NCBI GenBank assembly: GCA_030272585.1
Contig: BSYQ01000001.1
Location: 10,431,001-10,495,000 of the forward strand
Reading direction: 5' to 3'
Source of the DNA: Bryopsis sp. KO-2023
Taxonomy: Eukaryota; Chlorophyta; Ulvophyceae; Bryopsidales; Bryopsidaceae
Length of the DNA stretch: 64,000 bases
This document shows positions 1 through 64,000 of the stretch, one piece after another. Below the pieces are notes generated by a model. That model was given only the letters and a program-made list of their open reading frames with translations. It ran no database searches and had not been told where the DNA came from. The position numbers and the translations under genes are program-made. Numbering within the stretch: position 1 is the stretch's first letter; the number at the start of each line of letters is the position of its first letter.

Positions 1-59
1 GAATATAGACTGGTGATTAGAGTTTCTGTGGTCCCGATGCTCTTTGTTGCATTAAAAAC

Positions 60-133
60 GGTGGCCTGGCCGAAAAGAACGACCCCAAAATATATCTCGA
101 CTCCCAAGGGGCACGCTTTTCGACCAGGCCACC
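60..133. repeat. Imperfect inverted repeat (hairpin)
   Basis: Arms at 60-77 and 116-133 are reverse complements at 17 of 18 positions (arm GGTGGCCTGGCCGAAAAG), separated by a 38-base loop. Weaker pairing continues outward for about ten bases. It could be the core of an old MITE or a structured RNA element. No flanking target duplication is visible. Confidence 0.5.
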
Positions 134-1626
134 GCTTTCGCACGCGACAAGAGGTTTATGGGCGCGAGGAAAACATCCTCACTGTGCTTATTTGTATGTG
201 GGTGTTTGGAGCTCTTCAGCGAGTGGTCGCCGGTCGGAATCACAGGTCGAAGACGTCAGTTACGTCCAGTAATAGATGCATGCTCCGACGTCTGATAACT
301 CTCGACCTCGACCTGCGTTGTGGACCGCCACCACCACCTCACTCGCGAGAAGGTGTTTGTGGGGCGTCCTTATCTTGGGAAACCAGCGCCGAGGGTTCCA
401 CACACCCCACGTCGTTTTCTCCTTCGCATCGTTTTTCCAGTACTTTTTTTCGGTTCCCCTGCCACTGAATCAACTCTATACGGACGGCCCCCACAACCCA
501 GCCTCCGTGGAAAATCTGCCATCAATTATCGTCGCCCCCCCGAGGCGCGCAGCGCAGTGCGCATGAGCGTGAGTTTCGAGTTCGCGCGCGTTTCTGGTAT
601 CACGAGTTTCGAGCTCGGCGAGCATGCGTTCCGAGCTCGGGGTCTCGTCGTCGGTCGTGGGGAGGACGGTGCGACATGGGGACGACGCGTGCAGGTCTCA
701 CGCGAAGAGCTCATGTGAAGTGCACATTGACCAGGAAGTGGTATTTTTCGGGGTGTTCATTTAGACCAGGTTTTGGCTCAATCCATAACTCAAAAAAATG
801 CTGCTCGCGCTCTATCACACACGGGAAAATTTTCTTAATTTCCAGTCATTCCCACCCACCCATTTCTTTGTTCTACGCCTTGAGAAATAATCAACACACG
901 CTGCTTCGATTTCCTGGTTCTGCTTCGACGAGAGAGGTCGCTGAGGGGAATTTGGCGATGGTGCTGGGAGCATTCAGAGAGGTTGGAAAATCTTGCTCGT
1001 TCCGATGAATTTTTCGAATGGGAGGTTGGGCTGGTTCTGATGGGGGGGCATTGTTGGTTTTGTGTAACCAGTGGGTGAACCGGCTTTCAGCGAAAGCAGT
1101 CGTCCAGCGCCTGGACAAAAGGCGAGACCAGCATGAAATCGACATCCATAGGCTCTTCTTATTGACGTGTCACTGGCACGATGTTTCTCAAGGTGCAAAA
1201 CTTAAGGATTTTTAGTTTTTCTCATCAAATCCCTCCAAAAAATGAGTACTTTCAGAGCATGTTCAAAGCATGGGCTGTTGCCATGTATGTGTATATCAAA
1301 AATTGCCCCTGAAAAGCCAGGAAAGAAAAGACTTTTTGCTTTTGTATTTTTGATAAACGGTCAATCCTTGAGCAGCACACTTGCATCACAGTTTGAGTCA
1401 GTATTTGGGGGAAATATGAAAAATTCTTTCTTCCTTCGATTTCCTTGATTGTTCTACCTTCCACAGACCAAAGATGCAGTTTGATTTATTTGGTCAATCC
1501 GGATATTTTTATAAATAAATCGCTTGAGCATTTGGAATCTCCACTACAGATGCTGCATATGCGTATCACTGGCATTTTTTTCACCCATCCATGATTCTTG
1601 AATTGATTTGCATTTCATTCTTGCAG
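134..1626. other. No resolved gene; probable 5' region of the SETD9-like gene
   Basis: Positions 540-720 are CpG-rich with many short open frames. Positions 1060-1150 read openly in one plus-strand frame (NQWVNRLSAKAVVQRLDKRR) and could be an upstream exon, but I cannot join it to the exon at 1627 with convincing splice sites. The first coding exon of the next gene probably lies here. Confidence 0.3.
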
Positions 1627-3381
1627 GAAAATCCATTGACGAAGACTATGCCGATAAGCTATCCGAAGAGGCATCAAACATCGGATTTGAGGTAACCCCA
1701 TCTCCTGTATATATCCAATTTACCATCAATGTGGATCGCAGTCGATAAAAATACAATAGGAAAGAAATCTGTGCTTTCAACTACATATGGTTCGTCCATT
1801 TTCCACAGAAGCAAAAATCTGCCGTGAACACTATGCTTTCCGGACAAGTCATGGATATCGCTGCTAAACTCCACAGCATTTTGGAAAACGACACTGTGCC
1901 GGAAGCTAGAGACCCCGTTCAATTCATGCCACGAATCGACCTTACTCACGATCCCAACAAGAAGGGAAAAGGTTTGGCAATGGCGACAGGAGCTGACCTG
2001 ACTGCAACAGGGTGAGAACCATGGTGAGCGCTGAAGAAATTCCAGTTCTTTGGAGAAGTTGTGGGGTGCTTTTTTTTTGTTTCAGCGAGATATGCGTTGG
2101 CTTGATGGGAACAGTCATGGTTTGTGCAGGATCAGGGACGCCCCCTTTGTGCCTAAGATGAGTATGGCTGAAGTTGCCAAAAATTTGAAGGTAAGGGATG
2201 CCTCCTTTGCACCTCATCAATATATCAATCGTCCTGCAGAGCTAAAATTTTTGATTTCTGTGGGAAGCTTCCGAGCGTAATGATTGGATTGAAATGAATT
2301 TTGACGGTGGGTGTCAATTTTGGTGGATGGGTTTTCTTTCCTTTGGTTGTGAGTGATATGAGATTCGACGTAAATAGGAAATCCTGAAGTTTTCGCTGCA
2401 AGTGGGTCCCTCGAGCGTCAAAGATGAGTCATCAGGAAATGGACTCTGGATCGATGGATTTGCAAAGCTCGGATCGGTGGTCACACTCTATCCTGGAGTG
2501 ATATTCGAGCCTCTGTGGTACAGGTACAGTTGAAACTGTGGGAAGAATTTTGGAGATCTGTAACAATCGTTTAATCCTTGCTGGACCCCCTGCGTGTGTC
2601 AGCCATCTATAACACCAGTTCACTGCGCAGCACTAGGATCAGTTTGAAACAATGAAGGGGCGATTCAATGGATGTGCCAACAGGGGTGTATGTTCAGACA
2701 GATGACGGATTATCCTCGCGTGGATGCAAACAATCCGTATTTGCTGGCAAGGTTTGATGGTGCCGTGTTGGATGCCAAGCCCTGGGGCCCTGGTCGGGTG
2801 TCCTTGGATGCCCCCCTTGTGGTGAACCCCCAGCGGCTACATGAAGAGCACTTGAATTCGCTGGAGGTGAGGTTGAATTTTGGTGTGCTCAGAAAACTGC
2901 CAGAGATTTCAAGGAGCTCTTGTTTCTTGAATCGATCCACGGGTAATGCAGGGCTGGAATTGGGGTAGCAAAAATCCGAGTCTATCCACTGAATCTATCA
3001 CCAATTGTTTGGTTGACCTTACTTTCCCGCATTCGATTTTTCCAATTGTTGCTGTTTGCTCAGGGGAGGAATCCGCTAGCGTTGGCCCACTATGTGAACC
3101 ATCCCGGGAAGGAGCATGAGCCAAACATAATGGTGGCCTCTGTGGATCTATCTTTCGATCAGCAACGGTGGCTTCGACCCTACATTCCAAACATCGTATT
3201 TCGGGCCGATAAAACGGTTCCGCACGAGGAGGGCTCTGTCCTGCCGGGCCTCGTGTTGGTTGCCCTGAGGGATTTGCAGGACGAGGAAATATTTTTAAAC
3301 TATCGATTGTCGCCTCATGTCAAGAGGCCTGATTGGTACACTCCGGTAGATAAGGAGGAGGAGTGGAGGAGGTGGGCTTAG
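1627..3381 (+). CDS. SET domain protein, SETD9-like (5' end not resolved)
   Basis: Exons 1627-1691, 1809-2011, 2130-2190, 2378-2523, 2698-2866 and 3064-3381 splice in phase to about 320 residues. The SET-type core is visible: a GLWIDGFAKLGSVVTLYPG segment where SETD9 has its GKGVFVTKG...VVSMYPG strand pair, an ARFDGAVLDA strand, the ALAHYVNHP motif (the substrate- and cofactor-pocket NHS/N-H region of SET proteins) and a C-terminal LVALRDLQDEEIFLNY strand with the family's conserved acidic-E-Y ending. SET proteins are usually protein-lysine methyltransferases; SETD9's own substrate is not established. The first exon shown starts mid-codon, so at least one upstream exon is missing. Length is close to animal SETD9 (about 300). 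The call rests on remembered similarity; the exon chain rests on GT-AG sites and phase closure. Confidence 0.72.
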
Positions 3382-4444
3382 TAGTGTGGATTTATGATGC
3401 GTCTTTGATACATGTAAAGTCTGCAGGTAACGATGGGATACTGAGGGAACTCCCATTAGATTTTTTTGGGGGACTAAGACCTGTTAGATATGGTCCTGCA
3501 ACATATGATGGGATGTGATCAGAGGTGGGTTAAAACAAACTGCAGTCGATCCAGGTCACAATTTCTATCTGAATCAAAGCTTCGATATGGGGACAACGTT
3601 GGGTTCACAGTGAATTTACGTTTCAATGTTTCAATGCGATTATTTCACCCGATTGATTCAAATAAAATAAAATAAACTCAAAGAGACCCTGCACATCCAA
3701 CCGAGAAAAGTAAGTCAAACCCTTAGGCTCCACCTGTGTTTTTTCAGTCCCATCCGATACCATCAGAGGATCAAAATGATCCCCTTTGCTTGGCTCCTCA
3801 AAACCAGTGAACTATTCAACAAGACGGATAAAGGGCCGACCTCCACTCGTTCTCAATCAATCAACCATTCATTCAATCGATCAGTACTATTGATTCAACG
3901 GTACAATATATATTGTTGTTGGATGCAAAGATATCCCTCTACAGAAACTTGACACTTGTTCACCTTTTAGCTCTTTCTATAAAATGTATCAAAAATGAGG
4001 TCAAAGCTTTTCTCATTTGGATGTGGCTTTATTGCAAGCTACGTAGCATTCATTTGTGGCTTTTCCCAAGAAAAGCATATCCAAAACACCCCCAGTTGGA
4101 TGAAAATTCAAACTGAAAATAAGACAATAAGTAATCGAAGTGTCATGAATCCAATCGAAACTCTCTGTTTGTTCGTTTGCTTGAAACACTCTACTCGCAA
4201 ACAGATTGTTTGAAACGAATAATCAGATTGTTGCAGTCTACAACATGTGGAGGAGAACATTCTCCGTTTTCCGCCCTCGGAACGCATGAAGACCCCTTTT
4301 CACTAACAAACAATCTGAAAAACGGGATAAAGAAGAGGAAACAAAAAAGAAGAAAGAATTCATGTTCAACCCATGCACGATTTTCTCGATTATCAACCTA
4401 CATGCATTTGATTGAACAATTTCACGTTCGTCTTTCAAAATAAA
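3382..4444. other. Intergenic, no gene seen
   Basis: AT-rich sequence after the SETD9-like stop codon, with AATAAA-like strings near 3660-3670 that could serve its 3' end. It runs to the left edge of retrotransposon A. Only short open frames without coding character are present. Confidence 0.5.
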
Positions 4445-4457
4445 TGTTGATGTGGGG

Positions 4458-4923
4458 CAGAGATAGGACTTGGGCCAAAATTCTGGTCCGGCTACGGTCC
4501 GGTCCGGTTACGGTCGAGTTACGGTTCCGTATTACGGCCGTAACTCCGTACCGTAACCGGAGTAATATGTTGTTTTTACGGTACGGAACAGGTACGGTAT
4601 AGCTACGGTAGCCCCTAAATCATCGTGAAGTAGTGTGGTTCAGTGCTAAAGCGTTAGGCTGTAGTCTGTAAGGTCGTGGGTTCGAATCCCCCTGGGTTCT
4701 TTTGGGTTCTCGGGACCCTGCGGGGGTTACTATTTACGGTTTACGGTTGGTACGGTGGTTACGGTCGGTACGGTCCGGTACCGGAGCAGTACGGAGTGGT
4801 ACGGTGGTCCGGTTCCGAGCACGAAAACCACTCCGGTCCGGACCGTAACTACCGTAACCGTAAGTGACCGGAGTGGGGTTACGGTACGGTTTACGGTACC
4901 GTAACCGGAAAGTCCTATCTCTG
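4458..4923. mobile_element. hAT-type MITE (466 bp, non-autonomous)
   Basis: Terminal inverted repeats CAGAGATAGGACTT at both ends and an 8-bp target duplication ATGTGGGG (4450-4457 and 4924-4931), both typical of hAT elements. The interior has no coding frame. It is filled with TTACGG/GGTACGG motifs and their complements (ACCGTA, CCGTAAC) on both sides of a tRNA-like core, a layout suggesting clustered subterminal transposase-binding sites. Its TIR differs from those of hAT-1 and hAT-2, so it needs a different hAT transposase, not seen in this window. Confidence 0.85.
4629..4700 (+). other. Degenerate tRNA-like segment inside the MITE
   Basis: An A-box-like string (TGGTTCAGTGCTAAAGCG, 4636-4653) is followed at tRNA spacing by a perfect B-box (GGTTCGAATCC, 4679-4689). 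The acceptor and anticodon stems do not pair convincingly, so I read it as a decayed tRNA or SINE head carrying an internal pol III promoter, not a working tRNA gene. Confidence 0.5.
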
Positions 4924-5278
4924 ATGTGGGGCACCCATTCCTCGAGATTCCAGGGAGTCAGAGGCAGTCACACGAATCGAGCAGAATGGACTGGCGGCGG
5001 AGTCAATACACACAGACCCACAACCCACCGAATAGCTGTTCCCACCAAATATACAATGTCTTACAAGCAAAAAGACTGTCCTTCAGTCGTGGAACTTTCC
5101 CTTTATAATCGCTAACCCTCTCAACTTCCTAACCGTACCCAGGTCAAACTCAGTTAAAAGCGAGACAGATATCCAAACCAAAACAGTCTCAACTGACTCA
5201 TCTAACTGTTTCACCACCACTCCGAACTCCCAACATCCATACATACACTCAACCAGAACATGGGCCCAGCGCCTTCCC

Positions 5279-6195
5279 TCACACAATATATGGCTGCAAA
5301 TGATCCTCATGAAAAATATCAGACGGTCGCCTACCCGGCCCAGATCTATCCTCAGGACGTAATCGCCACAAATAATTACCCAGCGGATACAAAAGTTCTC
5401 TGGGTCCCTTCCAGTGGGCACTCCACTTATCCTCTCGACTCTGTTGTGCTGGATAATCGAGCACCCAGACTTGATCCCCAATCGTAAAGTTATGTGGAGA
5501 AAGTCGAAGACGAGCATTCTGTTTTGCCCTGATATCCACGAGTCGATTATGAGCGTTTTGTCGACTAGCCCAATTGGAGGTCCACATGTCTGCTGGTGAC
5601 ATTCCGAGTCCATCATGCACCGTCGTCTGAATTATATCCAAAGATTCTCGTAACCAATCGTTCCAATGGCCGCCCCTTTCAGCCTTGTATTTTCGCAGCT
5701 TGTCCACGAGCGTCCTCTGGAACCTCTCCACTATCCCGTTACTGGCATGATGATATGCTGGAGTGAATATTAAGTCCACCTGGTTCAACAGGCACCAGCG
5801 AGCCACCACAGCTGATTCAAAATAAGATGCTCTGTCGCAGACGAGGGCACCAATTGCACCATACTTTCCGACCCATTCTTCCAGTGTTTGTACAATTCCC
5901 TTGGCTGAAAGTGTTCGCATGGCACGTGCTTCCCCTATTCTTGAACACGCATCAATGAGGCAGTGGATAAATGTCACATTTCCTCGCCCAGGAAGCACAG
6001 GTCCAACCACGTCTGTAAACAGTATTTCCCCTGGTTGGTTGGAGATGGGTGGCTGTCCGTAGCCCTTTCTTTTTGGCACCTGACGAAATTTCGCACAGAC
6101 ATGGCACTTGGCCACTACCTCTTTGACAAATCTGAGTGGAATATCTTCTCCCTGTCGACGTAACTCCACAAAAGTCTTTTGGGCGCACCAGTGCC
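5279..6195 (-). CDS. Retrotransposon A integrase (3' part of pol, cut by hAT-1)
   Basis: The C-terminal third of ORF2. It starts at the hAT-1 target site with the end of the integrase zinc domain (GHWCAQKT, then CHVC), followed by the catalytic core: D in FTDVVGPV, D in ALVCDRASYF, and E in HHASNGIVERFQRT, the D,D,E triad. The tail has a GDQVWVLDYP strand and a GPRELL segment like the chromo-less C-terminal domain of Ty3/gypsy integrases. Integrase inserts element cDNA into host DNA. The frame is continuous with the RT half at 12404-14416 if hAT-1 and one copy of its 8-bp duplication are ignored; the present copy is broken. Confidence 0.88.
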
Positions 6196-6665
6196 CATAC
6201 TATGGACGTGATCGGAAATGATCGGCCGTCCATTTTCGATGTCAGGACAGGTCGTTTCATCGATCTGACCTGATACGATCTCGTTCCACATGATTCTGAA
6301 AATGATCGGTCTTTTTTTTTTTTTTTTTTACCGATCATGATCGATGATCGTGATCGTGATCGGCCGATCAAAACCTGATCGATGATCGTGGTCGGCCGAT
6401 CAAAGCTTGATCGTGATCGTGATCGGTTCGCCGATCACCGATCTGATCGGTTGCTCCGATCACGATCCCGATCACGATCAAGCGTTGCGACATGCAAACG
6501 CCTAATCGGCCGATCAAGATCGGTAAAACGCCGATTAATCGGCCGTTGATCCGATCAGCTCCGATCATGGTCGGTTGATCGGGATTTGGTTTCAAATTCC
6601 GATTATGATCGGTCCAAGAAATCAAAAACCGACTTTTGCACCGATCATCACTTCCGATCAAATCC
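6196..6665. repeat. hAT-1 left subterminal GATCGG array
   Basis: Irregularly spaced GATCGG, CCGATC, TGATCGTGATCGG and related strings in both orientations, from the TIR to just before the accessory gene promoter. A T-tract lies at 6309-6329. Such arrays in hAT and CACTA elements bind transposase or accessory proteins; that role is inferred here. Confidence 0.8.
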
Positions 6666-6793
6666 AAAGTTAGTCAGTTCTGCCGTACTGTCCCGAATAT
6701 ATCGACTTCGCTCCCTGTTCGACTTCACCGCACCGTGCGCCTTTGTATCGTGGTATCTTGTTGTTGTCTCGCCTGCAGTGCTGATCGATTGCG

Positions 6794-8592
6794 ATGTACG
6801 TGGAACTCAAAGCACGGCAGTATGTCGTGAGGCTCCGGAACAGGCTCCAAAACCGAACAGACCTGTTCCAGCCCGGGACGGTGGTAGATCGGGATGCCGC
6901 CGAGGTGGTGTTCCGGCATTTGACGTCGCTTAACACGTATTTTGGTCTGGAAAATGTAAGTGTATGCTGCCTGCTATCTGCTGCACTGTTTCTGTTTCGA
7001 ATGTTTTGACTTAGGGTTACTGTTACTTGTCTTCCTAGGCTCTGTTCTGGAAAGCTGCATCCGCCCTGGACAGCGCTGCGGGAAGCGAAGACGAACTTTT
7101 CTTGCGAGCGTACCGAGCGGGCAACCCCCCTGAAAGGCGCATCGACCCCATACTCGATTCCATTCAGGTGACACCTCCAGGACTGACCAGGAAGGGGAGC
7201 ACCAACCTGGGGGACATGGAATACCCCTACATGGTGCCTACAGGTGAGCAGTCCAGCATCAGGTTCAAATTAGGTTGTTTTTCTCTCTGGCCTCTCATTC
7301 ACATTGTATCTTTTGCAGAACTCCTTCGTGATCGCCAGCTATTGCCTCATCTGGACCAGCTCAGAGAGGAGGTTGCAACCATGCACGAGGTTGATCTAGA
7401 TCTGAGCAGAACGTTCGACTGGAGCATCGAAGCTGCAAGTCTTCCAGCACCTGATCCTGCACAAGAGATTTTGCCTGAAGCTACACTTCCAACCGCAGAT
7501 GAACCTGAATCTGAACCTGAACCTGAGGGATCCTCTGAGCAGCTGCCGGAAAACCCGTGGAGTATGACGGACGAGGAGTCTGTTTATGAACCTGAACCTG
7601 TGCTTCACCCTGGTGGAAGAGGCTCCCCCCCAAACATGTTCAGACCTGCTGGAGCTGGTGGAAGAGGGCCACCCCCCAAGCTGTTCAGAGCCTCTGAAGC
7701 TGGTGGAAGAGGGCCACCCCCCAATCTGTTCAGAGCCGCTGAAGCTGGTGGAAGAGGGCCACCCCCCAATCTGTTCAGAGCTGCTGAAGCTGGTGGAAGA
7801 GGGCCACCCCCAAACATGTTCAGAGCTGCTGAAGCTGGTGGAAGAGGGCCACCCCCAAACATGTTCAGAGCTGCTGAAGCTGGTGGAAGAGGGTCACCCC
7901 CAAACATGTTCAGAGCTGCTGAAGCTGGTGGAAGAGGGCCACCCCCAAACATGTTCAGAGCTGCTGGAGCTGGTGGAAGGGGGAATGTTGGTGGATGGGA
8001 ATTCGGGGGAGGCGGCAGGAACAGGAACAGAGCAGGTCAGGGTGGTCAGGGTGGTCAGGGTGGTCAGGGTGGCCAGGGTGGTCAGGGTGGTCAGGGTGGC
8101 CAGGGTGGTCATGGTGGTCAGAGGCAGGCAAACCCCAGACCCCCATTGATGGACAGGTGGCCAATGGATTTTGATGGACAACCTTGCATCAACGACAGTG
8201 AGGGGTACCCTCGGCGCAGGCAGGCCCCCTTGCGAAGGATCATGTCTGAACGGAGCAGGGAACAGCGCAGAACTGCCCAGCGAGAGAGAGCCAACATGCA
8301 GACGGAGTACGCCTTCTTCCCCGACTTCACCATCCAATTCCCGATAACCTTCGCCTCCATGCCCCATCTGAATCAGTTCGTGCAAAACGTGTATCTGCAG
8401 AACTGTTACGCTCTCCACAGAGTCCGTGAAGGCCTCTTCCACCATCAGACCCGTTTGGAGGACCGAAACGTAATGAGGGACCTGGATACTGGCTCGGTCG
8501 ACTTTGCACCGATCCCTGAAGACCGCACACGTGTGTATCGGGTCAGGGTTGGACCGGATGGGAGGTTGGTGGAGGAGGAGGAGCCAAATTAA
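6794..8592 (+). CDS. hAT-1 accessory protein (repeat-rich, unknown function)
   Basis: Exons 6794-6955, 7039-7243 and 7319-8592 splice in phase to 546 residues. N-terminal part (about 1-190): helical, no motif I recognise. Middle: acidic Pro/Glu stretch, then eight copies of a 15-residue unit around GGRGPPPNMFRAAEA and a run of GGQ tripeptides. C-terminal block (about 420-500): FPITFASMPHLNQFVQNVYL and LHRVREGLFHH, clearly shared with the hAT-2 protein at 21255-22894, which also has its first two introns at equivalent positions (after FGLE-N/R, phase 0; then phase 1). It is transcribed toward the transposase gene. I do not recognise the family. A role in binding the GATCGG ends or assisting the transposase is only a guess from context. 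Gene-like features (splice sites, conserved ends) make it more than a chance frame. Confidence 0.8.
7605..7985 (+). repeat. 45-bp in-frame tandem repeat
   Basis: About eight copies of a 45-bp unit encode GGRGPPPNMFRAAEA with small variations (SPP/PPP, NLF/NMF/KLF). Period is a multiple of three, so copy number can change without frame loss. Confidence 0.9.
8034..8120 (+). repeat. 9-bp GGTCAGGGT-type tandem repeat
   Basis: Nine to ten copies of a 9-bp unit encode a Gly-Gly-Gln run within the accessory protein; one unit reads GGTCATGGT. Confidence 0.9.
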
Positions 8593-8619
8593 ATAACCTG
8601 TTTTGAGTCACCATAAACA

Positions 8620-9045
8620 GAGGGTTATCTGTTATCTGTTATCTGTTTTTTGATTCACGTAATGAACCATGAACCAGTCTGGGATCTGTTATCTGTTTTT
8701 TGATTCACGTAATGAACCATGAACCAGTCTGGTATCTGTTATCTGTTTTTTGATTCACGTAATGAACCATGAACCATGAACAGAGGGTTATTTGTGTGGG
8801 CTGAATCAGTGCTGGAATCTGTGGAACCTCTGAAACTTTTTGTTTTGTTTGAGTCATGTAATGAACCATGAACCATAAACAGAGGGTTATTTGTGTGGGC
8901 TGAATCAGTGTTGGAATCTGTGGAACCTCTGAAACTTTTTGTTTTGTTTGAGTCATGCAATGAACCATGAACCATAAACAGAGGGTTATCTGTGTGGGCT
9001 GAATCAGTGCTGGAATCTGTGGAAACCTCTGAAACTTTTTACCAA
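8620..9045. repeat. Tandem repeats between the convergent hAT-1 genes
   Basis: Two repeat families follow each other. The first has about three copies of a unit with TTATCTGTTTTTTGATTCAC and AATGAACCATGAACC (8625-8770). The second has about three copies of a roughly 99-bp unit with CAGAGGGTTATTTGTGTGGG. hAT-2 has an unrelated 98-bp repeat at the matching position. Confidence 0.85.
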
Positions 9046-9264
9046 GCATTCAAAAAAGTTTGGATTACATACCCATACCAAAACAAACAAAACTCGGGGC
9101 AAATCACACCAGGTCAAGATGCAGATTGTCTGATCCATACCCAGCACCCCAAACAGAGAACATACCCGGCACCCCAAACCAAAAAAAGGAGAGTTCCTCC
9201 GAAACAGGAGGGTTCTGAATCAGACTGCAGATTGTCCCACACAATCAAACAGAAGCAGTTCAGG

Positions 9265-11601
9265 TCATGCCCTGAACAGATGCAGATTGTCCCGGAGCAC
9301 GGTCAGTTGGTTGACCTTGCTCTCCTCCATCGCCCTCCTGCGCTTGTTCAGCTGGTGGCCATTGACACTGAACATCCGCTCAACCGAGGCGCTGGAGGCT
9401 GGGATGCAGAGATACTCGGCAGCCAGGATCGAAACTGTTGGGTATGCCGCCTGGTGTACCCTCCACCAGTCCAGAACAGATGAAGTGCTCTGAATAACCC
9501 TCCTGACCCCACAATATCGCTCCCACTCATCAGAATTAGAACCGCCCGTAGCAGATGGAGGAGGGCACACACTGAGCCAGTCCCGTTCGAGATTTTCCTT
9601 TTTCTTTTTTTTTCCCTCTCTGCCTTCCCCCGGATTGTCAACACCTCTGTAATCTGATCGCAGCCGGATCTCCTTCAGCAGAGTCACGCACTCTTGCAGC
9701 ACATCTGAAACCCACAGATCAGGTCTGCTGAATTGCTTCCTCAAGCAAGGAAAGCGCCCTGGGGTGCCCCACAAATACCGATTCACCTCAGCGTCTTCGA
9801 GTGATAGTTTGGTCGGATCCAGATGCTGCATGCACCCGACGGCCAGGAGCCATGCGGGATCGTCAAATTCATGGTCCATGACTGTGCGGAGCACATCTCT
9901 GAAGTCTATCACATCCGGTTCCTCGATGTTCATGGCATCTACCGCAGCGCTGATCCGAGCCATGAGCATCAGGACGGCACTCCCCGTCACCTTCTTTTCT
10001 GCCTCCAGTACCTTGGTTGCTTCCTTGTATGGCCTCAGAACCAGGTACAGTTCCAGCAGCACTTTCCATTCTTGGGGGTTGATATTGTATTGGGGGGGAA
10101 GGAGGGGAAAGAGCTGGATCAGATCGGGTTTCAAAATCAACAATCGATGCAACATGTACCAGATGCTGTTCCACCTAGTCTCCACCGCCAAGGTCAGTCT
10201 GAGAACCTTGTCAGATCTGCGGACAGGTCCTGGGCAGTCTTCTGCCTCCTCCACGTCGTCTCCATCATCGGGACATGCGTCTTCATCACTTGAATATATT
10301 TCCTGTGATGTGGGGTCGTCCTGTTCCTGGCTCTGATGGTCGTTTTGATTAGATTCCTCTTGTGCATCCTCCAGAAGTTCATCCTCATCAACTTGAGATG
10401 GACCGGGGCTCTCACCAAGCCCACCGTTGCCAATCGCAGAGGCACCCGTGGCTGTCGAGGACCGGACCACATAAATTAACTCTTGGGGAGCAGCCTCCGC
10501 TTGTTGCCGTTCCAGATCAGCTTCTTTTCTTTTGGCTCGATCGATCTGAATCTGTTTCAGCTTTTCCCAATGAGTGGATGCACCCATCACTGTTCTGCAC
10601 AGATCGTGTACTTTGGCCACAAGGTCGTTCACGCTTTGGGGGGCATTTTTCAGACCCTTCTTTACCCCCAAATTTATTCTGTGTGTCCCGCACCCGTGCC
10701 AATCGTAACTGTAGTTCATTTCACATGCTGCCCCCATTCTGGACTCGTGATCGGTAACGATGCTGGCCTGATATCCGGTCAGATCAAAGTCCTCCCTGAT
10801 CTCGTTCATTTTTGTGCAAATGTCCACAGCAGTTGCGGTACCCTCCATTTCCCAGGTCCCGAGACTGATCCGCTTGAGTTCGAACAGATCCTGTTCCGGG
10901 TCCCGGTGTATGTAGACAGCCCCCATCGCGAACCAATGCTTGGGCTGCTGAGACCAACCATCAGCAACAAAGCATGGTCGGAATCTGCTCAGATCCATAT
11001 CCTTCATCTTTTTTTTAAGCCTGTTGGAGGACAATCCGACCTGGTGAGACATGGATTTCGCTGATAGAGGCGGAGCAGATGCGTTCAGTTGAGTGCACAT
11101 GTCTCGGAAGTGCTGATCTTCCACTGTCCTGAAGGGGGCCCCGACGCTGACCAGATAGCACATAACCTTGTGCCGGTACGACTGGAACTCCCGGGTAGTA
11201 GGTCCCCATTTAGACACAAACGGGAGTGTTTTCTGGGTCCCAAAAGAACTGATCCGACCCCCTTGTGTGCCTGTTTTCATGTCCTGATCCGTTTGCCTTT
11301 TCAAATGGCAGCCCTCAAAGCCTTCCGCGACAGCAATTTCCATTTCGGAACTGATCCGGATACCGTGTTTGGCCGCATGATTCAAAAGGGGGATCCTGCC
11401 TCCCTTCACCCATGACAATTGTTCATGACAGATTCTGCACGACACCACCTTTCTGCCCCGATCATCCTTATACACCAGGATCTTGCCTTCTGGACTGCTG
11501 ACATACATCTTGTCAACCCATGTGTTACTTCTCCGAACAGGAATCACAGGAGGGCTTGCACCCAGTTCCAGCAGATCAGCTTCCTTTCCATTTCTGTTCA
11601 C
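9265..11601 (-). CDS. hAT-1 transposase
   Basis: 778 codons without a break. Residues about 50-80 form a BED-type zinc finger (CRIC, then NHAAKH at C2H2 spacing). A hAT catalytic region follows: FVADGWSQQPKHWFAMGAVY with the first Asp, IVTDHESRMG, and the DWHGCGTHRINL segment with conserved Cys/His. An acidic linker (DEDACPDDGDDVEEAEDCPGP) precedes the W-containing RNase-H-like second half (ETRWNSIWYMLHRL). The C-terminus has the hAT dimerisation block (WWRVHQ, then SSASVERMFSVNGHQLNKRR). It cuts and pastes the element with 8-bp duplications, matching those seen. The start chosen gives a Lys/Leu-rich N-terminus ahead of the zinc finger; an upstream intron cannot be excluded. Confidence 0.92.
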   Translation of the reverse strand: MNRNGKEADLLELGASPPVIPVRRSNTWVDKMYVSSPEGKILVYKDDRGRKVVSCRICHEQLSWVKGGRIPLLNHAAKHGIRISSEMEIAVAEGFEGCHLKRQTDQDMKTGTQGGRISSFGTQKTLPFVSKWGPTTREFQSYRHKVMCYLVSVGAPFRTVEDQHFRDMCTQLNASAPPLSAKSMSHQVGLSSNRLKKKMKDMDLSRFRPCFVADGWSQQPKHWFAMGAVYIHRDPEQDLFELKRISLGTWEMEGTATAVDICTKMNEIREDFDLTGYQASIVTDHESRMGAACEMNYSYDWHGCGTHRINLGVKKGLKNAPQSVNDLVAKVHDLCRTVMGASTHWEKLKQIQIDRAKRKEADLERQQAEAAPQELIYVVRSSTATGASAIGNGGLGESPGPSQVDEDELLEDAQEESNQNDHQSQEQDDPTSQEIYSSDEDACPDDGDDVEEAEDCPGPVRRSDKVLRLTLAVETRWNSIWYMLHRLLILKPDLIQLFPLLPPQYNINPQEWKVLLELYLVLRPYKEATKVLEAEKKVTGSAVLMLMARISAAVDAMNIEEPDVIDFRDVLRTVMDHEFDDPAWLLAVGCMQHLDPTKLSLEDAEVNRYLWGTPGRFPCLRKQFSRPDLWVSDVLQECVTLLKEIRLRSDYRGVDNPGEGREGKKKKKENLERDWLSVCPPPSATGGSNSDEWERYCGVRRVIQSTSSVLDWWRVHQAAYPTVSILAAEYLCIPASSASVERMFSVNGHQLNKRRRAMEESKVNQLTVLRDNLHLFRA

Positions 11602-12035
11602 TGCAGGGCAGGGCAGGACAGGACAAACACCTCATAAAAGCAGAACCAGAACAACTGGAGAAAGCACAAGCACCTCACACAATCCAACAAGGGAACACCT
11701 CACCCCCCCACAAAACCATAAGAGTACAACAAGGCGGAACAGATCAGGGAGTAACGCACTGTTGGTCAGGTCAGATGCTTGCCCCGACCCCTGCGGCCCC
11801 ACGGATGGAACGCTGCCCTGGCGACGAGGTTCCAACCCCCCGCTTCCAGATCCGGTCGGAACTGGTCTCCTCTGGGACGTGTGTGGGCGTTGCCCCGACC
11901 TCGCAGGGGTGACGAGCGCTTTTCTTTTTCCATGCCGGCCCATTTCGAACGGGGCGCTGATAAGACGTGGAGTTAAACGCTCACCAGATTAACAGCAACC
12001 GAACATGCGATGTGCCCGCGTGACTCAACTGCATC

Positions 12036-12403
12036 TCACCCGCGATCAATGATCGATTCTTGACGCAGACGACCCACCGATCATGATCGGTGTTGCGCCG
12101 ATCATGATCGGCGCAAGCCGATTATAGTCGATCGCGCCGATCACGATCACGATCTCGATCAAGCGCCGCACCCTGTCGGCACCTGATCGGCAGTTTTTGA
12201 TCGGCCGATCACGATCAGGCCGATCAAAAACTGCCGATCAAGTAGGGCGACCGATCAGATCGGTGATCGGCCGATCTTGATCGATGATCGGCCCTGCCAG
12301 ACCTGATCGGCGACCGATCAGATCGGTGATCGGCCGATCACGATTTGATCGGTCGCACTGCTTGATCGGCGACCGATCAAATCGTGATCGGATCCATAGT
12401 ATG
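12036..12403. repeat. hAT-1 right subterminal GATCGG array and TIR
   Basis: Dense GATCGG/CCGATC motifs in both orientations up to the terminal CCATAGTATG. The TIR is shared with the left end for about eleven bases. Confidence 0.85.
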
Positions 12404-14416
12404 CCAGTGCCCCCTGATGTGTTCATTCCAAACTTTTTCGGCCGCTTGCGCGTCTTCGTCCGACCAACCATATGTAAACCCCACATGAAGTGGCCGACTC
12501 AAGAGATCAGCTCCCTTATTTTTTGCTCCTGGGATGAATTCGAAATCAATGTGGGGTTCATTGCTGATAATCCAAGACCACCGCCTTAATGCTCGGACAT
12601 CAGTGTCCTTCATAGATTTGGCCTTCCAACGATCGATCAAAGCCTGTGAATCAGTTCGGACAATCGTGGGTACTTCCCCACGAAGGGCCTTCGTCTTTTT
12701 ACAGGCCCACTGGACTGCTCCCAATTCCCCAAGATACGAGGACGTGGCTTCTGCATGCGCCGTGCTACCAATGTCCATCAAATGCATTGATCCATCAAGC
12801 GACTTAGCGAACAGAAGAAAACCAGAGAACTTTCCACTCCAATCTGTTTCCAACACATATTTACAGGCAGCTCGACCTGGTAGGCTTAAAGCAACAGCCG
12901 AGGAAGTCGCAGCCATAAAAGCATCCCGAACCATTTGTGTAGATCGACTCGTCCAATCGTCCCAATCTCCTGGCCCTTTTTTTACTTCCTTCAGCGCAGA
13001 TCGCAGTGGGGCGAGAACCTGTTCAATTCTCGGAACCATCTTCCTACAGTATGATAGTATTCCGATCGCCCTCTCTAGATCACGGCTGTTGCATATCCGT
13101 TCTGGCACTCCTCCCTTTTCCTGTAAAAACGTATTCAAGTGTACCACGCCATGCGAAACCTCCAGGCCCAGGAACGTCAGATCTGTTTGCAGCCACTGTA
13201 ACTTCCTCAGGTCCACTTTTATTCCGTATGTCTCAAATCTCTCGAAAACCAGCTGCGCATTCCTGAATACTTCCGCGATGTCAGCACCACCCACAAGGAT
13301 GTTGTCCGAATACTGGACCTTGGGCAGACCCTGCAGAATCTCGGCCATTCGCTCACAAAATAACACGCTGCTCCATCTCCATCCCTGCGGGAGGCGCTTC
13401 CAACAATAACGCCGATCCGCAAACGTGAATGCGAATAACGGCTGCAACCTTGGACAGACTGGGAGACTGAAGAAGGCGTCCTTGACGTCAATCTCAAAAA
13501 AGATCTTCCATGAGACCGGTACTTCACGAAGTTTTCTCCAAACATCAGCTTGTTGAGTTATTCCATCACAGAAGTACGCATTGAGCTGACGAAAATCATT
13601 GGTCAGTCTAAATTGTCCATCAGACTTACGAATCGGCAGTAGAGGGTTCAGGAATACCTTTTCCTGATTAGACACTTCCCTCAAATAGCCTTGACGTACA
13701 AATCTCTCGAGCTGTTCTTGGACGACTCGGTAATCTGATGTGTTGTCCATCGCATACTCGGTCCGATTACCATTATTGGATGGCTCGGTCCAAGTCACTT
13801 CATCCGACCTTATTTCCAGTTTTTCCATCGCGGGCGTTATGGGGTGTTTACTGAGATCCCCAACAGAGGGAAACTGTGTTTCCAGTAAACACTTTAGTCG
13901 ATGTGAGGCAGCCTCCAGACTTTCCTCCTGTTTTATTCCAGCCACCTTGGCCCTATCCATTCGTTGCACCTTTAAACGATCAGCGTGAACCATCGCCATT
14001 TTCGTTCGAGGGGTGATCCACAGAGCGTCATCTGTGGTGTTCTGTACATTTATTCGCACATGGCCTTTTTTGGTTAGAACCAGACCAGCCAACAGCCCCT
14101 TTTTATTCAAGGTACATGTTACTGTGACTCCCCCCATCATTTGGACTCGAAAAGGAAGGTGGACTGTCTTCCATTTCCTTGGGGGAATCAGTGTCGCTTT
14201 TCCACACTGCAAAAATCCAACTCCATCAATTATTACTGCCCCTGGCGCACCCTTCGTACACCAAACCTGCGTCAGAGTTGCCTCAGATGCCCGGAGCATT
14301 TTATTCACGACGATATCAGTAGATACCGCCGTCACTGGCAGTTTTTTTGCTTGCCCACTGCTGAGCATTTCACCACACTTCCTGTTTTGGTATCCTCCAG
14401 CGAATGATGGGCACAA
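12404..14416 (-). CDS. Retrotransposon A RT and RNase H (5' part of ORF2)
   Basis: A minus-strand frame entered by frameshift from ORF1 near 14341. Residues about 1-200 are a linker; 240-400 are RT (LTNDFRQLNA, FFEIDVKDAFFSLP with catalytic Asp, LPQGWRWSSVLF). The active-site turn is YSDNILVGG at about 369-377, so the usual second Asp of YxDD is Asn. RNase H follows with Asp in VLETDWSGK, Glu in YLGELGAVQ and Asp in IVRTDSQALI. The start of the integrase zinc domain (NEHIRGHW) runs into the hAT-1 target duplication, where the frame is interrupted. The listed first Met lies inside the overlap and is probably not used for initiation. Confidence 0.88.
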
Positions 14417-15762
14417 TTTACCAGCAAACCCAAATCTCGAAGAGTAGGAAGCCCAATAATAGGCGTCAGCACATCCGGCGAAATCAGGAACACCGCCTCA
14501 CGAGTGTCTTTGTTCGGCCCAAGGGAAAGCTGACAGTGTGCTCCTCCAAGGATACTTCCAGTTGACCCATTGAAGCCCTTCACACTTTTGATTGCATTAG
14601 GACTGTATGCAATGCGCCTTTTTGTGGCGTCGCGAGCTGGGAGTAGGTTGACCTCCGATCCCGTGTCGATCAAGCACTTGGCGAAGTGGTTACCATCGAT
14701 TTGAGCTGGTGTATGTAACAGCGTGCGCTCTTCTGGTTTGGAATCTGAGCACATATTTACAGCCAAAGAGATTTCAGATCCTTCTGGCTTAGTTCCTTGT
14801 ATTTCCGCCTGACCATGTTCTTGAGCTGTGTAAGTGCCAGCCTCTAGTGTAGTGGCGAAGGGAGTGGTATCCTTGGGCCAGGTCCTGTTCCAGCATTTCT
14901 CAGGGGTGTGGCCTTTCCGTCCGCAAATGCGACAAACTGGTGGATTTCCCCGAGGAGTTCGAGGTGAGCCGCCGCCAGCGTTACCACCACGCCATTCCCC
15001 GCGCGCAGGCCCGCGAGGAGACATTGGACTTTGAGCCTCCACCAGGACTCGCATTTTCTTGAGCTCCTCCATCACCGACTTGAGTTCATTCTTTGGGGGG
15101 GCAGTGGAGGCAGCTGACATCGCCATTTTGAGCACCCATTTGGATGCCTGACCCAGCAAAATGACCACCGGTAGACGCAACATCGTTCCTGCTCCCTTCC
15201 GAATGCCTCGACAACATGCAGAGAACTTCATTCCCAAAAGGATAGTGATATTCAACGTCATGAAGAACAGAACAGCGCCGATGCCACGTGATATGACGGT
15301 GTACTGGCGGTGTAGAACGTCCGTCAATTGATCATATAGCTCGTGGGAGAGGGTAATGGGGTCAGTAATCAGTCTCCACATCAGGCCAGTGGTCCAATCA
15401 ATACACAATTGGATGCAGCATCCCAACGTATGACAGCCCTGGGGCACTTCTTCGTAATCACCAATACTCCAAGGCCAACTCCACCATTTGGTTTTGGGAG
15501 GATCTGTATCCCGTGGTGGTTCCGTCGTTCGTGACAACCGTAGTTCAGCTTTCAGCGTGGATAGTTCCGACTTCAACTCCGCCTTGAGAGTCATGATCCG
15601 TTCATTTTCCGCACGCAGCATGCGAACCTCCGCTTGGATATCGGAGAGCGAGTCATGATGAGCGATTTGTCCCACACAGGAGAACACCAGTAGCGACCAA
15701 ATAAACACAAGCCTGCCCGGTCGTAACCCCGCTCCGAAACCATGTTGATGTGGGGCACCCAT
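14332..15762 (-). CDS. Retrotransposon A ORF1: membrane-type Gag substitute, zinc knuckle, protease
   Basis: About 476 residues from a Met inside the 5' LTR (15762). The frame is open further into the LTR, so the start is uncertain; numbering here is from that Met. Hydrophobic segment at 17-32 (GRLVFIWSLLVFSCVGQ), heptad-like Leu/Glu/Lys coiled coil at 39-78, Trp-rich and Cys-rich stretch at 92-130, second hydrophobic segment at 158-178 (GIGAVLFFMTLNITILLGM) and a third at 192-206. A canonical CX2CX4HX4C zinc knuckle (CRICGRKGHTPEKC) follows, then aspartic protease with CLIDTGSEVNLLP and a GLPTLRDLGL flap-side motif. No capsid-like domain is visible. The layout looks like an envelope-type or membrane-anchored N-terminus fused to nucleocapsid-protease; that function is inference. 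Confidence 0.8.
   Translation of the reverse strand: MGAPHQHGFGAGLRPGRLVFIWSLLVFSCVGQIAHHDSLSDIQAEVRMLRAENERIMTLKAELKSELSTLKAELRLSRTTEPPRDTDPPKTKWWSWPWSIGDYEEVPQGCHTLGCCIQLCIDWTTGLMWRLITDPITLSHELYDQLTDVLHRQYTVISRGIGAVLFFMTLNITILLGMKFSACCRGIRKGAGTMLRLPVVILLGQASKWVLKMAMSAASTAPPKNELKSVMEELKKMRVLVEAQSPMSPRGPARGEWRGGNAGGGSPRTPRGNPPVCRICGRKGHTPEKCWNRTWPKDTTPFATTLEAGTYTAQEHGQAEIQGTKPEGSEISLAVNMCSDSKPEERTLLHTPAQIDGNHFAKCLIDTGSEVNLLPARDATKRRIAYSPNAIKSVKGFNGSTGSILGGAHCQLSLGPNKDTREAVFLISPDVLTPIIGLPTLRDLGLLVNCAHHSLEDTKTGSVVKCSAVGKQKNCQ
14341..14347 (-). promoter_or_regulatory. Probable -1 ribosomal frameshift site (A AAA AAC)
   Basis: In the last codons of ORF1 the minus strand reads CAA AAA AAC, placing the heptamer A AAA AAC in the correct phase for tandem slippage. 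A -1 shift moves directly into the ORF2 frame (LPVTAV). ORF1 ends two codons later at a TGA. The ORFs overlap by 85 bases. A downstream stimulatory structure was not worked out. Confidence 0.75.
15731..15742 (-). promoter_or_regulatory. Primer binding site of retrotransposon A
   Basis: Immediately inside the 5' LTR the minus strand reads TGGTTTCGGAGC, complementary to a tRNA 3' end GCTCCGAAACCA. The same twelve bases occur next to the 5' LTRs of elements B and C. Confidence 0.85.
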
Positions 15763-15887
15763 TCCTCGAGATTCCAGGGAGTCAGAGGCAGTCACACGAA
15801 TCGAGCAGAATGGACTGGCGGCGGAGTCAATACACACAAACCCACAACCCACCGAATAGCTGTTCCCACCAAATATACAATGTCTTA
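15743..15887 (-). repeat. 5' LTR of retrotransposon A
   Basis: 145 bp, matching the interrupted copy at 4445-5063. The inner edge is CATCAACA followed by the primer site (minus strand); the outer edge abuts TAAA. Confidence 0.9.
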
Positions 15888-15987
15888 TAAATTCGATGGC
15901 GGCTCCCCACCCACCCACAAACTGTCATTGCTTTTCGAGTTTGGACGTTTTTGTTTCCAAAGAAGAAACAAGAAGAAGAAGAAGAAA

Positions 15988-16464
15988 ATGCGTCGCCCTA
16001 CTTGTCCATGCCGATGGAAGAGAAACTGGGAAGAGGAAGAGATGAACCCGAACGACAGGGGCGTCTCACGAGCTGAAGATGAGAACAAGGAAAACAATCG
16101 AAGTATTCCCTCCTCGAACGTTCCTTTTGAAGTCGAGGAGGAGACAGTCGACGAACCAGTCGACGAGCCTGCAAGCGTGGACGACGATGAATTTCGAGCG
16201 TTTTTGTTTGGAAGTGGTGGCAGGAGCTGGAAGGAGTTCGTGCACCAAAGAAGGTCAAAACGTTCGAGCTTGAGGCGGAAATCTTTTCCAGGACAGCCCA
16301 TCGCCACTACGACTTCAACTCCAAACAAAGCCATGGTTGAAAAAGCAGCGAAAGGGAGAAAGAGACAACGTTCGGATCCGGAGGCGAACGAGTGCCGACC
16401 GGACGAAAGTGGATCCCCCACTATCAAGAGGAGAAGATCGTCTGGCTTCGGCCACCGATCTTGA
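15988..16464 (+). CDS. Hypothetical basic/acidic low-complexity protein
   Basis: 158 residues from MRRPTCPC, a start that follows a purine-rich run. The frame is open upstream through the LTR, but that part is antisense LTR and not host coding. Charge-segmented: an early Glu-rich part, VEEETVDEPVDEP repeats, a DDDEFRAFLFGSGGRSWKEF core that looks folded, then Lys/Arg-rich stretches (RRSKRSSLRR, GRKRQRS, IKRRRSSG) resembling nuclear localisation signals. A second frame (16442-16582: LEEKRKCRRLASVQRKLWME) continues with coding-like composition, so an unseen intron or frameshift may join them. Retrotransposon A sits about 100 bp upstream. I do not recognise the family. Confidence 0.4.
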   Translation: MRRPTCPCRWKRNWEEEEMNPNDRGVSRAEDENKENNRSIPSSNVPFEVEEETVDEPVDEPASVDDDEFRAFLFGSGGRSWKEFVHQRRSKRSSLRRKSFPGQPIATTTSTPNKAMVEKAAKGRKRQRSDPEANECRPDESGSPTIKRRRSSGFGHRS

Positions 16465-16582
16465 GGAAAAACGAAAGTGTCGACGTTTGGCGAGCGTGCA
16501 GCGGAAACTATGGATGGAGGCTCGCTGTGGGAGTAGGAGGCTAGAAAAAACAGGGGATAGAGAGTCCAGCAACTCAACTTAG

Positions 16583-17207
16583 CAACTCAACTTTTCTGGA
16601 GAGTTAGTTGTTTTCTTTTGGGTTTTGTTATGATGTGGACTTGGGGAAAGGGATACCTGTTTGAATGAGTTAGCTTAGAGAGAGGGAAGGGTTAAAAAAC
16701 ATTGAGAATATTGAGTGTGGGTGAAAGTAGTTTTGTCTGTGAAATGTTTGGAAAGTAGGTAGGTCTCTCTATTCTCATAAAAAAAGCAAAAAAAAAAGAA
16801 CATAGAAGTGGCAGGTCTGTAAGGGTGTTTGGGAGTATCTTGTGTTAGTAAAAGTGTGTGGAGTGTCTTGCCACTGTGTAATGATGAAACCATTTAGCAA
16901 TTGCTGTCTCCCTACATTGTAGGCAGTGAAACTGTGGTGCACCCTGTTGCCTTTGACTTATGCTTTGGTTACTCTCAAAAAGAAACAATCGACACACAAA
17001 AAGGTTAGAATCGGAATATCTCAGAGACAAGACAATAAACGTCGATCTATAAAGACTTTGCAGATGCACTGGATATCCAGCGACTCCAAACTTCTGAACA
17101 TTCACAATCAGTTATGAACTCTTGAGCAAACCAACCATTTCTGGAGAATTCCAAACGGCGCCTCCCCCATTTCACATCTATTCCAATCTTCCCAACCGAA
17201 TCAATAT
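16583..17207. other. Intergenic, no gene seen
   Basis: AT-rich sequence between the hypothetical gene and the left end of retrotransposon B. No frame has coding character. Confidence 0.5.
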
Positions 17208-17356
17208 TATCAAGAACGTGAGTAAACAGCTGCTTACATCGAATCAAGGTACCTCCGTTCTTTTAACCACAACCATGTTCGATCTATCCCATGTTCTAAT
17301 TCTATGAAATGACTCCTTCTAATCAATCACGAGCTACCTTCCCATCAATTCTGACA
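17208..17356 (-). repeat. 3' LTR of retrotransposon B
   Basis: 149 bp; the minus strand begins TGTCAGAATTGATGGG and ends with CTTGATA. A purine-rich AGGGAAGCG lies just upstream on the minus strand as a possible polypurine tract. Confidence 0.9.
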
Positions 17357-17363
17357 CGCTTCC

Positions 17364-20300
17364 CTAGCGCTTAAAATATCGACGTAACCTATCATGATGA
17401 AACACTCCCTTTATCTTAACCCCTTCAATGGTTTCCAATTCAAACAAACGGTTCCCTTTCTTTTTCTGAACTCGATAAGGGCCCTTCCATTTCGGTTCAA
17501 ACTTCTGACCATGCACACCATCACCAAAGTTATTTCTAACCAAAACCAAACCCCCAATCACAATTTCCTTTTCCAAAAACTTCTGGGGATCCAATTCTGC
17601 AACTTGCTTTTCTCCTATTTGCTTTTCAAGATCACGAACCTTTCTCCTAATTTCCAAAATATCCACTTTCTTTCCCTGTGCATTTTGACCCAATAAGATT
17701 TCTCGGGGCGAAAACCCCAAAACACTTGAACGCGAATCTCTCATCAGCTCAACTGCCTCAGTTACGAATTCCGCCCACCTCGATTTATCTTTCCAACACA
17801 TGCGCTGCAGTCGATGCACGAGCGTCTGATTCGCTCTTTCCACTCTACCATTTGATTTTGGCGAGTACGAACTGATCTCTACCTTTTCAATTTTTTTCTC
17901 GGCCAGATACTTGGCGAAATACGAACTGCCAAATGCTCCTCCATTATCGCCCATCAGCGACTCAATACGGCCCCACTTATGTCGCCAAGCTTCCACAAAA
18001 TGAACGAGCTGATCGCTGGTCGCACTGGACACTGGTTTCGCTTCAACCCAGCGCGAAAAGAAGTCTACACCTACCAAAATGTATTTGTGCACGCCACTAA
18101 TATCCAGGGGTCCCACAAAATCCACCGCCACCACTTGCATAGGACGATCTGTAGGAATCGACAAGCTGGAGGCAGTCTTCCTCAGTTTCCCAAACCGCTG
18201 GCACGTGTCACAAGTACGGCAGTGTGCCTCTGCATCCTTTCGCATATCTGTCCAAAAAAAAGATCGACGCATCCTCTCCAAGGTTTTCTCGACACCAAAG
18301 TGCCCAGCTTTATCGTGACACGTCTCCAAAACCGTCTTGACCATACTGCGCGGAATCACCACCTTATAATCTGAATCCATCCATTTCTGCAACATTCCAT
18401 TTTTCCAAACCAGCTGATGCTTGTAGCACAACTGAGCTGCCTGCAAAAACCCTTTCCATTGCTCTTCCTTTTCCAATTCCCTTTTCAAGCACAACTCCTG
18501 ATTTCCAGCTTCCACAGGGCAAACCTCCGAACGCTCAACGAGATAACGTTGACGAGATAATAGGTCGGCCAAAAAATTCTCCTGGCCGGCAATATGGTGC
18601 ACACGCAAAGGGTACACAAAAAGATCTTGCACCTGAGCCAATTGGCGACGTATAAAATCGGTGGAAGACGTAGCCGAAAACATCGCCACCACCGTTCGAT
18701 TATCAGTATAGATATCGAATTTCTGGTTAATCAAAAAGGCGCGAAGGGCCGTTACCGCTCTGCAAAACCCTCGCAGTTCCGAAAAATTGGAGGAGCGAAA
18801 GGGCTGAGTATTATAGGCACTCCACATAGCCACCAGTCGCTGACCTTGCACCAAGAGAGCACCATGAGCCAAGGACGAACTGTCAACGTACAGACGCAAG
18901 GGCTCGTCGGAATGTGGCTGCCAATAATGCAATCGCCAAAGGGCAGACGTAAGCCGAGTGACCACGGTATCCCAATCTCGACAAAACTCCGGCGTAGAGA
19001 ACCGATCTGGAGGGGCCTGACAATAAGCACGCAGGCGAGCAAGAACCGCCGACACATTGGGGTTGAAAGGAATCAGCCCCAAACATAAACCGAAAAAACT
19101 CCGCAACTGCAATCGGGAAACCGGGCGCTGAAATTGAGCGACCTTAGTAATCACCGAAGGATCCAAACAAACCCCCTGGGCGGAAAAACGAACCCCCACG
19201 AAACAGACCTCATTCTGAAAAAACGAACACTTCGCAAAATTAAGCACCCAACCATCGCGCTGAAGCTCTTCACAAAGAATAAGCAACGCGCGACGGTGGG
19301 ACTCAATAGAATCCGACCCCAAACAAAGATCATCAACATACCCCGATAATTCCGCATCCGGGACCTCTTTTCGTAACCGAGAACGAACACGGCTGAGAGA
19401 ATATTGAATTGCCCGCAAAAACCAATGCATTGAATTATGAAACCCAAAGGGCAACCGAGTAAAAACGAAAAATTGGTGGTCGAAACAAATCCCAAAAAAC
19501 TTATGCAACGACGGATGCAGGCGAATACAAGTGAACGCCGACGACACATCCAGAGTAGAAAAAATTTTCTTTTGCCCTAAGGTACGAACCAAGGCATGGC
19601 GATGCAAGCCTGGAGAAAATACTTGACGCACTGAGGCGTTAAGCAAACGAAAATCCACGACCATACGCAATGCAGAGGAATGAGGTTTGGGAACCAGAAA
19701 AAAAGGGGCCATTACCCGAGGGGTCCAGGAAACTGGCCGCAGAACGCCTTGCTTGGTCCAGGTGGTGATCTGTTGCTGAGCAGCAAGAAACTCCTGACCC
19801 ACCAAGGGAGGTTGGGGGGGTGCAAGCGTGCTAGGAGTCGAAACAAAAGGCAATTCCTCGATGACCTCAGGTTTGAACGAGCCCACTGTCGACGCAAACA
19901 AGGCCGGAAATTGCAAGGGTAAATCCGCAGCACAGGGCCGAACATTAGCAACCATAGTAGCGGGAGTGGTGGGAGGGGAATAAGTGGCGAGAGTACGAAC
20001 AATCCCATCCGCTTGCTTCAACTCCACTGTCGTTGCCGCCAACAAAACCCCAGCAATCGCTGTCCGACTTCCCAACATAACCGGCGTAGCTGTGGCATTA
20101 GTAAGAGTAACTCGCAGAGAGTGGCCACGCATCCAAATGGCCGAAGAAGCCGATACACCCGCTGGCAAACGTCCAGAATCAAAAAACGCCACCGAGGTCG
20201 AGGGTACAATAGGGAGTACCACAGTAAGGGTGGATTGGGCAGCAATAACCCGAGAGGACCCCAAGGCACAGAACAACACACCATCCTTAACCACTGGCTG

Positions 20301-20615
20301 CACTGGCAAGGGTTCAGCAGCCGTTAAACGCCAAACAACCCCTTGATCATCAACCGAATCAGGAGCGACGGCCAAACATTGAACGGCTGGTTGACGAGGA
20401 AGTTCTAAAACCCGATGCGCGGGATTGGGCTTGGCCTTGAGCTCACTAAGAACGTCGTTCCCCAAAATCATGTCGTAACCCAACTCGGGACAAACAAAAA
20501 CCCATTGCTGAAGAGATGTTTGTCCAATAGTGAGCGTCACCTGAGCAGTACCCAAACAAGTCAACGCCGACTGATTAGCACAGCGCAAAACGCGCTCCGT
20601 AGGTTGAGGAACAGC
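17364..20615 (-). CDS. Retrotransposon B pol: RT, RNase H, integrase (5' end cut by hAT-2)
   Basis: Runs from the hAT-2 target duplication to a stop just inside the 3' LTR. The beginning completes the protease (GYDMILGNDVLSEL). RT at about 300-500 has VVDFRLLNA, STLDVSSAFTCIRL, LPFGFHNS and YVDDLCLGS, an intact YxDD. RNase H has YVDSSSLAHGALL and IYTDNRTVV. The integrase zinc domain (GHFGVEKTL, then CRTCDTC) leads to a DDE core: VDFVGPLDI, MGDNGGAFG, SNGRVERANQ. The C-terminal part ends KGVFHHDRLRRYFKR with no chromodomain. Apart from the hAT-2 break the frame is intact. Confidence 0.92.
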   Translation of the reverse strand, partial: AVPQPTERVLRCANQSALTCLGTAQVTLTIGQTSLQQWVFVCPELGYDMILGNDVLSELKAKPNPAHRVLELPRQPAVQCLAVAPDSVDDQGVVWRLTAAEPLPVQPVVKDGVLFCALGSSRVIAAQSTLTVVLPIVPSTSVAFFDSGRLPAGVSASSAIWMRGHSLRVTLTNATATPVMLGSRTAIAGVLLAATTVELKQADGIVRTLATYSPPTTPATMVANVRPCAADLPLQFPALFASTVGSFKPEVIEELPFVSTPSTLAPPQPPLVGQEFLAAQQQITTWTKQGVLRPVSWTPRVMAPFFLVPKPHSSALRMVVDFRLLNASVRQVFSPGLHRHALVRTLGQKKIFSTLDVSSAFTCIRLHPSLHKFFGICFDHQFFVFTRLPFGFHNSMHWFLRAIQYSLSRVRSRLRKEVPDAELSGYVDDLCLGSDSIESHRRALLILCEELQRDGWVLNFAKCSFFQNEVCFVGVRFSAQGVCLDPSVITKVAQFQRPVSRLQLRSFFGLCLGLIPFNPNVSAVLARLRAYCQAPPDRFSTPEFCRDWDTVVTRLTSALWRLHYWQPHSDEPLRLYVDSSSLAHGALLVQGQRLVAMWSAYNTQPFRSSNFSELRGFCRAVTALRAFLINQKFDIYTDNRTVVAMFSATSSTDFIRRQLAQVQDLFVYPLRVHHIAGQENFLADLLSRQRYLVERSEVCPVEAGNQELCLKRELEKEEQWKGFLQAAQLCYKHQLVWKNGMLQKWMDSDYKVVIPRSMVKTVLETCHDKAGHFGVEKTLERMRRSFFWTDMRKDAEAHCRTCDTCQRFGKLRKTASSLSIPTDRPMQVVAVDFVGPLDISGVHKYILVGVDFFSRWVEAKPVSSATSDQLVHFVEAWRHKWGRIESLMGDNGGAFGSSYFAKYLAEKKIEKVEISSYSPKSNGRVERANQTLVHRLQRMCWKDKSRWAEFVTEAVELMRDSRSSVLGFSPREILLGQNAQGKKVDILEIRRKVRDLEKQIGEKQVAELDPQKFLEKEIVIGGLVLVRNNFGDGVHGQKFEPKWKGPYRVQKKKGNRLFELETIEGVKIKGVFHHDRLRRYFKR

Positions 20616-20990
20616 CATACTAGGGATATGATAGGTAATAATCGGCCTGCTGTAAACAGGTCTAAACGGGGTCGGATCGGACTCTGGTTTTCACGAACGT
20701 GTGTTTTGGAGTGATACAAAAAAAGTCGGTTTTTTTTTTTTTTTTCAAAACCGATCATGATCGGCGTCGATCATCGGTGATCGGTGTTATGATCGGACCG
20801 ATTAATCGGGATCGGCGACCGATCCGATCAAAGAACGGCGTCGGCCGATCACGATCCCGATCCGATCAAGGCGTGGAGCTGTGATCGGAATAGTCGGCCG
20901 ATCAAAGTCGGCGTGTTTTCTTTGATCGGTGCAGTGATCGGGGTGTGCCGATCATGATCGGTGTGAAAGGCGCAATGTCGGTCACATCAT
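20616..20990. repeat. hAT-2 left subterminal GATCGG array
   Basis: After about 130 bases a T-tract (20729-20745) is followed by clustered GATCGG/CCGATC motifs in both orientations, the same layout as in hAT-1 but with diverged sequence. Confidence 0.75.
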
Positions 20991-21254
20991 TCAAAATCGG
21001 TTGTGTGGGTCTGATGCCGACTTGCGATCCGAGTACCCGTGTTCACTGACACACCGATGACTCAGATGTGACGTCCAGCGCAAAACTGCCTCCAATATAT
21101 GTCGAGCCTCGAGGCGTTTGGGCCACCTTCTTTTCTCGTGTTATGCTTGGACTTGTCTCTGTTTGCATATTGCGGTCCCTGTTTCGGTCCCTGTTTTTGT
21201 CCCGGTTTCGGTCCCTTTACCCCAGGTCCTGTTTTTTTTCTCTCGGTTTCTGAA

Positions 21255-22894
21255 ATGGTCGACGCGTTCCCTGCTATTCGGTACGCCCGGGAGCTTAACA
21301 GCCTCGGTGGCGCGATTCCTCCCGCGGTGGGAAAAGAACCTGCCGACGCGCGGCAGAGAATCTATGGCTGCGTCCGGTCCCTGCGTCGGTTTTTCGGATT
21401 GGAACGGGTAAGTATCGTTGTCGCGGTTTCTGTTGGTGCTGCTGTTGGTGTCTGTCCGGAAACAGATTTCTTGTTTGCTTGGTTGTGTAGGTTCCGTTCC
21501 TGAAGGTTTGCAGTACTCTCGGATCCGGTTATCTGCAAGCTGCGATGGACAACGACCCGTACCTGCCCAGACTCGTGGACCGTTTGCTGGTGTACCTGGA
21601 GCAAGGCCCACCCGGAATCGTGAGAGAGGGTTACCAGAACCTGGCTTCGGATACGCATCGGGTGATATCGGTTAAAACAGGTGAGTTAAATCAGTTGAAT
21701 ATCTGATGCTGCGGTTGTTTTATTGTTTTTTTCCTGTTAGGGTAACAAGTTGTTGTGTATGGAGCAGGAGTGCTCACAGGATATTGCCTGGAACAGAACC
21801 TGGCTCAGCTAGAAGTTGAGGTCCAGAATATGATAGTAATCTCGGATCAGATTGCTGCAGACTTCTCGATTCCATTACCACCAGCACCAGCACCAGCACC
21901 AGCACCAGCACCAGCACCAGCACCAGCAGCACCACCAGCAGCACCACCCATGCCATCTGGATCAGGATCCTCAGCGCCAGCAGCAGCACCACCGGTTGGA
22001 TCAGGGTCAGGAATGGCACCACCAGCAGCATCGTATGAACCGGCCCCATCAGGACCTGGCTCATTCATCAAGGTGGAGCCTGTGGAACACTGGGGAGACG
22101 ATGACAGCGAAGTGGAGCTGATTGGGGAGTTCCGACCTCAACCAGGGCGTGGATCCTGTGCGGAATATGAAGATGGAGAGTACCCAGATTCAGGATATGG
22201 ATCGGGGTTTGGATCAGGGTTTGGATCGGGGTCAGGACTTGGGTCAGGATCAAGGCCTGGATCAGGATTCGGAAACGAACCTCTCAGAAGTGGTGGCAGG
22301 GGTCCCCAACCTAACTTTGAACAGATGCGGGCCCAGATGCACGCACACAGGCAGGACCAGAGTGAGCCCCAGAGGCAGCCCCAGAGGTACCCAGTAGAAA
22401 CCCCGTTCCCGAGAGATTTTGATGGCTTCTCCTGTCAAACGGATCAGCGCGGTAGAGCCGTGCCCAGAAGGTGCCCAGTACAACAGGACCAGATCCAATT
22501 ATCGGATGAGGAGCGGGTTCAGCTGCGGTTGGAGGACATGGAGCTCAGGACCAGGTACACCTTCAACGGAGATTACAAAATCCAATTCCCCATCAGCTTC
22601 CGGTCGATGGTCCACCTGGTACAGTTCCTCCAAAACGTGGCCCTGGAAAACTCGTGGATTCTCCACAGAATAAAGGAAGCATTATATATCCATGGCATTG
22701 TCATATCAGACACTAAAGTTTACAGGAGAACCGGAAGAGGGGGGTTGGACGGTTTCAGGCGTCATTCAGGGAACTCGGGCACAGTGTTCAGCGTTAGAGA
22801 ATGGAATGATGCACTGGTGGAAGAAATCGATGTTGTAGAGGAGCAGGAGCAGGACCAGGATCAGCAGCACCATGGGGGTGGGTTTGAAGGGTAG
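21255..22894 (+). CDS. hAT-2 accessory protein (unknown function)
   Basis: Exons 21255-21407, 21491-21680 and 21768-22894 splice in phase to 489 residues. Exon 1 ends FFGLER and intron 1 is phase 0, intron 2 phase 1, matching the hAT-1 protein. The middle differs: a Pro-Ala (PAPAPAP) run, acidic stretches and Gly-Ser/Gly-Phe repeats replace the GGRGPPP repeats. The C-terminal block FPISFRSMVHLVQFLQNVAL...LHRIKEALYIHG is conserved with hAT-1 (FPITFASMPHLNQFVQNVYL). Both proteins have a cationic segment just before it and a Glu-rich tail. Conservation of ends and splice sites with divergence of the middle suggests selection on the terminal domains. Function unknown. Confidence 0.8.
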
Positions 22895-23212
22895 GAATGT
22901 GATGATTGTCCAGAGTTTGACAATGGAATGGTGCACTGGTGGGAGAAATCGATTTTGTAGAGGAGCAGGATCAGGATCAGCTTTGCTGGGTAGGAATGTG
23001 ATGATTTGTGATGACTGAGTGGATGTGGATGAAAGAACGAAATGGTACACTGCTCTGGTGGAGGATATCGAGTTTTCAGGAAGCAGTATTGGGATCAGGA
23101 TCAGGACTCAGTGGATCAGTGACTCAGTGGATGATGATGAACGGTTTCCGGACTCAGTGAAATGTAAAACCGTTTGTGGATGATGTTCACCCCGAGGGAG
23201 ACTACGGAAAAC

Positions 23213-23525
23213 TGGAACAGATCCAGGTTGCATGTTGAAAAACTGCCTGTTAAAAAACGGAAAAACCAAGACTGACCCCTCCACAAAAACCCCTGCCAAA
23301 CCATGGAATCTGGAACAGATCCAGGTTGCATGTTAAAAAACTGCCTGTTAAAAAACGGAAAAACCAAGACTGACCCCTCCACAAAAACCCCTGCCAAACC
23401 ATGGAATCTGGAACAGATCCAGGTTGCATGTTAAAAAACTGCCTGTTAAAAAACGGAAAAACCAAGACTGACCCCTCCACAAAAACCCCTGCCAAACCAT
23501 GGAATCTGGAACAGATCCAATTTGC
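23213..23525. repeat. 98-bp tandem repeat
   Basis: Starts of TGGAACAGATCCA at 23213, 23311, 23409 and 23507 give a period of 98 bp and a little over three copies. It lies between the convergent hAT-2 genes. Confidence 0.92.
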
Positions 23526-23575
23526 ATCAGAAACAGATTCAGATCCAGGTTGCAGAAAAAAAGAAGGGAACCACA

Positions 23576-24579
23576 CTAAATCATATCCAGATTGTCCCGT
23601 ATCAGTGTCAGATCCCGCACCTTGGAAACCTGAATCCGCCTCCTGCGCTTATTCAACTGATGCCCGTTAATACTGAACATCCGTTCCACAGATGCACTGG
23701 ACGCTGGTATGCACAAATACTCGGCTGCCAGAACTGCTACAGCTGGGTACAGAGCCTGATTTAACCGCCACCACTCCAGACCTGAAGTCAGTACAGATGT
23801 GAGGGGGGTTGCCCTCACTGCACAGTACCGTTCCCACTCATCTGTTCCTGAATCGGTTGGATCCCCTGATGGATGGACAACTGTGAGCCAGTCATACGTG
23901 GAATGCACCGGGCTTTTTTCTGGTCCTCTGAAGGTGCCGCATGCATCTGCTCCTGCCTCCTGATCCGGTCTCTCTTTGATGCACATTATGAGCTTGTTGC
24001 ACTCCTCTAGCACATCATTCACCCACAGATCGCACCGAGACCACCGAGATTTGAATTCATGGAACTGGTCCGATCCCCACAGATACCGAGTGATAACAGG
24101 ATCATCCAATCGCAAACGTGACGGATCCAGTTGTTGCATGCATCCGACGGCCAGGAGCCAGTTTGGATCATCGAATTCCTCATCCATATTGCTTCTGAGC
24201 TGCTTTCTGAACTGATCCAAGTCCTGACAGGGTAAATCCATTTTGTCGATGATGTCACTGACCCGGGCCATGACCATCAGAACCAGCGAACAGGTGACCG
24301 TTTTTTCAGCCTCCATGCGCTTGGTAGCTTCCTTGTATGGCTGTAAGATCGAATGCAGGTGCCGGAGTTGTATCCATTCCAATTCTGTCAACCGATCCTC
24401 TTCAGACATGGTCTGCAGCATTTTACGCATATCCTCCTTCAGGATCAGGAACCGATGCAGCATGTACCACACAGAGTTCCACCTGGTTTCAACGGGCAGG
24501 GTCAATCTCAGGATCCGCTGCGATCTCCTGACTGGTCCAGGGCAGTCTTCTGTTTCCTCCATCAACCAGTCATCATCAG
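23576..24579 (-). CDS. hAT-2 transposase, C-terminal half
   Basis: Continues the transposase interrupted by element C. It begins in the acidic linker (EETEDCPGPVRRSQ), then ETRWNSVWYMLHRF and the hAT dimerisation region with SSASVERMFSINGHQLNKRR, parallel to hAT-1. The frame matches the N-terminal half across the ATCAG target site if C is removed, so the gene was intact before C arrived. Confidence 0.9.
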
Positions 24580-24852
24580 TGTTATAAACCTCTCTCTCCT
24601 AGGAAAATAACCTCCCAGCGCCCTTCCTTGAAGTCCCTTTAACCCATCAAACCCCCACTCCTTGATGGGACCCTTGAGATGACAGGGATCACCTCAGGGC
24701 GAGACACCTGGGCTTGCTATGAGTCATCCTTTCAGCACACGTGCTATAATGATCTCATGGACCTTAAGCATATGACTAGAGCCATGTTAGTGCCCACGAC
24801 TAACCCTTGAGCTCTAGTAGTGCATAGACATACTCGGCGTACACTTATAACA
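24580..24852 (-). repeat. 3' LTR of element C
   Basis: Contains TCGGCGTACAC near the right edge, absent from the 5' LTR; this accounts for the length difference. Confidence 0.92.
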
Positions 24853-24866
24853 GTGCCCCCTCCCTA
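24853..24866 (-). promoter_or_regulatory. Polypurine tract of element C
   Basis: The minus strand reads AGGGAGGGGGCAC directly upstream of the 3' LTR, the expected plus-strand primer of an LTR element. Confidence 0.75.
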
Positions 24867-25001
24867 ATGTGAAGCCGCCCTCGGCTTTACTAGGGAATCA
24901 AATGCTGATTGGCATCAAGCAAAAGATAGCTGTCTTTTGACATTTGCACTTTCAGAGAAAGAAGATCATCATCATCCAGTGGCCTACTGTGATATGATGT
25001 C

Positions 25002-28000
25002 TCAAACCTTCGCTTTTGATCTTCTACGGATCGTGCGAGGTACTACAGTCGACTGTTCTTGCGATTGGTGAAATGCATCAACCAATTCCTTTGCATGCAA
25101 GACATTTTCTTCGGGTTCCCAAGAGTTATGTTCATGGCCATAACCAAGCCACTTCACAAGGTATTCTGTATGGCATTTCTTCCCTCTGCGTCGCTCTCTG
25201 CGATCAAGAATGCGCTCAACCTCCCACTCCAGATCTCCCTCGATCTCAACAGGTGGTGGTGGTTGTACAGTTCCTTTAGCCCAATATGGCTTTAACAGTG
25301 AAGCATGGAACACCGGATGTATGGGCAAAGTTGCAGGAAGCTTCAGCTTGAATGCAACCTCATTTATTTCACGCTCAATTGGGAAAGGTCCTACCCATTT
25401 TGGCGTTAATTTACGTGAACCTGGGTGCTTGAGTCGAAGATTTCTTGCATCTAATAATACAAGGTCTCCTACTTTGACTTGCACTGGTACACGATGGCGA
25501 TCAGCTTGCGCTTTAAAGCGTTGCTGTGCGGCTTGAAGGCGTTTCTTTGCCTCAACAATCCCTTCCCGAATTTCATTCGTCATTTTCTGAACTTCTGGTA
25601 CAGCCACTTGCTTCGACCCTTTTCTAGGGATCTGAGCAGTTAATGCTGTCCATGGATCTCTTCCATAATTCAGAAAGAAGGGTGTTTCACCAGTTGCTTC
25701 GGATTTAGAGTTATTTATTGCAAACTCTACAACCGGTAACAAATCCGCCCAATTCTTTTGGGATGGCCCGACAAAGTGGCGGAGTGTATCCTCCATGACT
25801 TTGTTCATAGCTTCGGTTTGCCCATCTGTTTGTGGGTGATAAGCCGAAGACAAGGCCTGTGAGATTTCCCATGTATAGCACAACTCCCTGAAGAAGTGCG
25901 ATACAAATCTCGGGTCTCTATCTGTGACCAACTTCTTTGGCATACCATGTGCTTTGAATACATGGTTCACAAAGAGTTTTGCTGCTTCCACGGCTGAGCA
26001 CTCTGTACTTGTTGCCGCCAAATGAACCATTTTGGTCAACATATCCACGAATACGAGGATTGCATCATGACCTTCTCCTCTGGATGGTGGGAGATTAGTG
26101 ACAAAATCCATCGAAACATTTTCCCATTGTGCCTTCGGGATAGGCAAGGGTTTCAGAGGGCCTTGTGGCTTTGTTCGCCTCCCTTTATGCCTTTGACATG
26201 AGTCACATCCTCGCACATAGGATTTGATTTGGTCCTCCATTTGAGGCCACCAGAAATGTTTCTTGATTTGCCGACTTGTCTTAGCCACTCCAAAGTGACC
26301 CGAATAGACAGTGCTATGGCAATCTTGGATTATTTCTTGTCTCAATGATCCATCATTTGGTACTGATATCACATTTCCATTCCACCAAATTCCATCTTGG
26401 TTCTGTAACATCTGGGCAGCTTCCAGAGTTTGATACCAAGGATCTTTGGTGTACCCTTCAACCAGCCTTGACTCCAACTGGGTATGATAACCCCGAGGCA
26501 GAGATGGGACCTCAGGATCCCGCGGTCTAGAAACCAAGCCACTCGATCTCACGGTCTCGCATAATACTCCAATTGAAGAAGGAGAAGACGGTATACGTGA
26601 CAAGGGATCAGCCACATTTACTCGCCCTGGTCTATACTCCCATTCAAATTGGAAATCATGGAGCAATTCTAGCCAGCGGACCTGCCGTCGATTCAAGGTC
26701 GATCGGGAATGAAAGAATGTGTTTGGACTATGGTCGGTAATCACTCGGAATTTTCTGCCTTGCAAGTAGCATCTCCATAATTGAAGTGCATACACAGTAG
26801 CATACATTTCCTGATCACTCGTCGACCAATTGAGTTGTGGACCTTGCAGCTTTTTGCTTTCATAAGCTATTGGGTGTCCTTCTTGCAGGAGAACTGCTCC
26901 AATTGCCTTTGTAGAAGCATCAGTGATTACTTCGAAAGGTTTAGAGAAGTCCGGCAAAACCAAACACGGTGCTTCCGTGAGTGCCGTTTTCACCCCTTCA
27001 AAAGCTGTCTCACACTCATGAGTCCATTCCCATGTCTTCTTCTTTTTGAGAAGATCAGTCATTGGAGAAGCCAAGGCTGAATACCCCTGTACGAACTTGC
27101 GAAAGTAATTGGCGAGTCCGAGGAACGACCTTAAGTCATCCACCCCACTAGGACGAGGCCAATTTTTCACTTTAGCCGTTTTACTCGGGTCAACTGAGAT
27201 ACCATTGCGGCCCACCACGAAGCCTAAGTAGCGCAACTCAGTTTTGTTGAAGTCACATTTGGACTTCTTCAAGAACAATTTATGTTCTCGCAACCTTTGT
27301 AAGACTTCTCGAAGATGTTTCAAATGTTCCTTTGGTGTCTTTGAAAAAACTAAAATATCATCCAAGTAGATCAAGACATATTTGCCAATCATACCATGGA
27401 AGACTGAGTTCATCAGTGTCTGAAACACTGCCGGTGCGTTTGATAATCCCATCGGGAGCACCCGGTACTCAAATAAACCAAAGGGTGTTTTGAAGGCTGT
27501 TTTGGGGATGTCATCTTCCTTGACTCTGACCTGCCAGTATCCGGCTCTCAGGTCAAGAGAAGTAAAACATCCCGAGCCTTGTAACTCATCCAAGAGATCG
27601 TCGATCCGTGGAATCGGGAACTGATTCCGGATAGTTACTTTATTAAGACCCTTGTAGTCTATGCACATCCTGAAGCCTCCATCCTTTTTCGGTACGAAAA
27701 GAACCGGAGCACCCCAAGGGCTAGAACTAGGTCTTATGAGCTTTTTGGCTAAGAGTTCGGACAATTGATCCTGAATCTCTTGCCGCTCTGCGGGTGAATA
27801 CCGAAAAAGTGGCCGGTTTACAGGACGTGTACCTTCTTCTAAAGGAATGTCCACTTCTACGGCTCTTTCCGGGGGATATTCCGCCAAACCAGTTACAAAC
27901 AAATCATCAAATTCCTCCAAGAGAGATTCCATCTCCTTCTCAGGGACTTGATCTGATTCACCGGTTTCCTCCGCTACACTTACATGTGCGGGTACGTCCT

Positions 28001-29399
28001 GTACTTCACGAATTACCACCAGAAATGGTTGAAGAGAGGAATCCTTGAGTTTTCTCTTCACCTGTGGAATAGTGAGTAAGGAACCAACATTTTTGTGGGG
28101 AATGCTTTGTTCTCCACCAGTGGCCTTGGGCAAAAGACCCTGGCGTATCAAGATCCGTTGATTTGCGGAATTCGTCACGGCACACTTCTTCTCAAAGAAG
28201 TCCAAGACTGCCTTGCGATTTCGCAACCACGTATCACCCAAAATGATATCAAATTTCTCCATCAGATCAATCACCAAACAATTCAACTTCTCGCGGAAGC
28301 CTTGAATTTTCAGAGAGATCTTTGTTTCACCTAAGATATCAATATAACTCCCATTGGCCAATTCGGCTTGCGAACTTGTGGTTACCTTGAAGGAAATCCC
28401 ATTTTGTTCACAAAATCTCTTGGAAAGGAATGCTAATCCCTTAGCTCCTGAGTCCAAAAGACAATGGGCAGGAATGCCACTAAGAGTTCCCTCAAAGTGC
28501 ATTGACATCCTGTCTTGGGTAAGTAAATCTTGAGTATCCTTTGGTACCAAGGGGACAGGTGGGTCATAGTATACATTCACTGGCCAAGGAAGACCTGGAA
28601 GTCTTTTCCGGCGCTTTCCTTTCATAGCGGTGAACAAAACCATGCCCTTCTTGTATTGTGCAATTAGTCTCATAGAGGCCAAGGCCGGATGCGGCTCTTT
28701 ATTCCACTGTGGAACCAGAATGCAACAAGAAGTATTGTGTGGAGACTTATTCTTTTCTCTCACATAGTGATCAATGTATTTGTGAAGCTCCTTGAATGGA
28801 GGATTCAGCCATACATGCTCACCCGAAAGAGTAGTCTCAAAAAACCCCTCACCAATACAAAACTTTGCACACAAGGCATTGGTTTGGTCTGAGTTAGCAC
28901 ACCCGTCCAAGCTAAACGCTTGTCCCGTGAGTGACTCGAGACGCTGAAACTCTGCCTTGAGTATTGTTTTGTCTGATTGGATATTAGATCTTTCATTCAC
29001 ATCCTCTGGAGGGACAGAAGTTTGTGCTTCTTCCTGTTTCTCCTTTCTCTTTTGACCACGAGTCACGATAGGCGCTAAATGTGCACTATCCACTTCCATT
29101 GGGTCACAATTAGGATGAGAATTCAAATCTTGCCTCAGAAATTTCCAGTCATGGGGCTTGGACCTCTGAGAAACATGTGTAACAACCTCTTTGGGTTTTC
29201 CACATTTATGTCCTCGTGTCCAAGTCTCTCCACAAAACCAGCACAATCCCAACTGTTTGCGAGCTTTCAACTCTGCTTTGGTCAGTTGGCTGACTGATTT
29301 TCTCTTAGAAACTTGAGGTTTAGAGGAATGCTCAGTAGCATTTTTCCTCTCATCAAAAGAATCACTTTGCCCCGTGTTCTTTTGGGTGGATTTCTGCAT
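25002..29399 (-). CDS. Element C polyprotein: zinc knuckle, Dam-like domain, protease, RT, RNase H, integrase, chromodomain
   Basis: 1465 residues, unbroken. Zinc knuckle at 53-66 (CWFCGETWTRGHKC). Residues about 148-260 resemble the phage N6-adenine methyltransferase (Dam) family: FSLDGCANSDQTNALC, then VWLNPPF (the NPPF catalytic motif, 199-202) and CCILVPQW. Protease with CLLDSGAKGLAFLS (about 313-326). RT with FRMCIDYKGLNKVT and LIYLDDILVFS (intact YLDD-type site). RNase H with VITDASTKAIGAVL. Integrase with GHFGVAKTSRQI, CDSCQRH, VSMDFVTNLP, VTDRDPRFVS and HPQTDGQTEAMN (D,D,E). C-terminal chromodomain at about 1395-1450 (WEVERILDRRERR, YLVKWLGYGHEHNSWEPEENV), which in chromoviruses directs integration to marked chromatin. 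The first Met shown is near the zinc knuckle; upstream Gag sequence is missing. Confidence 0.92.
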   Translation of the reverse strand: MQKSTQKNTGQSDSFDERKNATEHSSKPQVSKRKSVSQLTKAELKARKQLGLCWFCGETWTRGHKCGKPKEVVTHVSQRSKPHDWKFLRQDLNSHPNCDPMEVDSAHLAPIVTRGQKRKEKQEEAQTSVPPEDVNERSNIQSDKTILKAEFQRLESLTGQAFSLDGCANSDQTNALCAKFCIGEGFFETTLSGEHVWLNPPFKELHKYIDHYVREKNKSPHNTSCCILVPQWNKEPHPALASMRLIAQYKKGMVLFTAMKGKRRKRLPGLPWPVNVYYDPPVPLVPKDTQDLLTQDRMSMHFEGTLSGIPAHCLLDSGAKGLAFLSKRFCEQNGISFKVTTSSQAELANGSYIDILGETKISLKIQGFREKLNCLVIDLMEKFDIILGDTWLRNRKAVLDFFEKKCAVTNSANQRILIRQGLLPKATGGEQSIPHKNVGSLLTIPQVKRKLKDSSLQPFLVVIREVQDVPAHVSVAEETGESDQVPEKEMESLLEEFDDLFVTGLAEYPPERAVEVDIPLEEGTRPVNRPLFRYSPAERQEIQDQLSELLAKKLIRPSSSPWGAPVLFVPKKDGGFRMCIDYKGLNKVTIRNQFPIPRIDDLLDELQGSGCFTSLDLRAGYWQVRVKEDDIPKTAFKTPFGLFEYRVLPMGLSNAPAVFQTLMNSVFHGMIGKYVLIYLDDILVFSKTPKEHLKHLREVLQRLREHKLFLKKSKCDFNKTELRYLGFVVGRNGISVDPSKTAKVKNWPRPSGVDDLRSFLGLANYFRKFVQGYSALASPMTDLLKKKKTWEWTHECETAFEGVKTALTEAPCLVLPDFSKPFEVITDASTKAIGAVLLQEGHPIAYESKKLQGPQLNWSTSDQEMYATVYALQLWRCYLQGRKFRVITDHSPNTFFHSRSTLNRRQVRWLELLHDFQFEWEYRPGRVNVADPLSRIPSSPSSIGVLCETVRSSGLVSRPRDPEVPSLPRGYHTQLESRLVEGYTKDPWYQTLEAAQMLQNQDGIWWNGNVISVPNDGSLRQEIIQDCHSTVYSGHFGVAKTSRQIKKHFWWPQMEDQIKSYVRGCDSCQRHKGRRTKPQGPLKPLPIPKAQWENVSMDFVTNLPPSRGEGHDAILVFVDMLTKMVHLAATSTECSAVEAAKLFVNHVFKAHGMPKKLVTDRDPRFVSHFFRELCYTWEISQALSSAYHPQTDGQTEAMNKVMEDTLRHFVGPSQKNWADLLPVVEFAINNSKSEATGETPFFLNYGRDPWTALTAQIPRKGSKQVAVPEVQKMTNEIREGIVEAKKRLQAAQQRFKAQADRHRVPVQVKVGDLVLLDARNLRLKHPGSRKLTPKWVGPFPIEREINEVAFKLKLPATLPIHPVFHASLLKPYWAKGTVQPPPPVEIEGDLEWEVERILDRRERRRGKKCHTEYLVKWLGYGHEHNSWEPEENVLHAKELVDAFHQSQEQSTVVPRTIRRRSKAKV

Positions 29400-29952
29400 T
29401 TTCTTGCAGTATCCCTCTACTTCAAGCCCGCGGCGAAGAAGTGAGTATGAGAGTTATTTTTAGACCAACACCTGTGTTGGGGGAAACCTCTGTGGATATT
29501 CCCTTTGTCCTTTAGACAAATCTGTAACCACCTCTTTGTGTGGATAACTCTTCTTTTCGTGGTGTTTTCTTGTAAACTGCTTTAATTTAATTTTTCTTTG
29601 GACACAACAAGCACCTCTAGGGTCTGCTTGAAAAATCTCTAAAAATCTCAAAATATCGTCCAATCCTGACGAAAAATATTAAGGACCTCTTGGGTCTCCT
29701 TAAAATAGACGAAGGACCTCTTGGGTCTCCTTCGCAACTCGAAAAACCACTCTGCAGAAAGTCTGAAGCAATACCCTAACTTTGACAGAGCATAACTTTC
29801 CGCACACAGCTCGGAATAAACCCCAACTGGACTCAAACGAAGCGGATTTTTCTTAGCTTACTTTTAGACACCTTATTTGTCCAATTCGGACCTTAGACGC
29901 CGAAGTTATCGCCGTTTCCGTGACGGACTCTTCACCTGCTCCGAAACCAAAC
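29400..29952 (-). other. Element C leader without capsid gene; primer binding site at 29938-29949
   Basis: Between the 5' LTR and the polyprotein Met there are about 550 bases with no sustained minus-strand frame. The repeated AGGACCTCTTGGGTCTCCTT lies near 29680-29730. The primer site TGGTTTCGGAGC (minus) is three bases inside the LTR. Confidence 0.75.
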
Positions 29953-30214
29953 TGTTATAAACCTCTCTCTCCTAGGAAAATAACCTCCCAGCGCCCTTCC
30001 TTGAAGTCCCTTTAACCCATCAAACCCCCACTCCTTGATGGGACCCTTGAGATGACAGGGATCACCTCAGGGCGAGACACCTGGGCTTGCTATGAGTCAT
30101 CCTTTCAGCACACGTGCTATAATGATCTCATGGACCTTAAGCATATGACTAGAGCCATGTTAGTGCCCACGACTAACCCTTGAGCTCTAGTAGTGCATAG
30201 ACATACTTTTAACA
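29953..30214 (-). repeat. 5' LTR of element C
   Basis: 262 bp, matching 24580-24852 apart from the 11-bp gap; flanked outside by ATCAG. Confidence 0.92.
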
Positions 30215-31570
30215 ATCAGGACATTCCTCCTCATCAGAGGAGTACATGGGGAAGGGCCCCTCCTCCTCAGCCTGGTTCTGATCCTGATTCTGGTCGGAGG
30301 TGCCAGCCTGACTTCGATTCTGACTCTGGTTCTGACTGCCAACCTGGTTCCGGCTGGCCTGGCTCTGCATATCCGCATCCGCTGCAGCCCGGTCCCGGTC
30401 ATAATCTTCCTTGTATATGCGCGCTTCTTGGATTGTCTTGAAACTTTCCCACAGGTTGGCAGATCCCATGACACGGACACAGATCTGACGGACCTTCTTG
30501 ATCAGGAATTCCAACGGCTCAGGTGCCTGGTTCAGGGCTTTTCTGACTCCGAGATTGATCCGGTGAGTGCAGCATCCGTGCCAGTCGTATTCACCTTTGC
30601 GTTCACAGGCCGCACCCATTCTTGATTCATGATCTGTGACAATGCTTGCCCGGTAATCGCCCAGGTTGTACCGATCCCGAATTTCTGCCATTTTTTTTTT
30701 GATGTCCTCAGCATCACAATTTCCCTTCAGGTCCCAGGTTCCCAAGCTGATCCGCTTCAGTTCAAACAGATCCTGTTCAGCGTCCCGGTGGATATAAACA
30801 GCTCCCATGGCAAACCAGTGCTTCGGTTCCTGCGACCAGCCATCTGCAACGAAGCAGGGTCTGAATTTTCCGAGGTCCTCTTCTCGGATCCTTTTGCTGA
30901 GCCGTTTCGCTGAAAGCCCAACGTTGGTGGAGATGGTCTTTGCACTCAGACAAGGTGCAGATGCATTAAGGGAGGAGCACATGGCTCTGAAATGTTTGTC
31001 CTCCACACACCTGAAAGCTGCACCGGTGCTGACCACGAATTTCATGACATGATCCCGGAAGTTTTTGTACTCTTTGGTCAGGCAGCCCCATCTAGACACG
31101 AAAGGCAACGTTCTCTGGTTTCCGAACGAAACGATCCGTTCCCCCCCCTGCTCCTGATGATGTCCCACAAATCCGTTGTGGACAGCGATCTGCATCTGCT
31201 CCGGGGTGGTGAGACCATGCCTCTTAGCATGGGTCAACAACGAGGTGCGGCCTCCCTTGCTGTAGACCAACTGACTCCTGCATATCCTACAGGTCACTAC
31301 TTTCCTGTTCCATTCATCCACAAATCGCTCCATTTCTCCTGCACTGTTCTGTACATACATGGAGTCCACCCAAGTGTGGATTCCGGTCCGTTTCTGGTTC
31401 TGTGCCTGCGTCCGAGCTGATGTTTGGAATGTGAGATCCACTACAAGACAACCAGCATGAGGCCCAAGGCCATATCTTCTGAAGCATATCAAAGCCCACA
31501 GGTGACATGTCCCTACCTGGAGGCAGATGCAAGGAAACACCAACACCCCAAGAGTGCCCCACCAAGACAA
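30215..31570 (-). CDS. hAT-2 transposase, N-terminal half
   Basis: Homologous to hAT-1 from GIHTWVDSMYVQ onward: BED-type finger (CRICRSQLVYSKGG, HAKRHG), FGNQRTLPFVSRWG, FVADGWSQEPKHWFAMGAVY, IVTDHESRMGAACE, DWHGCCTHRINLGVRK. It ends in the acidic linker YSSDEEECPD at the element C target site. The first 70 or so residues (from MSWWGTLG) have no counterpart in hAT-1, so the true start may lie at a later point or behind an intron. Confidence 0.88.
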
Positions 31571-31889
31571 TCACATCTGATGAGTTCACTGCACAGCAAA
31601 TTTGCCACACTCACCGGTTTCTGTTCCAGATCGTGTTCCTGCTCCTCCTGTTTCCGTTCCAGTTCCAGATCCTCTTCCCCCTCCGCGTGCAACCCCCTTT
31701 GGGTTCACAGAATCAGAGCTCCAGCGGTGTGGCGTCGGCTGAACTGCGTTCGGTTCGCCTCGCAAGTCATCCCCGGACAGCTCGACGGGAGGTAAGATAC
31801 GGTGCAGCGCTCGCGGTTGCGCTCGCGGTTTCGTCTTTCTCCTGTTGCCTCTCATGTTCACGGAAACACGGATAATCCGACGCCACGGG

Positions 31890-32253
31890 CTTTGATGTGG
31901 TGCCGATCAGGGGAATCGGTAGCCGGACCAGCGATTTGATCGTTGTCGAGTGATAATGCGTCGCCGATCATGATCGGCGACGCGCCGATCAGATCGGTCA
32001 ATTTCCGATCTGATCGGAAACCGCCGATCCCGATCCCGATCCGATCTGGTTTCCGAGGCAGAACTGGGTGATCGGCCGATTTTGATCGGAAAAGTCGGAC
32101 CGTTTTTTTTTGATCGGTCCGATTTTGATCGGCGATCGGTCTGATCGGACCGATCTTATCGGTGATCGGCTTGATCGGAAACTGCAGGGACCGATCTTGA
32201 TCGGAGATCGGTTTGATCGATGACCGACATGTCGGCATCGGATCCCTAGTATG
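31890..32253. repeat. hAT-2 right subterminal GATCGG array and TIR
   Basis: GATCGG/CCGATC motifs in both orientations with a T-tract at 32102-32110, ending in ATCCCTAGTATG. Confidence 0.8.
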
Positions 32254-32572
32254 GGAACAGCACCGGCCAACTTCGCAATCTTCGCCGAAATCAAAGAAAC
32301 TCCAGCACCTGTATCAATAAGCCCATTGCACGTGACCTGTGCGTTAACCACGGCAGGGCAAAACAATAGCGAACCCGAACTGGTCATTTTTACAGTGTTA
32401 ACCCCCTGGGCTTGCTCCTCGGTGTCCCCCTGATTCGTCTCAACATCTCCTCCAAACAAGGCATCTTCGAAAACTGGAACATCGATATTAAAAATTTTCT
32501 CCCTTTCTGGTTGACCCTGGCGATAATTCTTAGGCCTCTGCCATGGCCGATTCGCGTGTAATTATGTTATGT
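32254..32572 (-). CDS. Retrotransposon B gag-pol junction and protease start
   Basis: In frame downstream of the Gag-like stop the minus strand reads WQRPKNYRQGQPEREK, then a linker and an aspartic protease start, NGLIDTGAGVSLIS, ending in KIAKLAGAVP at the hAT-2 duplication. It continues in frame with 17364-20615 across the insertion. No zinc knuckle is visible. A single TGA separates it from the Gag-like ORF. Confidence 0.8.
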
Positions 32573-32576
32573 TATG

Positions 32577-33395
32577 TCATGGCCGATTCTGAAAACGACC
32601 CTGGCGCTGAGTCCCACGAGCTCCGTCACGTAACACATCCTGTAAAAAATTGCGATAGCCCTGATTCCTGCGGGCCAAATGGCGTGAAGCCATACGAAAA
32701 TCCTGCATCGTTTTAATAGCGGAAAACTCGACCCGTTCGCCCTGGATAACACTCTGCACATTAACTGTATCAATTTCCATTGGGTCCGCGGCGGAACCAA
32801 CAGCTCCTCCTCCAGAATCCCACGCAAGGCTCTCATGCAAACGCTCCAGCATTGCCTTGAGAGTAGTCGAAGACTTAGGCAATGAACGCACGAGTTCCTG
32901 TGCTGACTTCGGGAGATGCGAATATAGAATACTGCACTTCACCGTTTCTGCGAGTTTATCCATTTGATCTGCTGCCTGACAAAAACGAGTCGTGAAATGC
33001 TCCAGTTTTTCCTTAGGTCGCATTTTCTCCCTGCGCAGCTTTTGCTCATCTGACGCCAGGTCTGTAGGAAGCGCCGCCCGTAACTCAGCGACCAAAATAA
33101 TCCATGCTTCAGCGGCTCCAACCGCACTCAAAGGACTAGCGAACACCGTAAACTCCGTGGCATCTTCTCCCGCATATTTCCCGTTAATAAAATTCAATTC
33201 CAGTCCTTGCGTTTGGACCCTTTCGATTCTGTTCGCAAACAGCCGACATGCTGGGCTTCCTGGGACCGCTAATCGCAGTAACGCATACGATTTCTCCTCA
33301 AAAGAAATCCCCCCACACCCAGCATACGGAATAGCCCATTCAGCTACTTCCCTTGTCCAGGTTGAAAACTTCGTTTTCCCAAGCTCCGAAACCAT
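32577..33395 (-). CDS. Retrotransposon B Gag-like protein
   Basis: 272 residues from an ATG whose A is the last LTR base and whose TG opens the primer site (M-V-S-E encoded by the primer site itself). The body is helical and charged, with a retrotransposon-Gag feel: EKLEHFTTRFCQAADQMDKL, CSILYSHLPKSAQELVRSLP, LKAMLERLHESLAWD, and a basic tail (RGTQRQGRFQNRP). This pattern is that of the Ty3-type capsid C-terminal half. It ends at a TGA in a short duplicated segment, the pol frame continuing in the same phase. Confidence 0.78.
   Translation of the reverse strand: MVSELGKTKFSTWTREVAEWAIPYAGCGGISFEEKSYALLRLAVPGSPACRLFANRIERVQTQGLELNFINGKYAGEDATEFTVFASPLSAVGAAEAWIILVAELRAALPTDLASDEQKLRREKMRPKEKLEHFTTRFCQAADQMDKLAETVKCSILYSHLPKSAQELVRSLPKSSTTLKAMLERLHESLAWDSGGGAVGSAADPMEIDTVNVQSVIQGERVEFSAIKTMQDFRMASRHLARRNQGYRNFLQDVLRDGARGTQRQGRFQNRP
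33383..33394 (-). promoter_or_regulatory. Primer binding site of retrotransposon B
   Basis: TGGTTTCGGAGC on the minus strand directly inside the 5' LTR, identical to those of A and C. Confidence 0.85.
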
Positions 33396-33543
33396 ATCAA
33401 GAACGTGAGTAAACAGCTGCTTACATCGAATCAAGGTACCTCCGTTCTTTTAACCACAACCATGTTCGATCTATCCCATGTTCTAATTCTATGAAATGAC
33501 TCCTTCTAATCAATCACGAGCTACCTTCCCATCAATTCTGACA
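33395..33543 (-). repeat. 5' LTR of retrotransposon B
   Basis: 149 bp, identical as read to 17208-17356. Confidence 0.92.
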
Positions 33544-33761
33544 ATATGACGACCACATTCCTGGGATTCATTGGATTGAATTCTCAAGTTGAGCGATATG
33601 TGGAGGGGTTTGGAGAAACTCACCCTGCATCTGACAGCTGAGCTAGGGATGAAATTGCTTCTATTTCAATTTGTTGCTCCATTGGGGATTTAATTGGCCC
33701 CAGCTGCTCTCTATCTGCTGCCGATCTTACGCGGTTTCTCTTGTTCGCTGTTCCTGATACG

Positions 33762-36050
33762 ATGACCCCAACGAGAACCAAGCGAACTCGGGAGGCATCT
33801 TCGACGCCGAGAAGGAAAAGGAACGGGGGCGAGGCTGGCCATGATGAAGGAAACAAGAAGAAGAGAAAGGAAAAGGCTGCACCGCAGGAAAAAAGGGTTG
33901 GGCCCACTGGACGAACGGTGCGATGGGCTCCTTTTCCCAACGAGCAGATTAGCCAGAGAATCGAACGAGCCTTACCTGGTCAGTTGACGTCACGCTGATT
34001 CTGGTCATATTGAAAGCTGACGCCTTTCGTGGGGGATTCTTTCCGCTTTTCTCTGGTAGTCGCCGCTGAGTGTTAGGAATGGTGTCAGGGTCGGCGCACC
34101 GCATGTTCCTGCTTGAACGAAGGCGAATCCTAGCTGTTGGGTCTGAAGGAGGTGGCATTGAAGAGTTCGACGTCCTGGGCGCAACAGCGAACGGTGATAT
34201 TCATTGCAGAAAGTCGTCAAATCAAGCAACCCAAGCCGTCATGAATTGAGGCCTTCAACCAACTTACCTCAATCCTTAACCCCTCAATCTTGCCCATGCA
34301 CTTTTTTGATATCAAGCCTTGTCAGAATTTGGTTGGCATCGATTTCCTTATTGGAATTCAGATCATTGGAATTTCGATCTGAAAATGGATCGGTTGCTTG
34401 CGTTTTGCAGTTTATACAGTGACAGTTTCCCGCCATCCCAGCTGCACTTGTCCTGATTTCGAAAGGCGACAGTTGCCTTGCAAACACATCCTGTTCGTAC
34501 GCCTCAGAGTTTTGAAACTGAAGCCTTCGGATCCGATGGTGTGGCAAAAGGCGTATCTCTCCACAGAGGCAAGCAACTCAATCTCCAAATTTCCTCGTTT
34601 CTTTTTCTTTTTTCCTTTTTTTTTTAAATCGTTGAAAGATGGGGATGACAAAGGGTGTTGGAATTTTTTCTTCTTCTTCTTCAAGAATAAGCCCTGTTCT
34701 GATAATTGGTGGCGATTGCTGTCAGCAGGTGGATGATATTCTCAGGGGGGAGGGAGATGTTGAGACATTAGGCACTGATGTGGTGGCGAACGATAGGGTC
34801 ATCAAAGCGTATCAAAAACTGAGGGATCCAGGTGAGGGTGCCTGAGTAGAGTCTCTTTTTTGCATGCATTTGTCCAGCAAATTCATGAGTAAGAGCATCA
34901 TGTATAGTATGGTCAGCCACTGTTGATTAAGGGGTGCTTGGACAAATGAGTGTTGATCCCACAGTGAGTGAAAGCTTTCATGAGGCTTTTTCACTGTTGC
35001 GGAAATAGGCATTTGAAAAACTGGAGGAATGGACCGTTTGTCTGAAGCGGTGGAATGAAAAATTGGTTGTTGAGTGTAGGTGATGCTGACAATGAAGAGG
35101 AGGAAAAGGGCAAAGAGGAGGATCCGAGCTCCAATCGCCAAAAAATTGAAGGCAGAGATTGTGGCATCTGTTTTGACGACTTCGACAAGGTATTCCCTTT
35201 TTCCCAACCATATTACGTATCATAAATCCGATTCTCCACTATTGGCCGTTGGTTTGTTTTCATATGTTGGCTTCTCTCCAGCATCCCTGTTCGATGCATT
35301 TCACCCTTTTTTTCTGTTTAGATTGACTTGGGTTGATTTCCCCCCCCCCCCTTGTTTGCAGGACAGCAAAGAGGCTTTGGTGTGGTGCTTGCATTGTGGC
35401 AATAATTTGCACAAATCTTGCTTCGAGAGGTGGGCTTCGACAAAGAAAGGCAACCATCAGCAAGTCACGTGTGTGTATTGCCGATCAGCTTGGCAGGATG
35501 GAGACAACCCAAGTAAGTGGTGGCTGGTGTCGACAATCGCTTCTTAGTTTAGATGGAATCTTTCTTTCGCATAAAAATTTGTTGCGAGGAATTCTTTCAC
35601 TGCTTGGATGATTATGCCATGAATGAATCGATGACAACACCCTGGCAAGCTTTTTGATATTTTTAAAATTACTCAAAGCAGCAAAATGCTGCTTTGTACA
35701 TGCCAGAGCAAATCCATGTTCGCTCGGTGAGAATTCCTTACCTTATTCTGTTTTTGTTATGTGGAGCGTAAACCACAACGTCGGGAATTTGTATTACTGT
35801 GCAAAAGAGTTGAATCTGTAGGGAACATCATATGATAAGTTGGATCGTATTTTGTGGATGCATAGATGGGAATGTTGACTTGAAGGAGGAAGGATCGGGT
35901 CAATATGTGAATCTTGGCAATGTCAGTGGTCAACACTCCACGGAACAAACCTCAGTTAGGGCTCTCTATGGTGATTCACCTTTTGGGATGGGTCGGTATG
36001 GAAGAAGAAGAAGGAGGAGTGATTTTGATGATTTTGATGATCTTGAATAG
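33762..36050 (+). CDS. SWIM-RING E3 ubiquitin ligase (MEX/ZSWIM2-like)
   Basis: Exons 33762-33978, 34077-34193, 34411-34568, 34726-34831, 35080-35189, 35362-35512 and 35866-36050 close in phase to 347 residues. The N-terminus is basic and Lys-rich (nuclear signal-like: KKKRKEK). SWIM zinc finger at about 112-135: CTCPDF then CKH, the CxC...CxH pattern. RING at about 230-282: CGICFDDF, WCLHCGNNLHKSCFERWA, CVYCRSAW, the atypical RING of MEX/ZSWIM2-type ligases. SWIM fingers bind DNA or proteins; the RING recruits E2. The acidic linker GDADNEEEEKGKEED lies between them, and the C-terminus is acidic (DFDDFDDLE). Intron 3 begins GC (GAG|GCAAGC). It is convergent with the USP gene. Substrate unknown. 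Confidence 0.85.
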
Positions 36051-37324
36051 GAGGTTTATTCTACTAATGTTGCTTGTTCTAAAGAGTTGGAAGAGTTGGG
36101 AGTTATAATCCCCCTCCTGTCTGTTCGTAAAATTTTTTGGGTTTTTTTGTGTACTTTGTGGTTTTGTTTTCTGGAGTTGGATTCGAGCGGAGACTTTTTT
36201 TTGTCTTTTTTTTTGAAAGGGGGTTGCAGTTTTCAGGGAGATGCACAGTATTTGTAACATATGTCTTGTTTCATGGTGGTTTCCTGTGCGAAAAGAAAAC
36301 ACAGGAAAAGAAGAATAGCACCAGCAAAGAAAGCAGCAAGGAAAGCAACACCAAAAACATCTCGTATTTTTAAAACAACTTCGATCCCCCCCCCCCCCCC
36401 CTAAAAAGAATTCTGTCCATCCAACGAAGCTTTCGCAGCACCGCTTGATTGACCAGTACTACCAGCAAGAAAAAAACATAGTGCTACAAGAATCATAGAA
36501 GAGCAACGTTCTATAACTCAACCCCCCCCCCCCCCAAAGATTGCATGACCAAACATATCGCTCCCCAACTTTGATGTAACAATACTGTGGGTTGCTTAGA
36601 GCCCTGCAATGAAATCAGAACCTGTCTGCGTCTTATTCACCCAAACACAGCTGACTGTGCCTAAGAATTCCCAGAAGAAAACAAGGCATTTCCTGCTGCT
36701 TGTCCTTTTTTTTCCCCAGGATGAAAACAATGAATTGTGAACCTCTTCTTTCCACCCAAAGAATTTCTCGAATCTAATCCCAAACCACTTCTCTGAAACT
36801 TCTTCTCAAACCCCTCCCATTTCCCAGTTCCTACAAAATTCACTGAAACGATTGCCTGACAAAAAAATGTGTCCTCGGAGGTGGTACAATTTTGTACCCC
36901 ACCCCCTGCAATAGGAAAAATCCTTGAAGATTTTTTGTCAGTTTTTTTTCTTTTCCCTATAATTTTTTTCTTCACGACTTTTCTTCCATAACCTTTAATT
37001 TGTTGAAACTTTGATGCCCAGCCGGCAGATATGGGAAAAAAAACCACATGCATTCGCCCAGTTTTCCTGAGGAAAAAGTGCAGCGATCCCCTCTACGTAA
37101 CCTCTATTTCGTTTCAGCCATGTCAGACTGAAGGATATACATCTACTCTACCCCCATCTATACAGAAACTTGAATCCTCTCGATTTTACTGTTCACAATA
37201 TTGTGCCTCTTTCGTTTTTTCAATATCCACCATTTCCCAAACCCCCAGAACTCTCGTCAAAATAAATTTTGTTGTTTTTTTTCCGCTTTTTCCAGCCCTT
37301 TCTCAACTTCTGTTATAAAATGCA
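36051..37324. other. Intergenic between convergent genes
   Basis: Holds the 3' ends of the SWIM-RING and USP genes. Poly-C runs stand near 36386-36401 and 36522-36535. No gene seen. Confidence 0.5.
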
Positions 37325-39671
37325 TCATCTTGACTTTCTCAACACTAATGTGTAACCGCTGGATTCTGGACCACATGGAGCAGCAACCTCTCGCACTTGA
37401 GTGTCGTTGAAATTGAACCTACATGCCCAACCCCACACAGTTTCTTCCAGTTCCTTTTCGGCAATGTAAAAACTGCAAGAATCTGACTTCCAGCTGAGCA
37501 AAAAATTAAGACGGATCGGTGTTGACTGATGAGAAAAACGCTGCGTAAGAATTTATAGGCAAAAAAGAAGGGTGATTCACCACTCACCAATGGCCTGTTT
37601 TTGCATTTTTCACTCTTGCAGTGTAGTGACCTCCCGTCAAAGTTCCAGCATGGTCGACAACCCCACACAAGTCATAGCAAGTCTCTTTTTCTGAGCTCTA
37701 CATGAACCACCAACCGAAATTGGAACTCATGGCTGTTTCTGTTAGATTTGTAGTCTAAAATCTACCCGTAAGCAATAATATGCAGGATATCCAAAGGCAA
37801 GTGCCTTTAAAAAACTATGCACCAAGGTACAGTTTTCATTCAGTGTTCCAGACAATAATGTCAGCTTGAAACAGCTACACCTTCAACGATTTCCATCGAC
37901 CCCCCCTTTTACTTTCAAGGAAGTTAAAAGGGAAGATCTTACCAGGGGGCTTAACGCCGAAGAAAAATCCACTCTATTTGATTGCATCATGATGTTGGAT
38001 CCATTTTTCCAAGCCCTGAATTTGCAAGAGTTTCGGACCCCGAACCGCTTCAATGCGACCAGAAGCACTTGGGGTGTCCTGTAGATGCTCAGAGTCTTTT
38101 TCGCCAACACATGCAAGCGACATTTGCTACAGTACCACTCATTTTCCGGGCTCAGGAGTTCCGGCGTCACCAGCTGGTCCAAGCAGTCCTGGTGGAAAGC
38201 AAACAAAGCATTCACATTGCACATGAAAACCACTTATAAAAAAAAACACGGAATTACGTAAAGAAATCCCACGAAGCAAGTGCAGTTGATTCAGTTGAGT
38301 CATCATAGTTCATCTTTATGAGTTTTTATGTTTAATTTCTTTTGCTTGAAAAAGATCTACATTGCACTCTTGATCAATTCTGGACACACTGAATGCTTAC
38401 CTTCAGAGTCGCTGATTGTCCATGTCTGTCAGGAATCGGTAACTCCAGGTCAGTGGCATAGTCAAAAGTGTTGGATTGATGAGAGCATTTGGGGCAGGTG
38501 AGCTGACTGTGGAGCTGAAATCCAAACACATCGTCGATTTGGGAATTGTGCCATGTCTGGCTGTAGGCCCAAGCTTCCTCGGCTTGCTGGACCAAGTCAC
38601 TGCGCTCCTTCATTTCTTTATACGCCGGCTTTCCTGTGTTTCGACTGCAATCATCCTGTGGATATACAAGCTCAAACCTTGGTAATAAATCTCACCACCA
38701 CTGATTTCAGCTGTCCACCTCCAGCACAAATATGTTTATTCACATCTATCTGTGTTTTTTTAATTCTTATCATTGGTTATTGAACTTGAATGGGAAACCC
38801 AGGCCAATCAAGCATTTCACCTATGGATATCAAACCCTCCACATTTGATGTTGAAATTTAGGCCAATATGTACATCAAGCAAAGTATATACATACCGATC
38901 CATTAAAAATCCACACCCATTATGCACACTACCTGCAAGGCTCCCAAGATTGCAGTAAGGAATTCATGGGCATCTTCCTGGGAGTAACTGGACCACCTGT
39001 CATCTTTCTTTCCCAATTGATTCAGCACCGGTTTCAAACTGACCAGGCTCTTAGGCGGCTTGGACCACATCTGTGTAATCACCGTCCCTATTTCCACCGA
39101 CCTCTGTGAGCGCCGTTTCCAATCCTGAAATTCGAAAACAAAATCACTTTTGGAGGGCTGTTTATTGAAGGTAGAGATACAATTGAACAAGGTCCATCGA
39201 GGAATCATTACAAATCGTTTGTGCCAGACTTACCCCCTTTGTCCGAAAAAACTCTACGAGCTCTGGGATGCCCGCCAGCACTTGCATGGTTGCGTTTTGA
39301 TAGCAAGTGTTCCCCAGGTTGTACAGTCCACACGTGCCTGACCCAGGTCCGAGCTCAAACTCCCTCTTTGCTGGGTACCTCCCCAACAAATCAGCATCAA
39401 TTGGCGTCCCCTTGAGCTGTGATCTGCAGCTGGCTACAGCAATATCGATGGACCCTAATTGATCCGACAAACCCCTGACTACCCCCCTGGACACGCTGCT
39501 TCTGGACGAGGCTGAGGGGAATGATGTGGGGGACAGCACCGAAGATCTGGAGCCATACTGGAAGGGCTGCAGTCGTGGAGTTCGAACACAAGGCAAGGGG
39601 CCACAGATGCTGTCAGACCCTGAACTGCTCGATGAAGATGAGCTTGGCCTCCTGATTAAAACACCCCACAC
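37325..39671 (-). CDS. Ubiquitin carboxyl-terminal hydrolase (USP family)
   Basis: Exons in coding order: 39671-39234, 39124-38933, 38655-38401, 38188-37943, 37682-37588, 37418-37325; phases close to 439 residues. Cys box GLYNLGNTCYQNATMQVL (catalytic Cys about 123). QEDAHEFLTAIL is the conserved QDA-type motif. Two Cys pairs form the fingers zinc site (CPKCSHQSN and WYCSKCRLH), followed by PQVLLVALKRF. His box AGTLTGGHYTARVKN (His about 396) and WFNFNDTQV with the third residue. USPs remove ubiquitin from proteins; the set of motifs is complete, so the enzyme should be active. Closest in layout to the USP36/USP42/plant UBP23-type. The Ser-rich N-terminus (SSSSSSSGSDS) may begin in an upstream exon, since TTTTAATCAG just before it would be a good acceptor. 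The fifth exon's acceptor is the least certain. Confidence 0.86.
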
Positions 39672-39702
39672 ACCCCAAAACAGTGTGAGAAACTAGTGAG
39701 AC

Positions 39703-40100
39703 TTAATCAAGGAACTCAATAGTGGAGTCTGCTCCTGTTCCAGCTTTCCAAACATGCCCCCCTTGGCCAAACTCGGTGAGGACAACGTATGAATTCAACG
39801 GCTACATCGATTTGGCGCCAGGGAAGCCATGCAAAGAAATCAGATCAACATCAATGCCAAGGTACGCGAGGTGACACATATCGAAACGACGGCGATACCT
39901 GCACGATGCCGATCTGCGACCTGAACTCCTGTCAGTAGAACCACTCGCGGGATAAGCCGCATCCAACTTCCAGGATCCCGAGTGGGTGGGGGATGTCAGC
40001 CTGGCGGCAGCCCTGGAGTAGCAAGATGAGCTCATCCCAGAGTACTTCCGCGTTGGATCCACTGACCCAGACCGGCGCCGGAGGCCATCTTCTCTGCGAG
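39703..40100 (-). CDS. Putative SAM-dependent methyltransferase fragment
   Basis: Minus-strand frames contain SNAEVLWDELILLLQ, then LGILEVGCGLSREW (a good class I methyltransferase motif I, hhExGxG) and, about 40-50 residues on in another frame, AYLGIDVDLISLH (motif II-like). A final SYVVLTEFGQGGHVWKAG stretch ends at a TAA (39703-39705). These pieces require at least one short intron and an in-frame stop to be bypassed, which I cannot place with confidence. It could be an intact gene with introns I have mis-set, or a decaying copy. Confidence 0.4.
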
Positions 40101-41083
40101 AAAAATGGACCTCTTGCGTCCCCCTGCTGCTGGCAGGAACCTTGCTCCCCAGGCTGTCCTTGCGTATGCTCTTGGAGGTGAAATCCCCATACGCCCTACA
40201 TTGAACAAACTACGCAATGCGTCACATCGCCCGAGCAGAGAGAATGCATGCATGCTTCTTGAGACAGCTTATTGTGGCCACAGGCACTCACCCCGAGAGT
40301 TTTGGGGTCAAGGCGGACGGTTCCTGCGACGCCAGCCGCTTCCTTCTGGTAACCTGCATCGACCCAACCACATAGCCCGGCGCTGAGTTTCTCATGTTGC
40401 GCCGACACAATTGTCTTGTCGCATCGAACAATGCAGCATTTTGACGACTCTGTGGGACGTCGAATTTTACACGGTCGTCGCTTCTTTACCCTCTCGCCAG
40501 TAAAACAGTACACACACACACAGGCAAACTTGATGGGATGCGGCTAGAGATGAGCTCACCAGCTGATCTTCCTCCCCGGTGTGCCTCGAACGCGACCCTG
40601 CTCGAGGAGAGGCGGGACGTCTGTTTGCGTCGCGGAGGTGCGACGACATTATCGCAGCGGCGCACCCACACCCACCTATACCAAAGATACCTACAGCGCG
40701 ACGATCAATTCGTTAGACGCCCGTTCCTTCAGCGATTGAATTGAGAACCAGGGTCGAAAGACAAGTCCTGGCGGATGTTTCAACAACGACATCCAACACC
40801 AGGCGCTATAGATGGGAAACGAACATGGTTCAGAAGCAAGGTTAAGAAAAACAACCTCGGAGCCTCAACGACAGCTTCATCGAAGCCTTCCCAGAGGTCT
40901 CGCGTGTTTTCGGTTGGGCAGTCGAACAGCGAAAAAACTGAAAAACTGGCAAACTTGAGGTCAAGGGAACTGAGGTCAATATATGGGAAGAAGATAGGTA
41001 ATATTTATGCTCGTTATTTGACTTATCAAAGAGTCCACAACCACCAGACAGGGTGGTGTTTCTAGAGGATAAAAAGCGAAGGC
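40101..41083. other. Unresolved stretch between methyltransferase-like fragment and next ORF
   Basis: Several 60-100 codon frames on both strands, for example plus 40775-41065 (QSNSEKTEKLANLRSRELRS), but none recognisable. It may contain 5' exons of the methyltransferase-like gene. Confidence 0.25.
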
Positions 41084-41452
41084 CTAAAGTGGTGTGTGTT
41101 TTTTTTCGCGCGCACACCCAACCCCGCACAAAACATAAGTCAAGGAACAGATATTGCTTAGACGGACCGTGGGTGGCTCTATCGCAGCGACTCCTTTATG
41201 CGCAGCATAGTGTCGGAAAAAGTCTTGGAGGAATCGCGCGTTGCAGTGAGGCGAATAGAAATCTTCTGGCTCGGGTGCTTTCTCAATCCACTCCAGAGAA
41301 TCCCAATCCAAAGGCGAGAAAGCGTGAAGCTGGCGATACAGTCTTGGACCTCGTCTTCGAACGCTCCGAAGAAAAAAAACAGAGCCTCGAACTGGCCACG
41401 TTTTCGGTTTGAGCAGGAAAACCGTTGAAGTGATATGACTTTTTTCTGGCAC
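41084..41452 (-). CDS. Hypothetical protein, possible mitochondrial presequence
   Basis: 122 codons. The first 45 residues are rich in Arg/Lys/Ser/Leu and poor in acid, compatible with a mitochondrial targeting peptide. Then WDSLEWIEKAPEPEDFYSPH and RFLQDFFRHYAAHKGVAAIE look like folded helical protein. Overlapping frames on the plus strand are weaker. No family recognised. It may be the first exon of the gene whose methyltransferase-like part lies at 39703-40100. Confidence 0.3.
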   Translation of the reverse strand: MPEKSHITSTVFLLKPKTWPVRGSVFFLRSVRRRGPRLYRQLHAFSPLDWDSLEWIEKAPEPEDFYSPHCNARFLQDFFRHYAAHKGVAAIEPPTVRLSNICSLTYVLCGVGCAREKKHTPL

Positions 41453-41731
41453 TGGTGTTTTGGAAAACGGGGGTGGTGGGGGACGGTACGGTTAAATTCC
41501 AACACGACATATCGCGCCTCGGAAACTTCCTCCACGCTGGACTCAGATCGGTATTTCCAGAGGAAAAAAATATGTAACACTGGGCTAGTCCAATGTTTTG
41601 GGTTCAGACAGTTGCAAAAAAGCAAGGGACCGATCCACCCACATTTTGACACCCATTTTTACAAGTGCAGAACCTACCCCGCATAGCTTTCCCCCCCCAA
41701 AGCATACTGCACCCCTACAGAAAACGAAACC

Positions 41732-44563
41732 TCAACGCTTGACCCAAGCAAACGATTTCCTAGCCTTGGCTCGCCCAGGTTTCTTCCTTTCCACTTCCCT
41801 TGCATCTCTCGTCAGCAACCCCGATGATTTCAGGATGGGTCTGTGTTCAGGGTCAAATTTCTGAAGTGCCAGGGCGACTCCATGTCTGACTGCCTGAGCT
41901 TGTCCAGACAAGCCCCCACCTTTCACCGTTGCCAGGAGATCAAACTGCCCTAACGTCCTAGTCGCTACAAACGGTGCTGCGACATGGACTCTCGTATCCA
42001 TGTTTTTGAAATACTCATCGACCGAGGAGCTATTCACCACCATATTTCCATCCCCCTCCTTGATCCACACCCTGGCAACAGAGCATTTCCGCTTTCCTGT
42101 GGCATACGCACGACCCTTATCGTCCACTATCCTGACTCTTTCGATATCTTTTTTGGCTTCTTCCGCCATTCTCTTTCTTCGTTTTTCTTCCTTTTCTTCA
42201 TTGGCAGCTTCCTGGAGGATCTCCTGAACGGAAGGCAATCCAGGGATGTGCTTGTACGTCTTTTCTAGATGCTCCCACAGACTGAAAATATCGTCTTTGT
42301 CTATGTGGGGGGGATAGAAGCCATCCAGGCCCACATCAGGGTCAAAACCCTCTGCACAGATGCACAAACACACATCAGAACCAGAATGCAACTACTACCC
42401 TTATCTACATTTTCTATTATTGGAAGTGAAAGCATGTTAGATGTTTCGTTGGTCTTTTTTTGGTTTGATTTTGGTCATATCACTTTGCATTGTGAATCGA
42501 GGGTTTCACTTTCGATGTGCCACATTCCAAACCAAATATCAGATTCACACACTCCTTTTCTCAACCAGATAATCAGTCTTCCCCATTCCGTCCCATTCAT
42601 ATACCTCTGCACACCACACAATCTCACCCATCCTGCAGGATATTTTTCACTCACCTGGAAATGGACTAGCACGTGCGCCAATCTTCCCCCTTCCTGTCGT
42701 GGACGAAATATCAGCTCCACCGGGACCACCTGGCCCACCTCCCCCATTATCATCTCCAGATCCCCCTCCACTCATGCCTGGCTCCCCAGAACTTTCATCG
42801 CCTTCTTCCTCTTCTTCTGGTTCTTCTGGTGGGGGTGGCAGAGCCTCGACATCAGGGGCACCGCGATCTACCCCCTCAATGCCGTCCAAGTCCAGTTCTG
42901 GGTCTTCTTCGATACTCAGCAGTTCAGCCCCTTTCTCGTGCGAAACCACACCCTGTTTGACAAAGCGAAGCACATGTTGATATGATTTGCATGTGTGCCA
43001 GTATCGAAGCACCTCTCCTGAAACTGCACAATGGGTTGAACGCATAGACTTTGGTTGGTTGCTGAACAGAATGTTTTGGTGGGGTCCACAGCTGTTTTGC
43101 CCACGAACATCTTGTCACATTCCAGTGCTGTAGAGGAGTTTAAGAAACATACATCATATTTTGGTATTCCCTTTTTTTTTGTTGAAAATTGGTGCCAAAA
43201 GGCACCATGAATGAAAAGAGGAAAAAAAGGGGCAAGGGGGGGCAAGCAGCGATACAACTCAGCTGTGTGTGAAACCAAGATGACAAATAACAAAATGAAA
43301 ATTGCAATCCAACTTCACATGAGTAAGTTATATACCTGGTTGACGAGAAAATGAACCACAGAGGCCCCCAGCAATCCTTTGACTCGCATGACCTCAAGCT
43401 CTTCGTGCGTAACTTTTCCATCCCCCACCATCATGGCGAAAGCTGTGGCCTGATTGAAAGCCTCAGAGATTTCCTCTGCCGAATCTTGCAGAATTTCATC
43501 GGCTTTCTCTTTTTCGATTAAGCCATCCCCCACCAGGAGGTCCACATCTTCGGCTGAGAACTGACCATTAATGACGAGAGCTTCCAGCGCCTCCATGGTG
43601 ATTTCACCAGACTGCACCCCAGCGAGGACATCTACGGTTCACCCGAAAAGCAAGCGTTCAAAGGATGCGAAAATATAATCAGAGAACTTGCCAGGCTGCG
43701 AACTTCAAGTAGCTGCAGAGTTACCCAAAAATGATTTCTTGATGCCTGAACATTTTACTTCCTTTTCTGTATTGTTGATTTTCTTTCTTCCGTTGTTGAT
43801 TTTGGATGCATCGAGAAAACCCACCTGAGAATCCTGTCTTGTCATCCACCGGTAGTTCTCGGCATTCCCTGAGAATTTCCGCACCCAGATCCCCAGGCAA
43901 ATACTCTTTCTGGACAAGGTAATCAATATCACCAGGCACAATCATCCCTTCTTCCAGCATCCACACGATGTCGTCTTTTCCGATCAGGTGGTCTTTCACA
44001 AGATGAGCAATTTCCTTGAAACTCAATTTGGGAGTGCCCCCCACCGCCTCCTCGATGATCCTCTTGTACGAGAATTCATCAACAGCCCCTCGGTGCAACA
44101 GCAAGTTGAGGTCTTGGCGAGTGAGGTGCCCATCCACCAAGCCTTTGACGACCTCCCCCAAATCTATCCTCCCTTCTTTCACACTGGCAACGAAGCTGTC
44201 CAATAGTTTTGCCTCGTCTCCAGAAACATTTGGCAACGCACTGTATAGAATCGGTTTATCAGGGGCCGCTGTGGTTGGGCCTTCCCCACTGGAGAAACTA
44301 CGTGAACCAAATCGCCAGCTGGAGAATCCCCTCCCAGGCGAAAGCTCTTGCGATAGTCTCGCCCCATTCGCATCCAACGCAGTTGTAAACGTCCTGGTGT
44401 GACTTCTGGTGGGAAGTGTGGTTGAGGGGATATCACAAGTCGTCGACTCCTTGGTTACTCCCGACAAAGAGGCCAGGGATACTAGGGAAGAGGAAGTCGT
44501 CCTGAGAGTCTGGCGATCAACGCTGGACAACGCCGACCGCAGTCGCAACAACAACGGCTCCAT
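41732..44563 (-). CDS. Mitochondrial small ribosomal subunit protein uS9m with long N-terminal extension
   Basis: Exons 44563-43825, 43631-43336, 42952-42655 and 42351-41732 close in phase to 650 residues. Residues 1-40 look like a mitochondrial presequence (MEPLLLRLRSALSSVDRQTLR). Residues about 100-345 hold a series of roughly 20-residue helical units with a V/L-x-x-G-x-I/L core: LVKDHLIGKDDIVWML, EEGMIVPGDIDYLV, LVINGQFSAEDVDLLV, GDGLIEKEKADEIL. A Pro/Glu/Gly-rich linker follows (about 375-440). The uS9 domain is the last 130 residues: KCSVARVWIKEGDG, GQFDLLATVKGGGLSGQAQAV, LLTRDAREVERKKPGRAKAR and the C-terminal SFAWVKR that reaches the decoding centre in all uS9. Typical uS9 proteins are 130-400 residues, so the extension is long. 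The start Met was chosen for the presequence. Confidence 0.88.
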
Positions 44564-45148
44564 GATTTTGGCCGTCCTTCCGTCAGCAAGACTCACTCTT
44601 CATCGACTGGCTTAATGGGACCACCACGTCAAAATCGCCAAAATCCTGGAAGATGGTTTTCTGGAGTGGATCAGCCCACAGTTTATTCGTACGGGGGTGG
44701 TGCGTTTTACGTTGCAGATGGCGGAGGAGTGAACTTTAGATTTGATTGCATGCCACCTTGCCATAATTTTCACAGCCTGTGGTTGCACGTTCTGTTGTGG
44801 GCGAGTGCAACAGGAACAATCCAGACATCAAACTTGACTAAATCTTCTGGTCGATATCTGCAAGTTGCTTCAAGACTAAAGGCTCTTTTTGTTTCTTGTA
44901 CAAATATGATTAGCACAAATAATGTGGTCCCTCGTTCCCCTATCCCCCCCCCCCCCCCAAAAAAAAAAAAAAAGAAAAGGATCCCCACTCTCCACGCTCG
45001 AAAAAGCACACATTCACACGACACATTTTTCCATGCCTCCCATCAATCCAGCTCCTAGTACAGTCTGCTAACCAAAACCCCGTCCTGAACCAATGTATTG
45101 CCTGCAATTCAGTGCAATGGAGAACACGGCTAATGGTCGTTACTGTTG

Positions 45149-47297
45149 TCAAGCCATATCCTCCCAAATCCGGATGGTGGAATCGGGGGACGTGGACCCA
45201 GCAGCTATTTTTCGTTCACACGGATGTGCATCCACACAAAGCACCATATGGCTGTGTGCATTTACCCCTTGGGGATCCCCTTCAATCTTTTGGGACACCT
45301 GATTTTTGAAAACAAAACAAAAACACTCGGTTTCCTCAGCAAAATTCAACGGGTCAAATTGTCGCTGAACCTAATACTATTGATGATAATAAACAAACTA
45401 TGATTGGTATGCGGAGCTGGTTGGAACGGAACTAACAATAACAAGTATATCATATTAAGATTTATTAATATTATAATGACAATTAGTGGGGTGGGTTCAG
45501 AAACAGTACCTGGAGACTTCTCCAGCACCAAAAGAATTCCAACACCCCACCCCATGACTAATACATATCGATGGCATATATCTGTCCTGTTTTGGGTCCT
45601 CAGTGCATTTCCTTGTACAAATATATCAATCGTTATCCACACTCACATCGACTGGAGCGGCCTCCGCTGTCTTAGTCCTTCTCCGTCTTTGAATGTCCCA
45701 GACTTGGATCGAATTGTCCTCCGACCCTGACACCAGCCACCGACCGCCATAATGACCCACCATCTTCGTGATCGCCGGAACCAGACAAAAGTGCTGATTC
45801 TCATGCCCATGATATTCTCGCTTGGTCTTCAAAACACAACACATGTCCCATCAGCCTTTCCAGAAACAACCCACACAGATCACCTCACCAGCAAGACTTG
45901 TCCCCAGTCAGGGCTATCCATTCCCCCCCAGCAATAGATTTGCCTAATTCTGACCTCGTTGCTTTCCGGATCTTTCAGCAGCAGCCTCCCGCTCAGCGTC
46001 ATGATCAGAATGAACCGTCCATTGGGTGTGAATCTTGTGAAAGACACTGGACTGTTGTCGTCCTCTATGATTGACTTTAGACAGCTGCCATTGGAAACAT
46101 CCCAGATTCGCACAAGACCATCAAAGGACGAAGAGGCAATCAACGTTCCGTCGTGATTTACGTCGACAGAGGTCACTGGATCTGTGTGCGCTGGCATTTG
46201 CCTGATGGATCGACAAGCTCGAGTGTCCCACACATGTATGGTCTCATCAAAGCTGCCACTGACCTGAGCATATGTCAGTAAAAAATAAACAAATTATTCG
46301 ATCGATTTTGAGACTTGGATTAGTCCACTGTCCCAACTTCGAATTATAAAACCAGATTCCTCGAGGGCGATAACTGTTGAAAGGATGTTTCAGAAGAATG
46401 TCGATGTTTTTTGTGTAATGCTCCGAACATTGCCAGAAATGATTCAGCAAAAACAAGGAAAGGGATCATATCAAATTGCATCCACATGCAGCCTCGGGAT
46501 TTTTTCGAGAAGGGTTGACAGAAAATGCGATCCAACGGTATGTGCACAATCGCTCAGAATTGTTTTTAGACAAGCATTCCCACAAAAAAAGGAAGTTGCA
46601 CACAGATATCGATGTGTCCACCTCACCAGCATGTTGCCAGCTGGGTTGAACTTCACGGAGAAGACGAAATTGGTGTGTTGTTGCAAGTTTTGGATCAATT
46701 CGCCTCTCTCCGCATCCCAGATCCCGACGGTGTGGTCGTCCGAGCCTGTCGCAAAAAATCGACCGTCCTCGCTCCACGTCACGTCACTGATTCCTCCCTT
46801 GTGCCCCTGAAAAGAACCATCCATGGTTCATATGCCTGCAGGGCACATTACATCCACATAAAGACACATGATCATCCTTGGCCATGCGCCGACATCCACC
46901 CTACCGATGCTAAAAAACCAACACATCCCATGATTCTCAAACCACATTTGGACGAATCCTCTGCAGACAGCACTAATGGCATGCGCATCTGTGTGTGCGT
47001 GTCTTTTCTGCTTGAGTTTTGGTGTTTCCAGCACTAGTTTTTTTTTCTGAATTCTTCTTTTTTTTCGAAAGAAGCCCTTACTCGCAATGTGCGGAGTTCG
47101 CTCCCGGTGTCAGAGTCCCACATCTTGACTGTCTTGTCGGCACTGCAACTGATCAGCACTTTGCCTTCCATGGGCTCATACTCCACTCCAGACACCGCTC
47201 CAGAATGCCCCCTCAGCGTTTTGACATGCTGAAAATTAGCCCCACGGATTCCTTTTTCTTCCTCCTGTGTTGCCATCGCTGCAAGTTTTCCATTCAT
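45149..47297 (-). CDS. WDR5-like WD40 protein (COMPASS/SET1 complex type)
   Basis: Exons 47297-47082, 46806-46627, 46263-45955, 45826-45647 and 45298-45149 close in phase to 344 residues. Seven WD repeats are recognisable: HVKTLRGHSGAVSGVEYEP...KMWD, GHKGGISDVTWSEDG...IWDAE, QHTNFVFSVKFNPAGNMLVSGSFDETIHVWD, AHTDPVTSVDVNHDGTLIASSSFDGLVRIWD, a SPVSFTRFTPNGRFIL repeat without a WD end, YHGHENQHFC...WLVSGSEDNSIQVWD and HSHMVLCVDAHP...STIRIWED. The repeat order, the GHENQHFC insert and the SGSEDN string match WDR5, the H3K4-methyltransferase scaffold. The serine-rich SSSFDGLVRIW string is the WDR5 fourth repeat. The basic QRRRRTKTAEAA insert before the last blade is unusual. All introns are GT-AG. 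Confidence 0.88.
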
Positions 47298-48256
47298 GAG
47301 TCATCATTGCAGAATATTTTTTTAATAATTTTAAAATAATATTTTTTAATGCATGCTAAGAATATGCATCGAGTCCCCCATTCATGAGCAATCAAAAATT
47401 CAGCAATGGTGCATGCCTGGTCATAAAAAAACAAATACCGAAGAAAGAAAATATATCCCTTTCCGTTTGAATTGAAACAATTCTCGCAAAGCTGCTATTT
47501 TTTTTTCGAAAGAACCCTTGGGCGCAAAATTATCGTTGCGTCGAACCTTTTGCGCTCGCGCGCGTTGGATTGCTGCGAACGTCCCTCAATCAAGATAGGT
47601 GTTCGAGGATGCAGGTAAAGACAAACGCTGAAGCAGTCGGGAATCCTGTGATGGAGAGACAAAAGCTGTTGGGGTGATTGGTTGTGGCATCTTTTAGGAC
47701 GGTCATGGGAACATCAGTTGGTTGGCGCCGATCAAATACATTTTTCTCTTGATGTTTCTTTTGAAAACGATCAAGGGCAAACGAACACCAGCCGATGAAC
47801 ACCACCCAGATCCATTGCAAAGCATGCCCTGCAGGACAGTTGCAATGGCAAAGTCGTGATCAGGATCTCTGACTGGGACTTGGATTTGAGAGGAAAAAGG
47901 AGGCTGGCCTTCCTTGTGCCTCCTTCGCATATTAACCGCTGCACGTGTCCTCCACCCATGCATTCAGATTCAGTCGTCCAAACGGACCAAAATTAGCAAG
48001 CAGACCGTCAACCCCTCGCACACCGCCTCTGGCCTCATTCATCGATGGTCACTCATTTTTGTCAAGTTGAAAGCCAGCGGGCTGCTCCAAGTTGTGGAAG
48101 AGTTGCTGGGGGAAAGGTCCAGTACTTACTGCTGTACGAGCGCATTATTTGACGCATGGGCCGCTTCACCGATTTTTGAATCGACCTTGTTTCGCTACAG
48201 TTCGTTTCAGATTCTCGACTCGGTAGGGGGTGGACGCTGCGCAGTGGAGTGGGTAG
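47298..48256. other. Divergent intergenic region of WDR5-like and coiled-coil genes
   Basis: Minus-strand frames at 47590-47963 (DPDHDFAIATVLQGML; HALQWIWVVFIGWCSFALDR) have some coding flavour but do not join. The 5' exons of the plus-strand coiled-coil gene probably lie here. Confidence 0.35.
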
Positions 48257-51200
48257 AGTCATGGCACCGAATATCCCCAGCCACCCTTTCGCAACAACCC
48301 ACGTGAGCCGAGGTGGGTTGGGGGAAGCGATCCCATTTCTGGGGTGGCGTTCTGTCGGGTTTCGCTCGTTGTTTCACCCTGCCTTGATGGAAAAGACTCT
48401 AGAGCGAGAATTGAAAAAATGTGTTTTTCTCAGGCAATTTTTATTCTCGTTGGGACAACGGCAGCTTGGTGCGCAACGCACGCAAGCAGTTCGATCAGGT
48501 GAGCTGCTGGGAGGGTATAGCGCACAGACGCAGCCCCGAACGAAAAGATAAGAAAAAGAGTGCGAAAATCGCAAAGGATTCTGTGCTCAAGGAAAGCGCC
48601 GGGAGTAGTAAGGCTAATGGAGGGGAAAGAAAATCGCGTGATGCGAAGTGATCGATGTGTGTGTGCGTCCCATGTAGGGCGGCTTTCGCGTGGTAGACAA
48701 GAGTCATGCTGGTCCACGGGAGAATGTGGGTTGCACGAAGTACAACGTCGTGGCATTCACAGGCAACGAAAACACTGACATCAAGGTCCATAAATTTGTA
48801 GACAAGGAGTTTGTGGCCATTGCCGATGTCAACAAGATGTTCCAAGTGCTGTTGTCGGAAGGGCGCCAATTGATTGAGGATCTGCTTTGCCAACAAGCGA
48901 CGCTTCATGGGATTATTAAGGGTAGCCAATCGATGATTCAACCCCCCTGTTTAGCCCACATGTGTGTTTTTCTGATCCATGTATTTTGTTACGGATAAAT
49001 CTGCAGAAAATGGCACCTGTCTGAGTGTAGATTTACGGAGGCTGTGTACTCCACACAAAGACATAGGACGGCAAATTGACTGTGAAATTGCAAATTTTTT
49101 GTAGCAGAGAACCTCATGATCGTACCCTACCAATATCTGTGAATTAAACACTTTTTCTATGTTAAGACGGATAAATCAAGTACTGATTCGAAAGGGGGTG
49201 ATTTGTGACTGAGTAAGGGATTGATTATCATTTTTAGCAAGCATGTATTCATGGGTGTGATCTTATTGGAGCTTAATTTTGTTTTGCTGTTTTTGCACAG
49301 GTTTGATGGAAGAGAAAAAGTGTTTGCAGGATAGTTATGAGGGTGCAATGGAAACTTCGAGGTCTAGGTACACGGTGAGGATCAGTCAATGTCTGAGATT
49401 CGTTGACCCCTGGATCGACCACCCAATATCTGGCTTGATTCTATTTGCACACATTTCCTTGATTATCATGGGATTGCTGACAAAAAAAAAAGGACAGGAG
49501 AAAATCTGCTTATCTCGGTTGCCATGAAAAGATGGAAAAAAATACGTTCATAAATTTTGATTTAACAGACTTTTGAGTAAACGCCATTTTTTGTTCTCCC
49601 CAGGATTTGCAAATGGCTCTAGTTCAAGCAGAAGAGTTGCAGAATGCATTGGGGAGCACTGAAAAAGAAGTAAGCGGAAGAGAAATACCCACAAAAGCTC
49701 ATGACTGATTCCGGTGGAATCTTGCATGATCATCAACATAACAGTGAAAACTGCAACTTTTTCTTTTGTTGTTAGCAATGTAATTTTGTTTGGTGGTTTG
49801 CCTTGCGCAGCTGGAGCGAGTTCGAAAGGAACTGGGACGAGCTGTGTTGGTAGCAGCTGAACAGATTGAAGAGCGTCTGGAAGACACTTGGGAGTCCGAA
49901 AATATGGCAGAGTTCAAAGCATTGCAGGTGGGCAGGATTTCCGATTAGTCGGACCAAAACGATGAAATCTGGTGGTTTTGGGAGTTGTTTCCGAGGTTTG
50001 GATCTGAGAAAACGTGTGAGGGTAACAATGGCCTGATTCTGGATGCTTTAGGATGAGCTTGCTTCCACAAAAGATCAATTGGATCAGTTGCAGAGCTCTG
50101 CAGTGGAGATGGAGCGGGATGTCAGCTTCAAAACGGTTCAAACTGTTCAGAATGCAGTTTCTGGCGTGGAGACCAGAGCTCAAGCTGAAATCAACATCTC
50201 CGCTGTAAGTATGCTTATGACCTGTATTTGTCAGAAAATTGAAGCATTTGGGGGAATTAGCATTGTGTTGCTCCATTTCTCATCGGAAAGGGAAATAAAA
50301 AGAATGATCTTTTGGGGATAAGAGAATGTGTTGGTTGGATTGTGGTTCAGGTGGCTGCTCGAATTGCTAGCGAAGCTGCAGGAAAATCATCAACTGCAGC
50401 AGAAACTGCGCTTGAAAAACAGCAGGAAGCTCTTGCTTTGGTGAGAAGATTTTGATTTCAGTTGTGGAGGTGTGGATATGGTGGCTTCAGAGGCTTGCTT
50501 CAGAAACTATGAACTAGCAATGTTCATTCAACTGTCGATTCAAGAAAGGTTGTCGTGTCAGTACTGGAATTTTTGTTCAGGTGATGTGAAAAGGGGAAGC
50601 TGGGGGTTGTGTTCGCCAGGTGAAATCGATTCAGAAAAGGGCATTTGATGCAGAGCAAGCAGCTTCAAGGTCGCATCAAGAATCCCTGGCGCTGACAGAG
50701 GAAGTGAAAAACTTGAGGGAGGCTGTTACGAAGGCACAGACCAAGCTTGCCGAGGAATCCAACAGGGCCATGCAATGCGAAAAGGTAGGGTTTCCAATGC
50801 CAACGCCAATTTCGATTTACCCCCCTACTCACCCAGTATTCCCTCTAACTGCTGGAATACTGGGTGACCAGTTTTCCAGTATTTTCTTACCATATCTCTT
50901 ACCTGCATGTCTGAACTCCATTTGAAAAATGCTGACATGTTGATACTGCCTACGAAAGCTGGCAGCTGATCGTGCAGTGTGATTTCATCATTGTTTGCTG
51001 ATATACCTCGGTGGTGGCCTGGGTTTGACAGGACGCATCGGAGCGAGTTGCCAGCATCGAGAAGGAAGCAGCATCCAGAGTGAATGCTGTGGAGAGGGCG
51101 TACGGGATTCTCAAGGACGCCGAAAGAGAAAAAGTTCAGAATCTCGAGCAGGAGGCTGGAAAGTTGAGGTCCGAAAACCAGCACCTTGCTTCAGAAGTGG

Positions 51201-52240
51201 AGGAACTCAGAAGTGAAATGTCGCTTGCTGAGGCAGCTGTGGCTCAAGCTCAAGCTCAGATGACTGCCATGGAGGCTGCACTCAACAAGAAACTGGAGCT
51301 CCTGGAGGAGATACGGGAGGCCGAGGAAGACGATGCGTCAAAGGTTGGGCGAGGAAACGAGAGAGAAAATTTTGTGGCAAAGTGCCAAAATGCTTTGTAT
51401 TCTACGCTAGGCCTCATATGAATTGTTGTGGAGCAATCCAGCTGGAAGAGATGCTCAATATCTTTCATTGTTGATGTTTGTTAGATGGAGGCTGCTTTTG
51501 CTGAGGCAGCGAAGGAATTGAAGTCGAAAGAGCTTCACAGCCAAGTGGCTGGAGAGATCAACTGTGCAAAGGTTGCCATGGGTAAGTCGATGAGGCAATT
51601 CAAGCTCAGATTGGAGGCTCTGAACAGAGCTACCGTGGCAGCCACCAAAGAGAGGGACCATTGGAAAGCGCAAGCCAGACATGCTCAAGAGCAAGAGAAG
51701 GTAACTGGAGAGCAACACAGCTTCCTTTTGCGAAGGGATGTCTCAAATTTCAACTACACCCTTAATCGTATTTAGTGTAGCCTGCCCTAATTCCATAAGC
51801 GGCAGAAATTTCAGAAAACAGAAAATAGTGGACGCCACACAAACTATTTCCGAAACCTACACGTTTTGTTAACGTTTCGATTTTCCATCAATTAGTGTGG
51901 CCTGCACTGTTACTGGGGTAACTGCACTGTTACTGGGGTAACACTACTAAAAGACTCACACTTTATACGATTGAGGGGTCAAGTGTTTTTGTGGATGTGA
52001 GAGGAGCTTTTTTGGGGGGGTTTGTTTTTTCTACAGGTTGCAGCGACGAAGCTGAAAGAGCTTGTTACTGCGATGAATGGCAATCTCAGCGGAGGTCGAG
52101 TCAATGTGATTCTCAGCTCATCTGAGCGTAGGCGACTGCTTGGACTGGGGCCCCGTTGCGATGAGCACACTGGAGGCGAAACTTCTGAGATTATCAACAG
52201 CGGGTGGATTACGCCTCCCGAAAAGAGGGGCTCTGACTGA
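48257..52240 (+). CDS. Large coiled-coil protein, unknown family (5' exon missing)
   Basis: Twelve exons join in phase: 48257-48302, 48434-48498, 48678-48921, 49301-49374, 49604-49669, 49811-49927, 50052-50204, 50351-50440, 50620-50784, 51032-51343, 51485-51700, 52037-52240; about 583 residues. N-terminal part: HGTEYPQPPFRNNP, FYSRWDNGSLVRNARKQFDQ and a compact globular-looking segment (GGFRVVDKSHAGPRENVGC; VAFTGNENTDIKVHKFVDKE). From about residue 100 to 520 nearly every exon is heptad-rich Ala/Glu/Lys/Gln coiled coil (EERLEDTWESENMAEFKALQ, EEVKNLREAVTKAQTKLAEE). The C-terminal exon ends the coil and carries VNVILSSSERRRLLGLGP. I do not recognise the family. The first exon here opens behind an acceptor (GGGTAG), so the true start is upstream. 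A scaffold or tether role would be the default inference for such architecture, nothing more. Confidence 0.7.
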
Positions 52241-54288
52241 CCCACTCACATTCGTCTCTTCGTATTAATATCGTTTTTTTTTTCGCTTTTTTTTTTAATC
52301 TATTATGCGTTCGTTCGGTTATAGATTTGTGATTATCGTTTTTGGTCAGTGATGAGTCGAGAAGAAGAAAAAAAAATAGCAGATTCAACGGGGGAAAAAA
52401 AATACATATTATTAATGGCAATGGTGGAGATGCAAATGAATGAACATTAATATACACTCTTTTTTTTTCTTTTTTTTTTGCATTTCCTTTTGAGGTTTGT
52501 TTTTTTTACAGTATGATTTTTGTATAGGCGACGATGGGATGGTGATAGGAGATTTTTTTTTCTGTATTATGGGGTGGTGGTAGGCTTGAATGCATCTTAC
52601 ATCGACATACATCTTGTTTAATTGGAATATTGCTGTGAGCAAATCTGAAAAATATTGAAACAGAATTTCACATGAGCGATTGTTCCTGAATATTGCTGTG
52701 AAGAAATCTGAAAAATTGAAAGAGAAGTGGACAGGACCGTTTTGTGAGATATATACATATATATATATATGAAGGGTAATCCTCTCGACCACGACGACCA
52801 TCCTTGGAGGAATGAAGCGAGCAGGTGGGTTCAATTTATTGGGTGTTTCAAATCTTATCGAACAAGCTTGCAAACTTCGTGTCAAAACCCACACATTGTG
52901 GCAAGCTTATTGTTTCTGTAGGGGAGGTAACTCCCTTTGGGTTACCAGGGGGCATGTATTCTCTGTCTGGCTCGTGCTTTTCGAAACCCTGAAACTTGAG
53001 CAGAGTTTTTGTTGTGTATTACATCGTATATATCTGCAAGACTGTCGTGAAAGGGTTTGCATGCAGATATGCTCAAAAAGAAAGCAAATGTATAGAATAT
53101 CAATTAACTTTGACCACCACTGATCCCAAAAGAAGGATAACAGAGAGTTTAGCGTGGGATTTTATGGGGGATGGATACGCTCCTGGAGCCCGTTTTATAT
53201 GACGATTCCAAAGCATTTGAAAGCAAGTCAGTTTCGCAACCATTCTGAGCTTATTTTTGGAAGCTCACCCCTCACAAAACACGCCACTTGATGAACACCA
53301 TCAGAAGCCTAACCCCCAGCCAATGTCAGGGATGATGGGCAACAAGATATACACTATGGAACCAATGCCTTGCTTCCTGTTCTTTTTTTTTAATGTAACA
53401 TCCAAGTGTTGGGGCACCCATCGATCAGATGGAACACATTGCATACATTGAGCCGCCACTTGATACGTTTATTTCACCAAAAGCATTCCCCTGCACATGA
53501 AGAGTTGATATCGATCCAGCCACTTGTTTCTGTTTGACCTACAAGCAGATGGATGCACAAGGGAAAAGACAAAAATCTCACTGTCTTTGCTTCGGACTTG
53601 CACAGAACGCTGCTGTGTTTTTGATCTTGTGGGGAAATTGCACCCCCACCTCAAGGAATCTCTATGGAAAAACATCCAGAGAGGAAGATCAAAGAGCAAG
53701 TCAAGATCTTGATGGATGAATAGCGAGAATGCATGTCAATCTCAACTTGAGTACCGTTGGGCAACTGTCAATGATTCAAACCCAATTGGCACAATTGCCT
53801 TTGATTAAAAAATATGCAATGTTGATTGATTACACTTCTGCACTAGATAAATCCATTGCAAATACCTCCGGGCATAACCACCCAAAACACAGTAGGGAAA
53901 GAATCTATTTCTCTTCTGTACAGCACTAATTGCACCCACCAATGCATGACACTGGAAACCGATCTGGATGCCAACAATACCAATACCCATAAGCTTCAAA
54001 GAAACCGACAAGAAGAGTTTTCATAAAAACTGCCAACAAAAGGTTCGTGCCTTCGTTCTGCTGCTTTTGGTTCCCATTAATTTTCCTGGTATTTGGCATT
54101 TCCACTAGCGCTTTGAGCTGTTCAAAGCGGAAACACATGAGAGGCAGTAAGTACCACCTCCACTCCAAAACATCACCAAATCTTATCCCCCCCCGAGCAG
54201 CTATGCATCGGAAAAACTTAACCACGGTTCGAGAAAATAGAAACACTTTCACACGCTTCCCTATGCGTGCAAATGCGCAGTGAGTCAG
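52241..54288. other. Intergenic between convergent genes
   Basis: Two kilobases holding the 3' ends of the coiled-coil gene and SCYL2. Several T-tracts and a TATATACATATATATATATA run at 52749-52769; no coding frame I can support. Confidence 0.5.
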
Positions 54289-57200
54289 TCAAGATAGCAG
54301 GTCCAGGAAGGGGTCCCCAGAACTTTGCTGTTTCTGTGAATTCTGCTGCTGTGATTGAGGTCCACCCATCGCTGGGCTTTGCTGTCCAAAGCCTCCCATC
54401 GACATCCTTGCTCCACCAGGGGCACTTTGAAGCTGACCACCATTCATTCCAGAATTAATTGATGGTGCCATTGCCATAGGCTGGCCCATTAGCGAAGAGT
54501 TCATTGGTTGTGCAAATCCTCCTGTCGAAAAATTCGTCCCATGTCCCATCGTGCTCTGGCCATTTCCATGTGAGGGTTGGTTTGACCGTGGCTGGATTCC
54601 CAAGGTGGATTGGTTTTGGCCGAGACTCAACCCAGAAAACAGAGCATCGGGGGATGGACCTGAGTTTGGAGCAGCCAAAGATTGCAATGGAGGGTCCTTC
54701 CAAGTCGGGTCCCGAAAGCTTTCCATTCCCATACCCACCTGGGGAACCGAGAACAAAGAGGGAGATTTCACCACCACGGCACAGTTTCAGTGACAGTCAG
54801 ACTCGGACACATGTGCATGAATTTAGGGGCTGGTGGGTGCGTTCCTCAGTTTTTCAAGCGTGCGACTCTACATGTCAGAGGAATACCTGTCCAGAGCTCA
54901 ACCCTCCAGAGCCCACAGCAGTAGATCCTGCAAATCCACCCCCCGTTCCCATCGACAAAGCCCCAAGCACCGTCCCTCCTGGCAGCGCAGTGTTCCTGTT
55001 TGCAGTCAGACCTACACGACCCCCTTGCTGTGGGGTGGCGTTTGGGGTTACCCAGTCATCGAATAAAGCCAATCCTGCGCTCGGGTTGTTTGCTTTTGGA
55101 GGAGGGGAAAGTGGAGTGATGGGCGTTGAGTTCAGCGGTGGATTAGGCTGGGTTGTCAGTCCAGAGAAAAGGGGATCTTCCATTGCTGTTGATGGAGTGG
55201 CGGCTTGATTCCAGGAGGGGGACCCAGTTGCTGCCACCGGTACAGAGGCAGTCCCGATAGGTGATGTTGGCAAAGTGTCCCAAGCTGTCTGTTGTCAAAA
55301 TATGGAAGGGTAAGCAAAAGATGATATCAAAGAACGGGTCTGGACGTGGAAATATTTTGCATGGAATGCTGGTGGCGTTTCTGCACATATATTCCTTGAA
55401 ACAAGGGAAAAGGAAAAAACCTGAAAAAAAGGGGAAAACTCCAGAAAGGAGATTTTACCTGGGCTGATGGGCCGGCATCCCAGCCATGCTCCAGCTTTTG
55501 ATTTCCTGTTTTTGAACTGGACAAAGCAGTGACTTCCATGGGTTCTGACTGTTTTAATTGGCCCCCCATCTTGTCTTCCACCCTTTTCAGCATTTCTCTG
55601 ATCAAAGTCATGTAAGTTCCGAATTGTTGATGGGACAGGCCCTTGGCCACTGTCAAAGGAAAGAGCAAGGGCAATACTTTTTCGGCTGTAATTTCTGCCC
55701 CCCATTGCTTCGAAATCGCATCCCCCACCCCCAAAACACACATAAGAGTGCCAGGGGATTTATCCACTGCCGAAACCTATAAATTTGACAAAACATGAAT
55801 CAGCTGTTAGTGGGTTCCTTATCGCTTTTTTGGAAGTAAAAAAAAGGTATCGACATTTATTATATCGAGGCTAAGGTAGATAGCCTGAATATATATATAT
55901 CATGCCGCCTGCATGATCATCATCATTCATGTTCATAACGATGGCTTAAGGATCCTCAAAGAAGATCAACATGTGTAGTGTCTGTTTGTTCTTAATTTCC
56001 CGACACACATATCAGCAACAAATGCATGTACATACATAATCCAGATATATTAAAAACAAGAAAATGTTCATGCTTTTGGCAGAATAGAAAGGTTGGTCCA
56101 AAATGTTCCCAACCCTAATTTCAATAATAAACGGGACCCATCTTTCAGAAGAATTTTCAATTCTTAAATCAACGAATCAAAGATTAATCTATTATTATAT
56201 TATTATATTGCAGGGTGGGCAAAACGCATACTTGGCTACAAGTGTGCATCATTTTTTCGGCTTCGTCTGTGTCCATTCTGGGAACGAGACTGCCCAGCAG
56301 CACCAGAGCATTGATTCTGACTTTAGCGGAGGCTGTTCTCAAGCAAATGACATGGACCCTTGGCAAAAGCTGGCCCTTCAAGGGTTCATACTCAAAAGAC
56401 TCCACCAGGGACTGCAATTGCTTCAAAGCTTCATCCAGAATTTTCGGATTCTTTTCGTCCAACGCTCGAATGAACATGGGGAGAATGGTGTTGCCAATAA
56501 CCTCCCTGAGGGAAAATTCGAACGAATCAGCGGCTGACAGTACTAGAGCAAACATTATAACACATGAATACTTTTATATTTCTCCTTTTGAAAAAAATCG
56601 CACAAGAAAAAACAGAACTAAGTGCAGTGAGACACACAAAACAAATCCATGTATGGAGCATTCTAAAAAACAATGCAAGCATCTCAAGAATCAGAAAAGA
56701 CAGGTCGTTTTTCCAAACAGCCCACCTTGACATCAATTTGGCCAAATCTTGCACATGCTTCAGGATGGTTAATAATCCTTCTCCGTTTGCGCTCATCAAA
56801 ACATTTCTTAATTTTGGGAGAGTGAACAATTCAAACTCATCTGTTGCTTGAGAAGACACAGATCTGAAAATGAAAGGAATGACTAATCCCTGCATGGATG
56901 GATTGTGTAATTCTTGGAGAAGGTGTGGCAGCACCTGGTTGCAAAGGAACACACACACACACAGGAAATCACAAATCAAACATTACTGAAATATTATTTT
57001 CCTGCAAAACTTGATACCAGTGCATACAAATTAAAGGAAGAAAAAAGGGGGGGTCAGCACTCATCAAAAACCCACATGAAATCACACTCCACTTTGAAGA
57101 TAAAATTCAGGCTCTTCCTCTTTTTTCAGTTTTCCAGTCTGACATGGAGGTGCTTCCTAAAACACCACCCACCTTGTACCTGATGATTCTTGAATCCAGC

Positions 57201-60200
57201 TGGTCCCAAAAAGAGTCCAAATCTTTGAGAAAACTGGCTTTTTGGATGTTGTCCCTTTGGACAATGCTATCCAGAAATACCAGGGCCCTCAGCAGTTTGT
57301 CCTCTTGGAAAAAAGGGGCTGACGAAAAAGCAGAGGCTGGCGGCCTGCTAGATGGGGATGCAATCAGCATCGACCTCAACGTATCTACAGAACAAAGTAA
57401 ATAAGTAAATAAGTCGACACAACATAATAATTTTCGCTCTGGGAAAATGAGCATTTGGAAAAGATTGCGTTTGGAAAAATGTCTCATGTGGGTTTTTTGC
57501 CCGATGAAATTAAAGCCAAAATGCAAATTGCTTTTCTCTTCTTAAACATAGCCCAACGTGGAGGTTCGCAGGAAGCAGGGAAAAATGACTGATATGAACA
57601 AACACCAATATGACCTTTCCCAGTGATTCATAGAAAAATACATACAATCACGAGGCAACACTTTCGAAAACCTATTCACCCCCAGAAGTTCGGAAAGAAA
57701 AAAACTCAAAAGAAGATCGACTGAGGGTTGTATGTATGGCTATTTGAATGCATGTAAAGTGTCCCATCTTCCACCATGTCACAGAAAAAAAGAGGCAGGA
57801 GGAAAAAAAACAAAACTAACATTGAAGCTGTGGAGAGATGGCGGAAAGATCAACTTGGCCGATGGACGCCACTTTGCTCTTGTACTCCATCAGCTCTTCC
57901 CTGACATCAAGCAATGGTCGCTTTGCGAAAACTTCAAAAGCGACGAGACCAAAAGAGAAAATATCACATGCCGGGGTGATGTTTGTGGTCAAATCACGGC
58001 CATGGCCAGATGCAAGCTCCGGGGCGACATATTGCAGCGGAGGCTGAAATCACACACAAGCCCTTCAAGTTGAAGAAAGGTCAATCTGACATTTCGTGTC
58101 GGCTGGACACGAGTGCATTCGATTTGATTTATAACATTTTTGAAGTTGTGTGTTTTACCCCTCCCCCCCCCCAAAAAAAAAAAAACGAAATAAAAAATAG
58201 CTGATGAATAAGCAAGGTCTTTACAGAAATGTGAAGCGACGATTGAGTAGGATCATCGAAGTGGAGCAAAGCATCCCAAAGAATTGGCCAAATTTTAACT
58301 TTACCTTGGAGCCAGCATCCCACAGTTGAGGATGGCTGTTCGAGTAATCATAAGCCAGAGTTTTAATTGTCCCCGTGTAATCAACGGTTGTACAAAACCC
58401 GAGTCCTGAAAGCCTCCACTGACCATCCAGACCGACAAAAATGCTTTCTGGGCTGCAAACACAAATATCTAGCTGAAATGAGTTGTCTGAAAAATAAAGG
58501 AATGATCAATTTGCACTTTTGTGAAACTGTTATGATAACTAAGCTGAAATATGACATGATGAAAAAGGTGTGAGGGAAGGGGAAATTCTCCATCAAGATT
58601 CATATCTGTTTTGAGAATTTCAAAAGCCCAAATTTTTTTGGGGAAAAAAAATGAATATATTGTACCTGATTGCACAGTGTGCAAGATTTGCATCGCTGTG
58701 AAGAAAGTGCAAGGCATCGGCAATCTGTGGTCAACCAAAGCAATTCACCCCCAAAATATCTCTCACACTTTTTTTTTTAATCCTTCAATCTACCATTGTA
58801 TTTCCTTTCATATTGCCTTTCATTTGTCCAACAAGTAGAAAAAAACACACACAATGACAGAAACTATCCTGTTCTTATTTATCTGACCTGGACCCTGAGA
58901 TGGAGACTGTTATTTTGTCCTTCCCAAAAACGAAGGACAAAATATTAGAATAAAATTCTGCAAAAATTCTTTACCTGAAGCAGCCCGTGTTTGATTTCCA
59001 AATCAGAAAAAGACATATTTCTCGCTTGATCCGGAATTTGTGAGACTCCAGCAAAATTGTGAAGAATATTGTCCAGCGACCCAGTGATAGGTTCCGTCAC
59101 CATAATAAGCTGTTGCATCCACATTAAGAAATTTAGCATTCCAGACAAACAAAACAGAATCATCCAAGTAAGGCGACCTCACTTTTGTTTCCCAATGTTG
59201 TAAAATCATCTTCAAACCTTAACAAAGGTGAAGCAATTCTTGCCTGAGTTCGCGTTTCCTCCAGCGGTTCCAGCAGCTTAACAATCCCTGGATGCTTCAA
59301 CTGCAACACAATCAAAAACGCTATATAACCCTCTATGAAAAAGAAAATTAATCGTGCAACAAAGATTTCAAATTTTTATTTCATCAACGATTTCCAGTCA
59401 ACCCCCAGTTACCTTCAACATGTTGATTGCATTTTTTCTTTGATGCTCAAGAAAATCGTCGAAAAGCTTGGACTTCACATTCCTGCCCACAGAACGAATA
59501 GAAATAATGTCACTTTAAGTCAAATCGATCCCTGAAACATATCTTGCCACATGACCCTGTAAGCTTTGCCCCCTTCCCTCAGAAAAAAAAAACCTAGACA
59601 CAAAAATGTATCCACACATCCCCACACATTTCCAAAGCAATCCTGAAATCAACAGAATCAAGCAGATTCGGGCGATTCTCAAGCAAAGGTCAATTATGAA
59701 TGAGGGCATCGTTCTGTTTGTTTTTTTCTTGCTTATCTTTTCTCGTTGAAAAGGGACCTACTTGTGCGAATCCTGAAGAAATTTTTTATCCAAAATCCAA
59801 ACGCTCACTTTGGGATACTGGACACCTGGCAAAAAGTCCAAGACACCAGTAAACATACAGCAACTTTTGCAAAATGAGTATTGAAAGACGTCCATTGAAA
59901 ACAACACATTTGCATCGCATCCTCCTGAGATTCAGAAAAAAGAAATAAAGTCGTCTGCTTCAAATCGAACTGCTGTGAAGTTCAAAAAATTCCAAGCTCG
60001 ATTCTACGGGTTGATATTTGTCATATGTACTCTATGAACTGTGCAATGGAGTGGAGCATTGCCAGACAGCCGTGGCTCAATTTCTATCCATTGCAAAAAT
60101 TGATACAAGCTTTGCAGGTTCCCAAGTGAAACCCTTCGAGGTTAGGATTTCTTCTAACAATGGCTTTCGTTCCTGCTGTCTGATTCTGCACTTTAAAATA

Positions 60201-60449
60201 TTTCCCCAGTCGATTCCGAAGTGGGAGTTTCGAACCACCTTGATTGCGAGCGTCAGCGGAATAGATCTTCCACACCCCCTTGGAGCCTCCCGTCGCCACG
60301 TGTCCCTTAACAGTATATCCTCGCAAACATTTCGCGACGAGCGCCCTTTCCAGCCCATCCTTCGCTTCTAGCGCGAGATCCCGGGCACCGACGACAGCCG
60401 ATGTAACAGCCTCGGTGACGTTTCTCTTCAAGTTCGAGAATCGGTGCAT
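54289..60449 (-). CDS. SCYL2: SCY1-like pseudokinase SCYL2
   Basis: Fourteen exons in coding order: 60449-60239, 59825-59762, 59482-59413, 59300-59244, 59109-58975, 58724-58666, 58452-58305, 58043-57821, 57384-57173, 56934-56726, 56505-56232, 55776-55459, 55288-54887, 54738-54289. Phases close to 943 residues, close to the animal length. Kinase-like domain: VSVWILDKKFL (VAIK-type Lys), LKHPGIVKLLEPLEET, LIMVTEPITGSL, ALHFLHSDANLAHCAIRPES in place of HRD, LSGLGFC in place of DFG, YVAPELAS, ACDIFSFGLVAFEVF: a pseudokinase. RDNIQKASFLKDL begins the HEAT-like region (VLPHLLQELHNPSM, NTILPMFIRALDEKN, VRINALVLLGSLVPRM). The C-terminal third is low-complexity Gln/Ser/Gly/Met/Asn/Pro and ends DPFLDLLS, like clathrin or adaptor-binding DLL motifs. 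SCYL2 (CVAK104) acts in clathrin-coated vesicle traffic at the trans-Golgi and endosomes. Intron 4 begins GC (CAG|GCAAGA). Confidence 0.9.
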
Positions 60450-61276
60450 TTTTCAGCAAAGCTTGATACACCCACGCCCTGGGTCGTGAAGGGCTAACGT
60501 TACAACACCAATTCGTATCGTTTTAACTCAAAACGCTTCCACAAAACACTGCAGAGAGGAAGCGCGGAACAGCAACAAAGAACCTTTCCCATTCTACGCG
60601 TGTCTTAACTGATTGATTAGTAATATAGATCACCACTGGACGCGGGTCGTCGATCGATTTCCCTCGATCCTCTTTTTAGCGTCTCCTCAATCCCAGTCGG
60701 AAGACAGCAGCAGGCTGTGAATCCTGGTCAAAAAAAGGAACAGTTGTAGAGTTGGGCAGTGAACAAATCGACAGTTTTCAGCACTCCTCCTTTGCATCAA
60801 AACAAGGATGTAGAGGTAATTACTGAGCCATTGCTGGATTATGGTTACAAAGAGAGTCCAGACTGTATCCCTTTATTATTTCTGGAAAGAACTTCATTGC
60901 TAGCTGTGGCATAGGTAGAATGACACCACACTTTCAATCTAAAAGCCCTTTCCATCCAGGCAAAAGCAGCATTCCTCCACCAAAACATTCGAATTCCTTT
61001 CTTTTTCCCCAGCACCAATTAGAATCGGGTAGGTCAATTCTTGACAGTCTTACAATCACATCCGTCCCCATCCAAACAAAATCAAAAACACATGAAAGTC
61101 ACATTCATTCCCAATAGCTTTGATCGAAAAACCCCTGTACAAAAACTCACTGAACAGCCAAAACCAACATTTCTAAACAAAAGAGAGAATATCCCCCCCC
61201 CCTCCCCAACACCCAACAATCAGTCTACCTGGAACTTGCACTGGCCATTTTGAAAGCTTGCATTGACTGAGTATGA
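60450..61276. other. Intergenic, SCYL2 upstream region
   Basis: Between the SCYL2 start and the Bet1-like stop. No coding frame; a CT-rich poly-C stretch lies at 61192-61206 near the Bet1-like 3' end. Confidence 0.5.
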
Positions 61277-62171
61277 TTATTTTCGTAACGCCAGCCAAAG
61301 CAGAAGGAAAGCTACGACGATTCCGCCAGCTATAATGAACATTTTTCGTTTTTGCTTGTCTTCCATGACAGTTTTGAATCGACCCACCACATTTCCCAGA
61401 CTCCCTTGTACACTGTTCATACCTCCTCCCTGCACGAAGCAAAATGGAGAATAACCATCTGGACGCAATTCACCCAACAATATGCTGCGTTTTGCAATGA
61501 TGACTAATAAATTCAGGACAAAAACTCAAACTTCATAGGTGGTACATCGCTCCACTCAAAAAAAAACAATGAAAAGGAAAGCCCTTGAACACATGAGGAA
61601 TTTCCACACACCAAAAACACAAGTGATGAAAAGAAAGAGTGAATTACCTAGCAAAAAAGACAAAAAAAACAAATTGAACTCACCATATTATCGATCAGCA
61701 AGTGCTGGGTATCCACTTCCTCCCGTATGTTTTGGGTAACCTGATAAAAACAGCAAAAAATCACATTTCTTTTGTCATGTTCCCAGAGAAGGCTCCGTCT
61801 TAGGCTCGTTTCAAACATGCAATGTGCATGGAAAAGCACATGATTGTTGTGGCTCTATTCTTCAATGAATCCATGACAGTCATAGGGAATCCAACTTCTA
61901 GACATGCATTTGGACGATTTTGAAGCCCTTATCCTATTCAGCCTGCTTGGAGTTCAGCGAACCTGCTTCAGAAAGCTCGCCTTAGCTCCCAGGTCCTCCA
62001 AACTTTTGTCATTTTCGCGTTCGAGCGACTCGGGATCAACCGAGCCAGTGTATGGACGTCGATTGCTGCGTTAAGAAGACAAGGGTCAGTTCCTGGTTGG
62101 AGCTATGCAGGTTTGGGACCTATAACTTCCAACAGAAACTCAGCTCCACACCTCGCCTGCCCGAGACTCAT
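61277..62171 (-). CDS. Bet1-like Qc-SNARE
   Basis: Exons 62171-62152, 62065-61963, 61740-61684 and 61429-61277 close in phase to 110 residues. Layout of Bet1: short N-terminus (MSLGQASNRRPYTGSVDP), SNARE motif from LERENDKSLEDLGAKASFL through VTQNIREEVDTQHLLIDNM with the zero-layer Gln in DTQ, GGGMNSVQGSLGNVVGRF, then a single C-terminal membrane anchor (FIIAGGIVVAFLLLWLAL) with a basic last residue pair. Bet1 is the Qc-SNARE of ER-Golgi transport. A Bet1-like 1 or Sft1-type relative cannot be separated from it by eye. The gene is transcribed away from the small plus-strand gene at 62456. Confidence 0.85.
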
Positions 62172-62455
62172 CGTTGGCTGAAGCTCAAAGAAACCTCATC
62201 AAGCCAGAACCAATAACAGTACAGAGAATTGAAGGGGATGACGAATATTTGAATTATGACTGATTCGCTGTCTTCAATTTCGTAATTGAGATTGCTGGTG
62301 GTTGGTTGATGTACCCCCACAGTTACACTGCACACAGCCCAGTCGGAAGCTTTTCCTTTTTCCCAGCTGTGGGGTTTTCGTGCGGAGTGCACTTTCGCGC
62401 GCCACCCCTGGGCGTGGTATCGGCTAAGATTCCGCGTGTCGAGCTCGCAGGAAAA
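62172..62455. promoter_or_regulatory. Bidirectional promoter region
   Basis: Only about 285 bp separate the Bet1-like ATG (minus) and the plus-strand ATG at 62456. The region is moderately GC-rich near 62380-62440 with no clear TATA box. Confidence 0.5.
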
Positions 62456-62903
62456 CATGGAAATTGACGAGAGTGAGTTCCCTCCATCTTTTCAGACCTG
62501 GACGTTGTTTCCTTGCAGTCCGCCAAAACAAATCTCTGGTGTTTGACGTCTAGACACAGACGTCTGCGCATCACAGGCGCAGATCGCTGAGAAAGCCGAG
62601 AAAATGAAACTCGAGGCGAAGGAGTTGGAAGCCTGCATAGAGCACCACAAACGACTCGGCCAGGTGCTTAAGAGGAGCCTGAATGTTTATCGTGGAACCC
62701 AAAACCGCGCGCGTCGGACGCTATTCTGGCGTTTTGTCAAGATTCTGTTTTGTCAACCAGACAAAGCCGAAGAAGATATATTTTGGATACCCCCACAAGA
62801 ACCCGAGTTCACTCTTGTGACAGACGAAGGCCTGCATGTGGGCTGGGCGGTGGATTTCGAGCAGCTGAGCGACGATTTGTGCGCTTCACCAAGGCACCAT
62901 TGA
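62456..62903 (+). CDS. Small coiled-coil/globular protein, possibly Spc25-like
   Basis: The ATG at 62456 opens MEIDE before a GT donor; the body reads from 62581 (AQIAEKMKLEAKELEACIEH) to a stop at 62901-62903. The join of the two is not clean: the stretch 62520-62580 has stop codons in the needed frame, so the main body may instead begin at the Met at 62604 (99 residues). The protein has a short coiled coil (EKMKLEAKELEACIEHHKRL), then LGQVLKRSLNVYRG, FWRFVKILF, and a tail EPEFTLVTDEGLHVGWAVDF-EQLSDDL. A short coil plus a small C-terminal domain of this type recalls kinetochore Spc25, but the resemblance is weak. Confidence 0.45.
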
Positions 62904-63503
62904 ATATCGTTTTTTTTTTTCCTATCGTTTCGTTTCTCACGGTTCCCTTACGAATGTAGTATACAGCAGGATTCATGACGAGTTTCATTGTTAGATTGAC
63001 ACGAGCTGATTTTGAAGGTGTTTTGGGCTGTTGGGAAAAAACCAGTGCAGCCAAAAGGGGGGAGGGGGGTTGATATGGAAATTTAATCATCATGGGGACA
63101 CGGTACGTGTAAAGTTTCAGCTTCCTCCCTTTTCTACAGTAGGGTGAAATACTTGAAGAATATATTTTCCATTGTTGTTTGGTTCTTCGATAGGGACTGG
63201 ATGTGCAGCAGGGGAACTTCTTACAGAAAAGGTGCCCACACTAACAAACACCCACTTCAAATACTCTGCTGAGTCAGATCTGCAGAATGACTGATGTATC
63301 TCTCTACTTTTGATTTGAGGAAAGTCCCTATTCCGTTTCAGTTCAATACAACACCATCGACATAGAACGATACAAAGATCCTTCTTTTGTAAAAGCATGT
63401 GTGGTACTGATTTCCGGTGCTTTGATTAAGATGTTGCTGTGCAGCCACCATATCCTTTGAAAAAGGATAAGCTGTCCAAAGGACAGGTTATCTCGAGCAT
63501 ATT
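62904..63503. other. Intergenic, no gene seen
   Basis: No frame with coding character on either strand. Confidence 0.4.
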
Positions 63504-63727
63504 CTATGTCTGTGGGTTTGCACTGATCCCATGCTTGAGACCAGCATGTTCATGAGGAGTTCGTGCATTGATTGCAATAAATGGCTGCAGAAACATCCAC
63601 TCCCTCCAGAATCGGAGTGAGCCCACCCCGATTCTGATTGGACATCACTCACTTCAATAAATGGTCGACGGTTGCGCCGCACAACCACCTCAGACGTCAA
63701 TCGCAGCCGCGGGAGCGAGATCGTCAC
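63504..63727 (-). CDS. Possible tiny two-exon gene or 5' exons of a partial gene
   Basis: MTISLPRLRLTSEVVVRRNR and RPFIE precede a good donor (GAA|GTGAGT, 63653). An acceptor at 63585 (CTGCAG) leads in phase to PFIAINARTPHEHAGLKHG and a TAG, 51 residues in all with a 68-bp intron. Both exon edges carry CCATTTATTG, so the intron may be an artefact of a local duplication. A basic N-terminus could be a targeting peptide. Low support. Confidence 0.22.
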
Positions 63728-64000
63728 GAGCTGAGCTGATGCATGACTGAATCAATGAACTGGATGGTGGCCTTGGTCACGTTTCTCGTGAAGCCAGTGC
63801 TCGTGGCTAATCCACACAGACGCAGATTCTGGAAACCTCCTCGCAGCAGTAAACCTCTCGGAGCGCTTAGAACACCCGTCTCCACACTGATCGCAACGCT
63901 GCGACTGCTCGTTCATGATACACGAATCCCCTTTCTTTGCTTAGTGTCGGCGATTGTAATGGGCTGTAATACTTGACTGCTTGTGTCACTCTGCGCCTGA

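Follow-up and report, generated by a model that had tools for sequence, protein, structure and literature searches.

Two hAT elements at the locus

In this work, two diverged hAT elements were delimited in the window, which is the whole 64,000-bp stretch of Bryopsis sp. KO-2023 DNA that was analysed. Element A, a two-gene hAT, occupies positions 6196–12403 (6,208 bp), carries the TIR CATACTATGGA at both ends, and is flanked by a perfect 8-bp TSD, CCAGTGCC, at 6188–6195 on the left and 12404–12411 on the right. Element E, also a two-gene hAT and interrupted by an LTR-type retroelement, extends over 20616–32253, with the TIR CATACTAGGGA and the perfect 8-bp TSD GGAACAGC at 20608–20615 and 32254–32261. 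Both elements had been placed at these positions in a first-pass annotation, and the borders are borne out by the 11-bp TIRs and 8-bp TSDs; the shared plan that it described, a minus-strand BED/hAT transposase and a convergent plus-strand gene, is present in A and E alike. Each belongs to a different one of six groups (subfamilies) distinguished by percent identity. The 11-bp TIR consensus is CATACTA[T/G]GGA, matched at 11/11 bases in A, B, and E and at 10/11 in D. Subfamily C showed a variant left end only, and the right end of the C element was looked for and not found. Besides the two window elements, the 8-bp TSD was perfect in L064 (B), L065 (D), and L066 (E). Both ends of element A contain GATCGG/CCGATC arrays. 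On the accessory side (6196–6660), 21 motifs were counted over the final 600 bp of the element in transposase-forward orientation; the array on the transposase side lies in 12000–12403. In the five subfamilies sampled, 8–24 motifs were counted per 600-bp end versus 4–8 in the whole middle.

The transposase A main frame (9265–11631, minus strand) encodes 788 aa with a BED finger, D/D/E, C-x2-H, and the hAT dimerisation domain (Dimer_Tnp_hAT, E = 3.1e-18). Because this frame has no start codon upstream of the conserved part, a short 5' exon is likely. Transposase E, identified by reading frame and domain match, lies on the minus strand in an N-terminal part (30209–31570) and a C-terminal part (23576–24598), split by the LTR-type retroelement (24580–30207, minus strand). 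The latter is flanked by 255-bp direct repeats (24580–24834 and 29953–30207) that are 100% identical and give approximate LTR borders; a 5-bp duplication was not seen at the repeat borders 24580/30207. Residues D224, D294, E751, C314, and H317 (window A numbering), which we take to have catalytic roles, are invariant in six transposases, as are the BED finger residues C65, C68, H85, and H89. The Pfam zf-BED match in E fell below the threshold (E = 0.014, 15.9 bits vs 20.6), and A gave none. The PF05699 dimerisation domain was above the cut-off in the window transposases and genome-wide, and the dimerisation region matches Hermes chains in the PDB. The Pfam matches of the window elements comprised only hAT dimerisation, the weak BED, and one chance match.

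Structure of the accessory gene

The plus-strand gene of element A was modelled with three exons (6794–6955, 7039–7243, and 7319–8592), the third encoding an N-terminal tail, GGRGPPPN/GGQ repeats (about 7565–8130), and a conserved C-terminal block (about 8140–8589). In element E, the plus-strand exons are predicted at 21255–21407, 21491–21680, and 21768–22894; the splice sites were read in the sequence, and an equal model fits the relative L066. Intron 1 is predicted to be in phase 0 and intron 2 in phase 1 in both A and E. The agreement of intron positions and phases claimed earlier for this pair holds, and in the predicted models it is common to four subfamilies (A, B, D, and E). It had also been noted that the accessory proteins are repeat-rich in the middle with conserved ends, and this plan is borne out: between conserved N- and C-terminal parts lies a Gly/Pro-rich linker that changes fast and differs in repeat number from copy to copy. 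One could suspect an annotation artefact, as the middle is of low complexity, where open frames arise easily, and the gene is known from sequence only. However, the accessory protein is conserved at 29–63% across subfamilies with matching introns, and changes in the C-terminal block between A and B show a third-position excess (p1/p2/p3 = 0.32/0.24/0.58), so that an artefact is hardly credible.

The accessory protein had no detectable relative in Pfam, in PDB sequences, or among 5.8 billion predicted proteins, and a Pfam profile search found no known enzymatic domain, Myb, or other domain in it. A PDB match to an SPX domain was not significant (E = 0.46), and the AlphaFold2 model, built from a two-row alignment, was uninformative (mean pLDDT 41.4). 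Scanning viral contigs with the accessory and transposase confirmed no viral relative, and scanning genome contigs with the transposase confirmed no prokaryotic one. One metagenomic transposase (P0001) was found at 39% identity; at 2,625 bases, its longest contig would not reach far enough to reveal a second gene.

Pairing with the transposase across the genome

The genome has nuclear RbcS genes whose best PDB chains are those of Chlamydomonas and a mitochondrial uS9 closest to plant chains, which point to the green lineage. Of the 92 transposase matches examined in its 91 Mb, 74 are accompanied by an accessory gene that lies on the other strand no more than 3 kb downstream. If accessory genes were placed at random, about 0.002 would be expected per transposase in this arrangement, and the pairing is therefore not due to chance. 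Among transposases whose frame is 770 aa or longer, the accessory was found within 3 kb downstream in 57/60 and within 10 kb in 59/60, so its absence from other intact members, which would tell against a maintained second gene, is rare. In each of the five subfamilies read, the hAT transposase is accompanied by the convergent three-exon accessory gene, which was detected in the sixth by match. Genome searches with the accessory returned no clear copy looking like a host gene. Capture of a host gene in a single lineage, the other explanation considered in the first-pass annotation, is thus disfavoured by the presence of the accessory in all subfamilies seen and by the lack of a clear host copy. 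D and E form a supported group in the transposase tree and in the accessory tree, with no conflict between the trees; the accessory tree gives no supported grouping of A, B, and C. A sampled control hAT family is without the accessory gene, and all three control copies have an 8-bp TSD. Of 110 accessory matches, 22 have no listed transposase partner; two of these 22 were read, and an open E-type accessory frame without a listed transposase stands at C2:4332902.

End-only elements of about 1 kb were also found, in which only the ends are kept. Three of four (L072, L074, and L075) have perfect 8-bp TSDs, and that of L073 is imperfect; the two ends of element A survive in L072 and L074 as stretches of about 266 bp and 380 bp. 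Therefore, whatever element proteins these derivatives need act in trans.

Selection and divergence

Comparisons between subfamilies show signs of purifying selection on both genes. For the closest pair, A–B, dN/dS was about 0.22 in the N-terminal part of the accessory and about 0.25 in the transposase, and more distant pairs gave 0.34–0.55 for the accessory N-terminal part. The expectation of constraint on the second gene is thereby upheld for its N-terminal part in the closest pair, with a value well below 1; in the C-terminal block, silent sites are saturated and dS is not computable. The accessory has diverged more quickly than the transposase, A–E identity being 29% (N-terminal) and 37% (C-terminal) versus 54%. 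Among recent A copies, 4 distinct non-synonymous variants were seen in exon 1 (22 of 30 loci usable) and 5 in exon 2 (23 of 30), with no synonymous variant in either exon and one stop variant, and these exons are not obviously constrained. A pN/pS of 0.06 for the C-terminal block within subfamily A was discounted, as the 30 loci had been chosen for the closeness of their amino-acid match to the block itself. The variants of exons 1 and 2 would suit a passive passenger, i.e., an ancient captured host gene hitch-hiking in the element. Such a gene would hardly have survived divergence to a dS close to or exceeding 1, and the purifying selection between subfamilies, the retention in long-frame copies, and the lack of a clear host homologue make a passenger very unlikely.

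Comparison with known two-gene transposons

The elements share with the classic hAT elements (Ac, hobo, Tam3, Hermes, and Tol2) the 8-bp TSD, short TIR, BED finger, D/D/E with C-x2-H, C-terminal dimerisation domain, and non-autonomous derivatives. They differ in the second conserved gene, since to our knowledge the classic elements encode the transposase only. A single gene is typical of hAT, though not defining, and 57 of the 60 long-frame copies depart from it. Among the matches listed from open-licence papers, no two-gene hAT was found, and an algal hAT from Tisochrysis, Ace, is described as a single-ORF element (PMC10138859). MuDR/VANDAL elements (mudrB, MutB, VANB/VANC) likewise combine a transposase gene with an unrelated second gene (PMC6446971) and motif arrays, the VANC targets being motif arrays in non-coding parts (PMC5735166; target arrays of VANDAL elements also in PMC10398659). 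Because MULE TSDs are 8–10 bp in the table rows examined, the length of the TSD is by itself no criterion for telling them from the elements described here. The transposase superfamily is different, no MULE domain was among the Pfam matches, and the accessory proteins are likened by description. In PIF/Harbinger, virtually every coding element contains two genes independent of each other, with a 3-bp TSD and a transposase without an obvious DNA-binding domain, according to the sections of PMC2836001 that treat them. Two independent genes are shared, whereas the Bryopsis elements have an 8-bp TSD, a BED finger in the transposase, and no Myb domain in the accessory; neither a 3-bp TSD nor a Myb-like ORF1 was found. 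En/Spm (CACTA) elements have two proteins, TnpA/TnpD, subterminal motif arrays, and a 3-bp TSD. The first two features are shared, while the two convergent genes, a TIR starting with CATACTA (CATACTA[T/G]GGA rather than the CACTA TIR), and the 8-bp TSD set the present elements apart, the CACTA proteins coming from alternative splicing (as treated in PMC2836001).

Proposed role of the accessory protein

We hypothesize, with a probability of about 0.55, that these elements form a two-gene cut-and-paste hAT lineage in which the accessory is a non-catalytic partner of the transposase at the GATCGG-rich ends. Acting on these ends, the accessory would help to build or regulate the transposase-end complex; alternatively, it could control transcription from promoters near the two ends. 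This partner role is consistent with the close pairing, the introns shared by A, B, D, and E, the low A–B dN/dS of the two genes, the trees without conflict, the absence of a clear host copy and of a known enzymatic domain, the motif arrays at the ends, and the end-only elements with perfect TSDs. On the other hand, the transposase already has a BED finger, D/D/E, and a dimerisation domain, so that, unlike in PIF/Harbinger, it does not obviously need a partner; the quicker divergence of the accessory suits a host-facing role too; exon 1 and 2 variants of recent A copies, one of them a stop, are not visibly constrained; and a listed transposase is missing beside some accessory copies, such as that at C2:4332902. 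The functional partner suggested in the first-pass annotation is supported by pairing, selection, and subfamily spread, and the partner role itself is what we infer.

The main rival is an anti-silencing factor with a role like that of VANC of Arabidopsis VANDAL, which would bind the end arrays and remove or block host methylation so that both genes are expressed. The dense arrays of short motifs in the non-coding ends of five subfamilies resemble VANC targets, and the fast evolution of the accessory would fit. Moreover, in five subfamilies the element bodies are CpG-depleted and TpG-rich and the ends are not, which may reflect methylation of the bodies. However, L079, the one control hAT copy measured from the family without the accessory, gave a like CpG profile (1.24 at the ends, 0.53 in the middle); the pattern is thus not a mark of the accessory gene, and it was dropped as evidence for anti-silencing. 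C-to-T changes in recent A copies were not clearly enriched at CpG (9/328 CpG vs 29/1220 other sites, ratio 1.15), the accessory has no Pfam match, and BED hAT transposases themselves usually bind subterminal motif arrays. We consider anti-silencing conceivable and rather doubtful, and a role as transposition or end-complex partner is favoured over it. The accessory might also serve the element otherwise, e.g., by countering another host defence, by RNA handling through the Gly/Arg-containing linker, or in target choice. An orphan protein with a Gly/Pro-rich linker of copy-dependent repeat number leaves room for this, but positive evidence is lacking and conservation lies in the two end parts rather than the linker, so such a role appears improbable.

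Significance

The hAT elements are the standard example of transposons with one protein, and widely used vectors derive from them. A second gene kept through at least five subfamilies makes it possible to ask directly why certain DNA transposons rely on two proteins, and with many closely similar copies and matching non-autonomous elements, a two-component assay is feasible with natural copies. The accessory would be a new protein family, with a fold not assigned. As a tentative proposal, to which we give slightly less than even odds, the lineage may have evolved an obligate two-protein system, independently of Harbinger, MuDR/VANDAL, and En/Spm, in which the orphan accessory is necessary for transposition or for escape from silencing. 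The sequence evidence suggests that a hAT lineage may use two proteins rather than one.

Structure of the Elements and Their Two Genes

Both hAT elements of the window are real, and their ends lie where the first-pass annotation had placed them. Element A occupies 6196–12403, with the TIR CATACTATGGA and the TSD CCAGTGCC, and element E occupies 20616–32253, with the TIR CATACTAGGGA and the TSD GGAACAGC. Both insertion sites are within minus-strand frames that appear by eye to be LTR retroelement frames, and another retroelement, flanked by a pair of identical 255-bp repeats, in turn splits E. A host gene for the mitochondrial ribosomal protein uS9, probably with more exons upstream, was also observed in the window at 41732–42391 (minus strand). 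Together with nuclear RbcS genes, it suggests a green-algal host. The minus-strand genes of the elements, proposed to be hAT transposases, were confirmed as such by a PF05699 match and by sequence similarity to Hermes chains. In an alignment of six transposases, one of them a metagenomic sequence at 39% identity, every member carries the cysteines and histidines of the BED finger as well as the D/D/E residues and the C-x2-H motif.

The convergent plus-strand accessory genes of both window elements have three predicted exons with equal intron phases, as originally described. Intron 1 (phase 0, after an FGLE-like motif) and intron 2 (phase 1) are common to the models of subfamilies A, B, D, and E, which encode 546, 564, 606, and 483 aa, respectively; the D model keeps one probable additional intron unspliced, and the E model comes from another genomic copy (L066). 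Exon 2 of the C accessory is disrupted. The protein indeed has a conserved part at each end and, between them, a Gly/Pro-rich region in which the repeat number differs from copy to copy. In the B copy L064 (5500–6200), a GT-AG intron of 93 bp appears to lie inside the linker's coding repeat, and this entire exon–intron unit occurs three times in tandem, so that the frame is open only if every copy of the intron is spliced out. No Pfam domain was found in the accessory protein, and no significant relative was found in the PDB. No homologue was found among 5.8 billion proteins with either the A sequence or a four-subfamily alignment as the query, although this search relies on shared short words, so distant relatives may be missed.

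Pairing of the Two Genes in the Genome

Searches of the complete genome (91.1 Mb, 28 contigs) gave 113 matches to a 241-aa transposase piece and 119 to the accessory C-terminal block, both counts being lower bounds. After the exclusion of 21 and 9 short matches, 92 transposase and 110 accessory matches entered the pairing counts. On the basis of their percent identity to the query, these transposases were sorted into subfamilies A (43), E (22), B (15), D (10), C (1), and F (1). Subfamily F is known from its matches alone, and the whole-element comparison covers the window copies and one copy each of B, C, D, and E. An accessory gene lies downstream on the opposite strand of 74, 82, and 88 of the 92 transposases within 3, 10, and 60 kb, respectively, and the chance expectation within 3 kb is about 0.002 accessory per transposase. 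The second gene had been regarded as a maintained part of the family, and intact relatives do not consistently lack it: among the 60 copies with frames of at least 770 aa, it was found in the same arrangement in 57 within 3 kb and in 59 within both 10 and 60 kb. In two long-frame copies (contig positions C5:2746944 and C2:8759598) the distance is 3–10 kb. The last of the 60 is an E-type transposase at C9:4137465; an E-type accessory lies 39 kb off on the same strand (C9:4176860), perhaps because one element was rearranged by an inversion or because two remnants happen to be neighbours.

By frame and profile position, 56 dimerisation-domain matches were assigned to other hAT families, and an accessory match lies within 5 kb of three of them. 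Since all three also have a two-gene family member a few kb away at most, they are probably explained by nesting. In one control family, 8-bp TSDs were seen by eye in all three copies (L079–L081), and no accessory match was found at any of them; antisense frames of 143–235 aa in L079 were observed as open frames only. This family (L079, 500–5644, reverse complement; L080; L081) is a second abundant hAT family of the genome, with a 350-aa C-terminal frame, the TIR CAGAGATAGGACTT in L079 and L080, and a variable tandem array close to one end.

Twenty-two of the 110 accessory matches have no partner among the listed transposases. At least four adjoin shorter, excluded transposase matches (C1:15578, C2:1399383, C9:10607, and C12:73843), two others (C9:641473 and C11:2677440) have a dimerisation-domain match next to them or nearby, and eight are decayed fragments. 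Seven of these eight lie on contig C2, which may contain an old, poorly recombining region. The accessory-only fragments on C2 are at 1396706, 2564292, 2948456, 2999551, 4023298, 4415552, and 5048777. Some further accessory matches appear isolated in these searches, among them an accessory-only copy on the same contig with an open E-type frame of 382 aa (C2:4332902–4333318, plus strand), near which neither the transposase piece nor the dimerisation domain gave a match.

Element Ends and Mobilisation

The transposase-side TIR is exact and followed by the same inner sequence in 24 of the 30 top A loci (L003–L032); of the other six, five have no such end in the stretch examined and one differs by a single base. 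The 8-bp flanks are unlike at most A loci and are shared by L004/L006, L015/L016, and L017/L018, L018 being the locus with the changed end. The suggested search for further copies by end sequence gave 322 occurrences of the transposase-side 16-mer (reversed control 0) and 88 of the accessory-side 18-mer of A (control 0). Both numbers exceed the coding copies found, and paired ends about 1 kb apart are visible among the positions. Of four end-only derivatives examined, L072 (1,131 bp), L074 (1,131 bp), and L075 (966 bp) are flanked by perfect 8-bp TSDs, and their longest stop-free stretches do not exceed 97 aa; in L073 (306 bp), the TSD is imperfect. Thus, whatever proteins these derivatives need are supplied in trans, and the sequences required in cis lie in the ends. 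The motif GATCGG/CCGATC occurs 8–24 times per 600-bp end vs. 4–8 times in the whole 4.8–5.6 kb middle (the right end of C being measured up to the neighbouring element). The motif arrays were absent from both decayed accessory fragments read (L070 and L071).

Divergence and Selection

The identity of the accessory N part is 50% for A/B, 43% for D/E, and 29% for A/E, and that of the C part is 63, 44, and 37%, respectively. For the A–B pair, the Nei–Gojobori estimates were dN 0.249 and dS 0.994 (ratio 0.25) for the transposase, and dN 0.497 and dS 2.257 (ratio 0.22) for the accessory N part. The proposed dN/dS test of the accessory gene therefore gave a value well under 1 for the N part in this pair; the ratios of 0.34–0.55 for the other pairs, at dS > 1.2, are weak evidence because of saturation. 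Third positions vary most in the C block (A–B 0.32/0.24/0.58), for which dS was not computable for any pair. Both A+B and D+E are supported in the transposase tree. In the tree of the accessory C block, D+E is supported against A, B, and C, with these three unordered, so the two trees do not conflict. At fourfold sites of A–B (window 6794–8592 and 9265–11631 vs. L064), divergence is higher in the accessory than in the transposase (45/72, 0.62, vs. 96/217, 0.44; p = 0.0095), which might reflect codon constraint or gene conversion among transposases; for D–E the difference was not significant (27/46 vs. 88/198; p = 0.10). Among recent A copies, the transposase has 17 synonymous and 27 non-synonymous variants and one stop variant (pN/pS 0.45; 27 of 30 loci). 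Accessory exon 1 has no synonymous and four non-synonymous variants (22 of 30 loci), and exon 2 has none and five, plus one stop variant (23 of 30 loci). The signal of constraint in these two exons is little or none, which is expected if many copies are dead on arrival.

Possible Role of the Accessory Protein

We hypothesize, with a probability of roughly 0.55, that the accessory protein works as a partner for the transposase, acting at the element ends with their repeat arrays. This reading is favoured because both genes occur together and evolve together. The chief rival, that the protein is an anti-silencing factor, seems to us rather improbable. It suits both the fast evolution of the accessory and the motif arrays at the ends. 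CpG in the element bodies is low (0.50–0.57), with a TpG excess, and the ends are CpG-rich (1.47–1.59); the contrast also holds outside the motif (1.17–1.39 vs. 0.46–0.53). These values were sampled from L063–L069 and window 6196–12403, covering the five accessory-bearing subfamilies. The transposon bodies may thus be methylated and the ends not. However, the same contrast was found in L079, the single control hAT copy sampled, which has no accessory, so the contrast does not favour anti-silencing.

Two-protein DNA transposons are already known from PIF/Harbinger (PMC2836001), MULEs (PMC6446971), and VANDALs (PMC5735166, PMC10398659), and two accounts of a second ORF concern Mutator and PIF (PMC4423477, PMC2528002). 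No hAT element with a second conserved gene was found by title or abstract among the open-access matches listed. The Bryopsis elements would therefore represent a hAT variant with a new accessory protein family.
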